Below are positions 1 to 64,000 of a DNA stretch of 64,000 nt, piece by piece. Source of the stretch: a candidate division KSB1 bacterium. Its GTDB lineage: Bacteria; Zhuqueibacterota; Zhuqueibacteria; JANLFK01; Oleimicrobiaceae. The notes beneath the pieces were generated by a model. The model was given only the letters and a program-made list of their open reading frames with translations. It was not told where the DNA came from and did not search any database. The stretch is from contig JANLFK010000016.1 of assembly GCA_024655945.1 (NCBI GenBank), positions 1 to 64,000 on the forward strand, read 5' to 3'. A program made the position numbers and the translations under genes. Numbering within the stretch: position 1 is the first letter of the stretch; every line of letters starts with the position of its first letter.

Positions 1-105
1 AACCATGCCACCGCCCGGGGACAGAATGACGCGAAGCTCTCCCTGATCACCTCACCTAGGTGGGAAGGTTTTGCCTGGTCCCTACAACTGAATGAAATTT
101 TTCTC

Positions 106-134
106 TTGACTTTTGGCGCGCTCGTATGTATATT
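106..134 (+). promoter_or_regulatory. Sigma70-type promoter for module A
   Basis: A -35 box TTGACT (106-111) is followed by a 17-bp spacer and a -10 box TATATT (129-134), close to the sigma70 consensus. The AT-rich stretch stands out in GC-rich DNA. It would leave a leader of about 215 nt before the receptor gene. The CTCTTGACTTTT context recurs almost exactly at 30465. Bases 1-105 hold no gene I can support. Confidence 0.75.
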
Positions 135-359
135 AAAAAAGATTTGCCCCGGCGCCGCGCTCGGGCTTTGAGGGTGCATTAGCATGGTGTTCGGTCCAAG
201 TGCGCATGGCAGTCGGAGTGGGGCATTGCCACGGCAACTGCAGCATAAGGCCGAGCCGTCAGGGGAGCAAGCAAAGAGGGAAGGAGGTGCACGCGGGCTA
301 AAGCCACGACGTTCATCCACTGAGAAGCTTACCATCAACCTTACAAGGGAGTGTCGCAC

Positions 360-3300
360 ATGAGGAGGAGACTCGCCTTAGTTGGTATGATGCTGGCGGC
401 GTGCGGTCTGGTCTTCGCCGGTACGACCGGCAAGATCGCGGGAGTGGTGACCGACGCCGAGACCGGCCAACCACTCCCAGGGGTGAACGTGGTTATCGAG
501 GGCACGACAATGGGCGCCGCCACCGCCCTCGATGGTCACTACGTAATCCTCAACGTCCCACCTGGCGTCTACACCCTGCGCGCATCCATGATCGGCTACA
601 CCACTGTGACTGTCACCGACGTGCGGGTCAAGATCGACCTGACCACCACCGAGGATTTCAAGCTTTCGCCGGAGACCCTCATGGGCCAGGAAGTGGTGGT
701 GGTGGCTGAACGTCCGGTGGTCCAGGTGGACGTGGCTGCCTCGCAAAAGAATGTCACTGCCAGCGAAATTACTGCTCTGCCAGTGGCCAAGGTGACCGAT
801 GCCATAGGTCTGCAGGCCGGCGTCACCTCTGGGCTGGGCATTCGTGGCAGCGGCGCCGACCAGGCCATCTTCATGGTCGACGGCGTGGTGCTGCGGGATG
901 AACGCGACAACCGCCCAATTACTGGCGTGCCACTCAGTGCCGTGCGGGAGGTTTCGGTGCAAGTAGGTGGGTTTAGCGCCGAGTACACCAACGTCCGCTC
1001 CGGCGTGGTCAACGTGGTGACGCGGGAGGGCGACCCGAAAGGGTACAGCGGCACGGTCACATTCAAGATCAGGCCCCCCGGACCCAAACACTTTGGTATC
1101 TCCCCTTATGACCGCAATTCCTACTGGCTTCGTCCCTACCTGGACGATGCGGTCTGCTGGACGGGCACAAAGAACGGCGCCTGGGATGCCTACACCCAGC
1201 GGCAGTATCCAGAGTTTGACGGCTGGAACAAGATCTCGGTGCTCACCCTGCAGGACGACGACCCCAGCAATGACCTCACCCCCCAGGGGGCCCAACAAGT
1301 CTTCCTCTGGGAGCACCGCAAGCAGGGCGATATCAAAGATCCCGACTATCTGTTTGACGCCGGCTTCGGTGGCCCGGTGCCCTTGGTCGGCAAGTACTTG
1401 GGCAACCTTCGCTTCTTTGCCTCCGGCCGCCGCGAGGAGGAGCAGTACCTGATTGAGCTGTCTCGCAAATCCATCTTGGATCAAAGCTTCATGTTGCGGA
1501 TGTCGTCGGACATAACGCCCAGCATGAAGCTTTCGTTTATCGGGCTCTACGGCGAGACGTACGCGGTCTCATCCAGCTTTTCGGGCGGTACTTCCTACTT
1601 CGAGACGGCCGAAGGAATCGCCGGGGAGATGACTACGGGCAGCTTCACCGTTCCCACGCGCTATTACACCAACATCTACTGGTCGCCGACCTCGCGCTTC
1701 TACCACACCGCCACGCTCAAGTTCACCCACGTGCTGAGCCCCAGCACCTTCTACGAGGTGCAATTGAAGCGGCAGGGCAAGAAGTACTACACGCGGCCGG
1801 GACGCTATCGGGACACATCGAAGCTGTACGAGGTGTTCCCCGGCTACTACTTGGATGAGCGGCCGTTTGGGTTCTCCGAGGAGCCGATCTTCGGCATCGA
1901 CGGCGTGTTCATCATGGGTGGGCCGGTGAGCGTATCGCGGGACTACAGCCGCCTGGCAACCTACACGGCGCGCGCCGACCTCGTCAGCCAGGTGGATCGC
2001 CGCAATCAGGTCAAAGTCGGCACCGAGTTTGTCTACGACCAGTTCAAGATGTCCTTCGGCCAGTTCAACGCCTACCTGCCTGAGGGGAACACCTGGACGC
2101 GCGTCAACCAGAACCCCTTCCGCGGCACCTTCTACGTGACTGACAAGATTGAGTTCGAGGGCTTTATCTCCAACCTTGGTCTGGTGCTGGACTACAGCAA
2201 CCCGAACGGCAACTGGTTTGATGTGGATGCCTACGACCGTGGCTTCTTCTCCCAGGCTTACCGGGAGGAGCGGGAGGCGCACTACAAGACCAAGAAAGCC
2301 GAGACGCGCTGGACGTTAAGCCCGCGCTTGGCCATTTCCCACCCGATTACGGCAAGCTCCAAGCTCTACTTCAACTATGGCCACTATCGGCAGATGCCGA
2401 CCTCCGAGCGATTGTATCGGGTGCAGCGCTCGGCCATCAACGCCGTCGACTACTTCGGCGACCCCACTATCCCGTTGGCGAGGACGGTCTCCTACGAGCT
2501 GGGCTATGACCACGCCTTGGGCAGAGACTACCTCCTGCACCTGTCGGCTTACTACAAGGACATCACCGACGAGGAGTACTGGGTCCGCTATCTGAGTTTC
2601 GATGGCAAGGTCAACTACTACAAGCTGACCAACAATGCCTACGAGGACATCCGCGGCTTTGAGGTTGACCTCACTAAGCTGTGGGGGAGGTGGTTGACCG
2701 GGGACATCAACTACGAGTACCGGGTAGAGACCTCCGGGCAGTTCGGCCGGGGGTACATGTACGAGAACCCTGCCGACCAGCGCGAGTACGAGCGAAGGAA
2801 CCCCGAGCAGTACAAGCCACGGCCACGGCCGCGCTTCAAGGCGTACGTGGACCTGCACACGCCTACCGACTATGGCCCGGCGCTCTTGGGGCAGAAGCTG
2901 TTGGGCGAGTGGCACCTCAACCTGGTCGGCCGCTGGACTGCCGGCAGCTGGTTTACCTGGAACCCGAACAACGTGCCCGGCGTCACCTACAACGTGCGGT
3001 GGAAGGATTACTACAACCTGGATTTGAAGCTCTCCAAGCTCTTCCCCATTGGCAGGTTTGATGTAAAGCTCTTCGTGGATATTTACAACGTGTTCAACAT
3101 CAAGCGCTTCTCCGGTGTCTCGCACGTCGACGTGTTCGACTACAACTACTACATGCAGTCTCTCCACCTGCCGAAGGACATCGGCGATCCCCTGGGTTAT
3201 TCGTACATCCCGGGCAATGACCGGCCGGGCGATTATCGCAAAGACGGGGTCGCGTTCCAGCCGATGGAAGCTGTGTCGGACATGAAAGACATCAGGAAGC

Positions 3301-3503
3301 TCGACCCGCATGTCATCTACTACGATCTGAGCAGGAAGAACTACTTCGAGTGCATCGGTGGGCAATGGGTGATGGTGCCTGAGCCGAAAATCAAGAAGTT
3401 GCTCGATGACAAGGCCTACATCGACATGCCGAACCAGGCGCACTTTACCTTCCTCAACCCGCGCAGCGTCTTCTTCGGCATCACCATTGACTTCAGGCTG
3501 TAG
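360..3503 (+). CDS. SusC-like TonB-dependent outer-membrane receptor (module A)
   Basis: Outer-membrane receptor expected to import a ligand using TonB/ExbBD energy; the ligand is unknown. The protein is 1047 aa. It has a signal peptide (about 1-21), a carboxypeptidase-regulatory-like beta-sandwich (about 22-105, with GVVTDAETGQPLPGVNV and GHYVILNVPPG), a TonB-box-like GQEVVVVAERP, a plug (about 120-230, IRGSGADQAIFMVDG) and a long barrel ending in FGITIDFRL. I chose ATG 360 because AAGGGAG (344-350) sits 8-9 nt upstream; the GTG at 351 overlaps it. Residues DDAVCWTGTKNGAWDAYTQ form a Cys-containing segment shared with the receptors at 8179 and 30599. No susD gene lies nearby; instead a secreted protein, a PorV-like barrel and a TIG lipoprotein follow closely. 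Family assignment is firm, substrate unassigned. Confidence 0.93.
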   Translation: MRRRLALVGMMLAACGLVFAGTTGKIAGVVTDAETGQPLPGVNVVIEGTTMGAATALDGHYVILNVPPGVYTLRASMIGYTTVTVTDVRVKIDLTTTEDFKLSPETLMGQEVVVVAERPVVQVDVAASQKNVTASEITALPVAKVTDAIGLQAGVTSGLGIRGSGADQAIFMVDGVVLRDERDNRPITGVPLSAVREVSVQVGGFSAEYTNVRSGVVNVVTREGDPKGYSGTVTFKIRPPGPKHFGISPYDRNSYWLRPYLDDAVCWTGTKNGAWDAYTQRQYPEFDGWNKISVLTLQDDDPSNDLTPQGAQQVFLWEHRKQGDIKDPDYLFDAGFGGPVPLVGKYLGNLRFFASGRREEEQYLIELSRKSILDQSFMLRMSSDITPSMKLSFIGLYGETYAVSSSFSGGTSYFETAEGIAGEMTTGSFTVPTRYYTNIYWSPTSRFYHTATLKFTHVLSPSTFYEVQLKRQGKKYYTRPGRYRDTSKLYEVFPGYYLDERPFGFSEEPIFGIDGVFIMGGPVSVSRDYSRLATYTARADLVSQVDRRNQVKVGTEFVYDQFKMSFGQFNAYLPEGNTWTRVNQNPFRGTFYVTDKIEFEGFISNLGLVLDYSNPNGNWFDVDAYDRGFFSQAYREEREAHYKTKKAETRWTLSPRLAISHPITASSKLYFNYGHYRQMPTSERLYRVQRSAINAVDYFGDPTIPLARTVSYELGYDHALGRDYLLHLSAYYKDITDEEYWVRYLSFDGKVNYYKLTNNAYEDIRGFEVDLTKLWGRWLTGDINYEYRVETSGQFGRGYMYENPADQREYERRNPEQYKPRPRPRFKAYVDLHTPTDYGPALLGQKLLGEWHLNLVGRWTAGSWFTWNPNNVPGVTYNVRWKDYYNLDLKLSKLFPIGRFDVKLFVDIYNVFNIKRFSGVSHVDVFDYNYYMQSLHLPKDIGDPLGYSYIPGNDRPGDYRKDGVAFQPMEAVSDMKDIRKLDPHVIYYDLSRKNYFECIGGQWVMVPEPKIKKLLDDKAYIDMPNQAHFTFLNPRSVFFGITIDFRL

Positions 3504-3544
3504 CGAGAGGAACCCGGACGATTGACTAAGCGGAAGGGCAGACC

Positions 3545-5620
3545 ATGAGACGAATCGCACACTGGCTCGGGGTGGCGTTGCTGGTGCTCGTGCTGGTACC
3601 GGGCCCAGCGCGCGCCGACGAGACAAAGTGGATGGCGGTCGGCATGCTGCACGACTGGTTCTCCAGTGCTGGCTGCGAGATCGAAGTGGGCCGGCGCCAC
3701 CTGGTCCCCGACCAGCAGGATGGCCTGCGCTGGCCTGCGCAGTTCCGCTACCAGGACTGCAAGGCAGCCAAGGCTCTGTGGATCGGGGCGACCAACTACC
3801 CGGATCCATTGGTGGGGGTGACGTTCAACTACAAAGTCGTCCACTGCGGCCCGCGGGTGCTCAACGAAGAGAGCGAGTTCATGCCCGTCACCTTCAAGAT
3901 GTACGGGAAATTCGAGCGGCCCTTGGTCCTGGTGGACGGCATTCCCGGGGGAGCGATCGACTATCTCGATTTTGTCGATGAAGTAGACCCGAACCTGGTT
4001 GCCGATCGGGTGCTCTACAACGAGGTGAACACCGGCATCGGTATCACCGAGAAGCGCACCATCTACGCCTTCAGCCAGCAGCACCACAACAACTACTTCA
4101 TCTACGACTATGTGTTCAAGAATACCGGCATTGTGGACACCAAGGGCACCAAGCACGATCTGACGCTGGAGGGCGTGGTGTTCTTTTTCCAGTACCGGTA
4201 CGCGCCATGCCGCGAGGTAGGGCCGTACGGCTACTACTGGATGCCCCAATCCTCCTCCTGGGGGCACAACGCCATGAACGACAGCATGATGGTCTATGAC
4301 CCCCAGACGGGCGAAGGCTATCTGTCGCTGTACACGTGGCACGGCATCCACTCCAAGGCGGGGTTCGACAACATTGGCGCGCCCGATATTCGGCCAAATG
4401 GGGACGGCCGTCTTGGGGCCGCCCAACATGTGGGCATCGTGGTGCTCCATGCGGACAAGTCGGCCACCGCCAAGTCGCATGACCCGGCGCAGCCCACCAC
4501 CACGCAGTTCCTCGGCTCGGACGTGCCTATCACCTCTGGCAACGACGCATTCAACCCTGGTAAGATGGCCGAAGAGTACGCGGCGATGACCGCCGGTCAC
4601 CCGGCGAAGATGCATGCCGACGCGGTAATGGAATCCGGCCAGGCTGCCGATATCTGGGGGTCGACGCCGGGTGGCTTCTCCCACTGCGCGGGATTCGGCC
4701 CCTACACCATGGCGCCCGGCGACAGCATCCACATCGTCATCGCCGAGGGCGTGGCAGGACTGAGCCGAGATAAGTGCATAGAGGTGGGGGCAAAATGGTT
4801 GGCTGGGGGCAGCGGCCCCTTCCCGCTCCCGGACGGCTCCACAACCAGCAATCGCGATGAGTACAAGGACAAGTGGGTGTTTACCGGTCGGGACTCTTTG
4901 TTTAAGACCTTCCAGCGGGCGATCATGACCTACAAGCTGAACTACAACATCCCGCACCCACCGCCGCCGCCAAAGATCTTCGAGGTGACCGGTGGCGGCG
5001 ACCGTGTGATTCTGAAATGGTCCAACGAGCCGGAGTCGTGGCCGGGCTTCGCGGGGTATCGGCTGTACAGGACCATCCATGTGCCGGACACCACGTATCA
5101 GCTCATCTTTGCCTGCGGCCCGGGGACCGACCATCCGCAGATCGTGAATGAGTACAACGATGTTGGCGCCGTGCGTGGTTTCGACTACTACTACTACATC
5201 ACCAGCGTGGATGACGGCTCGCGCAACGTGACCCCTGCCAACCCGCCTGGGCCGCTGGAGAGCAGCATGTTCTACACGGGCACCAACGAGCCAGTGCGCT
5301 TGAAGCGGCAGGCGGGCAAGAGCCTGGCGGACATTCGCGTGGTGCCCAATCCGTACAACATTCGCGCGCGCGACTTGCAATACGGCTACGGTGCGCCAGA
5401 CCGCATTATGTTCCTGGACATTCCCCCGGTGTGCACCATCAAGATTTTCACAGAGCGGGGCGACCTGATCGAGACCATCGAACACACCGATGGCAGCGGC
5501 GATGCGGCATGGAACTCCATCACTTCGTCCCGGCAGGTTGTGGTTAGTGGCGTCTACATCGCCTACTTCGAGACACCTGACGGCCAGAGCACCTACAGGA
5601 AGTTTATCATCATTCGTTAG
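3545..5620 (+). CDS. Secreted module protein with FN3-like domain and PNPYN-type sorting domain (module A)
   Basis: 691-aa exported protein of unknown function, paralogous to those at 11263 and 33788. It has a signal peptide (about 1-25, ending ARA|DE), a large N-terminal domain (about 30-460), a fibronectin-III-like domain (about 475-575) and a C-terminal domain opening with RVVPNPYNI and ending YRKFIIIR. Motifs shared by the three paralogues include FSQQHHNNYFIYDYVFKNTG and GRLGAAQHVGIVVLH. The C-terminus resembles a T9SS type-A sorting domain but has VPNPYN where classical ones have YPNPFN. It starts 41 nt after the receptor, with a GGAAGGG ribosome site. Inference: a surface-exposed partner of the receptor, perhaps filling the role SusD plays elsewhere. 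I recognise no enzyme motif. Confidence 0.85.
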   Translation: MRRIAHWLGVALLVLVLVPGPARADETKWMAVGMLHDWFSSAGCEIEVGRRHLVPDQQDGLRWPAQFRYQDCKAAKALWIGATNYPDPLVGVTFNYKVVHCGPRVLNEESEFMPVTFKMYGKFERPLVLVDGIPGGAIDYLDFVDEVDPNLVADRVLYNEVNTGIGITEKRTIYAFSQQHHNNYFIYDYVFKNTGIVDTKGTKHDLTLEGVVFFFQYRYAPCREVGPYGYYWMPQSSSWGHNAMNDSMMVYDPQTGEGYLSLYTWHGIHSKAGFDNIGAPDIRPNGDGRLGAAQHVGIVVLHADKSATAKSHDPAQPTTTQFLGSDVPITSGNDAFNPGKMAEEYAAMTAGHPAKMHADAVMESGQAADIWGSTPGGFSHCAGFGPYTMAPGDSIHIVIAEGVAGLSRDKCIEVGAKWLAGGSGPFPLPDGSTTSNRDEYKDKWVFTGRDSLFKTFQRAIMTYKLNYNIPHPPPPPKIFEVTGGGDRVILKWSNEPESWPGFAGYRLYRTIHVPDTTYQLIFACGPGTDHPQIVNEYNDVGAVRGFDYYYYITSVDDGSRNVTPANPPGPLESSMFYTGTNEPVRLKRQAGKSLADIRVVPNPYNIRARDLQYGYGAPDRIMFLDIPPVCTIKIFTERGDLIETIEHTDGSGDAAWNSITSSRQVVVSGVYIAYFETPDGQSTYRKFIIIR

Positions 5621-5672
5621 CAGGCCGGTGGGCGAAAGAACAGGTCACCACAAGTCAAGGGAGACGTCGATA

Positions 5673-6731
5673 ATGGAAAAACGCATGGTCAGTCTGTTGA
5701 CGGTGCTGCTCGTCGTGGCGCTGAGCGCAGTGACGAGCACTGCGGCTAACAAGAAGTTGGCCCAGACAGGATTTCAGTTCTTGAGCGTGCCCACCGAGGC
5801 ACGGGCGGCGGCTATGGGCGAGGCCTTTACCACCGTTGCCGGCTACTCGGCCTCCATGCTGTACAACCCGGCCAACATGGCGCGCGTTAACTCCCTGGTG
5901 GATATCTCCATCAGCCAGAACAAGTGGATCGCGGACATCAACCACATGTCCGGCACGATCGCGCTCAACCCCTGGCGGGGTGAATATGGCGTGCTGGGCT
6001 TCAGCCTGCTGGCAGTAGACTATGGTGAGTTCTTGGGCACCATGGTCGACCCCACCACCGAGAAGGGCTATATCGACACGGAGACCTTCACCCCTTCGGC
6101 CTTGGCGGTGGGCGTGGCCTATGCGCGCTCGCTGACTGACCGCTTCTCTGTAGGTGGGCATGTGCGCTACTGCTACCAGAAGTTGGGCAGCAGCACAGTG
6201 CCGGTCGGCGATGTCTCGGCAGGGGTCACCGAGAAGGTGGACAACTTCAAGGACGTGCTGGCGTTCGACTTTGGCACACTGTATCGCACTGGGTTCCGCA
6301 CCTTGGCTTTCGGCATGAGCGTGCGCAACTTCTCGCAAGAGATCAAATTCCAGAAAGAAGGCTTCCAGTTGCCTCTCACTTTCAGGATCGGGGTATCCAT
6401 GGAGGTGTTGGAGCTTTTCCTGGGCAAGAATGACATGCATAGCCTCCTCGTCTCGGTTGACGCAAGTCACCCCCGCGACTACCCCGAGCAGCTGAGCGTG
6501 GGTGCCGAGTACACCTTCATGGGGTTGCTGGCGCTGCGAGGAGGCTACACCACTGGCTACCGCCACACCGAGGAGGAGAAAGGGAAGTACGGCGACCCAG
6601 ATCGCGGGCTCAGTCTTGGTTTCGGCGTGCAAAAGGAATTTGGCAACCACTTGATCGCCCTCGACTACGCCTACATCCCCTTCGGTGTGTTCGATGCGGT
6701 GCAGCTGATGTCGTTCCGCTTGGCGTACTAA
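5673..6731 (+). CDS. PorV/PorQ-family outer-membrane beta-barrel protein (module A)
   Basis: 352-aa protein with a signal peptide (MEKRMVSLLTVLLVVALSAV) and the family's hallmark N-terminus: AQTGFQFLSVPTEARAAAMG, then a Tyr-Asn-Pro-Ala segment (SMLYNPANMA). The rest looks like a FadL-like barrel with many aromatic-terminated strands and ends MSFRLAY. PorV is the T9SS shuttle that carries sorting-domain cargo to the PorU attachment complex. ATG 5673 was chosen over upstream in-frame codons because CAAGGGAG lies 9 nt before it and the signal peptide starts there; the longer frame would overlap the preceding gene by about 130 nt. Its place between a sorting-domain protein and a lipoprotein suggests a module-specific shuttle. 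A closely similar paralogue is at 35874. Confidence 0.88.
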   Translation: MEKRMVSLLTVLLVVALSAVTSTAANKKLAQTGFQFLSVPTEARAAAMGEAFTTVAGYSASMLYNPANMARVNSLVDISISQNKWIADINHMSGTIALNPWRGEYGVLGFSLLAVDYGEFLGTMVDPTTEKGYIDTETFTPSALAVGVAYARSLTDRFSVGGHVRYCYQKLGSSTVPVGDVSAGVTEKVDNFKDVLAFDFGTLYRTGFRTLAFGMSVRNFSQEIKFQKEGFQLPLTFRIGVSMEVLELFLGKNDMHSLLVSVDASHPRDYPEQLSVGAEYTFMGLLALRGGYTTGYRHTEEEKGKYGDPDRGLSLGFGVQKEFGNHLIALDYAYIPFGVFDAVQLMSFRLAY

Positions 6732-6780
6732 GCCGAGTCGGTGAGAAATGCCGGACGTGCCGAAACTCAGGAGACGCACC

Positions 6781-7980
6781 ATGGATGCGAGATACTCCAG
6801 GCTCTTTGCAGTGCTGGCGATGGGAGTGGTGACGGTGCTGCTCGTGGGGTGCGAGGCGGAATACCCGGAGAGCCTCTACAACCCCAACTTCCAGGGCAGG
6901 CCGACGCCGGTCATCACCAGCATCATCCCCCCCGATAGCGCCTTGGCAGGCATCGGGCAGATCATCATCAAGGGGGAGAATTTCTCTCCGGTGATGGAGG
7001 AGAATTTCGTCTACTTTGGCAAGACGCAGGCAGAGCTGGTCTCGGCGAGTGCCACGGAGTTGCGGGTCAAGACGCCGAACGTGACCGGCGACTCGCTCAA
7101 CGTCAAGGTGGCGGTGCATGGCGCCCTCCTTTTTAGCAACGTGGTTAAGTACAAGCTGCTGACCGCCATCTGGGATTGGGGTGCCTTCTTAGCCGCCGAT
7201 GACCCCTGGGGCATCACCTGCGATGCCGACGAGAACCTGTATGTCGACCTCACTACGAGGAACATCGACAGGGTGACCAGCGACAACCTCCGCTCGACCT
7301 ATGGCACGGTGCCATTTGTCAAGGGCACCGGTATGAAGATGGGGCCAGGCGGCTATCTGTACGTGGCACGGACGACCACGGCTCTCTATCGCATCCCCCC
7401 GGGCGGTGGCGCTGCGGTAAAGTGGGTAGACGCGCCGGGCAAGGTCTACGACTTTGACTTTGCCCCCTCCAAGTCGATGTATGCCGGCGGCGATGGCGAC
7501 TTCTTGTACCTCATCAAGCCGGACGGCACCGGCAGCAAGGTGGCCAACTACCGCAAGGTGTACATGCGGGCCGTGCGCGTGTTCGACGGATATGTGTACG
7601 TGGGCGGCAGGGATTCCACAGGCCAGCAGCACATCTGGCGCAACCAGATCCTCGCCGACGACCAGGTCGGCCCGACGGAAGTTTACTTTGCCTGGAGCGC
7701 GAAGGTCGATCCCACTTCGCAGGTCTATGCCTTGACCTTTGCCCAGGACGGCGACATGTACGTGGGCACCGACCATGCTGCCGGCATCATGATTGTCCAT
7801 CGCGATGGCTCCTTCGAGCCACTGTACGAGGGCCTGCTTAAGCCGTACGTCTATTCGCTGGCTTGGGGGACGAGTTCTTACCTCTACGCCAATCAACGGA
7901 ACGACACCGACCCAGCCAAAAAGAGGATGTTGAAGATCAACGTACTGAAGCAGAGCGCCCCGTACTACGGGCGTGAGTAG
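6781..7980 (+). CDS. IPT/TIG-domain and propeller surface lipoprotein (module A)
   Basis: 399-aa predicted lipoprotein: the N-terminus runs to a good lipobox (LLVGC, Cys about residue 24). An IPT/TIG immunoglobulin-like domain follows (about 38-120, TSIIPPDSALAG and IIIKGENF), then an NHL-like beta-propeller (about 130-395) with repeated GPGGYLYV and PGGGAAVKW blocks, ending APYYGRE. In Bacteroidota glycan loci, TIG/NHL lipoproteins commonly accompany SusC/D pairs as surface binding proteins. ATG 6781 has AGGAGA 6 nt upstream; an in-frame ATG at 6748 lacks a ribosome site. The paralogue at 13384 shares the same architecture. Inference: ligand-binding lipoprotein working with the receptor. Confidence 0.87.
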   Translation: MDARYSRLFAVLAMGVVTVLLVGCEAEYPESLYNPNFQGRPTPVITSIIPPDSALAGIGQIIIKGENFSPVMEENFVYFGKTQAELVSASATELRVKTPNVTGDSLNVKVAVHGALLFSNVVKYKLLTAIWDWGAFLAADDPWGITCDADENLYVDLTTRNIDRVTSDNLRSTYGTVPFVKGTGMKMGPGGYLYVARTTTALYRIPPGGGAAVKWVDAPGKVYDFDFAPSKSMYAGGDGDFLYLIKPDGTGSKVANYRKVYMRAVRVFDGYVYVGGRDSTGQQHIWRNQILADDQVGPTEVYFAWSAKVDPTSQVYALTFAQDGDMYVGTDHAAGIMIVHRDGSFEPLYEGLLKPYVYSLAWGTSSYLYANQRNDTDPAKKRMLKINVLKQSAPYYGRE

Positions 7981-8178
7981 ACGGTGTGTGGCTGCAGGGT
8001 CGGTGAGGCTTCTTGCCCCAGCGCAACGGACCAGCCGAGGTGATGCCTGAGGCGGACCTTCGCGCTTCCGGACGAGGGACCGCCCATGCGCCTGGGGGAA
8101 GCGCAGAAGGGGGGAGCTGGCGCGGCGCTGGGGTCAACAGCTTAAGTGAGACAAGGTCAAAGCAAGGAGAACGTGCTT

Positions 8179-11100
8179 GTGAAAACGCGAGCCCTTCTGT
8201 TGCTCGTGGCCGTTGGCATGGGTGCCGGCCTTGCGTACGGAGGCACGACTGGCAAGATCGCCGGACGTGTGGTTGATGCGGAAAGCGGTGCCCCACTTCC
8301 TGGAGTAAATGTCATTTTGGCGGGCACGCGCATTGGTGCGGCCACCGATGCCAATGGCTACTACGTAATCTTGAACGTGCCACCCGGCACCTATTCGCTG
8401 CAGGCCTCGATGATAGGCTACGCCAAGGTCACGATGACCAACGTGGTCGTCAACGTGGACCTCACCACGACCGTGGACTTTAAGCTCAAGGTGGAAGTGC
8501 TGACCATGGAGCAGGTGGTGGTGGAGGCAGAGCGCCCCATCGTGCCCAAAGACGTTTCCGCCAGCCAGGTGAACGTCGAGTCGCGTGTGATCGCCAGCCT
8601 GCCTGTCCAGGAACTGGCCCAGGTGGTCGGGTTACAGGCGGGCATTCGTGGCCTGGTCATTCGCGGGGGCGCCGCGCGCCAGGCTGCCGTGCTCATGGAC
8701 GGCCTGTCGCTCAACGACGAGCGCTCCAACACGCCGTACACCACCGTGCCCTTGTCGGCGGTCAAGGAGGTGCAGATTCAGACCGGCGGGTTCAACGCAG
8801 AATACGGCAATTTGCGTTCGGGCATCATCAACGTCATCACCAGGGAAGCGGACCGGCGACGGTACAGCGGCACGATCTCGGCCCTCTACCGTCCTGCGGG
8901 GCCGAAGCACTTTGGCCCTTCGATCTATGACCCGAACACCTACTTCACTCGACCCTACCTCGATCCGGCGGTCTGCTGGACCGGCACGGCCAGCGGAGGG
9001 TGGGACAGCTACACGCAGCGCCAATACCCGTCGTTCCCCGGGTGGATTGCCGTGGCCGACGCTACCCTGCAGGACAGCGACCCCACTAATGACTTGACCC
9101 CAGAGGGAGCACAGCGGCTGTGGAAGTGGCAACATCGTCGCCAGGGCGATATCACCAAGCCCGACTATGTGGTCGATTTCTCCTTCGGCGGGCCGGTGCC
9201 CCTGGTGAGCGACGTGGCCGGTGGCTTGCGCTTCTTCCTCTCCCACCAGCGGCTGCGCGAGATGTTCATCTTCCCCTTGTCCCGCGACTCCTATGGGGAG
9301 AACGTCAGCCAGCTCAAGCTGATCTCCGACATCAGCCCGTCCATGAAGCTGGTGGTCACGGGAATGTACGGCGAAGTGCATTCGGTCTCGCCCTACGACT
9401 GGACTACCACGCCCACGGGCGACGTGCTGCGCGGCACCTATTCGGTGGGCGACCTGGTCAATAGCAGCAGCGGCAACGCCATCCTCTACACGCCCGGCTA
9501 CTACAGCCCGGCCTCCATCTACCGCAACATGGTGGGCCTCAAGTTCACGCATGTGCTCACCCCGCGCACCTTCTACGAAGTGAGCCTGCAGAACAACATC
9601 AACCGCTACAATACCTTCCAGATGACGTTGCGTGACACCACCAAGCGCTATGAGCCGGTGCCCGGCATCTGGGTGGATGAGGCGCCATGGGGCTACTGGG
9701 GCTATGGCGTGACCGGCATTGGCGATGCCATGATCATCGGCGGGTGGATGAACCTGGGGCGTGACAAGAGCGTCATCCAGACCTCGTCGCTGCGCTTCGA
9801 CCTCACCAGCCAGGTGGACAATCGCAACCAGGTGAAAGCAGGCTTCCAGGTGGTGTACAACGACTTGAACATCAAGTCGTACACCGAGAACCCCGGCATG
9901 AGCACCTGGAACCGGACGCAGACCTACCATCGCTTCCCGTACCGCGTGGGTGCCTACGTTCAGGACAAGTTAGAGTTCCAGGGCTTCATCGCCAACGTGG
10001 GGCTGCGGCTCGACTACGCCAACCCCAACGGCATCCGCTACGTACTGGACCCGTACGACAAGCTCTACCGTGAGGGGTATGGCAAGACCATCGAGAAGGC
10101 GGCGCCGGTCACCGACGCCAAGGCGCACCTCTACCTGAGCCCACGCCTGGGCGTGTCCCACCCGATTACCGAGAATTCCAAGCTGTACTTCAACTATGGA
10201 CACTTCCTGCAAGAGGCGGCTTCCACCTACCGCTTCCGGCTGCAGCGGGAGGCCAATGGCCTGGTGACCTCCATCGGCAACCCGGACCTGGAAGAGGAGC
10301 GTACCGTTGCCTATGAGCTGGGCTACTCGCAGAACCTCTTCGACATGTTCCTGCTCAACATTGCGGCCTACTATCGCGACATCACTAACCAGCCGGGATG
10401 GGTCTACTACCAGAACGTCACCGGTGCGGTGAAGTACAACATTACCGAGAACAACAACTACCAGGACGTGCGTGGCTTCGAGATCACCCTCACCAAACGC
10501 GTCGGCGGTTGGGTGAGCGGCTTTGTCAACTACACGTATGAGGTCATTACCAGCGGTTACTTCGGGCTTTTGCGCTACTATCAAGATCCGAACATGCAGC
10601 GCGACTACCTGCGCCAGAACCCGTATCAAGAGCGTCCGCACCCACGACCGTACGCGCGGGCGAACATCGACTTCTTGACCCCGCCGCAATTCGGGCCCGA
10701 GGTCCTGGGCCTGCATCCTTTGGGCCTGTGGAATCTGAACGTCTTAGCCAGCTGGCGTGCCGGTGCTTACGAGACCTACAACCCGCACAACATCCCAGGC
10801 CTGGTGGACAACGTCCAGTGGAAGGACTACTACAACCTGGACCTGCGCCTTGCCAAGACGTTCCAGTTCGGCCGCTACGATGTGCAGTTCTACGTGGATG
10901 TGACCAACGCCCTGAACATCAAGCGGCTGAGCTACGCAGGGTTTGCCAACTATTACGACTATCTGGACTATTTAGAGTCGCTCCACTTCCCGTGGGAGAC
11001 AGGTGCCGAACATGGCAACGACCGGATCGGCGAGTACCGTAAAGAAGGGGTGAAGTACGAGCCTTATGACCCGACCGATCCCACCAAGACCAAGGAGGAC

Positions 11101-11208
11101 TTGGACAGGATTCTGAAGACCAAGGCCTACATCGACATGCCGAATTTGACGTACTTCACCTTCCTGGATCCCCGTGATGTGAAGTTCGGCATCAAGGTGA
11201 ACTTCTGA
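8179..11208 (+). CDS. SusC-like TonB-dependent receptor (module B)
   Basis: 1009-aa receptor. It has a signal peptide (MKTRALLLLVAVGMGAGLAYG), a carboxypeptidase-regulatory-like domain (about 22-105, GRVVDAESGAPLPGVNV), a plug (about 115-225, LVIRGGAARQAAVLMDG) and a barrel ending VKFGIKVNF. GTG 8179 is preferred because AAGGAGA (8164-8170) lies 8 nt upstream; the frame is open back to GTG 8146, which has no ribosome site. It shares the AVCWTGT segment with the other two receptors but lacks the FECIGGQW segment near their C-termini, so it is the most divergent. A 198-nt GC-rich gap separates it from module A, with no promoter like the one at 106, so read-through from module A is plausible. 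Confidence 0.92.
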   Translation: MKTRALLLLVAVGMGAGLAYGGTTGKIAGRVVDAESGAPLPGVNVILAGTRIGAATDANGYYVILNVPPGTYSLQASMIGYAKVTMTNVVVNVDLTTTVDFKLKVEVLTMEQVVVEAERPIVPKDVSASQVNVESRVIASLPVQELAQVVGLQAGIRGLVIRGGAARQAAVLMDGLSLNDERSNTPYTTVPLSAVKEVQIQTGGFNAEYGNLRSGIINVITREADRRRYSGTISALYRPAGPKHFGPSIYDPNTYFTRPYLDPAVCWTGTASGGWDSYTQRQYPSFPGWIAVADATLQDSDPTNDLTPEGAQRLWKWQHRRQGDITKPDYVVDFSFGGPVPLVSDVAGGLRFFLSHQRLREMFIFPLSRDSYGENVSQLKLISDISPSMKLVVTGMYGEVHSVSPYDWTTTPTGDVLRGTYSVGDLVNSSSGNAILYTPGYYSPASIYRNMVGLKFTHVLTPRTFYEVSLQNNINRYNTFQMTLRDTTKRYEPVPGIWVDEAPWGYWGYGVTGIGDAMIIGGWMNLGRDKSVIQTSSLRFDLTSQVDNRNQVKAGFQVVYNDLNIKSYTENPGMSTWNRTQTYHRFPYRVGAYVQDKLEFQGFIANVGLRLDYANPNGIRYVLDPYDKLYREGYGKTIEKAAPVTDAKAHLYLSPRLGVSHPITENSKLYFNYGHFLQEAASTYRFRLQREANGLVTSIGNPDLEEERTVAYELGYSQNLFDMFLLNIAAYYRDITNQPGWVYYQNVTGAVKYNITENNNYQDVRGFEITLTKRVGGWVSGFVNYTYEVITSGYFGLLRYYQDPNMQRDYLRQNPYQERPHPRPYARANIDFLTPPQFGPEVLGLHPLGLWNLNVLASWRAGAYETYNPHNIPGLVDNVQWKDYYNLDLRLAKTFQFGRYDVQFYVDVTNALNIKRLSYAGFANYYDYLDYLESLHFPWETGAEHGNDRIGEYRKEGVKYEPYDPTDPTKTKEDLDRILKTKAYIDMPNLTYFTFLDPRDVKFGIKVNF

Positions 11209-11262
11209 GTCTGGGAAGCCAGGACGAAAGCTATGGAGAACCCGAAGCATAGGGAAGGTCAC

Positions 11263-13371
11263 ATGACAAGAAGAACAGGAAGCGCTGCACTCCGCGTAGG
11301 TGCCGCCCTATTGCTCCTCGCGCTACTGGTTGCTCAGAGTAGCGGGCAGGTAGCCGGAACGGAGAAACGTTATGTTCGGGTCGGTTCGCTGCAGAGCCTC
11401 TTTTCTGCCTACGGCTCAGAGCGCGCCTGGAACAACTCCTACTACGAGGGCATGATCTGGCCCGCTGACTACCGGCAGCAGGACAATGCCGTGATCCAGC
11501 GGCAGTGGATCGCCTGCGAAGATTTCACCGATGCAAAAGGGTACCATTGGAGCAAGTATGGCATCTACTTCGCCGCCAGTTATGTGGATATCTCCCTCTT
11601 CCCCATGGTGCTCAAGCAGACGGCCAAGTTCGAAGCGCCAATCGTCTATGTGGACGGCATCAACATTACTGCGCCATACATGGGCGACGTGGATGAGATC
11701 GACCCCAATCAGATCCCGGACCGCATCGTCACCAATGTGGTGAACACGAGCATGGGTCTTACCATGACTCGACGTATCTTCGCTTTTAGCCAGCAGTACC
11801 ACGACAACTACTTTATCCGGGAGTACACGTTCACCAACACCGGCGATGTCGACTATGACGACGAGATAGAGCTGCAGGCGCCGCTGAAAGGGGTGCGCAT
11901 CAGCTGGGGCGTGCGCTACAGCGTCTGCCGGGAAGGAGCCTACAAGATTGGTGACGGGCAAGATTGGGGCAAGCACACTTGGGTCACCAAGCGCGGTGAG
12001 GACTACCCGGCGCACTTTCAGGAGCGCATCACCGAGCAGAATCCGATTGTGCAGTGGATTCGCTGCGGCTTTGCCTGGGCCGGACAGACGACCAAGAACG
12101 CGTTCGACAACATCGGCGGGCCGGACATCCGCACCAATGGCCGCCTGTGCGCGCCCCAGCATGCAGGCATCGCCGTGCTGCACGTGGACAAGAGCGCAAA
12201 GGACAAGAGCGACGACCCCTATCAGCCAACGGTGCTGGGCTGGCACGCCGGCGACACCTATCCCAGCGTCGGTAATCTCCAACCCACCGACGAAGGGAAT
12301 ATGATTCTGCTGTACGACATGTTGAGCGGCAAACCGTACACCGGGCTGGGCGGCAACGAACGCTTCGACGAGAAGTACATGGCCACGAACCCCGACCCGG
12401 TCACGGTGCACAACGACGGGGGTGGCACCAACATCTGGATCTGCTACGGCCCATTTGACTTGGAGCCTGGCGAGAGCGTCACCATCGTCGAGGCAGAAGG
12501 AGTGAGTGGGCTGAACAGGCAGATGTGCGAGCTCATTGGCAAGCGGTGGAAACAGGCCTACGACAATCCCAGCGACAAAGGGCCTTTCACTCTGCCAAAC
12601 GGCACTACCACGGACGACAAGGACGTCTACAAGAATGCTTGGGTCTACACCGGCAAGGACTCGATCCTGCTGACCTTCGGCCGGGCCAAGCGCAACTATG
12701 ACTTGGGCTACCAGATTCCGCAACCTCCGTTGCCGCCGCCGGTGTTTGAGGTGCGCTCAGGCGGCGACCGCATCATGCTCTCCTGGGCGCCGAGCCCGTC
12801 AGAGGGCGAGCCAGGTTTCGTTGGCTACAAGATTTTCCGCGCCGTGGGCAAGCCGGATACGGTGTATCAAGAGATTGCCTCAGTGCCCAAGGGAAAGACC
12901 AGCTTCGATGACCTGACCGCGGCGCGCGGCTTCTCGTACTACTACTACCTGGTCGCCTACAACGATGGCAGTAACAATACTACCGGCGAGGCTAATCCCC
13001 CCGGGCCTCTATACAGCAGCCGTTTCTACACCAAGACCACCGAGCCAGCCTACCTGCGCAGGGCAGCCGGCACTTCTCTGGACCAGATCCGGGTGGTGCC
13101 GAACCCGTACAACATCGCCGCGCGCGACCTGCAGTACACTGGCGAGCCGGATAAGCTGATGTTCTTGGACATTCCCCCGCAGTGCACCATCAAGATTTTC
13201 ACGGAGCGGGGTGACCTCATCCAGACCATCGAGCACACCGACGGCAGTGGCGACGAAGAGTGGAGCTCGGTGACCTCGTCGCGGCAGGTGGTGGTGAGCG
13301 GCGTCTACATCGCTCTGTTCGAGACGCCAGACGGACAGAGGGCATTCCGCAAGTTTGTGATCATTCGCTAA
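11263..13371 (+). CDS. Secreted module protein with FN3-like domain and PNPYN-type sorting domain (module B)
   Basis: 702-aa paralogue of the proteins at 3545 and 33788. It has a signal peptide (about 1-28, LLLLALLVAQSSG), an N-terminal domain with FSQQYHDNYFIREYTFTNTG, a second block GGPDIRTNGRLCAPQHAGIA, an FN3-like domain (about 490-590) and the terminal block RVVPNPYNI to FRKFVIIR. The last 100 or so residues are much closer to the 3545 product (IKIFTERGDLIQTIEHTDG) than the N-terminal part, at DNA level too. ATG 11263 has AGGGAAGG just upstream; an in-frame ATG at 11233 does not. Function unknown; the context says surface partner of the receptor encoded 54 nt upstream. Confidence 0.84.
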   Translation: MTRRTGSAALRVGAALLLLALLVAQSSGQVAGTEKRYVRVGSLQSLFSAYGSERAWNNSYYEGMIWPADYRQQDNAVIQRQWIACEDFTDAKGYHWSKYGIYFAASYVDISLFPMVLKQTAKFEAPIVYVDGINITAPYMGDVDEIDPNQIPDRIVTNVVNTSMGLTMTRRIFAFSQQYHDNYFIREYTFTNTGDVDYDDEIELQAPLKGVRISWGVRYSVCREGAYKIGDGQDWGKHTWVTKRGEDYPAHFQERITEQNPIVQWIRCGFAWAGQTTKNAFDNIGGPDIRTNGRLCAPQHAGIAVLHVDKSAKDKSDDPYQPTVLGWHAGDTYPSVGNLQPTDEGNMILLYDMLSGKPYTGLGGNERFDEKYMATNPDPVTVHNDGGGTNIWICYGPFDLEPGESVTIVEAEGVSGLNRQMCELIGKRWKQAYDNPSDKGPFTLPNGTTTDDKDVYKNAWVYTGKDSILLTFGRAKRNYDLGYQIPQPPLPPPVFEVRSGGDRIMLSWAPSPSEGEPGFVGYKIFRAVGKPDTVYQEIASVPKGKTSFDDLTAARGFSYYYYLVAYNDGSNNTTGEANPPGPLYSSRFYTKTTEPAYLRRAAGTSLDQIRVVPNPYNIAARDLQYTGEPDKLMFLDIPPQCTIKIFTERGDLIQTIEHTDGSGDEEWSSVTSSRQVVVSGVYIALFETPDGQRAFRKFVIIR

Positions 13372-13383
13372 GGAGACTGGAAA

Positions 13384-14574
13384 ATGAGGCGACTGGCCTA
13401 CACCTTCGTGGTGTTTGCGGTCCTTGTGGCAGCGGGGCTCAACTGCGAGAAGGAAAAGCCCATCGGCCTGTACGACCCGTCGGCTTCCTACAACCCGGAC
13501 CCGGTCATCACCTCCATTGAGCCTGCCGACAGCGCCTTGGCCGGGCTGGTGACGATAACCATCAATGGCCAGAATTTTTCGGCGACCGCGCAGTACAACT
13601 TGGTCTACTTCGGGAAGACGCGCGTGCCGGTGGTGGAGGCCTCTGCCGAGCGACTGCGTGTCAAGAGTCCCAACGTGGTAGCCGAGACAATCCCGGTCAA
13701 GGTGGCAGTGATAGGGGCGCTGTCCTTCAGCAACGTGGTCAACTACAAGCTGGTGCGGGGTGTCTTCAATTGGGGCGGCTATGGCGAGTTCGATGAGCCG
13801 TACGTCGTGGAGTGTGACCGCGATGAGAACGTCTATGTCACTCTGGGCAGCAGGAATGTGGAGAAGATCTCCCCTTCAGGCGAGAAGCAGGTGTACGGCA
13901 CCGTGCCGTTCTCGCTGCCCAGCGGCATAAAGTTTGGGCCAGGGGGCTACCTCTACGTGGGCAGGAGGTCGACCAGCTTCTATCGCATCCCGCCCGGTGG
14001 CGGCGCGGCAGTGAAGTGGATTACCGCGCCCGGCCGCATCGACGACTTTGATTTCGCCGCCGACGGCACGATGTACGCTGGCGGCAAGGGCGACTTTCTC
14101 TACAACATCAAACAGGACGGGAGCGCCGCGGCGGTGGCCGACTACCCGAACACCTACATTCGCGCGGTGCGTGTGTTTGCGAACCATGTCTATGTCGGCG
14201 GCAGGGACGATGCCACCGGCCGCCACTACGTGTGGTGCAATAGAATTCAGCCGGACGGTACCCTCGCCCCAAAGGAGGTCTATTTCGACTGGGGCGCAAA
14301 GATCGACACAACCTCCGAGGTGCAGTCCATCACCTTCGCGGCGGATGGGGACCTGTACATCGGCACCAATGCCCCGCAGGCCGTGGTGGTGGTCCACCCC
14401 GATGGCTCGTTTGAACCGCTCTACCCCGGAGTGCTGGAACCGGCCAGCAACTATCTGGCCTGGGGCAACAGCAACTTTCTCTACATCTGTCGGCGCAGTG
14501 ACGATCCCAAGAAGAAGGCGGTGCTGAAGGTAAATATGCTCAAGCAAGGCGCGCCCTACTACGGGCGCACGTGA
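13384..14574 (+). CDS. IPT/TIG-domain and propeller protein, probable lipoprotein (module B)
   Basis: 396-aa paralogue of the 6781 product. It has a hydrophobic leader ending at a cysteine in AAGLNCEKE, a poorer lipobox than its paralogue, so lipidation is likely but less certain. A TIG domain (about 35-115, TSIEPADSALAGLVTITING) and an NHL-like propeller (about 125-390, GPGGYLYVGRR and PGGGAAVKW) follow, ending GAPYYGRT. It starts 12 nt after the secreted protein, with AAGGAG overlapping that stop codon, so the two are translationally close. Module B has no PorV-like gene between them, unlike module A. Confidence 0.85.
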   Translation: MRRLAYTFVVFAVLVAAGLNCEKEKPIGLYDPSASYNPDPVITSIEPADSALAGLVTITINGQNFSATAQYNLVYFGKTRVPVVEASAERLRVKSPNVVAETIPVKVAVIGALSFSNVVNYKLVRGVFNWGGYGEFDEPYVVECDRDENVYVTLGSRNVEKISPSGEKQVYGTVPFSLPSGIKFGPGGYLYVGRRSTSFYRIPPGGGAAVKWITAPGRIDDFDFAADGTMYAGGKGDFLYNIKQDGSAAAVADYPNTYIRAVRVFANHVYVGGRDDATGRHYVWCNRIQPDGTLAPKEVYFDWGAKIDTTSEVQSITFAADGDLYIGTNAPQAVVVVHPDGSFEPLYPGVLEPASNYLAWGNSNFLYICRRSDDPKKKAVLKVNMLKQGAPYYGRT

Positions 14575-14602
14575 GATTTTCCGGCGGGGAGGAAGAAATC
14601 GC

Positions 14603-14631
14603 TTGACTTTTTCCCGCAACTTGGGTACATT
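14603..14631 (+). promoter_or_regulatory. Sigma70-type promoter for the T9SS propeller gene
   Basis: TTGACT (14603-14608), a 17-bp spacer and TACATT (14626-14631), in the same GCTTGACTTTTT context as the promoters at 106 and 30467. It gives a leader of about 190 nt before ATG 14827. No clear terminator separates it from module B. Confidence 0.75.
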
Positions 14632-14754
14632 TTAAAGGTGCTTTAGGCGCCAGAGGGGCGAAGCACGGTGTGCAGAAGGTGACGGCTTGCACGAAGAGGG
14701 GGTGGGGACAAGAAAGCATGGGCAACTGAAAGGAGGTGGTGCGACGGCCAGTGA

Positions 14755-14773
14755 CTGCCCGCATGCCGGGCAG
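14755..14773 (+). promoter_or_regulatory. Hairpin in the leader of the propeller gene
   Basis: CTGCCCG (14755-14761) and CGGGCAG (14767-14773) form a perfect 7-bp stem with a 5-nt loop in the 5' leader, about 55 nt before the start codon. It has no T-run, so it is not a typical terminator. A role in mRNA stability or regulation is only a guess. Confidence 0.35.
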
Positions 14774-14826
14774 GTGGGGAGCATAGGAGCGTCGGTTGTT
14801 GGCAGTAAACGTGGAGGACACGAGCG

Positions 14827-16140
14827 ATGAAGAAGGTACTGTTGACAGTAGCGGCTATGGCTCTCATGGCCTCACTGGCTGCGGCCCAGTGGGTGTTTGA
14901 CGGTGACTTTGCTCACAAGGCTCAGCCGCACGGCATTGTCATCACTCCCGACGGCACAGTGTGGATCGGTTGCTATGCTTACACCGACACTTTGGTCCTG
15001 CCGACCGGAACCCTGAGGCCCATAAAGCCCATCTGGATCTTCGACAAGCAGGGCAATGTGGTCGACCAGGTAATCTTCGTCACCACCGCTGGCAACCCGG
15101 ACACGTTGGTCAACGGGTGCCGTGGCATGGCACTGGACCACAACGGCAACGTGCTGTACAGCGCATACGATGACGTCTGGCGGATCAACTACCAGACCAA
15201 GGAGACGATGAACTACGCCTCCCCGAAGCCAGGCGCCTCGTTGACGGAAGCCGCCGAGGATGCTAACGGGTACATCTACATCACCACCGTGTTGAGCGGA
15301 AACCCGGGCTACATTTACGACAGCGATTTTGAGCTCTACAGCTACTTCGCCGACACGGTCAAGACTATCCAGCGGAGTGTGCTGACCAGTGAGGACGGCA
15401 AGGACGTCTACGTGGGCGCTATCTACGCGGCACCGTACCAGGGCGTTCGCCACTACTATAGCCCGGATGGCCCGGATGGCACATACACCCTCGTCGACAC
15501 CCTTGGCACCATCTACAGCGACGCGACCGTGGTGCGAGCCATGTGGGCGCAGTGCCTCGACTGGGACCCCTGGGGCATGATGTGGGTCGGCACCTACTGG
15601 GACAATGCTGCCACCGACTTCAAGAGCTGGTACCAGCTGGATCCCAACGCGGGCTTCGCGGTAGTAGACAGCCTGTGCGAACCTGCTGGCAATCCGAGCA
15701 GCGACCCCAACCCGCCGGTGGGCGGCAAGATTTTCTCGCCGCGTGGCGTTGCCTTCTACGAGGAGGGCGGTGTGTGGTACGCGCTGGCCAACGACTTTGA
15801 CGGTAACGTTACCAAGCGCTTCAAGAACCCCAACCCCTACACCGGCATTGTCGAGGTGCACAACGGCAGCGTGGTCCGGGACTATGGCCTGATGCAGAAC
15901 TACCCGAACCCCTTCAACCCGGTGACGACCATACCCTTCACATTGGCCAAGGCCGGTTTTGTCGAGCTCAAGGTCTACGACATGAACGGGCGTGAGATCA
16001 AGACCTTGCTCAGCCAGAAGATGAACGAAGGCGAGCACAAGGTCACCTTCGACGCCTCTGGCCTGCCCACTGGCCACTACTTCTACCGGCTGGTGGTGGA
16101 CGGCAAGATCATGACCAAGTCGATGACCTTGGTGAAGTAG
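14827..16140 (+). CDS. T9SS-exported beta-propeller protein
   Basis: 437-aa secreted protein with a signal peptide (MKKVLLTVAAMALMASLAAAQ), an SMP-30/NHL-like propeller (about 22-340, HGIVITPDGTVWIGCYAY, GMALDHNGNVLYSAYDD) and a canonical T9SS type-A sorting domain (about 355-437, QNYPNPFNPVTTIPFTL, then GREIKTL and TGHYFYRLVV). Sorting domains of this kind direct export through the type IX machinery to the cell surface or medium. GGAGGA lies 8 nt before the ATG. The gene is flanked by its own promoter and a perfect terminator, so it is probably monocistronic. The ligand or enzyme activity cannot be read from the sequence. Confidence 0.88.
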   Translation: MKKVLLTVAAMALMASLAAAQWVFDGDFAHKAQPHGIVITPDGTVWIGCYAYTDTLVLPTGTLRPIKPIWIFDKQGNVVDQVIFVTTAGNPDTLVNGCRGMALDHNGNVLYSAYDDVWRINYQTKETMNYASPKPGASLTEAAEDANGYIYITTVLSGNPGYIYDSDFELYSYFADTVKTIQRSVLTSEDGKDVYVGAIYAAPYQGVRHYYSPDGPDGTYTLVDTLGTIYSDATVVRAMWAQCLDWDPWGMMWVGTYWDNAATDFKSWYQLDPNAGFAVVDSLCEPAGNPSSDPNPPVGGKIFSPRGVAFYEEGGVWYALANDFDGNVTKRFKNPNPYTGIVEVHNGSVVRDYGLMQNYPNPFNPVTTIPFTLAKAGFVELKVYDMNGREIKTLLSQKMNEGEHKVTFDASGLPTGHYFYRLVVDGKIMTKSMTLVK

Positions 16141-16162
16141 ACCGAGTTCACCGTTGGACGCC

Positions 16163-16200
16163 GGAGAGGCCGTTGGGTGCTGCCAACGGCCTCTCCTTTT
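16163..16200 (+). terminator. Rho-independent terminator
   Basis: GGAGAGGCCGTTGG (16163-16176) and CCAACGGCCTCTCC (16183-16196) form a perfect 14-bp stem with a 6-nt loop, followed by TTTT. It lies 22 nt after the propeller gene stop and ends that unit. Confidence 0.93.
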
Positions 16201-16228
16201 GCCCAACGGGCAATGGCCAAATTTACGC

Positions 16229-16255
16229 TTGATTTTCCCAGCCGCATTGTAGAAA
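16229..16255 (+). promoter_or_regulatory. Possible promoter for the cell-wall/glycan cluster
   Basis: CGCTTGATTTT matches the -35 context of the other promoters (TTGATT 16229-16234). A -10-like TAGAAA (16250-16255) follows after a short 15-bp spacer. It lies just after the terminator and about 30 bp before the next gene. The short spacer makes this weaker than the others. Confidence 0.42.
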
Positions 16256-16285
16256 TGTGCATGAGGAAAGCGGACGGCATCGAGA

Positions 16286-19015
16286 ATGTGGGTAGGCAAG
16301 TGGCAGTGCCATCGGTTGTGGGCCGCGCTGCTATCCCTGCTGCTTGGGACAGCCGCATGGCGTCCGGCCTCAGGCGGTGGCACGGTGTACCTGGTGTTGG
16401 GGTCGGATACGGCCATTTGGGATGGGATGGACGTTGCCCGTTACGACTGCCTGTATCGGCTTGACCTGTACACTGACCCGACGCGCAATGCCTACAGGGT
16501 CATGGACCCTGCCTATCGCCAGCGCTTTGTGGACTCTTACGGCCAGCCTTTGAAGATGACTTGGTGGATGATGGCCGGCAACATCTTCCGCTATGCGCGC
16601 AACACCGACGTGCCCTTGCCGAACATCATGACCATGTACCTGATGAAGAAGTACCACGGCGACAATGTGGTCGCCAACGGCGATGAGCTTTCTCTCCACT
16701 ATCACACCTTCTTCTGGAGCGACTATGACGGCGATGGCCGCTGGTGGTGGAACCAGGCGCATACGTTCCAGGAATGCCGGGACGACTTTGACGTGACTCT
16801 CGCCCAGCTGCTGCTCGAAGAACAAGTCTTTCCGGTCTCCTTCCGCAGTGGCTGGCACTACATGGACAACGACTGGCAGCGCTATCTCAACCAGCTCCTA
16901 CCCTTCAGCATGCACAACGATTATCCCACGCGTGGCATCGACACCACCGAACCATTGGACAACATGATTGACTGGTCGCAGGCGCCGAGCCAATGGGTGC
17001 CGTACCATCCATCTGAGGACAACTACCAGCTTCCAGGCCACGGTGCAGGGTGGAATGTCCGTTCGGCGCACTTTTCGACCACCCTGGCTCGCGGCTATAT
17101 GGAAGAGATATTCGCCGAGGCGCAGCGCGGCGTCGACCAGGTGGCCTGCATCTGGGGACATTTGCCGGAGACTGACTTTCTGGAGAACATCGCCAGGATC
17201 GACAGTGCCGCCCATGCCGCAGCCGCGCGCTATCCAGGCGTCACCTTCCGCTACTGCACGGCGGTGGAGGCCATGCAGCGCTGGTTGCGCACCAACGATG
17301 TTAGGCCCCCTACCCTGACGGTGGACATCGTCGGTAGCGGGAGTGACGCGCGCCTGCGCATCCAGAGCGATGAGCCCCTCTTCCAGCCGCAGGCCGTGGT
17401 GGCGTTCAAGGATGTCTACGAAGAATATGACCTGTTGCCCAGTCGTGTCCTGGCGGCCAATGTCTGGGAGGTGACCTTGCCGGCGCAGAGGCTTGCCAAG
17501 GTGGGGCTGGCCGTCTGCGACACCGTCGGCAACCAGACGCTGTTCGTCCACCGCTTTCTACCTGATGACCGCTTTTGCGATGATGAAAGCGGCCACCTCA
17601 CGCCGGTGGCAGGGCAATGGAGCAGCATGGCGCAGGCGGCGTCGGGCCGCACTGCACAAAGGGCGACTATCGCCGCTGGTGACAGCGCCGTGGTGCGCTG
17701 GTATCCGCAGTTGGCTGAGGAGGGAGTCTACAACGTCTTTGTGCAGGTGCCGGCGGTGAGCAACCCCGCACCCGAGACGGCGTTCAGGCTCTTTGACCGT
17801 GGGGCCTACGTGGGCGGGACTGTGTTCAACGAGCCCCTGCGCGCTGGCGAGTGGCATTATCTGGCCACGGCACCGCTTTCCTCAGGACCTGAGACGTTTC
17901 TGGAAATGGTCGTACGCGGCGGGCAGACAGGGGGGACAGCGGTGGCCGACGTGGTCAAGTTCTCGGCGCTGGTGCGCGACCGTGACTTGCAGGTGCAACC
18001 GCCGGTGGTGGACCTGGGGGAGGTGAGCCGTCGCGACACTGTCCGCTTCTCCCTGCAGCTGCAAAATAGGGGGGTAGAGGAGCTCACCGTCACCGGCTAT
18101 GAGTCGGCCGGCGGCGAGCTGTCGTGCCCGGCCACCTTCCCGCTGCGCATCCCTGCCATGGGCCGCGTGAGCTTACCTGTGCATGCTTTTTGGAGGCAGT
18201 CAGGAGCAAGGATCGATTCGCTCACCCTGTTCAGCGACGACCCCCGCAAAGCGCGGCTCAGTGTTGCGGTGACGGCGCGCGTGCAGAACTACTTCTTGGT
18301 CGTGGACAATGAGGATCAGGGACATTATGCCGAATTCGGCGAGTGGCACTACAGCGTGGCCCAGGCCTATGGGCCGACCAGTCGCTATGCGCCGCTGAAC
18401 CAGACTCCACGTGCTTATGCCACCTTTACCGGCATTCTCGAGCTTGCCGGTGTCTACGAACTGTTCGAAATCGTGCCCACCACGGTGAATTCCACCAACA
18501 ACGCTTTGTACGTGGTCAGCCTGGCGGGCATACCCTTGGACTCGGTGATCATCAACCAGAATCTGGGCAGCGGCTCCTGGGTGCGCATCGGGCGCTACCA
18601 CTTCCCCGCCGGCGTGGACGTGAGCGTGCGGGTTATCGACACCGGGAAGAACACCGATCCCCAGGGCGTAGTCCTGCGCGCGGACGCCATCAAGTTTGCG
18701 TTGCTCAAGGAGGTAACCTTCGCCGAGCAGCCCTTGCCAGGGAGTGTTCCGTACCGCTTTCGCTTAGGGCAGAGTTACCCAAATCCTTGCAATGCCCGGG
18801 CGACCATTGCTTATGAGCTCGACCGTGAGGGGCGGGTGGAGCTGCGCGTCTACAACGCCGCCGGGCAGCAGGTGGCGGTGCTCGTAGAAGGCACACTGCC
18901 TGCAGGGCGTCATGAGGTGCATTGGGCGGTGGAGGATGTACCTTCCGGCGTCTATTTCTACCGCCTCAAGACCGAGCGCCAGGCCTTGATCGGCAAGCTC
19001 GCCGTGGTGCGCTGA
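16286..19015 (+). CDS. T9SS-exported NodB-like protein with golvesin-like domains
   Basis: 909-aa secreted protein. After a signal peptide (about 1-30) comes a domain (about 30-340) resembling the NodB/polysaccharide-deacetylase and GH57-like barrels: LHYHTFFWSDYDGDG, FRSGWHYMDNDW and a late HLPETDF. An Ig-like linker and two golvesin C-terminal-like domains follow (about 440-560 and 665-805, FVQVPAVSNP and VVDNEDQGHYAEFGEW), with an Ig/ASPM-like segment between. The last 85 residues are a T9SS sorting domain (RLGQSYPNPCNARATIAYEL), with Cys in place of the usual Phe. Family knowledge suggests polysaccharide modification; the catalytic residues are not certain. The ribosome site is weak. Confidence 0.72.
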   Translation: MWVGKWQCHRLWAALLSLLLGTAAWRPASGGGTVYLVLGSDTAIWDGMDVARYDCLYRLDLYTDPTRNAYRVMDPAYRQRFVDSYGQPLKMTWWMMAGNIFRYARNTDVPLPNIMTMYLMKKYHGDNVVANGDELSLHYHTFFWSDYDGDGRWWWNQAHTFQECRDDFDVTLAQLLLEEQVFPVSFRSGWHYMDNDWQRYLNQLLPFSMHNDYPTRGIDTTEPLDNMIDWSQAPSQWVPYHPSEDNYQLPGHGAGWNVRSAHFSTTLARGYMEEIFAEAQRGVDQVACIWGHLPETDFLENIARIDSAAHAAAARYPGVTFRYCTAVEAMQRWLRTNDVRPPTLTVDIVGSGSDARLRIQSDEPLFQPQAVVAFKDVYEEYDLLPSRVLAANVWEVTLPAQRLAKVGLAVCDTVGNQTLFVHRFLPDDRFCDDESGHLTPVAGQWSSMAQAASGRTAQRATIAAGDSAVVRWYPQLAEEGVYNVFVQVPAVSNPAPETAFRLFDRGAYVGGTVFNEPLRAGEWHYLATAPLSSGPETFLEMVVRGGQTGGTAVADVVKFSALVRDRDLQVQPPVVDLGEVSRRDTVRFSLQLQNRGVEELTVTGYESAGGELSCPATFPLRIPAMGRVSLPVHAFWRQSGARIDSLTLFSDDPRKARLSVAVTARVQNYFLVVDNEDQGHYAEFGEWHYSVAQAYGPTSRYAPLNQTPRAYATFTGILELAGVYELFEIVPTTVNSTNNALYVVSLAGIPLDSVIINQNLGSGSWVRIGRYHFPAGVDVSVRVIDTGKNTDPQGVVLRADAIKFALLKEVTFAEQPLPGSVPYRFRLGQSYPNPCNARATIAYELDREGRVELRVYNAAGQQVAVLVEGTLPAGRHEVHWAVEDVPSGVYFYRLKTERQALIGKLAVVR

Positions 19016-19045
19016 AGGTCCTGTGGTCCCATTTCGAAAAGGGCC

Positions 19046-20161
19046 ATGCAAACAACTCCGTCGAAAAGGCTCCTGTCGCTGGATGCCTTCCGTGGCCTCA
19101 CCATCATCTTCATGACCTTGGTGAACAACCCGGGGAGCTGGCGGTATGTGCTCCCTCCGCTCCGTCACGCCGAATGGCACGGCTGCACACCCACCGACCT
19201 GGTGTTTCCTTTCTTCCTGTTCATCATGGGCGTTGCCATGGCCTTTTCTTTTGCGAGAAGATTGGAAACTGCCGGCAAGAAGGGCCCCCTGTATCTGCAG
19301 ATTGTGAAGAGGACGGCGCTCCTCTTACTCCTCGGGTGGTTTTTGAACCTGTTTCCAGAGTTCGATTTCGTCCACATGCGCTTGTCCGGTGTGTTGCAGC
19401 GGATTGGGCTGTGCTACTTTTTCGCCTCGTTGCTGGTGCTCCACCTCGGCAGGCGTGGGCAGGTGGTGAGCCTTGTGCTGCTCCTGGTGGGATACTGGGC
19501 CATCATGGCATTGGTGCCCTTTCCAGGGCGGGGAGCCGATCCCTGGGCGCTGGGCAGCAACTTGGCGCAGTACGTGGACAATTTGCTCCTGAAAGGGCAC
19601 ATGTGGAAGCCGGATTTTGACCCGGAGGGTTTTCTCAGCACATTGCCCGCTATTGCCAGCACCCTGTTTGGCTACCTGACCGGGCAGTGGCTGCGCAGCG
19701 AACGGGCACCATTGGAAAAGACCGTGGGCATGTTCGTTTCGGCCAATCTCCTCCTCGTGGTAGCCCTTGTCTGGGCAACCTGGATGCCGCTGAACAAGCA
19801 GCTATGGACCAGCAGTTACGTCCTCTACACCACGGGGCTGGCGCTGCACTTCCTTGCCATGAGCTACTGGGCCATTGACATCAAGGGGTGGCGGCGTGGA
19901 CTGCAGCCGCTGATCGTGTACGGCAGCAACGCCATTCTGGCCTACTTCGGCTCTTCGCTGCTGGCCAAATGGCTGTACTATTGGCAGTTCACCATGGCCG
20001 ACGGCAGCCGGCAGCCGGTGAAAGGCCTGATCTACAGCAAAGTGCTGGTGCCGGTGGCCGGCAACTGGGGAGGATCCCTCCTCTACCCCTTTCTGCACAT
20101 TCTCCTGTGGCTTGGCATCTTGACCATCCTCTATCGCAAGAGGGTCTTTATCAAATTGTGA
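19046..20161 (+). CDS. NagX/HGSNAT-like integral membrane acetyltransferase (DUF5009 type)
   Basis: 371-aa polytopic membrane protein with about ten hydrophobic segments. The N-terminal signature LLSLDAFRGLTIIFMTLVNN and the block CTPTDLVFPFFLFIMGVAMA are typical of the COG4299 family, related to the lysosomal heparan-alpha-glucosaminide N-acetyltransferase; bacterial members are called NagX and often sit in amino-sugar or peptidoglycan-salvage loci. By analogy it would transfer acetyl groups across the membrane to a glucosamine-containing sugar; this is not proven for bacterial members. It starts 30 nt after the upstream gene and is followed by cell-wall hydrolases, which fits that role. Confidence 0.82.
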   Translation: MQTTPSKRLLSLDAFRGLTIIFMTLVNNPGSWRYVLPPLRHAEWHGCTPTDLVFPFFLFIMGVAMAFSFARRLETAGKKGPLYLQIVKRTALLLLLGWFLNLFPEFDFVHMRLSGVLQRIGLCYFFASLLVLHLGRRGQVVSLVLLLVGYWAIMALVPFPGRGADPWALGSNLAQYVDNLLLKGHMWKPDFDPEGFLSTLPAIASTLFGYLTGQWLRSERAPLEKTVGMFVSANLLLVVALVWATWMPLNKQLWTSSYVLYTTGLALHFLAMSYWAIDIKGWRRGLQPLIVYGSNAILAYFGSSLLAKWLYYWQFTMADGSRQPVKGLIYSKVLVPVAGNWGGSLLYPFLHILLWLGILTILYRKRVFIKL

Positions 20162-20199
20162 AGCGGTAACATGTGTCTTTAAGAAGTGAGGAAATGGAC

Positions 20200-21177
20200 A
20201 TGAGGCGTCTGTGGCTGTTGTTGAGTCTTCTGCTCGTGGCCTGGAGCCAGGTCAGCGGCGGGGTCAGAGTGGTGGGCAAAGCGGTCAAGCTGGTGGGGGG
20301 TGACGGCAACTTTTTCATGAACCCGGTCTGGTCACCGGATGGCCAGATGATCGCTTTCACCGGGGAGCGTTACGAGGGGCTGTGGGTAATGAAGGCCGAT
20401 GGCAGCGGTGTGCGGGAATTGACCGCCGAGCCGGCTGCAGGCTATGGCTTCGAGTGGTCGGCTGATTCTCGGGCGATTCTGGCGCGTGTGGCCCAGTATC
20501 GCGGGCCCTTCCGCTACAACGCAGCCAAGCTCTTCCGCGTCGACACCGGGGAGGCTACCCTCTTGACCGAATACCGCACCTCTATGCCGGAACTCCCCCG
20601 CTGGGCGGAAGGGGACAGCAAAGTGGTGATCGTCGGGCCGAAGGAAGTGGAGGTGGTGGAATCAGGGAAGCAGGTGGCGGAAATGGCCAAGGTCTCCCCT
20701 CGCTACTTCTGCTACCAGAAGGGTGGGGCGATTGTGGTAGCTGGTGGCGGTGCCAAGCCTTTGGCTACGCTCGATCCCCTGCCTGGCGAGCAGTACCTCA
20801 ACGAGGTTGTGTCCCCCGATGGGCGGCGCGTGGCCTTCGAGGTCTTGGGCGGCGACCTCTACGTGGTGAACACCGACGGAACCGGCCTCGTGGACTTGGG
20901 TCGTGGCAACAGACCGCAGTGGGCGCCAGACAGCCATCACCTGGTCTACATGATTGCCGAGGATGACGGCCATCAGTTCACCTCCTCGGACATCTACTGC
21001 ATCGGGGCCGACGGCTCGGGAAAGACAGCGCTCACCAGCACGCCAGAGCGGTTGGAGATGAACCCCTGCTGGTCGCCGGACGGAAGCAAGATCGCATTCG
21101 ACACCATGGACGAGGGGGCCATCTATGTGCTTCCCGTCGCGATTGTGGACACCAGCAAGACGCGCATTGAGCAGTGA
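20200..21177 (+). CDS. TolB-like PD40/WD40 propeller protein, exported
   Basis: 325-aa protein with a signal peptide (MRRLWLLLSLLLVAWSQVSGG) and a beta-propeller built of PD40 repeats: NPVWSPDGQMIAFTG, LPRWAEGDSKVVIVG, WAPDSHHLVYM and NPCWSPDGSKIAFDT. Such propellers are usually binding or scaffold modules. GTGAGG gives ATG 20200 the best spacing (8 nt); in-frame ATG 20194 and GTG 20173 are poorer. It lies 38 nt after the NagX-like gene and 38 nt before the amidase, so it is probably part of the same transcript. No enzymatic domain is visible. Confidence 0.8.
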   Translation: MRRLWLLLSLLLVAWSQVSGGVRVVGKAVKLVGGDGNFFMNPVWSPDGQMIAFTGERYEGLWVMKADGSGVRELTAEPAAGYGFEWSADSRAILARVAQYRGPFRYNAAKLFRVDTGEATLLTEYRTSMPELPRWAEGDSKVVIVGPKEVEVVESGKQVAEMAKVSPRYFCYQKGGAIVVAGGGAKPLATLDPLPGEQYLNEVVSPDGRRVAFEVLGGDLYVVNTDGTGLVDLGRGNRPQWAPDSHHLVYMIAEDDGHQFTSSDIYCIGADGSGKTALTSTPERLEMNPCWSPDGSKIAFDTMDEGAIYVLPVAIVDTSKTRIEQ

Positions 21178-21215
21178 GTCGCCTGGCGAAGGAACAACGG
21201 AGAGAGAGAAGATAG

Positions 21216-23753
21216 ATGCGGACGAACAAGAATGGAGAGTACTTGGTCATTCTTGCACTTCTGGCGGCTGTATTCCTGCCGGCCCTTGGGTTGGCGCAAG
21301 TGACCGGGTTGTCTGGGTGGAACATTTTCCTCGATCCGGGTCACAGCCAGAAAGAGAACATGGGGGTATACGGCTACTCCGAGGCGGAGCGCAATTTGCG
21401 CGTTGGCCTGCGCCTGCGCGAGATGCTGCTCAACGAGACGGACATCGACACGGTCTACATCTCGCGCACCAATGACCAGCAGCAGGTGTCGCTGACCCAG
21501 CGCACCGATTTCGCCAACCGCGTTGGCGCCGCCTGGTTTCACTCGATTCACAGCGATGCTGGCGACCCCGCGGCCAACAGCACCTTGCTCCTTTGGGGCC
21601 AATACTACAACGGCCAGGAGAAGTACCCGCCTGGCGGCAAGGCGATGTCGGATATCATGGTCGTGCTCCTCACGCGCGGGATGCGCACCACCACCAGGGG
21701 CTCCATCGGCGACTGCAGTTTCTACACCTGGTCGGACTTTTGTCGGACCTCGGGCGGGCCGTATCTGCACGTGAACCGCGTGACGACGATGCCCTCCGAG
21801 CTCAGCGAGGCCGGTTTCCACACCAATCCGCGCCAGAACCAGCTCTTTATGAATGCCGACTGGAAGCGGCTGGAGGCGCGCACCTTTTTCTGGTCTATTC
21901 TGCGCTTCCATCGCTTGCCGCGACCGGCGCCGGGGATTTGCACCGGTATCGTCTACGATGCGGAAACCGGCGTACCGCTCAACGGCGCCAGAGTCACCGT
22001 GGGCGGTGCCACCTATGTGACCGATACCTACGAGTCGCTCTTCCACCTTTACTCCGGCGACCCGCAGCAACTGCACAACGGCTTCTACTACATCGAAGGG
22101 TTGGGTACGGCCAGCACTGAGCTGAGTGTCGAGGCTGACAACTACATTCCTGTGCAGATGCGCGTCACTCTGTCTGACACGTTTTTCACCTTCGTGGATG
22201 TGGGTCTGTACAGCACCGTGCCGCCGGTGGTCAGGACTACCTACCCCGCGGACGGCGACACCGCATTCCCCGCCTGGGCGGATATGTCCATCACTTTCAG
22301 CAGGCCCATGGACAAGCAGTCGGTGGAGGCGGCCTTTGCTTTGTGGCCGCCAGCCGCCGTGTCCTTCGTCTGGTCCTCCGACGGCACGCGTCTGACTGTA
22401 AAGACGGATACGCTGCTTTTCACCACCAACTATGTGTTGACCATCGCCGGCACGGCGCGCAGCATTCACGGCTACTTCCTGGACGGTAATGGCGACGGCG
22501 TGGGGGGCGACGACGTGGTCGTCCGTTTCCGCACCAGCCGCGCGGACATTACGCCCCCAAAGCTGGTCAAGATCTACCCGAAGCAGAACGCCACCAACGT
22601 AGAGCTCCACCCCATCATCAGCGCATGGTACGACGAGGAGCTGGACACCACGGTAGACTTTGCCGCGCTTTTCAAGGTGGAGCGGTTCTTGGATCACACC
22701 TACGTGCCCGGCACGCTCAAGCACTATCTGGTGAACAAGCAGAGCGTGTTGACGTTCTTTCCAGATGCCCCTTTGTATCCGAGGGAGACATATGTGACGA
22801 GGATTTTTGCCGGCTTGCGGGACTACTTTGGCAACGTGGTCATCAATAACCGCTCCTACAGCTTCGTTACCACAGGCACGTCCCTGCAAACCGCGGGCAT
22901 CGACGATTTTGAGGCGGGCGTGGGCAACTGGTGGGCGCCGCAACAGAGCGGCAGCACCACGGGTATTGTCACCGAGCAGACGAACAGACAGGCGGAGCAG
23001 GGGGTGGTCAACCTTCTCACCAGCAGCACTACCGCCATGCGCGTGAACTTTGCCTGGGACGTGGGCGCACCCTCCTGGCTGATCCGGGTGTACTTGTCTG
23101 GAGGCGCGCCCAAGAACGTGCGCTTCGATAGCAGCTACATGTTGCAAGTATACGTGTTCGGCGACGGGAGCGGCACCTTGTTCCGCTTTTGCGTGGACGA
23201 CCGCGTGCCCGATTACCAGGCCGCCAACCACGAGGTGAGCCCATGGTACGCCATCGACTGGGTGGGGTGGCGATTGGTGACGTGGGACATGTCGCGCGAC
23301 GGTACGGGGACCTGGCTGGGTGACGGCAACCTGGACGGGACGTTGGGGTTCGACAGCATCCAGCTCTCCTCCCAACCCGGAGGTGCACCCCAGGGTACGC
23401 TGGTCTTTGACGACCTGCGCCTCGCCCGGCCCACACAGGTCAGGGTGGAGCCCCCAGTAGCCAGCGTGCCGACAAGGCTTCGCCTTGCCCAGGGCTACCC
23501 AAATCCGTTCAACGCCTTGGTGACACTCCACTACGAAGTGCCAGATGGTGTGCACCATGTGCAGTTGGCTTTGTACGATGCGTTAGGACGGAAGGTCAAG
23601 ACCGTGGTCGACGGAGCGCAAGCGGGTGGTGTCTACCGCGTGCAATGGGATGGCACCGATGACCGGGGGCAGAGCGTGGCAAGTGGCGTATACCTCTGTC
23701 GCCTGAGCACAGACGAGGGGAGTGCCAGCGTTCAGCTCATCCTCACGCGCTAA
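21216..23753 (+). CDS. T9SS-exported Amidase_3 N-acetylmuramoyl-L-alanine amidase
   Basis: 845-aa secreted zinc amidase predicted to cut the bond between MurNAc and the stem peptide. The Amidase_3 domain (about 35-235) carries the expected ligands: His43 in LDPGHSQ, Glu56 in YSEAERNL, His112 in HSIHSDAG, and catalytic Glu198 in SEAGFHTN. A carboxypeptidase-regulatory-like segment (about 240-330), an SbsA/Big_5 Ig-like domain (about 335-435, ADMSITFSRPMDKQSVEAAF), a second Ig-like domain and a jelly-roll-like region (about 555-745) follow. A sorting domain (about 755-845, QGYPNPFNALVTLHYEV) closes it. The non-catalytic modules are shared with the next gene, 42 nt downstream. Catalytic assignment is good; whether it acts on self or foreign wall is unknown. 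Confidence 0.9.
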   Translation: MRTNKNGEYLVILALLAAVFLPALGLAQVTGLSGWNIFLDPGHSQKENMGVYGYSEAERNLRVGLRLREMLLNETDIDTVYISRTNDQQQVSLTQRTDFANRVGAAWFHSIHSDAGDPAANSTLLLWGQYYNGQEKYPPGGKAMSDIMVVLLTRGMRTTTRGSIGDCSFYTWSDFCRTSGGPYLHVNRVTTMPSELSEAGFHTNPRQNQLFMNADWKRLEARTFFWSILRFHRLPRPAPGICTGIVYDAETGVPLNGARVTVGGATYVTDTYESLFHLYSGDPQQLHNGFYYIEGLGTASTELSVEADNYIPVQMRVTLSDTFFTFVDVGLYSTVPPVVRTTYPADGDTAFPAWADMSITFSRPMDKQSVEAAFALWPPAAVSFVWSSDGTRLTVKTDTLLFTTNYVLTIAGTARSIHGYFLDGNGDGVGGDDVVVRFRTSRADITPPKLVKIYPKQNATNVELHPIISAWYDEELDTTVDFAALFKVERFLDHTYVPGTLKHYLVNKQSVLTFFPDAPLYPRETYVTRIFAGLRDYFGNVVINNRSYSFVTTGTSLQTAGIDDFEAGVGNWWAPQQSGSTTGIVTEQTNRQAEQGVVNLLTSSTTAMRVNFAWDVGAPSWLIRVYLSGGAPKNVRFDSSYMLQVYVFGDGSGTLFRFCVDDRVPDYQAANHEVSPWYAIDWVGWRLVTWDMSRDGTGTWLGDGNLDGTLGFDSIQLSSQPGGAPQGTLVFDDLRLARPTQVRVEPPVASVPTRLRLAQGYPNPFNALVTLHYEVPDGVHHVQLALYDALGRKVKTVVDGAQAGGVYRVQWDGTDDRGQSVASGVYLCRLSTDEGSASVQLILTR

Positions 23754-23795
23754 GGGCGAACTGGAGCAAAAACGATTTCTTGTTCGGGAGGCCTA

Positions 23796-26700
23796 ATGAA
23801 ACAGTTGTGCAGTCTGCTGTTGAGCATGATCCTCGCTCACGGCCTGCTGGCCAGTGGCAACCGTGAATTCCGCGCCACGTGGGTGATTACCTGGGAACAC
23901 ATCAGTCCGTCGCTCACGGCTGAGCAGAACAAGGCAAACGTGCGCGCCATCCTGGACCGGCACAAGGGGGCAAACATGAACGCGGTCTTGTGGCAATGCC
24001 GGCAGAGCGGGACGGCCTACTACAACTCTTCGTTCGAGCCATGGGGTTACTACGCCGGCTACCAGTATCCCGGCTACGATCCTTTGGCCTATGCCATCGA
24101 AGAGGCGCACAAGCGGGGCATGGAGGTGCACGCCTGGTTCAACGTGTTTCAGGTCTCGTCCACCTATCCCGGAGCCCCGGCGGTGCTGCATCCGGAGTGG
24201 ATCTGTCGCGATCGCGACGGCAACCCCATGACCAGCAACATCGCCTTTTCCCCAGGGCTGGAGGCGGTGCGGGCCTACACCATTGCCGTGGCGATGGAAA
24301 TCGTGCGCAACTACGATATCGACGGCCTGCACCTGGACTACGTGCGCTGGAACGAGTACAGCAACTCAAAGCTCTCCAAGAAGCTGGCCAAGATGGCCGA
24401 GCAGCAACAGTGGCTGGACGGCATGATCCCGGCGGAGCAGCTGCAGGACCTGCAAGAGAACGCCGCCGGCCGCTACCTTTACGACATCGAGCACCCGTAC
24501 AGTGCCGGTGTACCGGCTGGTTTCGCCTCGTGGGAGGACTGGTGGCGCTGGTCGGTAACCGAGTTCGTGCGCGTGTTGCACGACTCCATCCAGGCTGTGA
24601 AGCCGTGGGTCAGGCTGTCGCCGGCAGCATTGGGCAAGTACAACTGGTCAAGCTGGCAGGGCTACGGCACTGTCTACCAGGATGCGGCGCTCTGGTTCAA
24701 TGAAGGCTACATCGAGCAGTTGACCCCCATGCACTATCACTGGCTCACACCCGACGGATTCTACGCCATGCTGGTCGGCCCGAGCGAGTCCTGGGGGCCG
24801 TGGATCCAGAAAGGCATTGCCGAGGGGCGGCTGTTCACCGTCGGGCCGGGTTCGTACCAATTCGCCTACGAAAAGGTCTGGTACCGTCATCCCGCCGTCG
24901 TGGAGGTCTGTCGCACCGTGCCGTGGGTGGATGGGTTCCAATTCTTCAGCTATGGGAGCTGGCAGGCCTACCAGTACTGGGAGGAAGCCGGACAAACCTT
25001 CTTCGAGCGCAAGACCAAGGTGCGCTCCGGCTGGTCTCCACACGCCGATGTCCCCGATGCCCCCAGTATCGCCATCCGCAAACTGGATTCGTTACGCTAC
25101 GAGCTGACCATTACCCCGCCGCCATCGGTGCGTACGCCGCACCGTTATGCCATCTACCGCTCCGAGGACGACGTCATCGACCTCGAGCAGGACCGCATCG
25201 TGGACGTGCATTTCGGCATCACACCCTACACGGTGGTGGAAGAGTTCCCCGGCACGCAGGACTATAACGGCGCGTATCGCTACGCCGCAACAGTGCTGGA
25301 CCGTTATTGGAACGAGTCCGCGCCGTCCAACGTGGTGGTTACCGATCCACTTCCTTCTTTCGCACCGGTGGTGGTAGCCACCAGCCCGGCGGAAGGGGAC
25401 ACCGTCCCGGTGAACGCTGCGATCTCCTTTACCTTTTCCAAGACGATGGACAAGAGCAGTGTTGAGGCGGCGCTGACCTTTGTCCCTCCCTTTGAGGTGA
25501 CGACGATGACCTGGCTGGATGGGAAGGTGCTGCAGATTGTGCCGGTGCGTCTGCAGTTTGCCACTGCCTACACCGTGACGGTGGGAGCCAGTGCTACCGA
25601 CATCAACGGCCGCCGGCTGGACGGCAACGGCGATGGGGTAGAGGGGGATCCATTCGTCCTGCGCTTTGCCACGCGCCGGATCGATGATGTTGGCCCACGC
25701 GTCCTGGTGACCTATCCTGCGTTCCCGGTCGGGCAAGCCATGGACGTGGACGACGTGATTACGCTGGTGTTCGATGAGCTGATCAAGCCGGCGAGCATGA
25801 CGGACACGACCGTCAGTGTCACGAGTGCCGCCGGGGAAGCCCGCGTCGAGGCTTTAGCTACAGCAACGGCCGACCGCTCCCTGGTGTGCATCAGGGCATG
25901 GGAGCCTCTCGCGCCGGAGACCGAGTACACGGTGTATGTGCGCAACACGATTCAGGACACGACCGGCAACCAGATGGAGGACGACTTCTCCTGGGGCTTT
26001 CGCACCTCCAAGGCGCACTATGTGGAGAGTCGCATGATCGACGACTTCTCCGCTGCCGGCAACTGGGAGCAGCCCAGCTACAGCGGCTCCACCTCCGGGA
26101 TTGTGGTAGCAAACTCGACCTTTGGCATCACCAGTGCCGTCTACCTGCCCGCCTCAGCCACGCGGCCGGTATCAAAGCGCTCAGCTTTCCTGACGTACGA
26201 ATGGATGGAGACACCGCCGCCACAAGGCTATCTCCTGCGAGAGTACCTGAAGACCGGACCGCCGCGCGACGTGGTGTTTGATACCACCTACACGCTTCAA
26301 GTCTACCTCTACGGCGATGCGAGCGGCAACAAGTTCCGTTTCTGCCTGGATGAAGGGACGGGCACCGATTGGCCCTATCACGAAGTCTCCAATTGGGTGA
26401 CCATCGACTGGTACGGCTGGCGCTTGGTGGAATGGCACCTGAGCGACCCCGGCAGTGTGGGCAGTTGGATTGGCGACGGCGTCATGAACGGGAAGGCCTA
26501 CCGCATCGATAGCTTCCAGCTGACGCGAGGCGAAACGGGGGCAGTCAGGGGGCGGCTCTTCTTCGACAACCTGCGCTTGGTGAAAAAGTCGACTGAGCCG
26601 GTGCGAGTGGAACCCACCGGCAGCAACGTGCCGCTGGCCTTCATGCTCCATCCGGCATACCCGAATCCCTTCAACCCCGTGGCGACCATCCCCTTCGACA

Positions 26701-26897
26701 TTGCCAGCAGCGGCGACGTGCGCCTGGTGGTGTACGACATGTTGGGCCGGGAGGTTGCCACGCTGGTGGACCAGACACTGGCCCCGGGCCGCTATCGGGT
26801 ACAGTTTGACGCGCGCGGGCTGCCGTCCGGCACGTATTTTTGTCGCCTGGTATGCCGTGGCCAAGCTATGACCAGGAAGTTAGTCCTGGCCCGCTAA
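23796..26897 (+). CDS. T9SS-exported GHL10/DigH-like glycosidase (COG1649)
   Basis: 1033-aa secreted protein. The TIM-barrel domain (about 22-410) is the GHL10 (DUF187) family: FRATWVITWEHISP, GANMNAVLWQCRQSG, EAHKRGMEVHAWFNVFQ and IDGLHLDYVRWNEY. E. coli DigH of this family cleaves glycan strands already stripped of stem peptides. FN3-like (about 415-520), two SbsA/Big_5 Ig-like domains (about 525-745, AISFTFSKTMDKSSVEAAL), a jelly-roll-like region matching that of the upstream amidase, and a sorting domain (about 945-1033, HPAYPNPFNPVATIPFDI) follow. GGGAGG precedes ATG 23796. The neighbouring amidase would create exactly the denuded glycan DigH enzymes prefer. Confidence 0.9.
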   Translation: MKQLCSLLLSMILAHGLLASGNREFRATWVITWEHISPSLTAEQNKANVRAILDRHKGANMNAVLWQCRQSGTAYYNSSFEPWGYYAGYQYPGYDPLAYAIEEAHKRGMEVHAWFNVFQVSSTYPGAPAVLHPEWICRDRDGNPMTSNIAFSPGLEAVRAYTIAVAMEIVRNYDIDGLHLDYVRWNEYSNSKLSKKLAKMAEQQQWLDGMIPAEQLQDLQENAAGRYLYDIEHPYSAGVPAGFASWEDWWRWSVTEFVRVLHDSIQAVKPWVRLSPAALGKYNWSSWQGYGTVYQDAALWFNEGYIEQLTPMHYHWLTPDGFYAMLVGPSESWGPWIQKGIAEGRLFTVGPGSYQFAYEKVWYRHPAVVEVCRTVPWVDGFQFFSYGSWQAYQYWEEAGQTFFERKTKVRSGWSPHADVPDAPSIAIRKLDSLRYELTITPPPSVRTPHRYAIYRSEDDVIDLEQDRIVDVHFGITPYTVVEEFPGTQDYNGAYRYAATVLDRYWNESAPSNVVVTDPLPSFAPVVVATSPAEGDTVPVNAAISFTFSKTMDKSSVEAALTFVPPFEVTTMTWLDGKVLQIVPVRLQFATAYTVTVGASATDINGRRLDGNGDGVEGDPFVLRFATRRIDDVGPRVLVTYPAFPVGQAMDVDDVITLVFDELIKPASMTDTTVSVTSAAGEARVEALATATADRSLVCIRAWEPLAPETEYTVYVRNTIQDTTGNQMEDDFSWGFRTSKAHYVESRMIDDFSAAGNWEQPSYSGSTSGIVVANSTFGITSAVYLPASATRPVSKRSAFLTYEWMETPPPQGYLLREYLKTGPPRDVVFDTTYTLQVYLYGDASGNKFRFCLDEGTGTDWPYHEVSNWVTIDWYGWRLVEWHLSDPGSVGSWIGDGVMNGKAYRIDSFQLTRGETGAVRGRLFFDNLRLVKKSTEPVRVEPTGSNVPLAFMLHPAYPNPFNPVATIPFDIASSGDVRLVVYDMLGREVATLVDQTLAPGRYRVQFDARGLPSGTYFCRLVCRGQAMTRKLVLAR

Positions 26898-27013
26898 GCC
26901 GTTTGTGCGCAGATTGGGCAGGCGAGGGGGGCCGACGCGTGCGGGAGTTCGGTGCGCAGATGGGCCTGGTTGCGAGGTTCAGGACAGAGAGCAGAAGGAG
27001 GAGGCAGTTGCTC

Positions 27014-28120
27014 ATGGGGCGCGTGCTTGGATTGGCTGTCCTGGGGGGCGTTCTCATGCTCTTGGGGCTGGTCGGTTGCGCGGCCTTGCTGCCGGCAAGA
27101 AAGCCGTCTCTTAGCAAACAGGAGCTGGACGTGGCGGCACGTGTGGGCATCAGCGCCGAGCAGCTTCTGCGCATGCAAAAGACGCCACTCTCTCGCTTCA
27201 CAGAGCGGGAGGTCGACCTCTACCTGCGCTATCTCAGCGAGATGGAGCCAGACCTGCGCCTGCGCGTGCAACACTTGGCACGGAAGATGGTGGGCCAACC
27301 GTACCAGATTTTCCTTCTCGGCGAGTTTCCCTTTGAAATCTACGACCCCGATCCGCTCTTCAGCCTGCGCAAGAGCGACTGTCTTGTCTTCGCCGAGCAC
27401 ATATACGCCATGGCCCTGGCCTGGGACTGGCCAAGCTTCATGGCGCTCTTGCAGAGGATCCGCTACAAGGACGGGCGCATCGGCATGCTCACCAGGAACC
27501 ACTACACCGAAGCCGACTGGGTGGTGAACAACTCCTGGCTGGTGCAAGATTTCACTGCCGAGCTGGTGGGAGACCGCGCCGTGCCCGTGACCTCAGTGAT
27601 CGACCGCGCGCGCTTCTTTCGGCGATTCGGCATCGGCCAGGAAATCCCGCTCCAGGAGCTCAGCTGGTCCTACATCCCTTATGAACTCTTGCCGGAATTC
27701 ATCGATCGGCTGCAGCCCGGTGACTTTGTCAACATTGTGCGGGGCAACCAGGATGGCCTCTACGTGGGGCATGTGGGGCTCATCACCCGCAGCGCAGACG
27801 GCACAGTCAATCTGCTTCACTCCACGCACCCGCGGGTGGTAGAGGAGCCTCTCATGGGGCTTTACCGGGAAGCACCGGCGTTGCGCGCCGCCAGGGAGAA
27901 GGAAAACCGGCGGATCATGGCGCGCAACCGCAAGATCCAGGAGCACAACGAGCGCGTACGAAGGACCGGCAAAGGAAAGGAGAAACCGCTCCTCCCTGTC
28001 AAGCCCTACTTCTACGGGTTTCGCTTCTATCGCCTCAGGACGGATGCCCTTGGCGAGTTGCGCCGCCTGGATGGGCCGGAGGCCCCGCGCGTGCAGTTTG
28101 TGCCGCATTCAAACCTCTGA
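27014..28120 (+). CDS. DUF1460 NlpC/P60-like lipoprotein amidase
   Basis: 368-aa lipoprotein (MGRVLGLAVLGGVLMLLGLVGC, lipobox LVGC). DUF1460 proteins are NlpC/P60-superfamily cysteine hydrolases; a Bacteroides member has been characterised structurally as a cell-wall amidase. The nucleophile is probably Cys123 in RKSDCLVFAEH and the base His253 in YVGHVGLI; WVVNNSWLVQDFTAEL is another family block. ATG 27014 has GGAGGAGG about 9 nt upstream; the open frame runs back into the previous gene without a signal sequence, so the longer start is unlikely. The charged C-terminus (about 295-330, KENRRIMARNRKIQEHN) is unusual and may be a flexible tail. It belongs to the surrounding cell-wall set. Confidence 0.87.
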   Translation: MGRVLGLAVLGGVLMLLGLVGCAALLPARKPSLSKQELDVAARVGISAEQLLRMQKTPLSRFTEREVDLYLRYLSEMEPDLRLRVQHLARKMVGQPYQIFLLGEFPFEIYDPDPLFSLRKSDCLVFAEHIYAMALAWDWPSFMALLQRIRYKDGRIGMLTRNHYTEADWVVNNSWLVQDFTAELVGDRAVPVTSVIDRARFFRRFGIGQEIPLQELSWSYIPYELLPEFIDRLQPGDFVNIVRGNQDGLYVGHVGLITRSADGTVNLLHSTHPRVVEEPLMGLYREAPALRAAREKENRRIMARNRKIQEHNERVRRTGKGKEKPLLPVKPYFYGFRFYRLRTDALGELRRLDGPEAPRVQFVPHSNL

Positions 28121-28300
28121 GCCGCTTGCCGTGGGCAGACGGTGGCGCGAGCGCGGCAGGGGGCATTCGACCCGGGTAACTCCAACCTGGCTGCCTTCAT
28201 TGGGCTCAAGCCATCGATGTGGCGCCATGGACACGCAACCCAATTTGATGCCACATTGGCGGCGCAGACTCGGAGACGCGACGCACCCGGAGGAACGGCT

Positions 28301-30319
28301 ATGCGAAGAGTCGGCCTGTTTCTGTCCATTTTGCTCCTTTTTGCCGGCACTGTCGAGAGGGGAGTGGGGCAAACACAGACCTACCCCAAGCGCCTCAAGC
28401 GTTCAGAGAGCTTTTTGGGCATCCACTTCGATTTTCACGCGGGGGACGATTGCAAGGAAATCGGCAAGTACGTCAGTCGGGAGATGGTCGAGTACATCAT
28501 CGACACGGTAAAGCCGGACTATGTGCAATGCGACTGCAAGGGCCACCCCGGTGTCTCCAGCTACATGACCAAAGTCGGCCATCAGGCCCCGGGTTTTGTC
28601 TTGGACCCCCTCCGCATCTGGCGGGAGGCGACTGCCGAGCGCGGCGTGGCGCTCTATGTGCACTACTCCGGTGTGTGGGACGAGAAGGCCGTGCAAGCTC
28701 ATCCCGACTGGGCATGTGTGAATAACAAGGGGGAGGCGAGCAAGCAAAAGACCTCAGTCTTTGGGCCCTATGTGGACCAGCTCCTCATCCGCCAACTCAA
28801 AGAGTTGGCCGACGAGTATGGCATCGATGGCGTCTGGGTGGATGGGGACTGCTGGGCAGTTGAGTCCGATTACTCGCCCCGTGCGCTGGAGGCCTTCAAG
28901 GCAAAAACAGGGATCGCCGAGGCGCCCAAGTCACCCGAGGACCCACACTGGTTTGAATTCTTGGAGTGCCAGCGCGAGGGCTACCGGAGCTACCTGAACC
29001 ACTACGTCACCGAGCTCCATGCGCACCGCCCCGAGTTCCAAATTGCCAGCAACTGGTCTTTCACTTCTTTCATGCCGGAGGCGGTGAGTGTGCCTGTCGA
29101 TTTTCTTTCCGGCGACTATCTATGGCGGAACAGCGTCAATTCGGCGCGCTTCGAGGGGCGGGTGATGGCACAGCAGGGCAAGCCATGGGACCTGATGGCC
29201 TGGAGTTTTACCTGGACGGACCAGCTCTACAGCACAAAGTCTGTGCCCCAACTGCAGCAGGAAGCAGCCATTATCCTGGCATTGGGCGGAGGATTCCAGG
29301 CCTACTCTCCCCAGAAGCGCGACGGTTCCATTCGCCGGTGGCAGATGCGGGTGATGGCCGAAGTGGCACAATTCTGTCGCGCGCGCCAGGAACTTTGCCA
29401 CAAAGCCGAACTCGTGCCGCAGATCGGGTTGATCCTCTCCACTTCCGCATTCTACCGGGAAAGCCCAAAGCCGTTTGCCGGTTGGACTGAGGAGGTGAGC
29501 GGCATCAAAGGCATCCTCCAATGTCTTCTGGATGGCCAGCACGTCGTCGACGTTGTCATGGAGCATCACCTGCGGCAGCGCGCGCGGCAGTACCCGCTGC
29601 TCATCTACCCGGAATGGAGCTACATCGACCCAGAATTCAAGGCGTTGCTCCTGGAATACGTCGCCAGCGGCGGGAGGCTGTTGGTCATCGGGCCCAGGGC
29701 TGCTAAGCTCTTTGAGAAGGAGCTGGGGGTAACCTGTGAGGGCGAGCCGCAGAGGCGCGTCAACGGACTGGCGTACGGCGGGTTTCTGGCAGGCATCAAC
29801 TCCGAGTACCAGCCGGTTCAACTCGGTCCAGGAGTTCGCCCATTTGGCGAAATCTACGAGAACAATGACTTTTTCGGCGAGCCGGCCGTTGCGGCCTCGA
29901 TTGCCGACTATGGGCAGGGACAGATCGCCGCGGTCTACCTGAACCTTGGCGAGCGGTACATGAATTTGGCGACTACGGTCAGTCGCGACTTTCTCAGCGC
30001 CTTGGTCCGTGAACTCTTTCCTTCCCCGCTCGTGGAGGTCACCGGTTCGCATAACGTGGATGTGACCGTCAGCCGCAAGGAGGGCAGACTGTTGATCAAT
30101 CTGGTCAACACTGCCGGTCTCCACTCCGATAGCAGGGTGAGCGTGTTCGACCAGATTCCGGCCGTGGGCCCGCTGACCGTGAGCGTGCGGCAGGCCAGCA
30201 AGCCGAAAGCGGTAAGCCTCATGCCATCGGGCATGAAGTTGCAGTTCCACTTCCGGGACGGCAAGCTTACGCTGACGGTGCCGAGGCTGGAGATTCACGA
30301 GGTCGTGGCGTTGGAGTGA
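28301..30319 (+). CDS. Secreted TIM-barrel glycosidase-like protein with GATase-like domain
   Basis: 672-aa exported protein (signal peptide about 1-26, LFLSILLLFAGTVERGVGQ). The N-terminal half resembles GH29/GH42-type and Hypothetical glycosyl hydrolase TIM barrels: LGIHFDFHAGDDCKEIG, VALYVHYSGVWDE and IDGVWVDGDCWAVESDY, where an Asp in DGDCW may be the nucleophile. The second half (about 430-560, PLLIYPEWSYIDPEFKALL, GGRLLVIGPRAAKLFE) looks like the class-I GATase-like or trimerisation domain of GH42-type beta-galactosidases; a small beta-sandwich ends the protein. GGAGGA lies 6 nt before ATG 28301. There is no sorting domain, unlike its neighbours. Exact family and substrate are unresolved. 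Confidence 0.75.
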   Translation: MRRVGLFLSILLLFAGTVERGVGQTQTYPKRLKRSESFLGIHFDFHAGDDCKEIGKYVSREMVEYIIDTVKPDYVQCDCKGHPGVSSYMTKVGHQAPGFVLDPLRIWREATAERGVALYVHYSGVWDEKAVQAHPDWACVNNKGEASKQKTSVFGPYVDQLLIRQLKELADEYGIDGVWVDGDCWAVESDYSPRALEAFKAKTGIAEAPKSPEDPHWFEFLECQREGYRSYLNHYVTELHAHRPEFQIASNWSFTSFMPEAVSVPVDFLSGDYLWRNSVNSARFEGRVMAQQGKPWDLMAWSFTWTDQLYSTKSVPQLQQEAAIILALGGGFQAYSPQKRDGSIRRWQMRVMAEVAQFCRARQELCHKAELVPQIGLILSTSAFYRESPKPFAGWTEEVSGIKGILQCLLDGQHVVDVVMEHHLRQRARQYPLLIYPEWSYIDPEFKALLLEYVASGGRLLVIGPRAAKLFEKELGVTCEGEPQRRVNGLAYGGFLAGINSEYQPVQLGPGVRPFGEIYENNDFFGEPAVAASIADYGQGQIAAVYLNLGERYMNLATTVSRDFLSALVRELFPSPLVEVTGSHNVDVTVSRKEGRLLINLVNTAGLHSDSRVSVFDQIPAVGPLTVSVRQASKPKAVSLMPSGMKLQFHFRDGKLTLTVPRLEIHEVVALE

Positions 30320-30466
30320 TTGAACGGGGTTCCCAAAGCTCTGCGGCTCTTTTCCTGAACGGGGCTCCATAGGCTCCCTGGCTGCGCGGCCGAGTGAGCG
30401 GGCGGGCGCCTGGGCGGCCATGAGGGGTGAAGGGTGGCGATCTCGTCACGTGGCGAATTTTTCCTC

Positions 30467-30494
30467 TTGACTTTTTCGAAAAAAGGGCTACATT
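30467..30494 (+). promoter_or_regulatory. Sigma70-type promoter for module C
   Basis: TTGACT (30467-30472), a 16-bp spacer and TACATT (30489-30494). The surrounding GAATTTTTCCTCTTGACTTT nearly repeats the sequence ahead of module A (from 95). The leader is about 100 nt. Confidence 0.75.
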
Positions 30495-30598
30495 ACAAAA
30501 CAGTCGGGGATGGCTGCGGCAGCTGTCGACCGTGGGGTAGTTGCCGAGCAGCCAGTGAGGGGGAGGAAACCAAGGCCTACCTCGGAGGAGTGCACGTC

Positions 30599-33500
30599 AT
30601 GAAGCTTATTACTAAGGCACTTGTGACGCTCCTTGTCGGCGGGATGGCGTGCGTCTGCCTTGCAGGCACCACCGGGAAGATCGCCGGTACTGTAATCGAC
30701 AAGGAGACAAAGGCGCCGCTTCCGGGCGTCAACGTGGTCATCGAGGGTACGACCATGGGGGCGGCCACCAACCTGCAAGGCTACTACGTGATCCTGAACG
30801 TCCCACCTGGCACCTACACCCTGCGCGCCTCCATGATCGGCTACACGCGGGTCACTGCTACGCAGGTGCGGGTGAGCATCGACCAAACCACGACCGTGGA
30901 CTTTCAACTGCAGCCGGAGACGCTGATGGGGCAGGAGGTGACGGTGGTCGCCGAGCGGCCGGTAGTGCAGAAGGATGTCTCCGCCAGTGTGGCCAGCTTG
31001 AACTTCAAGGAGATCGAGGCGCTGCCCATGGTGCGGGTCGCGGAGGTGGTGGGATTGGAGGCAGGCGTCATCGGGCTCACCATCCGCGGCGGTGGCAGCG
31101 AACAGACCAACTTTGTCGTCAACGGCTTTTCCCTGCGCGACGAGCGGACTTTCCAACCCTACACCGGCATCAGCTACACCTCCATTGACGAAATCAAGAT
31201 TCAGACGGGCGGCTTCAGCGCCGAATTCGGCAACATCCGCTCTGGGTTGATAAACGTGGTGACCAAGGAAGGGAGCAGGGACAAGTACAGCTTCGGCTTC
31301 TTGGGGAGGTACCGCCCACCTGGCCCCAAGCATTTCGGGCACGCCCCCTACTCCCGCGACTCCTACTGGATCCGCCCGTATGTGGATGACGCCGTCTGCT
31401 GGACGGGAACCAAGAACGGCGCTTGGGACGCGTACACGCAGAAGCAGTTCGTCGAGTTCGAGGGGTGGAATGCGGTTTCGGCCAAGACCTTGGCAAACGA
31501 TGACCCCAACGACGACCTCACCCCCGCTGCTGCCCAACAAGTCTTTTTATGGGAGCACCGGCGCATTTTGGAAGTGAGGGACCATGACTATGACGTAGAC
31601 ATGAGCTTCGGCGGGCCGGTACCCGTGGTGAGCCAGTTTCTTGGTGACCTGCGCTTCTTTGCCTCTTATCGGCGCACGCGCGAAATGTACGTGGTGCCCC
31701 TTTCCACCGACTGGTACCGCGACTACCATGGGCAGCTCAAGCTGACCTCAGACCTGAGGCCCGGCCTGAAGCTCATGGTAGAAGGGATGATGGGTGGCGA
31801 GAACGGCACCAATGACAACAACTCAGGCCTGCCCGGCATCTTCCGCAGCCCGGAGGGCATTGCCGACGCCCTGAGCAACGGCCCCAAGTACATTGACGGC
31901 CGCATGTTCGGCGACGCGTACTGGTGTCCGTCTACCTACAAGCGGAACAGCGTCGGGGCCAAGTTGACCCACGTACTCAATCCAGCCACTTTCTACGAAA
32001 TAACGCTGCAGCGCTACCACACCAGCTACGACACCAATCCCGGGCGGGCACGCGATACCTCGCGCGTCTACCTGTTCGGCAACAACTATTGGGTGGACGA
32101 GGCACCATTCGGCTACCAGCCGGCCCCGAGCACCGGCATCGTGGGCTTGCGCATGGGCGTAGGCATGAGCAACTCGCGCGACAGCAGCAAAGTCACCGTC
32201 TGGTCGCTACGTGCGGACTTTACGAGCCAGCTCAATCGCCACAACAATCTGAAGACCGGCGTGGAGTTTGTTTACACCGACAACAAAGTCAACTATGCCT
32301 CGGTAGACAAGTTCCTGCCCAGCGGTCGGTCAAAGTCCAAATGGCACACCTACCCGGTGCGCGGTGCGGTTTACGTGCAGGACAACCTGGAATTCGAGGG
32401 GATGATTGCTAACGTGGGCCTGCGCCTTGACTATTCGCACGCCGGCGGCGAGTGGTACGTCTACGATCCGTTCACCCGTGCGTTTTCAGCGGAAAGGTCT
32501 TTGGGCATCGACACGCTGCTGGCCAAGGAGCCTACCAAGCGCATTCTCGAGCTCAGCCCACGGCTGGGCGTGGCTTTCCCCATCACGGTCAACAGCAAGC
32601 TGTACTTCAACTACGGCCATTTCCGGCAGTTGCCGCTGCCCGAAAACCTCTTCCTGCTGCGCCGGTTCACGGACAACAATGCCGTCACCAGGATCGCTGA
32701 CCCCAACAACCCGCTGCCCAGGACGATCGCCTACGAATTGGGATATGAGCACAGCTTGTTCAATCAGTTTCTGTTGCGCTTGGCGGGGTACTACAAAGAC
32801 GCCTCCCTGCAGTCGCGGCTGGTCACGTATGTCAGCCGGGATAACAAGGTCAACTACAGTGTTACCAAGCCCTATTCCTATCAAGACACGCGTGGCTTCG
32901 AGTTGACCCTGCGCAAGAATCGTGGTCAGTGGGTGCAGGGCTTTGTCAACTATACCTACGACGTGACCACCGCCGGCAATTTTGGCTTCGGCACGTACTA
33001 TGAAAACCCGGCCGAGCAACGGCGCTACGAACGCGAGACCCGCTCCCACTATCAGGAGAAGCCGGTGCCGCGGCCGTATTCGCGCGCCAATATCGACTTT
33101 TTCACGCCGCAGGAATTTGGCCCCGAGGTCCTCGGCCTGTCGCTCCTCGGCGACTGGCGCTTGAACGTGCTGGCGGTGTGGCGCTCCGGCTACCACTTCA
33201 CCTGGACCGGAGGTGGAACGATACCGGGCATCCAGTACAACGTGCAGTGGCGTGACTACTACAACGTCGACCTCCGTCTGAGCAAGAACTTGCGCCTCGG
33301 CTTTGCTAACGTGGAGTTTTTTGTGGACGTGTACAATCTTTTCAATATCCGCTACATGACCCAATATGGCTTTGTCGACGGCAAGGACTATGAGGCGTAC
33401 ATGAAGTCGCTCCACCTGCCAGCGGGTATTGGCAACCGGCTTGCCTACGGAAATATCCCAGGCAACGATAGGCCTGGCGACTACCGCAAAGATGGCGTGA

Positions 33501-33751
33501 AATTTCAGCCGATGGAATTTGTGCCGAACATGAACGACGTCAGCAGGCTTAACCCTCAGGTCATTTACTACGACAAGAGCAGGGACAACTTCTTCGAGTG
33601 CATCGGTGGGCAATGGGTGATGGTGCCAGAGCCGAAGCTCAAGAAGTTGCTGGACGAGAAGGCCCACATCGACATGCCGAACCAGCAGTACTTCACGTTC
33701 CTGCATCCGCGGGACGTGTACTGGGGCGTGCGGCTGTGGGTGAACTACTAG
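30599..33751 (+). CDS. SusC-like TonB-dependent receptor (module C)
   Basis: 1050-aa receptor with a signal peptide (MKLITKALVTLLVGGMACVCLAG), a carboxypeptidase-regulatory-like domain (about 22-105, GTVIDKETKAPLPGVNV), GQEVTVVAERP, a plug (about 115-230, LTIRGGGSEQTNFVVNG) and a barrel ending VYWGVRLWVNY. Its N-terminal 110 residues and C-terminal 100 are much closer to the module A receptor than to module B. A 36-nt stretch (33592-33627) is identical to 3344-3379. ATG 30599 has GGAGGAG 8 nt upstream; the frame is open to 30434, but that start would precede the promoter -10 box. Substrate unknown. Confidence 0.93.
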   Translation: MKLITKALVTLLVGGMACVCLAGTTGKIAGTVIDKETKAPLPGVNVVIEGTTMGAATNLQGYYVILNVPPGTYTLRASMIGYTRVTATQVRVSIDQTTTVDFQLQPETLMGQEVTVVAERPVVQKDVSASVASLNFKEIEALPMVRVAEVVGLEAGVIGLTIRGGGSEQTNFVVNGFSLRDERTFQPYTGISYTSIDEIKIQTGGFSAEFGNIRSGLINVVTKEGSRDKYSFGFLGRYRPPGPKHFGHAPYSRDSYWIRPYVDDAVCWTGTKNGAWDAYTQKQFVEFEGWNAVSAKTLANDDPNDDLTPAAAQQVFLWEHRRILEVRDHDYDVDMSFGGPVPVVSQFLGDLRFFASYRRTREMYVVPLSTDWYRDYHGQLKLTSDLRPGLKLMVEGMMGGENGTNDNNSGLPGIFRSPEGIADALSNGPKYIDGRMFGDAYWCPSTYKRNSVGAKLTHVLNPATFYEITLQRYHTSYDTNPGRARDTSRVYLFGNNYWVDEAPFGYQPAPSTGIVGLRMGVGMSNSRDSSKVTVWSLRADFTSQLNRHNNLKTGVEFVYTDNKVNYASVDKFLPSGRSKSKWHTYPVRGAVYVQDNLEFEGMIANVGLRLDYSHAGGEWYVYDPFTRAFSAERSLGIDTLLAKEPTKRILELSPRLGVAFPITVNSKLYFNYGHFRQLPLPENLFLLRRFTDNNAVTRIADPNNPLPRTIAYELGYEHSLFNQFLLRLAGYYKDASLQSRLVTYVSRDNKVNYSVTKPYSYQDTRGFELTLRKNRGQWVQGFVNYTYDVTTAGNFGFGTYYENPAEQRRYERETRSHYQEKPVPRPYSRANIDFFTPQEFGPEVLGLSLLGDWRLNVLAVWRSGYHFTWTGGGTIPGIQYNVQWRDYYNVDLRLSKNLRLGFANVEFFVDVYNLFNIRYMTQYGFVDGKDYEAYMKSLHLPAGIGNRLAYGNIPGNDRPGDYRKDGVKFQPMEFVPNMNDVSRLNPQVIYYDKSRDNFFECIGGQWVMVPEPKLKKLLDEKAHIDMPNQQYFTFLHPRDVYWGVRLWVNY

Positions 33752-33787
33752 TGGCCTTGGTCTCAACCGTACGTCGAGGGCAAAGAG

Positions 33788-35848
33788 ATGAGCGCCTGGA
33801 CTAAGAGAAACTCTTGGCTAGTGGCAGTGCTCAGTGGGGTACTGGCACTGCCAGGGGCCGTGTTCGGCCAGTACGACATTCGCTGGATGGCCGTGGGCTC
33901 GCTGCACAATTGGTACTCCAGCATCGGCTCCGAGATCGAGCACGGCTTTATGAAGGTGCAGCAGTACGGCATGCAATGGCCGGCCATTTACCAGTACCAG
34001 GACATGCAGGCGGCCAAGGCGTTGTGGATCGGCTGCAAGAACTTTACCGACCAGAACGGCATGTTCTTTCCGTACAAGGTGGTGCACGTGGGGCCGCGCG
34101 TGTCTGGCGGTGGCGAGTTCTTTCCCATCAAGATGGAGATGGTAAGCCGGTTCGAGCCACCGGTGGTGTTTGTGGATGGCGCACTTTCGTACGAGAAGCC
34201 TGTGGACAACAACCGCGTCGATCCGAGCATGAAGGCGGACAGGATGATCATCAATGTCACCAACTGCCAGCTCGGCATCACCATGACGCGCAAGATTTTC
34301 CAATTCAGCAACCCCTATCACGACAATTACATCGTCAGTGACTACACCTTCACCAACACGGGCAACGTGGATGACGACCCGGAAATCGAACTGCCCAATC
34401 AGACCCTGGACGACGTCTACTTCTTTTTCCAGTTCCGGTGGGCGGTTTGTCGCGAGACCCGTTATCTCATCGGCAACGCCACCGGCTGGGGCATAAACCT
34501 GATGCTGGACGCCCGAGGTGATGGCGTAAAGGTCGACCCACCGAACGAGAACTTCCGCTGTCAGTTCGGATGGCACGGCAAGTATCCGCCGTTTACGTTG
34601 TACGACAACATCGGGGCGCCCATCTGGAGCCCGCAAGGCTCAGCGGGTTACATTGGGGCGGCCGACACTGTGGGGAGGCTCGGCGCTGCGCAGTTCATCG
34701 GCGTGGTGACGCTGCACGCTGACCACTCGCCCACTGACCCCAGCGACGACCCCATGCAGCCATCCACCACCACCTACGAGTCCTCCGACGCGCCGAACAC
34801 TTCGCAGAACGATCCGTTCAACATCGCGCGCATGGAGTCGGAGTACGGCTGGATGTCCAAGGGGCACATGTCGCCGCGGCACTGCGACAAGGTGGAGCCC
34901 AGCGGCGATTTCGCCTCGCCTACCGGTGATCCGGCACTGGGCACCCCGGGTGGCTTCTCGGCCTGCATCGGCTATGGCCCCTACACGTTGCGTCCGGGGG
35001 AGAGCATCCACATTGTGTGGGCAGAAGCGGCCGCCGGGCTGAGCCGGGAGATGTGCATCGAGATTGGCAAGCAGTACAAGAAGGGCATCATCGATGCGCG
35101 TACCAAGAATCAGTGGGTGCTCACCGGTCGCGACTCGCTATTCCAGACCTTCCGGCGCGCCATCGCCAACCATAACTCCGGCTACACCATGGCCGAGCCG
35201 CAGTTCCCACCCAGCGAGGTGTACATCAGCGGTGGCGGTGACCGCATCAACTTGGAATGGAAAGTCTACGACGATGCGCCTCGTCCGCTGAGCTTCGAAA
35301 TATGCCGTGCCAAGGGAAGGTATGACAGCACCTACACCCTCGTCTACCGCGCTGGACCGGATGAGCGCTCGTTCAAGGACAGGCAGCTGGAGCGTGGGAC
35401 GTCGTACTATTACTACGTGGTCGCCGTAGGGCCAGAGATGCCGGGCAACCCGGCGTTGAACATTCCCGCCCACACGCTGAAGAGCAATCGTTACTACACG
35501 CAGGCCTACGACCCTACGAACTTGAAGCGGCCCGCAGGAGAGAAGCTGAGCGATATCCGGATTGTGCCGAACCCGTACAACATCTCCGCAGACCCCAACA
35601 ATCTGCTCTTCCCGGGTGAAGGGGACAAGATTGCTTTCTTCAACATCCCGGGCGAATGTACCATTCGCATCTTCACGGAGAGTGGCGAGCTCATCAAGAC
35701 CATCGAGCACACCGACGGGACGGGTGATGCCTATTGGAACTGCACCACCTCCTCGAACCAGGTGATTGTGAGCGGCGTCTACTTAGTGGTGGTCACCGAC
35801 CACAAGACTGGCAAGAGCGCGGTGGAGAAATTGGTGGTTATCCGGTAA
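33788..35848 (+). CDS. Secreted module protein with FN3-like domain and PNPYN-type sorting domain (module C)
   Basis: 686-aa third paralogue of the 3545 and 11263 products. It has a signal peptide (about 1-27, LSGVLALPGAVFGQ), conserved blocks FSNPYHDNYIVSDYTFTNTG and GRLGAAQFIGVVTLHADHS, an FN3-like domain (about 475-570) and a terminal domain beginning RIVPNPYNI and ending AVEKLVVIR. Its C-terminus is longer by a loop (SADPNNLLFPGEG) and has VVVTDHKTGK in place of the FETPDGQ of the other two. The ribosome site is weak (GCAAAGAG). It lies 36 nt after the receptor. Function unknown; co-occurrence in all three modules is the main clue. Confidence 0.84.
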   Translation: MSAWTKRNSWLVAVLSGVLALPGAVFGQYDIRWMAVGSLHNWYSSIGSEIEHGFMKVQQYGMQWPAIYQYQDMQAAKALWIGCKNFTDQNGMFFPYKVVHVGPRVSGGGEFFPIKMEMVSRFEPPVVFVDGALSYEKPVDNNRVDPSMKADRMIINVTNCQLGITMTRKIFQFSNPYHDNYIVSDYTFTNTGNVDDDPEIELPNQTLDDVYFFFQFRWAVCRETRYLIGNATGWGINLMLDARGDGVKVDPPNENFRCQFGWHGKYPPFTLYDNIGAPIWSPQGSAGYIGAADTVGRLGAAQFIGVVTLHADHSPTDPSDDPMQPSTTTYESSDAPNTSQNDPFNIARMESEYGWMSKGHMSPRHCDKVEPSGDFASPTGDPALGTPGGFSACIGYGPYTLRPGESIHIVWAEAAAGLSREMCIEIGKQYKKGIIDARTKNQWVLTGRDSLFQTFRRAIANHNSGYTMAEPQFPPSEVYISGGGDRINLEWKVYDDAPRPLSFEICRAKGRYDSTYTLVYRAGPDERSFKDRQLERGTSYYYYVVAVGPEMPGNPALNIPAHTLKSNRYYTQAYDPTNLKRPAGEKLSDIRIVPNPYNISADPNNLLFPGEGDKIAFFNIPGECTIRIFTESGELIKTIEHTDGTGDAYWNCTTSSNQVIVSGVYLVVVTDHKTGKSAVEKLVVIR

Positions 35849-35873
35849 GCGGATCCAAGCATAGGGTAGTGCC

Positions 35874-36887
35874 ATGAAAAGGTCGCTGATTGCAGTCCTG
35901 CTGCTGGCCGGCTGGTGCCTGAGCGCCCATGGCCAGACACAAAAGTTGCAGAAGTTAGCGCAGACCGGCATGAAGTTCCTGAGCGTGACCACCGACGCCC
36001 GTGCCAGCGCCTTGGGCGAGGCGGTCACTGCGCAGGAGGGGTACGCGGCGTCCATGTTCTTCAACCCGTCAGGATTGGCCAGCATAACGTCCTTAGCCGA
36101 TCTGTCCTTTGGCCAGGTAAATTGGATCGCAGACATCAAGTACTTCTATGCCAGCGCCGCCCTGAACCCCTGGCGCGGCAAGTACGGCGTGGTGGGCATC
36201 TCGTTCCTTTCGGTGGACTATGGTGATTTCAAGGGGACCATCCGGGACGTAAGTGAGAAGGGGTACAAGGACACCGGCATGTTCAGCCCCGGCGCCAGGG
36301 CGGTGGGCATCGGCTATGCGCGGGCCTTGTCCATGAAGTTCTCGGTTGGCGGGGTGGTCAAGTACGTGTCCCAGGATCTCGGCAGCAGCATCGTCGGCTT
36401 TGACAACCAGGGTGGCTATCGCCAGAAGCAGTATGAAGAGGGGGTGGTGGCCTACGACTTTGGCATTCTCTATCGCACCGGGTTCCGCAGCCTCAACTTT
36501 GGCATGTCCGTGCGCAACTTCTCCCAGGAGGTTCGCTACGAGACGGAAGGCTTCCAGCTACCGCTGACCTTCCGCATCGGCTTGGCGATAGACCTTTTGG
36601 ACGTGTTCCCTGCATTTCGCCTAGGCCAGGATGAGTTGCTGCTGTCGGTGGATGCCACGCACCCGCGGGACTACCCCGAGCAGGTTGGCTTCGGTGCCGA
36701 GTATCTTCTCATGAACACGTTGGCCCTGCGCGTGGGGTATTCCTTTCCCAATGACGAGCACGGGTTCACCGTGGGCTTTGGTGTGCAGCAGTCCCTGTCG
36801 CAATTCCGATTTGGCCTCGACTACGCTTACACGCCGTTTGGGCTCTTTAACGAGGTCCACCGCTTTTCCATCAGGTTGTCCATGTGA
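35874..36887 (+). CDS. PorV/PorQ-family outer-membrane beta-barrel protein (module C)
   Basis: 337-aa paralogue of the 5673 product with a signal peptide (MKRSLIAVLLLAGWCLSAHGQ), the family block AQTGMKFLSVTTDARASALG, FFNPSGLAS and a barrel that shares GFRSLNFGMSVRNFSQEV and the DATHPRDYPEQ turn with module A's protein. PorV-type proteins ferry T9SS cargo or, in some relatives, act as FadL-like pores. It begins 25 nt after the secreted protein and ends module C; no TIG lipoprotein follows. A perfect terminator lies just downstream. Confidence 0.88.
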   Translation: MKRSLIAVLLLAGWCLSAHGQTQKLQKLAQTGMKFLSVTTDARASALGEAVTAQEGYAASMFFNPSGLASITSLADLSFGQVNWIADIKYFYASAALNPWRGKYGVVGISFLSVDYGDFKGTIRDVSEKGYKDTGMFSPGARAVGIGYARALSMKFSVGGVVKYVSQDLGSSIVGFDNQGGYRQKQYEEGVVAYDFGILYRTGFRSLNFGMSVRNFSQEVRYETEGFQLPLTFRIGLAIDLLDVFPAFRLGQDELLLSVDATHPRDYPEQVGFGAEYLLMNTLALRVGYSFPNDEHGFTVGFGVQQSLSQFRFGLDYAYTPFGLFNEVHRFSIRLSM

Positions 36888-36912
36888 ACTGCAGATCCAG
36901 ACATTCCGCCAG

Positions 36913-36946
36913 GCTCCCGGCCATGCGGCCGGGAGCTTTTGCTTTT
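36913..36946 (+). terminator. Rho-independent terminator of module C
   Basis: GCTCCCGGCC (36913-36922) and GGCCGGGAGC (36927-36936) form a perfect 10-bp stem with a tetraloop, followed by TTTTGCTTTT. It lies 25 nt after the PorV-like stop and marks the boundary between the plus-strand half and the minus-strand half of the window. Confidence 0.93.
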
Positions 36947-37273
36947 CAGGGGGGAGGGAGAGCCAACTTTTGCGAGGACGAGCGGAGGGCTGCCGGGCAG
37001 TTCCGGCAGGATATCCAGTGACCGGAAGGTGGGAGCCCGACAGCATACGGAAGTCCATTGGCTTGGTGGCGCGCGAGCCCTGCTTAGAGGTAGGCGGCCA
37101 CGGTAGGGTCACCGCGCGTGGATCGGCGCTCGGGTCCAGGAGTGTACCCTGTCCACCCCGAGCAAGGCCAGCGGCCCCCCCAACAAGAAGGGCTTAGGCC
37201 CAATGAGGAAGGGGACCAAGTGGCGTGCCCCTTCCTGCTACAGGCGGCGCTTGTCGCGTGGCGGACAGCCTTC
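36947..37273. other. Intergenic region, no supported gene
   Basis: Between the module C terminator and the small Cys-rich gene on the other strand I see no credible coding sequence. It holds one perfect 9-bp inverted repeat, AGGAAGGGG (37206-37214) with CCCCTTCCT (37228-37236), about 38 nt beyond the minus-strand peptide gene. There is no T-run, so its role as a terminator is doubtful. Confidence 0.5.
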
Positions 37274-37549
37274 TTAGCTCGCGTTGCAGCCCGGCCCTGT
37301 GACGATCCAGTCACCACACCAGATAACACCCAGGCATGCCGAGTGCCCATGGTCATAGATCAGACATGTCGGCTGCCAGAAGGGGTACTCGCACCGGTAG
37401 TCCGTGGTGTACAAGCACGCCCAGCAAGCTACCGTCTTCGCTTTGGCCTGCTGGGCGAGAGGCCAGAGGCCGGTCCCCAGTAGGGCTGTGACGAGAACCA
37501 CAGCGAAGCCCCCCAGAGAAACGAGCGTCGACGCGCCATCACCGGTCAC
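37274..37549 (-). CDS. Small Cys-rich secreted peptide, probably frameshifted near its start
   Basis: The uninterrupted frame gives 91 aa from GTG 37549, but that codon abuts AGGAGG and has no usable ribosome-site spacing. ATG 37539 has ideal spacing from AGGAGG yet lies one frame off. Adding one G to the G6 run (37509-37514 on the plus strand, C6) joins the frames and yields a textbook signal peptide: MARRRSFLWG, then GFAVVLVTALLGTG, then AQQAKA with cleavage before KTVACW. The mature part, about 54 residues, holds seven cysteines (VACWAC, YRC, PTC, SAC, IWC, PGC). In Bacteroidota, NVEALA-type peptides are encoded beside 6-bladed propellers, as here, but the NVEALA motif itself is absent. 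Function unknown. Confidence 0.55.
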   Translation of the reverse strand: MTGDGASTLVSLGGFAVVLVTALLGTGLWPLAQQAKAKTVACWACLYTTDYRCEYPFWQPTCLIYDHGHSACLGVIWCGDWIVTGPGCNAS

Positions 37550-38691
37550 CTCCTTTCCTGTAGGGTGAGTCCAGCACGCACGATTGTCACCTCCCCTCCA
37601 GTAACGTCGATCCCGTACAGCGTACCGCGGCCGTCAGAGGAACAGATGCCGAAATTCGTCCTTTAAACATAGGAGCACAGAAGCCGCCCCTGACGATCGA
37701 ACACGTCGATGATGGGGTGTGGCAGTGCGGCTACCTAGTGGACCAGCCTGTGCCCCCAAGAACCCAGAAAGAGAGATGTGGGAGGCGGTTTGAGCCGGTG
37801 GGCACCTTCTCCGGCTGGCTGGACGCGTGCCGGTGGCAGGAAGCGGTTTTTCCGGAATACGCGCACTCTTAGATCCCCATCAAGTGTGTATCGTCGGATC
37901 TCGTAAGGGTTATACTGGGAGTAGTAAAGTGCATCACCGACCACGAGGAGAGGGCCGCTGGAGATGACCTGTTTGACCGAGATCTGCGCATACCCCACGG
38001 GCGAGCGGAAGCGAACGGGCTCGCCGAAGGAACGGATCCGCTCCCCGGCGGCAGAGTACTTGTGGATAACACATTCGGTCTCGGCGTCGTACCAGCTAAG
38101 GTAGAAGGCACCCGTGCTATCGACTGCGAATCCACTGAAGTCCGAGAAACTGCAGTGGCACTGAGCGCAGGTAGGTTCCTTGGGGGAAAAGACGCTGACG
38201 CGGGCGTTACCTGCATCGAAGACGCAGAGATTGCCTTGTGCATTGAGAACCATAGACAAGGGCAGGAGCAGCTCACCGGGTCCTTTCCCTCTGCCGCCGA
38301 AACTTAGCAGTCGCTCACCGTGTGGTGTGCAACGGTGGATCAGGCAGCCTTCTCGCTCCAGCAGGAAAAAGTACCCATCCTTGTCCCCCACCACCCACGA
38401 GACCCCCTCATAGCCTCCCTTCAGCCTGAGGTCAAAGGTCATCTCAACGCTCGGCCCGCGTTTCCGGCCCCATTCTCCCCTTTCCGGGTTGAGGACCACC
38501 GTCGCACCGGGGCTCTCTTTCCGGGCTAACTTGGCCAACTCGTCCGCGTCCCAGACGTAGGGCACCTCTTGCCCCGCCAACCGCCGCTTTAGACCGACAT
38601 TGCGTGCCACTAGGTACGCCAGGCCGAGACAAACGGCTCTCAAGGCCCCACTCACCAGCGTCCGCTTGACCTGCGATCCTCGTGGCTCCAT
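37546..38691 (-). pseudogene. 6-bladed beta-propeller protein, interrupted by two stop codons
   Basis: The open part (38691-37735) encodes 318 aa: a membrane-anchoring N-terminus (about 12-30), then propeller repeats such as FGGRGKGPGELLLPLSMVLN, LCVFDAGNARVSVFSP and GFAVDSTGAFYLSWYD, typical of the 6-bladed propeller (BF2867-like) family. The frame meets TAG (37735-37737), but the same frame continues as VAALPHPIIDVFDRQGRLL, then TAA, then LYGIDVTGGEVTIVRA to TGA at 37546. That tail is the expected final blade, so the gene looks truncated by nonsense changes. GGAGGGG lies 6 nt before ATG 38691, 15 nt after the redoxin frame. It may be decaying, or the stops may be assembly errors. Confidence 0.7.
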
Positions 38692-38706
38692 GTCTTACCC
38701 CTCCAA

Positions 38707-39251
38707 TCACTTAGTCATCGGCCGACCCCAACCTCCGCTACCATCCGTTCCACCTCCCGCAGCGCCCGTCCTCTCGCCGTAGCGCTGGTAGAGGCGAACT
38801 CTCGCCTCTGCGTCCACCAACACGACCAGCGGTACATAGTCCGCCCAGTACAACCTCAGGAGCTCATGTCGAGGGTCTGCCGCCACCGGGAAGCGTAAGC
38901 CATGCCTTTGGGCAAATGAGGCCGTGGGCGCCTCGCCGTCGGCGCTGACCCCTATCATCTTCACCGCTGCCAGGCGCTCGGCAAACTCCTGCCACCCCCC
39001 GCGCTCTCCGCACATGAGGGACAACTCGTGTTGAAGAATATCAGCACCACCGGCCCTTTGGGTACGCTCACCCTTTCACCCTGCAGGGCCACCGCCTCGA
39101 AGCATGGCGCCCTCTCGCCCACCTTCAGTGGCTCCTGCCGCAAGAGCAGCCTGTGGGGGTAACGGTTCTCCAATCCCAACACCGCGGCCGCCATCAGCAC
39201 CATGCCCAGGAGCGCACTGGCGGCGTAGTTGACAGGTTGACGGCGTTTCAC
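38707..39251 (-). pseudogene. TlpA/AhpC-like redoxin, frameshifted
   Basis: The first frame (39251-38961) gives an N-terminal membrane anchor (SALLGMVLMAAAVLGL), KVGERAPCFEAVALQG and the redoxin active site in FFNTSCPSCAE, then runs into nonsense. The second frame (to 38707) continues the fold: WQEFAERLAAVKMIGVSADG, LRFPVAADP and VPLVVLVDAEARVRLYQRYG. One added G in the G6 run at 38995-39000 would restore a single protein of about 180 aa. Such anchored thioredoxin-fold proteins reduce or form disulfides in the periplasm, which would suit the Cys-rich peptide encoded two genes downstream. Confidence 0.72.
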
Positions 39252-40020
39252 TGGACCCTAAGCCGTATGAATGAGGCGCGGCCCCAGCCGCCTTCTGCAC
39301 CTCGGGGAGGTCGACTGCGCTGTTGCCGCCGATCCTTGCCCGTATTCGTCTACCCTGCAAACAGCCATTCCGTCGGGTGTGCCCCTCCGCGGTTTCCCCA
39401 CCCGGCGACCCTCCAGACAAAAGGGGAGCCCCTCACCGCCGGCCCAGAGTCCATAGCGGCCGACGCATTCCGCATCGCGGGGCCGCGTCGTCTCGGCTGT
39501 AAGGTAAAAACTCGATTGCTGTCAAGTGTTTTTTGGAGCGGCAAAGGTGCACAGTTAGCTGCCCCGGTATGTGAGCAGCCGGGGGTTAAGGGGTGGGGCA
39601 TACCGTGAGGTTCGCGGGCTGTGAAGGGGTCTTGGTGGGAAGCGCAAATGCGGGTGTAATGGTCCTGGGCCTGAGCGACACCCCCCGCGGCAGAACCAGG
39701 GACGCGTTCGGCGCAATCGCTCACGCGCTGTCCCCAAGGTTGCCCACAAGGCACTGGTGCAGCCACCCGCAGGGGTTTCGTACATAGCGGCCTAGACGGG
39801 ACAGTCAGATCCTGTCCAGCCCCTCAGGCAGATTCTGCCTCCGCAAGGGTGACGCTGTCCCGGGCTGGCCGTGTACCAAGACCCGTAGAGTGCACTTTCG
39901 ATCTTCCGCAGCCTTGCGGCAAATTGACGCCTGCAGGAAGGACGTGGCGAGGTAACCCCCTAAACCAGGATCCCGGCGGCGGACTGACTGCGCATGCCGT
40001 CGCACACTCTCGGTGCTGCC
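39252..40020. other. 769-bp region without a supported gene
   Basis: GC-rich, with only short overlapping open frames of low-complexity composition. On the minus strand a perfect -35 box TTGACA (complement of 39520-39525) is followed at 17 bp by a poor -10 (TTACAG), facing the redoxin gene. Several inverted repeats exist, for example CGGTATG/CATACCG near 39565-39604 and GGGACAG/CTGTCCC near 39798-39861. I recognise no known RNA family; either degraded DNA or an unidentified structured RNA is possible. Confidence 0.4.
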
Positions 40021-41337
40021 TCAATGCCCAACCCCGGTGAGAATTGCGCTTTTGCCCAAGAAGGTGCCCGCCACTGCAGCGGTTACCAGGCAAGCCAAGG
40101 TGGCGGCTACCAGGGCCCGAACTCCGAGAGAGGAGAGCTCGGCAGTACGGCGCGGCGCCAATGCCGCAATGCCGCCCACAAAAATGGCCAGCGAAGCCAC
40201 ATGGGCGAAGCCGCACAGCGCATAGGCGGCTATGACCGCAGAGCGCGGCTCATGCAAAGCACCGGCGGCCAGCATGGCAGCCAGGTCCTGATACGACTGT
40301 ACCTCCGTGGCCACAGTGCGCTCCCCGATGAGGCGAGCCACCGCCCAGGCGTCCCGCGGCGGCACACCCACCACCAAGGTGAAGGGGTAGAAGACCAAGC
40401 TCAGGAGACTGCGCAAGGACAGGTCAACTCTCGTGCCCAGGAGCTGGCTGACCCAGTGCCCCAACTGCCCGAACACCAGGTCGACAAGGGCGACAAGGCC
40501 CAGAAAGGCGAGCAGGAGCGCGGCAATCCCCACCACCAGACGCACGCCGCCATTGGCTCCGTTGATGATGGCCTCGATGATGTTGTGCTCCCGCTCATGG
40601 TGCGGCCGTACGGACACACCTAAAGTTGCCGGATGCTCAGTCTCGGGTACCATCAGCTTTGCCATCACCAGAGCAGCAGGGGCCGAGATGATCGAGGCGG
40701 AGACCAGGTGACCGGCAATTGTCGGGAAATGGCTCTGCAGCACGAACACGTAGAGCGCCATCACGCTGGAGGCAATGGTGGCCATGCCGGCGGTGAGGAT
40801 CGTGCAAAGCTCCGAGCGCGTCATGCCGTCCAAGTAGGGGCGGATGGTGAGCGCCGACTCGATGCCCACAAAGATGTTGCTGGCGGCGCACAATGATTCG
40901 GCACCGCTGATGCGCATCAATCTGGTGAACAGCGAGGCAAAGCCGCGGATCAGCCAGGGCATGACACCCAAGTAGTAGAAGGCACCCACCAGCGCCGCGA
41001 AAAAAACGATGGTGGGAAGCGCCTGAAAGGCAAGGAAGAACCCCAACGACGTCTCGCCAGCCGCGTCCGTGGTGCCAGGAGGCAGGGCCAAACGGCCGAA
41101 GAGAAACCTTGTGCCCGCCGAGGCGCTGTCAAGCACCTTCACGACGACGTCGTTGAGAAGCAGAAAGAGCTTCGCCCCCACGGGGACCTGGAATATGAAA
41201 AGCGCAAACAGAAGCTGCAGCCCGGTGCCCCAGAGGACCACTCGCCAGTTGATGCGGCGACGCTGGGTGGACAGAAGCCAGGCCACGCCCATCAGCACAA
41301 ATATGCCGCAAAAGCTGACCAGATTGTACGGTGACAT
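40021..41337 (-). CDS. CNT-family concentrative nucleoside transporter
   Basis: 438-aa inner-membrane transporter that would import nucleosides with a cation gradient. About ten hydrophobic segments are visible, with family blocks ALPTIVFFAALVGAFYYLGV, GAESLCAASNIFVGIESAL and AALCGFAHVASLAIFVGG-like text near the C-terminus. Length matches NupC-type proteins. ATG 41337 has AAGGAG 8 nt upstream; ATG 41358 overlaps that site poorly. It ends a minus-strand operon: AroM stops 36 nt upstream and DUF917 precedes that. The context suggests uptake of a nucleoside, nucleobase or hydantoin-like compound for breakdown. Confidence 0.9.
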   Translation of the reverse strand: MSPYNLVSFCGIFVLMGVAWLLSTQRRRINWRVVLWGTGLQLLFALFIFQVPVGAKLFLLLNDVVVKVLDSASAGTRFLFGRLALPPGTTDAAGETSLGFFLAFQALPTIVFFAALVGAFYYLGVMPWLIRGFASLFTRLMRISGAESLCAASNIFVGIESALTIRPYLDGMTRSELCTILTAGMATIASSVMALYVFVLQSHFPTIAGHLVSASIISAPAALVMAKLMVPETEHPATLGVSVRPHHEREHNIIEAIINGANGGVRLVVGIAALLLAFLGLVALVDLVFGQLGHWVSQLLGTRVDLSLRSLLSLVFYPFTLVVGVPPRDAWAVARLIGERTVATEVQSYQDLAAMLAAGALHEPRSAVIAAYALCGFAHVASLAIFVGGIAALAPRRTAELSSLGVRALVAATLACLVTAAVAGTFLGKSAILTGVGH

Positions 41338-41373
41338 GCTCATCACTCCTTGACGCACATGGTTTCCAAGAAT

Positions 41374-42072
41374 TCACCCAGACTGCGGCGCGAATGCGGC
41401 TACGAAAGCGCTCAGCACGGCGGCCAGGACCAGCCGCGGCGAGAGCACCGGCACGTGCAAGGCCCTGGCCAGCTGCTGCTGCGTGGCGCGGCCATAGCCC
41501 ATGCAATTTAAAACGACAAGCGCCAAGTCGTCGCGGCGGAGTTGCTCAACGAGGCAGCAAAGCTGCGCAGGGGACGGGTCATAAGGAGGGAGTGTGGCGA
41601 CCACCAGTTGCCTGCCCGGCCCGTGCCAGCCCTGGGAGGCGTCCGCCACTTGCGACTCCTCCGGTACCACCACCGCCAGCGTGCCTCGTGTGAGCAAGGC
41701 ACTTGCTGCGGCGCGAAGCAGCTGGGCGGGGCGAAAGAGCGTACGCTCCGACCTAAGAAGCTCGAAATCGGCCGTGCAGAGCAGTACACTCGCAGCCACC
41801 CCGGCCTGTTCCACACGCCGCACGCAATCGTCGAGCAGCGGTGCTATGCCCGCGGTACTCACCCTCACCGCCGAGCCGTCGCGCAGGCGGGTCACCAAGG
41901 CGGGCTCCCCTGGGCGCGGAGCGAGCGCCGCAATGTGCTGTGGCGCAAGCTGATCCAGCGCCCCTGCTTCGACAAACTCCACGGCCTGCAGTTCCGGGGT
42001 GAGGAGCTCGCCGAAGATATCCGGCCGCGGGGATTGACCTATGGTTATCGCACCGATACGAATGGTGTCCAC
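41374..42072 (-). CDS. AroM-family protein (Asp/Glu racemase-like fold)
   Basis: 232-aa cytosolic protein. The N-terminus IRIGAITIGQSPRPDIFGEL is the AroM signature, and LALVVLNCMGYG near the C-terminus carries a cysteine in the place where Asp/Glu/hydantoin racemases have a catalytic one. The reaction of AroM is not established. In many genomes AroM genes sit beside DUF917 genes and permeases, exactly as here: DUF917 ends 12 nt upstream and the CNT transporter starts 36 nt downstream. Inference: racemase-like step in hydantoin or related N-heterocycle catabolism. Confidence 0.88.
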   Translation of the reverse strand: MDTIRIGAITIGQSPRPDIFGELLTPELQAVEFVEAGALDQLAPQHIAALAPRPGEPALVTRLRDGSAVRVSTAGIAPLLDDCVRRVEQAGVAASVLLCTADFELLRSERTLFRPAQLLRAAASALLTRGTLAVVVPEESQVADASQGWHGPGRQLVVATLPPYDPSPAQLCCLVEQLRRDDLALVVLNCMGYGRATQQQLARALHVPVLSPRLVLAAVLSAFVAAFAPQSG

Positions 42073-42084
42073 TCGGCCATGCTC

Positions 42085-43179
42085 TCATTGCGGCCCTTGG
42101 CAGAGGGCGTGCGGCGTCGGCCGCAACTCCTTGCCAATTGCCCTCTCAACCCGCTCGTACAAGCCGGCATCTCTCATGCCAGAGCCGAGGATGAGTCTGT
42201 CCCAGGGGATGGTGATGAGGGCCACCCTTTGGCCTGGCGCGATGGCTGCGGTGGTGAGCGGGCATCCCTCCTCACACGCAAGTGTGGCGATGAGGTCAGG
42301 AAACGTGGCCAGCCGCTCGCCCGCGCATTCGATGGTCATGTACTCGTTCCAAAAGGAGAGCTCGTATTCGCTCTTGTTGGAGGTGACCAGGACACTGCCC
42401 ACGTCGAACCCTCCCGCCGTGCGTCTCCCGACCCGGGTTACCTCTCCGACGTCCACCGTCCTTGCACCGGCCTCGGCCGAAAGCGCTTGCAACTTTGCGC
42501 TGAGTCCTGGGGCATCGTGCAGGATGGCGCCGAGCCGGATGGCTTGGCAAATGGCGCCCACTGCCGCATGCTGCCCGACATAGGAGGCAGGCACCGGGTT
42601 GCGCGCCACGGCGACCATACCTCCCGCCCTGACGGCCGCCTGCCGCACGCCCGCCGACACCTCCTCGAGGGAGCCCGAGTAGAATTCTTCGACGAGGCGG
42701 CCTCGCTGCGCATACCCACCCACAGCAGCCGCGCATGCGCGGTATTCCCCCCGGCGATGCAGACCCATCGACCCCATCAGCCCCAAGGGATGAGCTCGTC
42801 CATTGCAAGGGGCGTCCAGCACTGGGATGCCTAACACCGCGGACTGGTACCACCCATTCACAGTGGCAAAGCCGCCGTTTTCCGAGGTGATGAGCGCGTC
42901 TATTGCCATTCGGCTCCTGTCTCTGAGGATTTCCACTGCCCGCACAAGGTGCTCGGGGGTAACCCACCGCTCCGGCGCCGCAGGCGCGCCCACCAACGAC
43001 ACGGTGACCACGATCGCCTCCGGCGGCAGTTCTTCGATCCCCCGCAAGGCTACCGACCCGCGCGCCAGCGCAGCCCGGCCAAGAGCCATCCCCTCCGCCA
43101 GCGAACCGCCGCCACCGCCGCCCAAAAGGCCTCCACCAAGGACTGCACGCTCAACTATCTCTTCAGTGATGCAGAACAA
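42085..43179 (-). CDS. DUF917 (hydantoinase-like) family protein
   Basis: 364-aa protein of the DUF917 family, whose members include S-methyl thiohydantoin desulfurase and proteins fused to or paired with hydantoinases. Recognisable blocks are the glycine-rich start LGGGLLGGGGGGSLAEG, VSLVGAPAAPERWVTPEHL, GCPLTTAAIAPGQRVALI and NEYMTIE. The N-terminal Gly run fits the family's usual GGGG motif. It lies 34 nt after a DUF998-like gene and 12 nt before AroM. Together with AroM and the transporter it suggests a small catabolic operon; the substrate cannot be named from sequence. Confidence 0.87.
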   Translation of the reverse strand: MFCITEEIVERAVLGGGLLGGGGGGSLAEGMALGRAALARGSVALRGIEELPPEAIVVTVSLVGAPAAPERWVTPEHLVRAVEILRDRSRMAIDALITSENGGFATVNGWYQSAVLGIPVLDAPCNGRAHPLGLMGSMGLHRRGEYRACAAAVGGYAQRGRLVEEFYSGSLEEVSAGVRQAAVRAGGMVAVARNPVPASYVGQHAAVGAICQAIRLGAILHDAPGLSAKLQALSAEAGARTVDVGEVTRVGRRTAGGFDVGSVLVTSNKSEYELSFWNEYMTIECAGERLATFPDLIATLACEEGCPLTTAAIAPGQRVALITIPWDRLILGSGMRDAGLYERVERAIGKELRPTPHALCQGPQ

Positions 43180-43213
43180 AGCCTTTGGGTCCTCGCACCG
43201 ACTGGATGGTCGC

Positions 43214-43909
43214 TCAGTTCTCCCTCAGCTCAAGACCAAGTTCCGGCTCTGGAGCCTCCCGGGCAGCGTGGGCAAGGGCGCGCCGTGCCGGCAGATAGAG
43301 GTTCCACAGCAGCCCGAAGAAGGCGGCCTTCTGCAGCAAGGTCTGCGCTGGACGATTGGCAAAAAACATGGCTGCATAGAGGTAGAGAAAAAGGTGGTTT
43401 GCCACCACTGTGGGATAGAACCAGAAGCAACGGGCGTAGCGGCGCGTCTCGTAGAGAAGCACAAAGCCCAGGAGCCAAAACGAGGTGGTCATGAGGCCGG
43501 CGCCCATGCGGTGCACAGGGTCATGCGTGGCGCATGGCGCCATGGTCACTATGAGTCCAACGGCTGCCAGCAGGAAGAGGGAAGCCACAACCCGCAGAAG
43601 GAGCCTACTCCCGCTCCACCAGCTCAGCCGGGCTAACCGCAGGCAGACGAACGAGGAAAAGAGGAGGTTGACCTCGAATGTCAGCATGCCGCGCTGATTG
43701 GGGAGACCGCCACTGGTAGAAGGGTTGCCCAACCAGCTCAGAGGGTGGCTGACCACGTCAAAGCGCTCGCCATAGAGCAGCGCTGAGGCTGGGATAGCTA
43801 TGAGGTTACTCCAGAAAAGGAGCCTTATCCAGCGGAAAGACTCCCTGGGCAACTCCTGCTCCGGGCCGGAACGAAGTGCTCTTTCTCGACGCTGCTTCCA
43901 TCGGTACAT
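43214..43909 (-). CDS. DUF998-like integral membrane protein
   Basis: 231-aa membrane protein with about six hydrophobic segments (FWSNLIAIPASALLYG, LLLRVVASLFLLAAVGLIVTM, MTTSFWLLGFVLLYE, FLYLYAAMFFAN). The mid-protein APCATHDPVHRMGAGLM resembles the conserved loop of DUF998 proteins, whose function is unknown. ATG 43909 is preferred over 44005 because TGAGGA lies 6 nt before it and the longer N-terminus is highly basic and not membrane-like. It opens the DUF917-AroM-CNT operon or is merely adjacent. Confidence 0.65.
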   Translation of the reverse strand: MYRWKQRRERALRSGPEQELPRESFRWIRLLFWSNLIAIPASALLYGERFDVVSHPLSWLGNPSTSGGLPNQRGMLTFEVNLLFSSFVCLRLARLSWWSGSRLLLRVVASLFLLAAVGLIVTMAPCATHDPVHRMGAGLMTTSFWLLGFVLLYETRRYARCFWFYPTVVANHLFLYLYAAMFFANRPAQTLLQKAAFFGLLWNLYLPARRALAHAAREAPEPELGLELREN

Positions 43910-44118
43910 GGCAATCCTCACGTTTCTTGCCCGACGCCGTTTATGCTCCTCAGTGGAGCTGACCGAGGGCGACTTTCTTTTGCCATCGGCCCACGGAAAG
44001 TGCAAGACCTCCTATGGCCCAGCGCCTTCGCAGCGCGCGAAGCCATGTGCAATCCCATGACTCAGGCCTGAGGCAGCGGACCCTACTGCTGCATCCTGGA
44101 CAGCGAAAACGGTGGCTC

Positions 44119-46489
44119 TCACTGCTCGCCCTCCTCGATGCACGGCCTGGAACTCATGGTCAACCGCAGCTTACCTCCCTGAACAATGGACTCGTGCAAT
44201 AGGTAGGTTTTCTTGTACACACGACCGTTCAGCCTCACTCGGCCCACGTAGACGTTCCGCCGACCGTTGTTGGGCGCTGCGACGGTAAAGCTCCTGCCGT
44301 TGGCCAGATGGATCGTGGCCCGCTTGAAAAGCGGGCTTCCCAGCACGTAGGAGGGATGTCCAGGGCATAGCGGATAGAGGCCCAACGCGCTGAAGATGTA
44401 CCAGGCGGACATCTCGCCGTTGTCCTCGTCGCCGCAGAAACCTTCTGGCCCTGGGCCATAGAGTTCCTCCAGCACGCGGCGCACCCAATACTGCGTCTTC
44501 CAGGGTGCCCCTGCGGCAGCGAAGAGGTAGAGCACGTGGTGGCTCGGCTGGTTGGAGTGGGCGTACTGGCCAAAATCCACCGCCGCCATCTCGGTCATCT
44601 CGTGGATCTCGCCGTTGTAGGAGCCGACGTCAAAGTAGGGCGGGGTGGCTAGAAGGGTGTCGAGCTTTGTTAGAAAGTGCTCTCTGCCTCCCATGAGTTC
44701 GATCAGGCCGGCCGGGTCATGTGGCACCGCCCAGCCACATTGCCACACGCCGCCTTCCACGTAGGGGCCTCCCCAGGCGAACTGGTCGAAGGGCGTCACC
44801 CATGAGCCACCCGCATTTCGTCCCCGCAGAGAGCCTACGGCGGGGTCAAAGACGTTCTTGTAGTTGAACGCCCTGGCGATGAGCAGCTGATAGTCTTCGT
44901 TGCGGCCAAGCCCCTTCGCCACCTGGGCGATGCAGAAGTCGTTGTAGGCAAAGTCCAGAGTGCGAGAAACGCTCTCCTCGACGAGGTCGGCAGGGACGTA
45001 CCCCAGGCGAAGGTAGTGTTCCAGTCCCTTGCGTCCCACCGCGCCGTCGCTGGCCCCCGCTTGCCAGGCGTGCTTGTGCATACCCTCGTAGGCGGTTTCC
45101 ATGTCAAAGGAGCGGATCCCTTTCACAAAGGCGTCGGCGATGATGGCGTCGATGTGCGTGCCGATCATACAGGAGCGATAGCCCGGGCTGGCCCATTTCG
45201 GGAACCAACCGCCCTCCTTGTAGGCGTTCGTCCATCCTTGGATGATTTCCGCCAGTCGCTCCGGGAAAAGAATGCTGAGCAGGGGGTATTGGGTGCGGTA
45301 CACGTCCCAAGGCCCCTGATCGGTGTAGAGTACCCCGGGGTGGAGCGCGCCGTCATACGGGCTGCGATGCACGACTTCGCCAGAGGGCCGGAGTTCATGC
45401 CAGGCATGGGGGAAGAGCACCGTACGATAGAGCGCCGAGTAGAAAGTGCGTGCCTGGTCTTCCGTGGCCCCTTCGATGTCGATGACGCCCAAGAGTTCGC
45501 TCCACACGTCGTGGCCTTGCCATAACTTCGTCAAAAGAGCGCCCGCCGAGTTCTTGGGCAAGATTGTACTCTGCTTGTTCCCAGTCGATGAAGGAGGTGC
45601 CCACGCGCACGTCCACCACACCGTTCGCCGGCGGCTGGAGGCCGACATACGCCCCAAGCCCATCGCCGGTCGCAGTTGTCGCGCCCTGGGAGGTTTCTTG
45701 GCCGCAGAAGAAACCGGACTCGTCCGGCATGAGCGGACAGTCGAAGGAGATCACGAAGTAGGCGGCAAAGTCATCAGGCACCCCGCCGCTGTTTGCGGTA
45801 GTGTACCCCCGCAATCGACGCGCCTGGAAGTCGAAAGCAAGATGCGATATGCGGGCAAAGGGGTGGACGATGAGCCGACACGGCTGCCCAGGCGGAAACG
45901 TCAGACGCAGCACGGCACAGCGCTCCGTCGGCGTAAGCTCCAGGGTCACGCGATAGCGACCCAGATAGGTTTTGAAATAGTGCAGAAGATACACGGTGTG
46001 ATCAGGACGGAACACCGAAGTTCTCTGGCGCACGTCTGGGAGCAAGCGGCCGGTTTGAGGCATCAGCACAAACTGGCCATAGTCACCAATCCAGGGGCTG
46101 GGCTGCCTGGTGGCGCGAATGCCCTGCAATTGCCGCCCTGCCGGATGGGAGAACCATCGCCCCTCGGAGGTCTGCGGGCTCCAGCAGGTCATGGCGAAGG
46201 GACGGCTGATCAGAGGCAGGGTATTGCCGTGGGAGAAGGTGAACTCTGAAGCAGTGCCTTGCAGCGGATTGACCAGGCTCACGCGTTCCACTGCAGCAAC
46301 GTCGATGTGAGGCATGCGGTTCTCCTCCGCGCGGGCTCCAGAAGCAGCCGCGTGCTGCCAAGACAGGCTCCCAACCGTCAGCAAGAGGAAGGCGGTCACA
46401 GACGCGCGCACAGGCCACAAGTTCCGTGGATGAGGAGCCAGCATCGCGCCTGCCCGACTATCCGTGCCGCGCCATTTCGCTCGCGCCAT
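44119..46489 (-). pseudogene. GH92 alpha-mannosidase, frameshifted
   Basis: Two frames together encode one exported GH92 enzyme of about 790 aa. The N-terminal frame (from ATG 46489) gives a signal sequence, VNPLQGTASEFTFSHGNTLP, GRWFSHPAG and the beta-sandwich domain up to RSFDEVMAR. The C-terminal frame resumes HDVWSELLGVIDIEG, then RTFYSALYRTVLFPH and the catalytic region QPSHHVLYLF and GDEDNGEMSAWYIFSALG. Deleting one base from GGCC at 45513-45516 joins them as MARHDVWSELLGVID. GH92 enzymes are calcium-dependent exo-alpha-mannosidases; GH92 catalytic acidic residues appear present. AGAGG lies 7 nt before ATG 46489, 11 nt after the methyltransferase. Frameshift or assembly error cannot be told apart here. 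Confidence 0.85.
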
Positions 46490-46500
46490 AGGTGTACCTC

Positions 46501-47043
46501 TCAATGGTCAGCAAGGTGGAGGACCGCATGCTTGAGGGTGTACGTGCGCAGGCCCGGAGCTCCGGCGAGTTGCGCTATCTGTTGCACCTGGGCAGTGGAG
46601 AGACGATGCTCAAGGGGTGGACCGTGGTCTTCCTCTACGAATGGCCACTCCAGGACAACCACCCGCAATCTGGCGGTCCGCCACGCCTGGGCAAAGGTGA
46701 GCACCGCATCGTCGCTCTCATGCAATAGGAGGCCGAGAAACGCAATGTCCACGGCGCCCGGGCGAAAGGGGAGCGCCTCGGCCACGGCGAGGGCGTAGCG
46801 CCCTTCGGGAAAAAGGCTCCCGGCTGCACTGAGCATCTCCGGCCGCACGTCGATGCCGTAGGCGCGGAGACCACGCCGGGCAAAGGCTTCGGCGAAAACT
46901 GCCGAGCCCACTCCCACGTCCAACACACTGCGCGCATCAATCCTTCGCAAAGAGAGGTCCACGACCCGTTCCACCTCCAGCAGTGCCAGTCGCTCGGGGT
47001 TGCGCAACCTCTCCACTTCACCAGCGTACCGTCGTTCGTGCAT
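46501..47043 (-). CDS. Class I SAM-dependent methyltransferase
   Basis: 180-aa cytosolic protein with the SAM-binding motif I VLDVGVGSAVFAEAFA (about residues 40-55), acidic motif II YGIDVRPEML, and a later VDIAFLGLLLHESDDA block, matching the Methyltransf_11 type. It is short for the family, about one domain with a reduced C-terminus. AAAGGA lies 6 nt before ATG 47043. It sits 66 nt after a DUF169 gene and 11 nt before the GH92 gene. The substrate is unknown. Confidence 0.83.
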   Translation of the reverse strand: MHERRYAGEVERLRNPERLALLEVERVVDLSLRRIDARSVLDVGVGSAVFAEAFARRGLRAYGIDVRPEMLSAAGSLFPEGRYALAVAEALPFRPGAVDIAFLGLLLHESDDAVLTFAQAWRTARLRVVVLEWPFVEEDHGPPLEHRLSTAQVQQIAQLAGAPGLRTYTLKHAVLHLADH

Positions 47044-47109
47044 GTGGATCCTTTTCTCTCGGTTTGCCTCCAGTGTTCTACCTTCTCCGCAGAGGAACTT
47101 GTGGCGGGC

Positions 47110-47826
47110 TCAGCCTTGCCGCGAGCGCAGCAGCCGTTGCCAGAAGGGCTTGTACAGAAAGCTGCGTCCGTCCAGCGCGCACAAGCGCTCGAACATCGGC
47201 TTGGTGACCGTGAACAGCAGCAGGTCCCGGGGCAAGTGCTGGCGCATGGCGATGTCTGTGCCCGCAATTGCCGCCTGCGCTCTGCTGAGATCGGGGAACA
47301 GGGCTACCAGCTGGCTGCACCCCGATCCGAAAGAGGCGAGCACCGGAGGTGGCTCGTAAGGCGCCGCGTGGTAATGGGCGCCGATGATGAGCAGGCTAAG
47401 CTGGTCAGGGTCGACCAGGAAGCTCACCGTGTTGAGGTATGAGTAGGCCTCGGGGCGGAGCGGGCCGACAAATACGTTGCCGTGCTGCGGCTGGAAAGAC
47501 GTCGCAGCCTGCAACCATTGTTCCATGAGTTCGCTGCTGGCTGTCAGCCCCTCTTCTTCGACGAGGAACTTCACAAACTCTTCTCGCGAACGAGTGGTGA
47601 GGCCAAAGAGCCACCGTCCGGCACCGCCACATCCATAACGCTCTGCGTTCAAGTGAACGAACTGCCCTTTCAGCCAGCTCCCGTAGAAGGAAAAGAGGCA
47701 TGTCCGGGTGCCTGGTTCCGGCTGCACCGTCGGTGCGAACAGGGCAGGGTCGGGCGCATCGTAGAGGCCGATGAGCGGGAGCTGCGATCTGGCCGCCTGG
47801 AGAAGGCGGCTGGCGTCTGGCTGCAT
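47110..47826 (-). CDS. DUF169 family protein
   Basis: 238-aa protein matching DUF169: an early Cys in TRTCLFSFYG, NAERYGCGGAGRWLFGL, FGSGCSQLVALFP and AGTDIAMRQHLPRDLLLFTV. The conserved cysteines (about residues 43, 65 and 166) suggest a metal or cofactor site, but no function is established for the family. ATG 47826 has GGAG just upstream; the open frame extends far upstream into the preceding gene without family similarity. It lies 55 nt after the flavoredoxin-like gene. Confidence 0.82.
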   Translation of the reverse strand: MQPDASRLLQAARSQLPLIGLYDAPDPALFAPTVQPEPGTRTCLFSFYGSWLKGQFVHLNAERYGCGGAGRWLFGLTTRSREEFVKFLVEEEGLTASSELMEQWLQAATSFQPQHGNVFVGPLRPEAYSYLNTVSFLVDPDQLSLLIIGAHYHAAPYEPPPVLASFGSGCSQLVALFPDLSRAQAAIAGTDIAMRQHLPRDLLLFTVTKPMFERLCALDGRSFLYKPFWQRLLRSRQG

Positions 47827-47881
47827 GGTGACTCCACGGTCTGTGCGCTTGCAGTGTTCGGCGCGGCAGGCTCGCGAAGGC

Positions 47882-48868
47882 TCACCGGGTGAACTTGCCG
47901 CGAAGGGAAGCCGTCGTTCCGATGTTTTGGCCCAGCGTGTAAAAGGCACCTTTGCCAGTGCCATAGACGAAAGGCCGCAGGAGCTCCACGTCCACTTTTC
48001 CGTCGGCGTCAAGGATAGCCGGGGCAGCCTTGACGTCGACAATCTCGCCGATGAACATCGTGTGCAGGCCGACTTCGTAGGTCTGCCGCAGGCGGCACTC
48101 CGCCACCAGGGGAAACTCTTGGAGGTAGGGCGCGTCCACCAGTTTGCTGCGTACCGGGGTGAGGCCCGTCACCGCGAGCTTGTCCACATCCCTGCCGGAG
48201 ACGCTGCCAAAGTAGGCGGTCTCAGCGGCATAGTCTGTGCTCGGAATGTTCACGGTAAACGCCTGGCGCTTGAGAATGTTACCGAAGGTGTAGGTGGCTT
48301 TGCGCAGGGCCACCATGACCGACGGCGGCTGCGAGCAGCAGATTCCTACCCAGGCGGCGGTCATCATGTTCGGTCTGCCCACGCTATCGTAGGAACCGAT
48401 GACCCAGACGGGGAGAGGGGCTAATGCGGTGCGCGCGCCAAGGGACTTTTTCCCGTGCTCCTCGCTGGCAGCAGGCGGGGGGGCGCTCTTAGCTCCGGCC
48501 TGCGCCAGTGCCTTGCGTGCTGCGCCGAGAATGGCACGGGAGGTGATGGTCGCCCCAGTGACCACGTCCACGCCCTCGGTGCCCTGGCGGCGGACAATCC
48601 ACTGCGGCACGTACTTGATTGCCGAGTCGCCGGCGCTCTCATAATGCTCGATGACCCTCACGGAGGCGATGCGACCCTGGCTCACCCTAACCTCCACAGT
48701 CAACGAGTCGTTGTAGCCCATCTCTTTTGCCCGGTACACGCCGTCGGCGACTTTCAATTGTGCTCCGGGGGATTGCCCGTCCGCGTCCCGAAAGTGCAGC
48801 AAGAAAACGACAGTGCCCAGCACGAGGATAGCCATACCGATGAGGGTACTACAGAGTTTGTTGTGCAT
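47882..48868 (-). CDS. FMN-binding domain and flavoredoxin-like reductase fusion, membrane-anchored
   Basis: 328-aa protein. After an N-terminal anchor or signal (about 8-25, IGMAILVLGTVVFLLHF) comes an FMN_bind domain (about 35-115) with VVTGATITSRAIL, the S/T-G-A-T motif at which Nqr/Rnf-type subunits carry covalent FMN. A flavin-reductase/flavoredoxin domain follows (about 130-320, NMMTAAWVGICCSQPPSVMV, KRQAFTVNIPS). The fusion suggests electron transfer outside the cytoplasm between covalent and bound flavin. GGGAGG lies 8 nt before ATG 48868. It would head a four-gene unit with DUF169, methyltransferase and GH92. Covalent flavinylation would need an ApbE, not seen here. Confidence 0.85.
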   Translation of the reverse strand: MHNKLCSTLIGMAILVLGTVVFLLHFRDADGQSPGAQLKVADGVYRAKEMGYNDSLTVEVRVSQGRIASVRVIEHYESAGDSAIKYVPQWIVRRQGTEGVDVVTGATITSRAILGAARKALAQAGAKSAPPPAASEEHGKKSLGARTALAPLPVWVIGSYDSVGRPNMMTAAWVGICCSQPPSVMVALRKATYTFGNILKRQAFTVNIPSTDYAAETAYFGSVSGRDVDKLAVTGLTPVRSKLVDAPYLQEFPLVAECRLRQTYEVGLHTMFIGEIVDVKAAPAILDADGKVDVELLRPFVYGTGKGAFYTLGQNIGTTASLRGKFTR

Positions 48869-49032
48869 AACCAAGACCTCCCATTCAAACGTCAAGGCCA
48901 GCCAATAACTTCAAGACACGGGGCATCGAAGCTCCACGGTGCCTATCAATTTCCCGCAGATAGCCCTCACCTGGTGCTCATGCCCGACACACGCCAGAGC
49001 AGGGCCACGTCTTGTCATCACCCGGTCTATCC

Positions 49033-51186
49033 TCATTCGCGGATGCCCACCTGGTCGAGGAGGAATGCGTACTCCATTGCCGTCCTCTTGAAGCGCTCGA
49101 ACCTACCTGATGCCCCGCCATGCCCAGAGTGCATGTCGGTGTGCAGCACCTGGAGGTTGCTGTCTGTCTTCAGCTCCCTGAGCTTGGCCACCCACTTGGC
49201 AGGCTCAAAGTACTGGACCTGCGAGTCGTGCAATCCTGTGGTGACGAACAGCGCCGGGTAAGCCTGGGCCGTCACGTTGTCGTACGGCGAGTAGGAGAGC
49301 ATGTAGTCGTAGTACTCCTTGACGTGCGGATTGCCCCACTCGTCGTATTCGCTGCTGGTCAGAGGGATGGACTCATCCAGCATAGTGGTGACCACATCGA
49401 CCCACGGCACGTTCGCGATCACCCCTTTGAAAAGGTCGGGGCGCATGTTCACCACCGCCCCCATGAGCAAACCGCCAGCACTGCCGCCGCGCGCGAAGAG
49501 GCGATCCGGGCTGGTGTACTTCTCCCGCACAAGGTATTCGGCGCAGTTGATAAAGTCGGTGAACGTGTTCTTTTTCTTGAGGAGCTTGCCGTCCTCGTAC
49601 CACTGCCGGCCCATCTCCGAGCCACCGCGGATGTGGGCAATGGCGTAGATGAAGCCACGGTCCAAGAGGCTGAGTACTGGCGAGCTGAAGGCGGCTTCCA
49701 TGCTGGCTCCATAGGAGCCGTACCCGTAGAGGAGCAGCGGATGCGAACCGTCTTTGACCATGCCTTTGCGGTGGACAAGGGAAATGGGGATCAGCGTGCC
49801 GTCATTTGCCGGCGCGTAGAGCCGCTCAGTCTGGTAGTTGTCCTGCCGAAATCCCCCCAGAACTTCCTGCCGCTTGAGCAAGGTCTTGGTGCGGGCCACC
49901 ATGTCATAGTCGTAGATGGTGAGCGGCGTGGTCAGGGAGGTGTAGGAGTAGCGCAGCACGTGCGTGTCCATTTCCATGTTGTCGGTGGGCTGGGTATAGT
50001 AGGCCTCCTCACCAAAATCTAGGTAGTGTTCGCTCTTGTCCGCCTGGCTGATGATGCGCAACTGCCGCAGGCCATTCTTGCGCTCGCTCACCACCAAGTA
50101 GTCGTTGGATACCTCCACGTCTTCAAGGAGGACATCGTCGCGATGGGGAACCACCTCGCGCCAGTGCGCCTTGCCAGGAGTTGCCACATCCGTTTCCATG
50201 AGCCGGAAGTTCTTCGCCTGGAAGTTCGTGACGATGTAGAACTTGTCCCCCACGTGGGCCACAGAGTACTCGTGATTTCGTTCTCGTGGTTGCACTACAG
50301 CGAAGCTGCCGGCAGGATTGTCGGCGTCCAGGAAGCGGACCTCTGAAGAGAGGGTGCTGGCGCAGACCAGAAAGACATACTGGCGCGACTTTGACTTGTG
50401 CGCATATACGGAGAAGGTGCTATCCTTTTCGTGGTACACCTCCACGTCCTCTGCCGGGCTTGTGCCAAGGACGTGCCTGAATACCCGCTCCGGGCGTAGG
50501 GTGGTCGTGTCCTTGCTGACGTAGAAGACTGTTTTGTTGTCGTTGGCCCATACCGCCTGGCCAGTGGTGTTCGGAATCGCTTCGGCCAGAGTCTCTCCGG
50601 TCAGCAGGTCCTTGAAGTAGATCGTGTACCGCCGCCGGCTGACGGTGTCCACGCCAAAGGCAACCCAGCGGTTGTCTGGGCTCACTGCCACCCCCGTCAC
50701 CGAGTAGAAGGGGTGGCCGATGGCCATGGCGTTGACGTCGAGCATCACCTCTTCGGGTGCGCTCAATTGGCCCTTCTTGCGCGCGTAGACTGGGTATTCC
50801 TTGCCTTTCTCAAAGCGGGTGTAATAGTAGTACCCGTTGTCTATGTAGGGCACCGACATATCGGTCTGCTTGATGCGCCCGAGGATCTCCTTGTAGAGCT
50901 TGTTCTGCAGCTTCTCGGTGTGTGCCAGCGCTGCTTCCAGGTAGCGGTTCTCCGCCTCAAGGTAAGCAATGACTTTTGGGTTGTCGCGCTGGTTGAGCCA
51001 GTAGTAGTTGTCCACGCGCTCATGGCCGTGGTGCACCAGCGTGGTGGGGATTTTCTCTGCCCGCGGGGGCTCCGGAACTTGCGGCTGGGGTTTCTTGGCG
51101 CACGAGGTAGCCGCCAGCGCGGCCAGGACAACTGCCCATAAGAAGCAGGCCCTGCATGCCTTCTTTCTCAGCTGCATCATCATCAT
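49033..51186 (-). CDS. Oligopeptidase B-like S9A peptidase, predicted lipoprotein
   Basis: 717-aa serine peptidase of the prolyl oligopeptidase family. An N-terminal propeller (about 60-440, for example TLVHHGHERVDNYYWLNQRD) precedes the alpha/beta-hydrolase domain with nucleophile motif FARGGSAGGLLMG, Asp in TTGLHDSQVQYFEP and His in DMHSGHGGASGRF. The leader ends at a lipobox-like AATSC (about residue 29), so unlike E. coli PtrB it should be anchored outside the cytoplasm. Four consecutive ATG codons begin the gene; AGGAGG is best spaced for the second or third (51183, 51180). It starts 37 nt after the phosphoesterase gene and is probably on the same transcript. Confidence 0.9.
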   Translation of the reverse strand: MMMMQLRKKACRACFLWAVVLAALAATSCAKKPQPQVPEPPRAEKIPTTLVHHGHERVDNYYWLNQRDNPKVIAYLEAENRYLEAALAHTEKLQNKLYKEILGRIKQTDMSVPYIDNGYYYYTRFEKGKEYPVYARKKGQLSAPEEVMLDVNAMAIGHPFYSVTGVAVSPDNRWVAFGVDTVSRRRYTIYFKDLLTGETLAEAIPNTTGQAVWANDNKTVFYVSKDTTTLRPERVFRHVLGTSPAEDVEVYHEKDSTFSVYAHKSKSRQYVFLVCASTLSSEVRFLDADNPAGSFAVVQPRERNHEYSVAHVGDKFYIVTNFQAKNFRLMETDVATPGKAHWREVVPHRDDVLLEDVEVSNDYLVVSERKNGLRQLRIISQADKSEHYLDFGEEAYYTQPTDNMEMDTHVLRYSYTSLTTPLTIYDYDMVARTKTLLKRQEVLGGFRQDNYQTERLYAPANDGTLIPISLVHRKGMVKDGSHPLLLYGYGSYGASMEAAFSSPVLSLLDRGFIYAIAHIRGGSEMGRQWYEDGKLLKKKNTFTDFINCAEYLVREKYTSPDRLFARGGSAGGLLMGAVVNMRPDLFKGVIANVPWVDVVTTMLDESIPLTSSEYDEWGNPHVKEYYDYMLSYSPYDNVTAQAYPALFVTTGLHDSQVQYFEPAKWVAKLRELKTDSNLQVLHTDMHSGHGGASGRFERFKRTAMEYAFLLDQVGIRE

Positions 51187-51223
51187 GTCCTCCTTTTCGG
51201 TCGTCTGCCTTGCCGGATGACGT

Positions 51224-54200
51224 TCATCTCACCAGAACGACTTTGCGTGTCTGGCGGAAGTGTTGTCCGCGGACAATGAGAAGGTAGATCCCGGAGGGGA
51301 GGTTTTGCCCTGCCAGGTCGGTGCCGGACCAGACGAACTGGAACTGGCCCCCGCTCTGATGTTCAGCGGTGCGCGAAAAGACGGTTTCACCAAGGAGGTT
51401 TGTCACCACAAAGTCAACTTTCTGTGCTCGGCGCAGCTGGTAGGAAACGACTAACGTGTTGTTGAAAGGGTTGGGGTACGGGTGAAGCAGGAGGTCGCGC
51501 TCCGGCATGGGTTGCCCGGTGTCGTTCTTGGGAACCCCGGTGCCGGCGCCGCTGATGAGTGCCACGGTGCCATCCAAGGCTGCGGCGACCACCCGCTCAC
51601 CGTCCAAGGGGGTGACGGTGGCGACGTAGGCGTGCGCGAGCCAGTAGCGCCAGCGTAGCCCACCCCAGCTTGCCACGGCCACCAGAAAGCCCGGTTTGCT
51701 CCCGGTGAACACGACGCCGCCCTTCTCCACCGGCATCGAAGGGGTGGTGTCCCAGCCATAGCCCACATTGGTTGTCCAGAGTTGCAGCTGGGTGGGCGCG
51801 CCGGCCAAAAACGCGTAGAGACACCCGTCTAAGGAACGCACGTAGAGGGTGCTGCTTCCATCTTCAGAAAGGCCGATTGAGTCCCAAGCTTCCGGCGTCT
51901 TGCTGGACCAGATGGTGGTGCCGTTGGCCAGGCTGATAGCATTCACGTAGCGTTCCGGATCAGATACGAACACGCGGTCGGCAGTGGCCACCGGCCACGA
52001 GGCAGCCGGCGCATAGTAGAAGCTGGAGGTGCGATTCCAGTTCCAACGCAGGGCACCGGTATGTCGGTCCAGAGCGCGGAACTGGCGGTCCCAGGAGCCA
52101 AACAGGAGCAGGTCGCCGGCCACTGCGGGCTTGCATTCGATCATGCCGCTGGCGCTATACTGCCACAGGCGCTGGTGGCCCTTGACGCCGAGGGCGTACA
52201 TGGTTTGCTTGCCCGCAAAGTAGATGGTCGTGTCGGCCACCACGGGTGGAGTGAGCACCGCGCCGCCGGCCTGATAGGTCCAGAGCAGCTCGCCGCTGGC
52301 GGCATTGACGGCGGAGAAGGTGCCATCGGTGGCGCCGCAATAGAGCACCCCTTCGTGCACCGTGGGGGCGGAAAAGACCGCACCCGCCGCCCGCAGGGGT
52401 GGCCAGGCGTGCGTGCCGTCCTCAAGGCGCAAGGCGATGATCCGACCGTCGCTGGTACCCACGTACACCCGCTCGCCGTCGCAGGCCGGTGCGGTGATGA
52501 CTTCTGCCCCTGCCTGGTAGCGCCAGACCGCCTGCGGGCCGCCGTTGTGCACGACAAATCCCCGGGTGCGCGCCACTCTCTGGCCTGCCGCCGTGGTGAA
52601 GACCACCTGCAGCGTGTGGTAGCCGTTTTCTAACGACGCGGTGGCAAGGGACAAGGACCACTCATGGGCAGCACCGGAAAGCGCCCCGCCCACGGTTGCA
52701 CCGCCAAGGCTACTGTACGTCACCTGCCAGCTTCCGCTCGTGGCAGGCACGCCGATGCGCACATGCACCGTCGTGGTGCCGGTGACCACCTCCCCTTCGT
52801 TAAGGTCCAAGAACGCCACCTCTGGCTGAGGCGCGCTGGCGCAAGGGATGCGCAGCCAGGGTTGGCCTGCCTGTCCATCCGCCGTGTAGGGCGTGACCAC
52901 GATCTCCCTCTTGCTCACCGAGACTACGTTGAACCCTGGAGCTGAGGCGTAGGTATCGCGGCCCATCGCCCCAGGGATGCCCTCAAAGTCGTAGGCGCGG
53001 TTGCTGTGTCCATGACCTACCAGGATGATGGCCGTGCGGTAGCTCTTGAGCAGGTCCAAAACCTGCCAGTAGTTGTACATCGAAGTGAACTCGCACGGGA
53101 AGTGGCAGGCAAATATCACCGGGGTGTCTGGCGGGTCCAGGCTTGCTAACTCTTGGCGGAGCCATGCGATGTCGGCAGGATCGAAGAAACCGCCCCCTCC
53201 GCGCAGCGGGATTCCCGTGTTCAGTCCAATGATGCGGAAGCCATAGTGTGCAATGGAAAAGCGCAGGGCGCCAAAGTACCTCTTCAGGGTGTGGAGGCCA
53301 GATTCGCTCCATTTGGTGTCATGGTTCCCAGGTACGCTCCACACGGGCAGGCGGCAGGTGCGCATCAGGTCCAAGTATTGCTGGATTTCGCTGTCGGCAC
53401 CGCGCTCGGTCAGGTCGCCGGTATGCAGGACAAAGTCCAACGAGTCAACCAGCCCGTTGATGGCGCCGAGCACGGCCACCAGGCCTGCCTCCGTGGAGCC
53501 GGCGCCCACGTGGCTATCGCTGATCCAGGCGAAGCGAAACACACGCGCCAACGTGACTGGCTCAAGGACGCGGTCGGCCCCGACCAGGCGAACTGCCATG
53601 TGGCTCGTGGTATCTGGGGTGTAGCCGCGGGCCAGAAAGCGCAGGCGGTATTCGCCTTCGGGGAGATTGGCCAGCGTCAAGGTCTGCCCGTGCCGCACCG
53701 AGTCGTAACTGGCCGGCAGGGGGAAGGTCGATGGGTAGGCCACCACTCGGGAGACTGCCGTGTCGGAGAGGTCATCAAAAAGGACGGTGCCGCGAATGAG
53801 GCGGCGCGGGCCAGGCAAAGGCTGCATGGTGAAGCTCAGGTCGCGCAGATCACTTCCGAGAAGTCGGAGCGAGTCCACCCGCAGAGTGTCGTACCCCCAG
53901 GCCGCACAGAGGATACTGTACCAGCCCTCGACGAGCTTGGTGAAGGCGAATCGGTGGTGGGTACCCTCTTGCGTGACCACCATCAGGGGCTGGCTACTTC
54001 CCTGACGGAACAAGGCAATCCGTGAGGTGGCGCGTGTCGCCCCGCCGGCAAAGAGCAGTTCGCCGCTTATGGAGTAGGTGCTCATGAGCGAGGTCAGGCG
54101 CACCGCGTCGGCAAGAACGTACCGCCCGTTCCCCTCGAAGTAGTCACTCACCTCCACCCACGTGGTCTCCGGGAGGTCAAAATCGCCCAAGAGATGCCAG

Positions 54201-54538
54201 CCGGGGCGATAGTTCTGATTGTCGACTATCAGCGTGTCGCCCCTGGCGGCGTGGATTGTTATCCGCGTGTCCTCCGCATAATTGCCGTCGACCACGTGGA
54301 TTTCGACCCGATAAAGCCCCGGAAAGGTCAGTGTCGCCTGCCAGCGGGCGGTTGCCGTGCCGTCACCCTTGCGCTTGTAAAGGGCGGTGCCACCGTAAGG
54401 GTCGCCAGTGGTCTTGACGAGCCACTGGCCCGTCACGGCAAATCCTGGGCCGTCGTTGTCCAGGATGAGTTCAATCTGGGCGCGCGCAGCCGCGCTCAAC
54501 GCACCCAGAAGGAGCATCCCAAGGCATATTGTTCGCAT
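51224..54538 (-). CDS. T9SS-exported metallophosphoesterase with golvesin-like domain and PQQ-like propeller
   Basis: 1104-aa secreted multidomain protein. A signal peptide (MRTICLGMLLLGALSAAARA) is followed by a golvesin-like domain (about 22-150), two carboxypeptidase-regulatory-like domains (about 155-335), a calcineurin-like phosphoesterase (about 340-560) with AWISDSHVG, HTGDLTERG, VPGNHDTKW, ACHFPCEF and LVGHGHSN as metal ligands, an Ig-like domain (about 590-670) and a PQQ-type eight-bladed propeller (about 675-1010, VWRYQAGAEVITAPACDG). A sorting domain ends it (about 1018-1104, HPYPNPFNNTLVVSYQL). All phosphoesterase motifs are intact. The propeller may tether or sense. The substrate, a phosphomonoester or diester, is unknown. 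Confidence 0.88.
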   Translation of the reverse strand: MRTICLGMLLLGALSAAARAQIELILDNDGPGFAVTGQWLVKTTGDPYGGTALYKRKGDGTATARWQATLTFPGLYRVEIHVVDGNYAEDTRITIHAARGDTLIVDNQNYRPGWHLLGDFDLPETTWVEVSDYFEGNGRYVLADAVRLTSLMSTYSISGELLFAGGATRATSRIALFRQGSSQPLMVVTQEGTHHRFAFTKLVEGWYSILCAAWGYDTLRVDSLRLLGSDLRDLSFTMQPLPGPRRLIRGTVLFDDLSDTAVSRVVAYPSTFPLPASYDSVRHGQTLTLANLPEGEYRLRFLARGYTPDTTSHMAVRLVGADRVLEPVTLARVFRFAWISDSHVGAGSTEAGLVAVLGAINGLVDSLDFVLHTGDLTERGADSEIQQYLDLMRTCRLPVWSVPGNHDTKWSESGLHTLKRYFGALRFSIAHYGFRIIGLNTGIPLRGGGGFFDPADIAWLRQELASLDPPDTPVIFACHFPCEFTSMYNYWQVLDLLKSYRTAIILVGHGHSNRAYDFEGIPGAMGRDTYASAPGFNVVSVSKREIVVTPYTADGQAGQPWLRIPCASAPQPEVAFLDLNEGEVVTGTTTVHVRIGVPATSGSWQVTYSSLGGATVGGALSGAAHEWSLSLATASLENGYHTLQVVFTTAAGQRVARTRGFVVHNGGPQAVWRYQAGAEVITAPACDGERVYVGTSDGRIIALRLEDGTHAWPPLRAAGAVFSAPTVHEGVLYCGATDGTFSAVNAASGELLWTYQAGGAVLTPPVVADTTIYFAGKQTMYALGVKGHQRLWQYSASGMIECKPAVAGDLLLFGSWDRQFRALDRHTGALRWNWNRTSSFYYAPAASWPVATADRVFVSDPERYVNAISLANGTTIWSSKTPEAWDSIGLSEDGSSTLYVRSLDGCLYAFLAGAPTQLQLWTTNVGYGWDTTPSMPVEKGGVVFTGSKPGFLVAVASWGGLRWRYWLAHAYVATVTPLDGERVVAAALDGTVALISGAGTGVPKNDTGQPMPERDLLLHPYPNPFNNTLVVSYQLRRAQKVDFVVTNLLGETVFSRTAEHQSGGQFQFVWSGTDLAGQNLPSGIYLLIVRGQHFRQTRKVVLVR

Positions 54539-54595
54539 AGAGCAGACTCCCGTTTGTTCAGTGACAACTGCGGCGCCGAGCTTCTGTGGAAGGCC

Positions 54596-55216
54596 TCACC
54601 GCGCCAGTTGCTCTTCCACTGCCTTGAGCAGGCTGCCATCTTCCAAGTAGCGATAGAGATTCTTGCCGGGGCATACGGTCTGGTCGCTGTAGTCACGGTG
54701 GCCCTTGATGCTGCTCAATGGCACCCCGTAGATGCGAGCCAAGTGCGCCGTCAAGGCCACCAGTGCCTGGAACTGCTTAGGGGTCACCTCTTGCACTTCA
54801 AAGTTCCCCAACAGACAGATGAGCGCATGGCCACGGGGATCATAGTCGGTGTTGGTATCGCCAGGGTAGTTGATCGGGCGGCCCTCGTAGATGCGGCCCT
54901 GGAAGTCGATGAGAAAGTGGTAGGGGATGTCGATCCACTTCTTCTCATTGCGGCTCCAGGTCTGCAGGTTGCGCAGGTACTGGATCGGGTCTTTGTCTGC
55001 CGGGAACTCCTCCCCTCCATGGTGAATCGTGATCTTGCTGATCCGGTGGGTGGGAAGGCTGGCGCGCAACGGTTGCCAACCCCACTCGCTGCGATGCACA
55101 ACGCTCATCCCCGCCGGATAGGGAACCTCCACCACGGCAATTCCGCTCCCGTGACGCAAGGCGCAGCTGGGCAGGAGAAGGAGCAAGAATCCCACATAAA
55201 AGCCCGCCACTTTCAT
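54596..55216 (-). CDS. PGRP/Amidase_2 N-acetylmuramoyl-L-alanine amidase lipoprotein
   Basis: 206-aa lipoprotein (lipobox LLPSC, Cys18) with an Amidase_2/PGRP zinc amidase domain (about 35-195). The zinc ligands His65 (ITIHHGG), His173 (KGHRDYSDQ) and Cys182 (VCPGKNLY) are present, as is Tyr99 in IPYHFLID. It would cleave stem peptides from peptidoglycan or muropeptides at the outer membrane. GGGGAGG precedes ATG 55216, which is about 65 nt from the predicted transcription start. It leads the minus-strand operon with the phosphoesterase fusion (57 nt gap) and the oligopeptidase, a set able to degrade wall fragments and peptides. Confidence 0.92.
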   Translation of the reverse strand: MKVAGFYVGFLLLLLPSCALRHGSGIAVVEVPYPAGMSVVHRSEWGWQPLRASLPTHRISKITIHHGGEEFPADKDPIQYLRNLQTWSRNEKKWIDIPYHFLIDFQGRIYEGRPINYPGDTNTDYDPRGHALICLLGNFEVQEVTPKQFQALVALTAHLARIYGVPLSSIKGHRDYSDQTVCPGKNLYRYLEDGSLLKAVEEQLAR

Positions 55217-55286
55217 GGCGCCTCCCCGTTGCTGGTTCCGCTCTCAAAACGATCCTCTGCTCACCAGGCCAATGGTGCGACGCCAC

Positions 55287-55315
55287 AATTTAACAAATAA
55301 TCCCCTGCAAGTCAA
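55287..55315 (-). promoter_or_regulatory. Sigma70-type promoter for the amidase-phosphoesterase-oligopeptidase operon
   Basis: Read on the minus strand: TTGACT (55315-55310), a 17-bp spacer and TAAATT (55292-55287), in the CGCTTGACTT context shared with the plus-strand promoters. It is the only AT-rich stretch between the TolC-like stop and the amidase. Confidence 0.75.
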
Positions 55316-55363
55316 GCGAATCGTTGCGGAATGGGAGGAGGGACGGCGCGGTAGGCGATGGCC

Positions 55364-56842
55364 TCACAGCTCTGGCGGCACGTCGATGGCGCGGCGCTCC
55401 AAAAGGGTACCCTCCATCACGAACAGGGTGGCGAGCGCATTCAGGTAGTCGACGGTGGCTCTCACCTCGCTGAGCTGACTGCTGGTGAGGTCGCGCTGCA
55501 CCTGCAGGACCAGGAGGTTGGTGGATCTGCCCACGCGGAACTTTTCCACTTCAGCCTCGAGGTTTTTCTCCTGCAAGAGGCGTGCCTCGCGGGAGGCATC
55601 GATCTGTTGGCGCGTGCGCAGCACGTCGGCGTACGCGATGCGCACGTCGCGCTGCACCAGCTGTTCCATGTTGCGCAGCGCCAGTTCGAGCTGTTCCCTG
55701 GTCTTGAGTGCCCGGCGGAGCTGTGCGCGTGCCTTGGCGTCCACGACAGGGAATTGGAAGGTCACGCCGCCATTGACGCTGTAGAAGGGGCTCTGGACAT
55801 CCGGGGCCGCTTCCTTGAACGTGCGCGCATAGGAGGTGCGCCCGAAAGTGACAAAGACATCCAGGCGGGGGAGCAGACCATTCTTGGTGTAGGCCACCTG
55901 CAGCTCACCGCGGCGGTAGGCCAGCCGCGCCTGCGCTATGTCCGGGCGATAGCGCAAGGCCAGCTCCTCGTGGAGCTCAACCGCGCCCAGAGAGTCCGGG
56001 GTGACAAGCGGACGGTCCAGGGGTGCCAGCGTGGTCGACCAGCTCACCCCTTGCCCAGGATTGAGGAGGTAGAGGAGATTCAGCCTGGCCTGTTCATAGC
56101 GGCTTTGCGCATCGATGACCGCGCTGCGACGCCGCGCCACCTCTGCTCGCACGGAGGCCAACTCCAGCTCCGCCAGCTTGCCGACTGCCACGCGCTCCTG
56201 CGACTCCTCCAACTGCCGCTGCGCCAGGTTCAAGGATTGCTCCTGAATGCTCAGCTCCTGAGCGGCAAGGTAGAGACCCCAGTAGCTGGCCTCCACCTCT
56301 TGCACCAAACGCTCGGCCATGGCCTTCAGCTCATGGCGGGAAATTTCAACGTCGATGGAGGCGCTGCGCACGCTGATCAGATTGGCGCCCAGGCCAAAGC
56401 CGCGAAGCAGAGCCTGACTCACGGTCACACCGACGTTGCCAGAGTACTGCGGCAGGTAGATGCTCGAGGTCGAACCGGACATGCCCACGTCCACTGCCAA
56501 GGTGGTGCCCGTGGGGAGGAGTTGCGACAGGCCAGCACCGTAGCCGACTCGCTGCGAGGTCATCTCGAACGGCTCCGGTCTTGCCCCCAAGAAGCGTTGC
56601 ACATGGCTCTTGTCGCTGGTCACCGAGGCGCTCAAAGTGGGCTCGAAAGCGGCCACCTGCTCGCTGAGCGCTGCCTCCATGATCGATGGACGCAGCCGCT
56701 GAATGGCAAAGGTGGGGTTGCGTTCCAGGGCGATGAGTACTGCCTCGTGCAAGGAAAGGCGGAGTGTGTCCTGAGCGCCGCCACTTGCGGCAAAGCAGCA
56801 CCCCGCGATGAGCAAGGAGGCAATGGTGTGTGCAATCTTCAT
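55364..56842 (-). CDS. TolC-family outer-membrane efflux protein
   Basis: 492-aa outer-membrane channel. A signal peptide (MKIAHTIASLLIAGCCFAASG) is followed by the two OEP repeats, rich in long amphipathic helices: LSLHEAVLIALERNPTFAIQ near the start and the coiled region ELALRNMEQLVQRDVRIAYA late in the protein. It would form the exit duct for the RND pump encoded just upstream. Its ATG overlaps the permease stop as ATGA (56842-56839), so the two are translationally coupled. The substrate of the pump is unknown. Confidence 0.92.
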   Translation of the reverse strand: MKIAHTIASLLIAGCCFAASGGAQDTLRLSLHEAVLIALERNPTFAIQRLRPSIMEAALSEQVAAFEPTLSASVTSDKSHVQRFLGARPEPFEMTSQRVGYGAGLSQLLPTGTTLAVDVGMSGSTSSIYLPQYSGNVGVTVSQALLRGFGLGANLISVRSASIDVEISRHELKAMAERLVQEVEASYWGLYLAAQELSIQEQSLNLAQRQLEESQERVAVGKLAELELASVRAEVARRRSAVIDAQSRYEQARLNLLYLLNPGQGVSWSTTLAPLDRPLVTPDSLGAVELHEELALRYRPDIAQARLAYRRGELQVAYTKNGLLPRLDVFVTFGRTSYARTFKEAAPDVQSPFYSVNGGVTFQFPVVDAKARAQLRRALKTREQLELALRNMEQLVQRDVRIAYADVLRTRQQIDASREARLLQEKNLEAEVEKFRVGRSTNLLVLQVQRDLTSSQLSEVRATVDYLNALATLFVMEGTLLERRAIDVPPEL

Positions 56843-59800
56843 TTGCTCGACCTCACCGAATTGACGCGTGCGCGTGCCGTGGCAGTGAGGTGCCGCGCCG
56901 CCACCAGCACTTTGCGCAGCGATTGCTTCTCCTCAAATACCGAGTAGACTACAGGAATGAGCACCAAAGTCACCAGCGTGGAGCTGAGCAGTCCGCCGAT
57001 GACCACCCGAGCCAAGGGCGCCTGAGCTTCGCCGCCTTCCCCCAGGCCCAACGACAGCGGCAACAGGCCCAACACCGTCGTGAGAGTACTCATGAGGATG
57101 GGCCGCAGGCGCCGCGAGCCGGAGGTACGGATCGCCTCGTACAGGGCCAGGCCGTGCTTGCGCCGCAACTGGTTGGTGTAGTCGACCAGCAGGATGGCGT
57201 TGTTGACCACAATCCCGGCCAGCATGATGCAGCCGATGAAGGCCTGCATGCTGAAGGTGGTTCCAGTGAGGAGCATGGTCACCGTGACGCCGATGAGCGC
57301 CATGGGAATGGAGAAAAGAACCACGAAGGGGTCTTTCAGCGACTCGAACTGCCCGGCCATCACCATGTAGATGAGCAAGAGGGCGAGCACCAGGCCAACC
57401 ATTAACTCGCGGAAGGCCTTCTGCTGCTCCTCATATTCCTCGCCGAACTGCAGGGTAAAGTCCCTGGGCACGGGAATGGTACGCAGCGCCTTGCGGATGT
57501 CCGCCACCACCGACCCCATGGCGCGCCCCGTGAAATTGGCCGAGATGGTAATGGTGCGCTCCTGGTCCTTGCGCTCTATGCGCACCGGGCCCTCTCTGGG
57601 TACCACCTGCACGACGTTGCGCAACACCACCTGCTCCCCACGATTGTTGAGCACGGTCAGGTCCAGCAAGTCGGCCAGGTCGCGCCTGTCCTCCTCACTC
57701 AACCGCACAAGGATGCGGTCTTCCTTGCCGCCTTCGCGAAAGTACGAGGCATAGGTGCCGCCGATGGCCGTTTGCAAGGCATCGCCAATGTCGGACACGG
57801 ATAGCCCAAGTGCCGCCGCCTTGTCGCGGTCGATGCGGACGACTTCCTCGGGACTGCCCTCCTCGCGGCTGATCTGCGTGTCGGTGATGCCTTTCACCTG
57901 CAAGATGGCCTGATTCACCCGCTGCGCCAGCTCTTGCGCGATGTGTAGGTCGTAGCCGCGCACGTCAACGCTTACTCGGTCCCCCTGGGTAGTGCCCATG
58001 GACAGCAGGAAGAGCCCTTGGCCGGCGCGCGTGCGGATGGTGACCCCGGGCAGGCCGGCAAGGGCACGGCGCAGATCGTTGGCGACCTGTTCGCTACTGC
58101 GGCGACGCGCGCTCCTGGGCACCAAGGTGACGCGGATTTGGGCAGTGTGGCCACCGCTGGCGCGAAAGCCTCCGCCCCCTATGTTGGCCATGACCGCGGT
58201 CATCTCCGGCACCTGCTTCCTGATGATCTCTTCCACTGCCAAGGCGGTTTGGTTGACGAGTTCCAGGCGGGTGCCCACCGCCATCTCCAGGTTGACGCGC
58301 ACTTCCCCCTCGTCCGCCTGCGGCATCAGCTCTACGCCGATGAGGCGCACGAGCACCACCGAGACCAAGAAGAGGCCCAACGCGCCGGAGGCCACCTGGG
58401 CGCGATGCCCAAGCGCCCATTGCAGAAGTTCGGCGTAGCGGGCTTCCACCCGCTTGAAGGCCAGCTCACTGGCGGCATAGATGCGGTGGAGAAGTTTCTT
58501 GTCCCCGCTGAGCGGAGTGAGCCGGAGGAGCTTGCTGGTAAGCATGGGCACCAGCGTCAGGGCGACGACGAGCGAGCAGAGCAGCGCGAAACTCACCACA
58601 TAGGCCATCTGCCAGAACATCACCCCGGACATGCCGCGAATAAAGACAACCGGCAGGAACACCACCAGCGTCGTCAACGTGCTGGCCACGATCGCCGAGG
58701 TGACCTCCTCGGCACCGATGACGGCGCTCTCTACGCGTCCGCCGCCTCCCTCTCGGTGGCGGTAGATATTCTCCAGCACGACAATGGCGCTGTCTACCAA
58801 CATGCCGATGCCTAAGGCCAAGGCGCCGAAGGTCATTATGTTGAGCGTCAAGCCCGCAAAATACATCAGGCCAAAGGTGGCCACTACCGAGATGGGGATG
58901 GCCGTAGCGATGATGGCCGTGCTGGAGACGTTGCGCAAGAAGACGAAGAGAATCAGCACGGCCAGGATGCCGCCTAAGAGGGCGGAATTGCCCACGTTGT
59001 TGATGGAGCGCTGGATGTAGCGCGACTGGTCGATGAGCGGCACGAGCGTAAGCTGCGGAAAGTCGCGGTTGAGGCGCTCGATCTCGGCACGTACCTCTTT
59101 GGCCACGGCAACCGTGTTGGAACCGGACTGCTTGTTGATGGCCACGCGCAGGCCAGGCTTGCCGTTGATGCGCACCAGCTGCCTGACCTCCTGCCACGAG
59201 TCATCGACACGGGCCACATCGCCGATGGTCACCGGCACGCCGTTGCGCGTGGTGATGACCGTGGAGCGGATTTCGTCCAATGACATGAATTCGCCCTGGG
59301 TGCGCACCAGGACCTCCAAGTTGCCCTTGTCATACAGGCCGGCCGGGATGTTTCTGTTCTCGCGACGGAGGGCCGCCAAGATGGCGTTGGGCGACAGGTT
59401 GAGCGCCTTGAGCTTATCGGCCTTCAGGTCCACGTGGATCTCCCTGGTCAGACCCCCGGATACGTCGGCGGCGGCCACTCCGGGGATGCGCTCCAGGCGA
59501 TACTTGACTTGGTCTTCCACCAGGCGCCGCAAATCCAGAGGGTTGAGGTCGCTGGAGACGCCGATCGTCATGATGGGAAAGGCGGAGACGTCGAACTTGC
59601 GGATCATCGGCCGGTCGATATCTTCCGGCAGCCTGGGCAACACGCGGTCGATGCGGTCGCGGATATCGTTGGCTGCGGCCTCAAGGTCGGTGCCCCATGC
59701 GAATGAGACGCGCACCATGCTCCGCCCCTCGGTGGAGGTGGAGGTTATCTGCTCCACCCCTTGCACCGCCGCCAAGGCCTCCTCGATGGGCCGCGTCACC

Positions 59801-59985
59801 AACTCCTCTATCTCCTCCGGCCCGACATTGCCATAGCTGGTGATGACGGAAATGGTGGGGTAGGTGATCTCAGGCATAAGGTCGATGGAGAGCCGGGAGA
59901 AGGAGATGAGGCCCAGGGTGATAATCGCCAGAAAGACCATCGTCGTGAGGATGGGGCGATGGATGGGACCACGCGATAGATTCAT
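56839..59985 (-). CDS. RND-family efflux permease (AcrB/HAE-like)
   Basis: 1048-aa inner-membrane pump, normal length for the family, with twelve expected membrane segments and two large periplasmic loops. The start MNLSRGPIHRPILTTMVFLA and SIDLMPEITYPTISV are typical. In helix 4 the sequence is GIGMLVDSAIVVLENIYRH: the first Asp of the usual Asp-Asp proton-relay pair is kept and the second is Ser, as in many non-enterobacterial homologues. The adaptor ends 24 nt upstream and the TolC-like gene overlaps downstream, completing a tripartite pump. The exported compound is not predictable. Confidence 0.94.
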   Translation of the reverse strand: MNLSRGPIHRPILTTMVFLAIITLGLISFSRLSIDLMPEITYPTISVITSYGNVGPEEIEELVTRPIEEALAAVQGVEQITSTSTEGRSMVRVSFAWGTDLEAAANDIRDRIDRVLPRLPEDIDRPMIRKFDVSAFPIMTIGVSSDLNPLDLRRLVEDQVKYRLERIPGVAAADVSGGLTREIHVDLKADKLKALNLSPNAILAALRRENRNIPAGLYDKGNLEVLVRTQGEFMSLDEIRSTVITTRNGVPVTIGDVARVDDSWQEVRQLVRINGKPGLRVAINKQSGSNTVAVAKEVRAEIERLNRDFPQLTLVPLIDQSRYIQRSINNVGNSALLGGILAVLILFVFLRNVSSTAIIATAIPISVVATFGLMYFAGLTLNIMTFGALALGIGMLVDSAIVVLENIYRHREGGGGRVESAVIGAEEVTSAIVASTLTTLVVFLPVVFIRGMSGVMFWQMAYVVSFALLCSLVVALTLVPMLTSKLLRLTPLSGDKKLLHRIYAASELAFKRVEARYAELLQWALGHRAQVASGALGLFLVSVVLVRLIGVELMPQADEGEVRVNLEMAVGTRLELVNQTALAVEEIIRKQVPEMTAVMANIGGGGFRASGGHTAQIRVTLVPRSARRRSSEQVANDLRRALAGLPGVTIRTRAGQGLFLLSMGTTQGDRVSVDVRGYDLHIAQELAQRVNQAILQVKGITDTQISREEGSPEEVVRIDRDKAAALGLSVSDIGDALQTAIGGTYASYFREGGKEDRILVRLSEEDRRDLADLLDLTVLNNRGEQVVLRNVVQVVPREGPVRIERKDQERTITISANFTGRAMGSVVADIRKALRTIPVPRDFTLQFGEEYEEQQKAFRELMVGLVLALLLIYMVMAGQFESLKDPFVVLFSIPMALIGVTVTMLLTGTTFSMQAFIGCIMLAGIVVNNAILLVDYTNQLRRKHGLALYEAIRTSGSRRLRPILMSTLTTVLGLLPLSLGLGEGGEAQAPLARVVIGGLLSSTLVTLVLIPVVYSVFEEKQSLRKVLVAARHLTATARARVNSVRSSK

Positions 59986-60009
59986 GGTCGATACTCCTTG
60001 CGCTTGCGC

Positions 60010-61176
60010 CTAGCGGCCGCGACGCGACTGCGGACGCGCCCCTGGCAGAAGCACCGGGCTGCCGTCCGCCAACAGATGCTGGCCGAGGGTGACCACGCGA
60101 CCCTTTAGCTCCGGAGCGAGGACCTCTGTCACCTCCTGCGTGGCAATGCCGGGCGTCACGGGGACAAAGTGGGCCACGGTGCCGGTGGAGTCCACCACAA
60201 AGAGCGCCTTCTGCCCGTCACGGGTCACGATGGCGCGAGAGGGGACGAGCTGCGCGTGCTCGTTGCTGGCCAGCACCACGCTCACGCGCGCAAACATCCC
60301 GGGCTTAAGGATCAGCGAGTCGTTGTCCACCTCCACTTCCACTTCTGCCATGCGCGATTCCTCGCGCAGCATCGGAGCGATGCGCGCCACCTGTGCAGGG
60401 AAGAGGCGGTCCGCGAAGGCGTCGACGCTTACCGTGGCAGATTGGCCGGGCTGCACGCGGCCATAATCCCGCTCCGTGATCGTGGTGCGCACGATGACCT
60501 TCTCAATCCCCACTACCGAGATAACTGGGGCATTGGCGGTGAGCAGGGTCCCTTCGTCCACGAAGCGCTCGCCGGTGAAGCCGGGTGCAGGGGCGGTCAG
60601 CACGGTGTAGTTGAGCCGAATCTGGGCCGACCTTAGGGCCGCCTCGCGCTGTTCCACTTGCGCCTGCGCCAGTTTGAGGCGCGATTGCTGCGCCTCGTAG
60701 TTGGTGGTTGCCGCGTCCAACTCTGCAGGTGAGGCGATCCCCTTTTCCCTGAGTTGCTGCACACGCTCGAACTCTTGTCTGGCCAAGGCGAACTGGCTCT
60801 GCGCCTCGCTCAGCGACGCTTGCGCGATCTTCAGGCTTGCTTCCGCCTCGCGCACTGCCTGTTGATACTCGGCATCATCGATCTTGGCTACGACCTCATC
60901 CCGGCGCACCGGGTCGCCAATGCGCTTGCGGATCTCCACCACGCGTCCTGCCACCTTCGGGGCGATGAGGTAGCGATAGATGGGTTGGACGGTGCCCACA
61001 AACTGCCGCACTTCGCTTATCGGGCCGTAGCGGACGCTGTCCACCTCAACGGCAACGGGGGGACGCTGGCCGCGCGGCAGGCCACCGGCCGGTTTCTTGG
61101 CAACTAACTGAATGACCCGAAAAACCAAGGCGAGGGCCACAACGCCCACGACCAGGCGCACCACAAGCTTCTTCAT
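60010..61176 (-). CDS. RND periplasmic adaptor (HlyD/MFP family)
   Basis: 388-aa adaptor that would bridge the RND permease and the TolC-like channel. It has a membrane anchor (MKKLVVRLVVGVVALALVFRV), a lipoyl-like half-motif (YLIAPKVAGRVVEIRKRIGD, about 62-81), a coiled-coil hairpin (about 95-175, EASLKIAQASLSEAQSQFAL), the second lipoyl half and beta-barrel (about 200-290, NDSLILKPGMFARVSV) and a membrane-proximal domain. ATG 61176 has AAGGAAG just upstream; the frame is open to 61221 without a ribosome site. It is the first gene of the pump operon. Confidence 0.92.
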   Translation of the reverse strand: MKKLVVRLVVGVVALALVFRVIQLVAKKPAGGLPRGQRPPVAVEVDSVRYGPISEVRQFVGTVQPIYRYLIAPKVAGRVVEIRKRIGDPVRRDEVVAKIDDAEYQQAVREAEASLKIAQASLSEAQSQFALARQEFERVQQLREKGIASPAELDAATTNYEAQQSRLKLAQAQVEQREAALRSAQIRLNYTVLTAPAPGFTGERFVDEGTLLTANAPVISVVGIEKVIVRTTITERDYGRVQPGQSATVSVDAFADRLFPAQVARIAPMLREESRMAEVEVEVDNDSLILKPGMFARVSVVLASNEHAQLVPSRAIVTRDGQKALFVVDSTGTVAHFVPVTPGIATQEVTEVLAPELKGRVVTLGQHLLADGSPVLLPGARPQSRRGR

Positions 61177-61350
61177 AGAGCTTCCTTGGATGTGCGAAAG
61201 ATGCCTATCTTCAGCCGTCAACGCTGCAAGTGTCCGCTGCGTGCTGGCGGAATCTCACAGGCTTTTAACACGGACGCAGGCGATTTCCTGCGCCGAAAGT
61301 GGCTCGGTGCGCATCACGAGAAAGAGGAGATTCTCGCGGGCGATGATGCC

Positions 61351-62451
61351 TCATGTGCGCCGCAGGATGGCTATGGAAAAGTCGTCCTCCAGGCGCGCCT
61401 CGCCCACGAAATTTGCCACTTCGGCGATGACTCGTTTTCCCATCTGCTCCGCAGAGGCCCACTTCTCGCTGGTGAGGATATGGGCAAGGCGGGCTTCGCC
61501 AAAGGACTCCTGCCTTTGGTTGCGGCATTCGGTGATGCCATCGGAGTACAGGAACACGATGTCCCCCTTCTCCAGACGGAGGCGTTGCAGGCGATAGCGA
61601 GTCTTGGGCGTCAGGCCAAGCGCAGCCTGGCCGCGCGGCAACTCCTGGCACTGCCCGTCTGTGAGCAGGAATGGAGGCAGGTGTCCGGCGTTGAGCAATT
61701 GGATCCGTCCGTTCCGGGAGCTCAGTGATGCGACGACCAGCGAGACGAAGCGCTGCGGGAGGCCGTCGCGGCAAAGGATTTCGTTCAGGCGATTGGCCAG
61801 CGCGCTCAGCGAGCGGAGCGAGGCCGCCAAGGCGCGCAGGGTGGCCTGCACCTTGGCCATGCAGAGCGCGGCACCCAGCCCTTTGCCAGCCACATCGCCC
61901 AAGCAAACTGCCAGACGCCCGCGCGGGAGGGCTAGATAGTCCACCAGGTCGCCGCCGACTTCGTTGGCCGGATGGGTATAGAGCCAGGTGTCCCAGCCCG
62001 AGAGCACCGGCCTCTCCTTGGGGAGCAATGCCTCCTGGACTGCCTTGCCGGCCACCAGCTCGTCTTGGAAAAGGAGCCTGTCTTTCAGTTCCAAAAGGAG
62101 GACAATCAGCAGAAGAATGAACCCCAGGGCGCCGAAGTTGAGACTCACGTCGCTCCCCATGAACGTGAAGCGGGTGTTGAGGATGGTCATGATCAGGCTC
62201 AACACCAGAAGGAAGCGCCGCAGCGGGGTGAGCTTGGCGAGCATGCTCATCCCCACCCAGATGACCACGTAGATCCACCGCACCAGGCGATGCATCCGTT
62301 TTAGCGACTCGCGCCGCTCCGGTTCGACATAGAAGTGGTAAATGTCGCGCAGTTCCTGGCGCAGGCCGCGCAGCAGATCGTGGCGTTTCAGTTCGTGCAG
62401 GCCCGTTCCCGCGCCTCCTTTCTTCTTCCCGTTCCGCGCACAGCTCTGCAT
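61351..62451 (-). CDS. SpoIIE/RsbU-type PP2C serine phosphatase, membrane-bound
   Basis: 366-aa protein. Two to four hydrophobic segments lie in the N-terminal 120 residues (WIYVVIWVGMSMLAKLTPL, GFILLLIVLLLELKDRL). The PP2C-like SpoIIE domain (about 150-365) has the metal-binding motifs ANEVGGDLVDY, LGDVAGKGLGAA, LYSDGITECR and EDDFSIAILRR. Such phosphatases dephosphorylate anti-sigma-factor antagonists in partner-switching regulation. No sensor domain is visible between the membrane segments and the catalytic domain, and no STAS or kinase partner lies in the window. GAGGTGAG precedes ATG 62451. Confidence 0.9.
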   Translation of the reverse strand: MQSCARNGKKKGGAGTGLHELKRHDLLRGLRQELRDIYHFYVEPERRESLKRMHRLVRWIYVVIWVGMSMLAKLTPLRRFLLVLSLIMTILNTRFTFMGSDVSLNFGALGFILLLIVLLLELKDRLLFQDELVAGKAVQEALLPKERPVLSGWDTWLYTHPANEVGGDLVDYLALPRGRLAVCLGDVAGKGLGAALCMAKVQATLRALAASLRSLSALANRLNEILCRDGLPQRFVSLVVASLSSRNGRIQLLNAGHLPPFLLTDGQCQELPRGQAALGLTPKTRYRLQRLRLEKGDIVFLYSDGITECRNQRQESFGEARLAHILTSEKWASAEQMGKRVIAEVANFVGEARLEDDFSIAILRRT

Positions 62452-62550
62452 GGTCTCACCTCAAATGGTGCGCTCTTTCGAAGACCGCTGTACACCGTGC
62501 TGATACTGGTCTTTGCGGCGCAAAGTTGCACGCGAGTTCCGTGGCAATGT

Positions 62551-63741
62551 TCAGCTAACGACGCGGCAGACCAGTCCCTTGAGGTAACTTCCCTCCGGGA
62601 AGCTCAGTGCCACCGGGTGGTCGCAGGCCTGGCCGAGGCGGGCTATGATCTGCGCACTGCGACCGGCGTCCAGCGCGGCGTCGGCAACGATCTTCTGGAA
62701 AAGTTCAGGCGCAATGAGCCCAGAGCATGAAAAGGTGATGAGTACGCCATACGGCCGCAGCAGCTTGAAAGCCAACAGGTTGATGTCCTTGTAACCGCGG
62801 CTTGCCTTTGCCACCTGTGCCTGGGACTCCGCGAACTTGGGCGGGTCCAAGATGATCACATCAAACTGGCGCCCACTGTCCCGCAAGCGACGCAGCTCCT
62901 GGAACACGTCCCCTTGGATGGATTGCACAACACCGGCCTCCATGCCGTTGAGGGCCAGATTCTCACGGCCAAGGGCCAGCGCCTCGGCGGACGACTCGAT
63001 GTTGGTCACCGCTGTGGCTCCGGCGCGCAGGGCATATATGCCGAATGCGCCAGTGTAGGCGAAGCAATTGAGCACCTCCTTGCCATGGCAATACCTTGCC
63101 GCCAGAGCGCGATTCTCCCGCTGGTCGAGGTAGAAGCCGGTCTTGTGGCCGCGCACCAGGTCCACCAAGAAGCGGCATGGCCCTTCGCGGATTTCGACCA
63201 ACTCAGGGGGAGATTCGCCCCAGAGCACGCCCGTTCTTGGGGACAAACCCTCTTTGTTGCGCACGTCCACCTCCGAGCGCTCATAGGTGCCCTGGCACGG
63301 CACCAGCTCGACCAGTGCTTCCACGATGGTCTGCTGCCACCTCTCGGCGCCGGCGGAGAGAAACTGACAGACCAGGAACTCCTCATAGCGGTCCACGATG
63401 AGCCCTGGCAGCCCGTCCGACTCGGCGTTGACAAGACGGTAGGCGTTGGTGGTCCCGCCCTGGATGAGCGGGGCGCGTGCTGCAATGGCTCTGCTCAGGC
63501 GCGCGCGGAAAAAGGTCGCATCCACCACTTCGTCCGGGTCAAAGGTCCAGACGCGCACTAAGATCTGGGAGCGGGGCGAATAGGCGCCGCGTGCCAGCAC
63601 CTGCCCGTCGGCGCTGACGATGTCCACCGTCTCGCCTGCCTCTGGTTCGCCTTCCACTTTGGCAATAGCCCCGGCAAAGACCCAGGGATGCCACCTGCGC
63701 AGCGACTTATCACGGCCGGGTGTCAGGAACACGCGCGCCAT
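62551..63741 (-). CDS. rlmI: 23S rRNA cytosine-C5 methyltransferase RlmI
   Basis: 396-aa enzyme, the same length as E. coli RlmI, which makes m5C1962 in 23S rRNA. It has an N-terminal PUA domain (about 3-75, VFLTPGRDKSLRRWHPWVFA), a middle domain and a Rossmann methyltransferase domain with FYLDQRENRALAA, NCFAYTGAFGIYALRAGA (SAM loop), DVIILDPPKFAESQ (motif IV) and a Cys in FSCSGLI that fits the catalytic cysteine. ATG 63741 is preferred because AAAGG lies 7 nt before it; ATG 63762 has no ribosome site. It is a stand-alone housekeeping gene. Confidence 0.9.
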   Translation of the reverse strand: MARVFLTPGRDKSLRRWHPWVFAGAIAKVEGEPEAGETVDIVSADGQVLARGAYSPRSQILVRVWTFDPDEVVDATFFRARLSRAIAARAPLIQGGTTNAYRLVNAESDGLPGLIVDRYEEFLVCQFLSAGAERWQQTIVEALVELVPCQGTYERSEVDVRNKEGLSPRTGVLWGESPPELVEIREGPCRFLVDLVRGHKTGFYLDQRENRALAARYCHGKEVLNCFAYTGAFGIYALRAGATAVTNIESSAEALALGRENLALNGMEAGVVQSIQGDVFQELRRLRDSGRQFDVIILDPPKFAESQAQVAKASRGYKDINLLAFKLLRPYGVLITFSCSGLIAPELFQKIVADAALDAGRSAQIIARLGQACDHPVALSFPEGSYLKGLVCRVVS

Positions 63742-63821
63742 TCGTTTGCCTTTCTGCGTCATGCTTGGCCAGAGTCAACCACTTCCCTCCGCAGTCGCAC
63801 GCGGCACCTCCTCAACCCTCT

Positions 63822-64000
63822 TCACTTGATGACGAGCACCTTGGCGCCTCTGATCTTGCGCTCCTTGAGCTCGCGCAGTGCCGTGTTCGCCTCCTCGAGG
63901 GGATACACCTCGACCTCCGGCACGATGGGGATCTCGGCGGCAAGGGCTAAGAACTCGCGTACGTCCTGCCGGGTGACGTTGGCCACCGACTTTATCTCTT
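63822..64000 (-). CDS. Zinc-dependent alcohol dehydrogenase, C-terminal part (cut by window edge)
   Basis: Only the last 59 codons lie in the window. They read EIKSVANVTRQDVREFLALA, then IPIVPEVEVYPLEEANTALR, then ELKERKIRGAKVLVIK. This is the typical end of medium-chain zinc alcohol dehydrogenases (AdhP-like), where the last strand and the NTAL-REL helix close the catalytic domain. The substrate is not determinable from this fragment. It lies 57 nt upstream of the extended rlmI frame, in the same orientation and possibly in one operon. Confidence 0.85.
   Translation of the reverse strand, partial: EIKSVANVTRQDVREFLALAAEIPIVPEVEVYPLEEANTALRELKERKIRGAKVLVIK

Follow-up and report, generated by a model that had tools for sequence, protein, structure and literature searches.

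A TonB-dependent receptor without SusD, a secreted PorZ-like partner, and a PorV/PorQ-family barrel: a candidate uptake unit in a KSB1 bacterium

Introduction

In the 64,000 nucleotides analysed here (the window; positions 1 to 64,000 of contig JANLFK010000016.1 from a candidate division KSB1 bacterium), three genes for TonB-dependent receptors are each followed by a gene for a secreted protein, and no SusD gene accompanies them. What, then, serves these receptors as a partner, and how might it be brought to the cell surface and held there?

Three modules and their surroundings

All ten genes of the three modules, A, B, and C, are intact open frames. The pairs of receptor and secreted partner start at positions 360, 8179, and 30599, with mutual identities of 47-53% among the receptors and 37-45% among the partners, bearing out the original prediction that the two recur in this order. 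The make-up of the modules also differs as described, gene by gene: module A has the order receptor, partner, PorV-like barrel, TIG lipoprotein; module B consists of receptor, partner, and TIG lipoprotein, without a PorV gene of its own; and module C of receptor, partner, and barrel. The barrels of A and C share 52% identity, the TIG lipoproteins of A and B 54.5%; Pfam places a TIG domain in both of the latter. We rejected the TIG lipoprotein as a universal part of the module, as in this genome only modules A and B have one. The features, in window coordinates, are:

360..3503, + strand: receptor A; signal peptide, carboxypeptidase-regulatory-like domain, TonB plug, TonB-receptor barrel
3545..5620, + strand: partner A (691 aa); signal peptide, β-supersandwich (~27-465), FnIII (~478-560), Ig-like C-terminal domain (~600-691)
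5673..6731, + strand: PorV/PorQ-family barrel A; the frame is open from 5490, the signal peptide starts at 5673
6748..7980, + strand: TIG and propeller-like lipoprotein A; lipobox LVGC
8179..11208, + strand: receptor B
11233..13371, + strand: partner B, of a second ancient subfamily
13384..14574, + strand: TIG and propeller-like lipoprotein B
14827..16140, + strand: propeller protein with ordinary T9SS tail (Por_Secre_tail)
16286..19015, + strand: golvesin-C domain protein with T9SS tail; the domain call excludes the N-terminal part
19046..20161, + strand: DUF5009 membrane protein (acyltransferase-like)
20173..21177, + strand: PD40 propeller
21216..23753, + strand: N-acetylmuramoyl-L-alanine amidase (Amidase_3) with Ig domains and T9SS-type tail
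23796..26897, + strand: GHL10 glycosyl hydrolase with T9SS tail
26840..28120, + strand: AmiA-like amidase/endopeptidase family protein (PF07313); true start probably 3' of the listed TTG
28142..30319, + strand: GHL6 / fucosidase-like hydrolase
30599..33751, + strand: receptor C
33788..35848, + strand: partner C
35874..36887, + strand: PorV/PorQ-family barrel C

Receptor and partner form a fixed unit

Within its own genome, the unit of receptor and partner recurs more than 20 times, far beyond chance; of the 35 receptor genes, 24 come with a partner of this kind (hand count). Among 26 C-termini of the partner type, 25 have a receptor at a distance of at most 6.5 kb and 22 stand downstream of one on the same strand, whereas ordinary tails of the type IX secretion system (T9SS) are found downstream of a receptor in only 5/85 (Fisher p 1e-14). 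A PorV/PorQ-family gene follows 96-218 bp after the partner-type C-terminus in 21/26 cases, and after none of the 85 ordinary tails.

The same arrangement holds across phyla. A set of 79 loci that covers KSB1, Marinimicrobia, Calditrichota, Ignavibacteria, and relatives, the cultured Stygiobacter electus included, contains 109 receptors and 110 partners, a 1:1 pairing; 103/110 partner genes stand directly after a receptor, and 102/103 receptors are followed by a partner, at a median gap of about 24 bp, the partner adjoining the receptor more closely than the PorV or TIG genes do. Receptor and partner trees agree across species (r = 0.89); exchanging the partners of a locus gives a poorer fit in 14/15 loci. 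The secreted protein is thus a fixed partner of the receptor, as had been proposed, and its family does not occur mostly away from receptors.

Among 16 paralogous modules of this genome, all parts are co-inherited (r 0.75-0.86). Since the correlation between PorV and the partner's C-terminal domain (0.76) is no stronger than that between receptor and PorV (0.86), the signal marks the unit and not a contact; being module-wide, it was dropped as proof that this domain and PorV touch.

The receptor lies outside the SusC/RagA family

Pfam recognizes CarboxypepD_reg and Plug domains in the receptors. Against the SusC/RagA model TIGR04056, they score 59-67 bits at a cut-off of 368, with only the N-terminal ~140 residues aligned; we therefore rejected them as SusC proper, and the earlier description 'SusC-like' is too strong. 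Neither PF07980 nor PF14322 has a single match anywhere in the 3.94 Mb genome (97.7% complete), and two further genomes of the genus have no match to PF07980, so the absence of SusD holds beyond the window. As the receptor is not of the SusC type, this absence is less paradoxical than it had seemed. One relative does carry a true SusC-SusD-SusE set near a module, but the receptor of that set is another one, which scores 658 bits against TIGR04056; a SusD homologue is not the usual partner in relatives.

The partner combines a supersandwich head with a PorZ-like C-terminus

Neither partners A, B, and C nor the long divergent partners match any Pfam family above cut-off. Heuristic scans detect a hydrophobic N-terminal signal peptide in 108/108 partners and a lipobox-like cysteine in only 2/108. 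The AlphaFold model (pLDDT 93.9) shows a β-supersandwich followed by FnIII and by an Ig-like domain at the C-terminus, and a PDB fold search with it returns PorZ as the top match. A divergent SusD was rejected, the model being mostly β and no SusD appearing among the fold matches listed. The N-terminal domain matches the supersandwiches of GH94, GH65, and GH116 with a probability of ~1.0, but with TM-scores of only 0.3-0.4, which makes sugar binding a hint at the level of the fold.

This build bears on a reading in which the partner is a T9SS-displayed glycan-binding or glycan-processing subunit that sits near the receptor without capping or touching it, like the extra surface proteins of glycan loci. 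A supersandwich with FnIII is common in glycan-acting surface proteins, and the neighbouring genes are wall-degrading; however, the catalytic (α/α)6 barrel that would follow the supersandwich was not found in the model, and the strict 1:1 pairing, the position directly after the receptor (103/110), and the pair-specific co-inheritance exceed what is usual for accessory enzymes. We consider this reading rather unlikely, and a partner acting together with its receptor the better one.

The C-terminus aligns with PorZ's own end in 7/8 partners scanned, best for partner C among the three modules (E 1e-8). It stays below the type A T9SS tail cut-off (14.9 bits; cut-off 23) and receives no type B call, so that fold, position, and the PorV gene next to it carry the case for T9SS export. 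An ordinary type A protein was rejected: partner C-termini do not overlap any of the 85 Por_Secre_tail sites, and the gene context differs.

The barrels belong to the PorV/PorQ family

Barrel A is above the Pfam cut-off for PorV, and barrel C weakly above that for PorP_SprF (26.8 vs 22.3). The PorV/PorQ-family model NF033709 is matched by barrel A with 191.5 bits (cut-off 90), by 54/54 PorV-like proteins scanned (E <= 0.01), and above cut-off by 28 genes of this genome. Against the PorV and PorQ equivalog models, barrel A remains at 83 vs 250 and 89 vs 220 bits, and against TIGR03519 (PorP/SprF) at 24 vs 90.6 bits. Judged by sequence profiles, the barrels of A and C are PorV/PorQ-family members, that of A being neither the PorV nor the PorQ equivalog. 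The only solved structure matched by a profile of the PorV-like proteins is PorV. SprA is present in 40/40 genomes, and PorU in this one (890 bits).

The barrels could instead be FadL-type transport channels, with the partner periplasmic or exported by another route and the T9SS uninvolved. PorV barrels have their general fold of 14 strands in common with FadL barrels, BamG belongs to the FadL family (PMC12611786), and the partner tail falls under the curated T9SS tail cut-offs; but the match of all 54 barrels to the PorV/PorQ family, PorV as their only structural match, and the resemblance of the partner to PorZ, in both its end and its overall fold, render this very improbable. Gene linkage and the analogy with known PorV-family pairs instead lend good support to the original prediction that the secreted protein may be cargo of the module's own PorV-like barrel.

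Wall-degrading neighbours point to a possible ligand

Amidase and GHL10 genes sit between modules B and C. A GHL10 gene lies beside a module in 18/32 related genomes (chance about 0.03 each), a count that leaves out L092, positive by coordinates but on another contig, and L126, which looks positive; the other 14/32 have no verified GHL10 there. Amidase, DUF5009, NlpC/P60, and epimerase-family genes are also found near modules. Homologues of the T9SS-tailed propeller protein (14827..16140) occur at 24 related loci, where they usually follow the TIG gene; the golvesin-C protein has one at the same place in the closest relative (L148); and in several relatives the PD40 propeller gene forms a pair with that of the amidase. 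Because GHL10, amidase, and further genes for wall degradation accompany the A/B/C subtype, peptidoglycan fragments are its likely cargo, and glycan strands or muropeptides of peptidoglycan are, by a small balance of probability, the ligand. The passages found in a paper on MurNAc in T. forsythia name no outer-membrane uptake system.

These neighbours also bear on the idea that the unit is a surface-assembly device, its receptor and barrel exporting or placing the partner, which would be an adhesin or a protein of the coat, with no nutrient import. In Flavobacterium, type B tails and cognate SprF barrels place adhesins (PMC12618676), and here, too, a PorV-family gene is linked to the partner; yet the TonB plug domains imply energized import, SprF/PorV systems work without a TonB receptor, and the adjoining wall-degrading enzymes and lipoproteins suit nutrient uptake. 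We regard such a device as improbable.

Discussion

We lean, by a modest margin, towards a unit for TonB-dependent uptake whose three core components are receptor, partner, and PorV/PorQ-family barrel. The receptor is a TonB-dependent barrel with a carboxypeptidase-regulatory-like N-terminal domain, outside the SusC/RagA family. The partner would cross the inner membrane by Sec and, using its Ig-like, PorZ-like C-terminal domain, the outer membrane by the T9SS, a route we hold to be highly probable. The cognate barrel would accept it from the SprA translocon and, by analogy with PorQ and PorZ or PorV and PorU, probably retain it, so that the anchor would be the barrel and not a lipid. Placed over or beside the receptor, the supersandwich head would bind the ligand and pass it on, a step that we favour slightly; the partner would thus do for its receptor what SusD does for SusC, as an unrelated protein delivered by another route. 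The TIG-propeller lipoprotein would be an accessory surface binder, neighbouring amidases and GHL10 would release peptidoglycan glycan or muropeptides for the A/B/C subtype, and module B and others without a PorV gene would need to share a barrel.

The unit resembles SusCD in its TonB receptor with an N-terminal carboxypeptidase-like domain, its 1:1 partner gene directly 3', its accessory surface lipoprotein, and its nearby enzymes; it differs in the receptor family, in a genome devoid of SusD, and in a β partner with a T9SS-like tail where SusD is an α-helical TPR lipoprotein. BtuB-BtuG and XusA-XusB are precedents for a TonB receptor served by a surface partner unrelated to SusD (PMC10404256, PMC13142918), but their partners are lipoproteins, whereas the partner here has no lipobox and comes with a T9SS-like tail and a PorV-family gene. 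Where T9SS cargo of type B has a cognate PorP/SprF shuttle, the gene order is similar, the cargo gene standing directly before that of its own β-barrel shuttle or anchor, with many paralogous pairs per genome (PMC12618676, PMC9143113); here, however, the barrels are of the PorV/PorQ family, below the NCBIfam PorP/SprF cut-off, the tail is PorZ-like and not type B, and a TonB receptor is part of the unit. In the PorZ-PorQ and PorU-PorV attachment complex, an uncleaved C-terminal domain is held by a PorV/PorQ-family barrel (PMC10202324). The partner matches PorZ best in C-terminus and predicted fold, but PorZ and PorU serve the processing of T9SS cargo, whereas its supersandwich head is tied to a receptor.

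For the enzymes, the comparison is with DigH, which is linked to GHL10. The logic of an amidase plus a hydrolase of denuded glycans fits the genes between modules B and C (PMC12288456); unlike DigH, which acts in E. coli cell separation, the GHL10 proteins here carry T9SS tails and adjoin an uptake unit.

A search of open-access papers found no description of a SusD-less receptor with a PorV-family gene. Many outer-membrane nutrient gates of these bacteria appear to consist of a receptor, a T9SS-type surface protein, and a private PorV-family barrel, and not of SusC and SusD. More tentatively, and at somewhat under even chances, a receptor with a T9SS-exported lid permanently held by its own PorV-family barrel could be the standard TonB unit in much of the FCB superphylum, in dozens of ligand-specific versions per genome. 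If the proposal is true, TonB uptake and type IX secretion, treated as separate, would be coupled, making the T9SS part of nutrient import; PorV-family barrels would serve as anchors at the surface no less than as shuttles, and the many PorV/PorQ-family genes of FCB genomes that lack an explanation would gain a function. The proposal would also explain how SusD-poor lineages, this one having 0 copies, manage with some 35 TonB receptor genes, and would point to a possible way for sediment bacteria to import wall material from dead cells.

Receptor-partner modules in the window

The three predicted pairs of TonB receptor and ~690-aa secreted partner (modules A, B and C, with receptors starting at 360, 8179 and 30599) are present in the expected order with all genes intact, and their makeup is as anticipated: A comprises receptor, partner, PorV-like barrel and TIG-propeller lipoprotein, B is without the PorV and C without the TIG protein. 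The window is the beginning of a 93.7 kb contig; the genome measures 3.94 Mb and is 97.7% complete. Among named relatives, the unclassified MAG RSWS12 comes closest (partner identity 85%), with KSB1 making up many of the next ones. The data basis is MAGs and simple ORF calling. In related loci and trees, A-type and B-type pairs form two old subfamilies, frequently in tandem; module B without a PorV of its own thus reflects an ancestral tandem arrangement rather than a decayed module. Two other window genes are:

44119-46504 (minus strand): GH92 glycosidase split in two, its catalytic part (44119-45663) and its N-terminal part (45395-46504) lying in overlapping frames; a frameshift or assembly error
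51224-54538 (minus strand): protein of 1104 aa that combines golvesin-C, calcineurin-like phosphoesterase, PQQ propeller and T9SS tail domains

Conservation of the pairing

Scanning 84,980 species genomes left 79 loci, whose MAGs carry the labels KSB1, Neomarinimicrobiota, Calditrichota, Ignavibacteria, Melioribacteraceae, Rhodothermaceae and others. Since the partner served as the seed, adjacency to a receptor is tested fairly. The adjacency proposed in the original prediction holds: a receptor lies directly upstream of 103 of 110 partner genes (five of the rest are cut by the locus edge, two are second partner copies or fragments), and 102/103 receptors in these loci have a partner following them. 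The commonest order is receptor-partner-PorV-TIG; where pairs stand in tandem, the trees favor the true pairing over a swap in 14 of 15 loci. Within the phylum, the partner family is present in 55/61 genomes searched. One scan locus is arranged differently:

L089:6976-11418: one receptor, two partner genes, then PorV, then a second receptor-partner pair

The modules are not SusCD systems. The SusC/RagA model covers the receptors' N-terminus only, scoring far under the cut-off. SusD is indeed missing from the modules, SusD models finding no match in this genome. One Ignavibacteria relative does have a true SusC (658 bits) together with SusD and SusE; these are paired among themselves, apart from the module, so that SusD, where present, has its own receptor and is not the normal partner in close relatives.

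L157:103-5862 (Ignavibacteria MAG): true SusE, SusD and SusC genes, ~20 kb from the SusD-less module and its amidase

TonB receptors may work with surface partners unrelated to SusD, as with BtuG and XusB (PMC10404256, PMC13142918).

A partner with a PorZ-like C-terminus

By heuristic calls, the partner carries a signal peptide but lacks a lipobox. Its AlphaFold model, built from 104 homologues, is of high confidence along the whole length (pLDDT 93.9, pTM 0.91). Residues ~27-465 form a beta-supersandwich, which Foldseek matches to GH94, GH65, GH116 and related sugar-enzyme domains with a probability of ~1.0 and a TM of only 0.3-0.4; after it come an FnIII domain and a C-terminal Ig-like domain. 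In the PDB, the whole protein matches PorZ best, the known protein closest in fold and C-terminal end: the final 70 residues of partner and PorZ model align in 7 of 8 partners scanned. PorZ and PorU are T9SS substrates whose uncut tails remain bound to PorQ and PorV, respectively, and cognate PorV-like barrels are proposed to shield tails from cleavage (reviewed in PMC10202324). Type B cargo with SprF-like barrels offers a second precedent for a cargo gene with its own barrel gene (PMC12618676; PMC9143113).

A profile built from the three partners finds 26 distinct partner-type C-termini in the genome. Of these, 25 have a TonB receptor no more than 6.5 kb away and 22 are downstream of one on the same strand; among ordinary T9SS tails, only 5/85 have such a downstream position (Fisher p 1e-14). 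A PorV/PorQ-family gene follows at 96-218 bp in 21/26, and after none of the 85 ordinary tails; with 28 PorV-family genes over cut-off, three quarters thus belong to receptor-partner units. By hand count, 24 of 35 receptor genes have a partner (three upstream). Across 16 paralogous modules of this one genome, the distances for the receptor, the head and the tail of the partner, and PorV are all correlated (r 0.75-0.86, p 0.0002), indicating that modules duplicate and diverge as wholes. Two genes lie apart:

L042:6423-10700 (C10 of this genome): 1425-aa protein with a partner-type C-terminus and no nearby receptor, the genome's single orphan
C13:72820-73791: best PorV-family match (315.8 bits), not beside a partner gene and probably the housekeeping PorV

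The unit's parts list, linkage and folds are established; all transport steps we infer. The partner would be exported by Sec, then pass through the T9SS via SprA (present in 40/40 genomes searched), be captured by its cognate PorV-family barrel and be kept on the surface beside the receptor, where the supersandwich head would bind ligand and pass it on to the receptor.

Candidate ligand

Between modules B and C lie genes for Amidase_3, a GHL10 hydrolase, an AmiA-like protein, a DUF5009 protein and a GHL6-like hydrolase. GHL10 adjoins the module in 18/32 related genomes (contig confirmed; chance ~0.03 per genome, p ~7e-20); of the 30-odd other loci covered in this genome, no more than two have weak GHL10 matches. 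One relative also carries an NlpC/P60 + SH3 gene near the module, an L-Ala-D/L-Glu type epimerase (under equivalog cut-offs) and a glucosamine-6-phosphate-deaminase-like gene. A possible further wall-degrading gene lies outside the receptor-partner finding:

54596-55216 (minus strand): PGRP-type Amidase_2 lipoprotein-like protein

The genes neighboring the modules, the GHL10 linkage and DigH, which we take to be a GHL10 protein, make peptidoglycan fragments the best guess for the ligand of the A/B/C subtype. DigH is the E. coli denuded-glycan hydrolase (PMC12288456). The remaining module subtypes of this genome must have different ligands.
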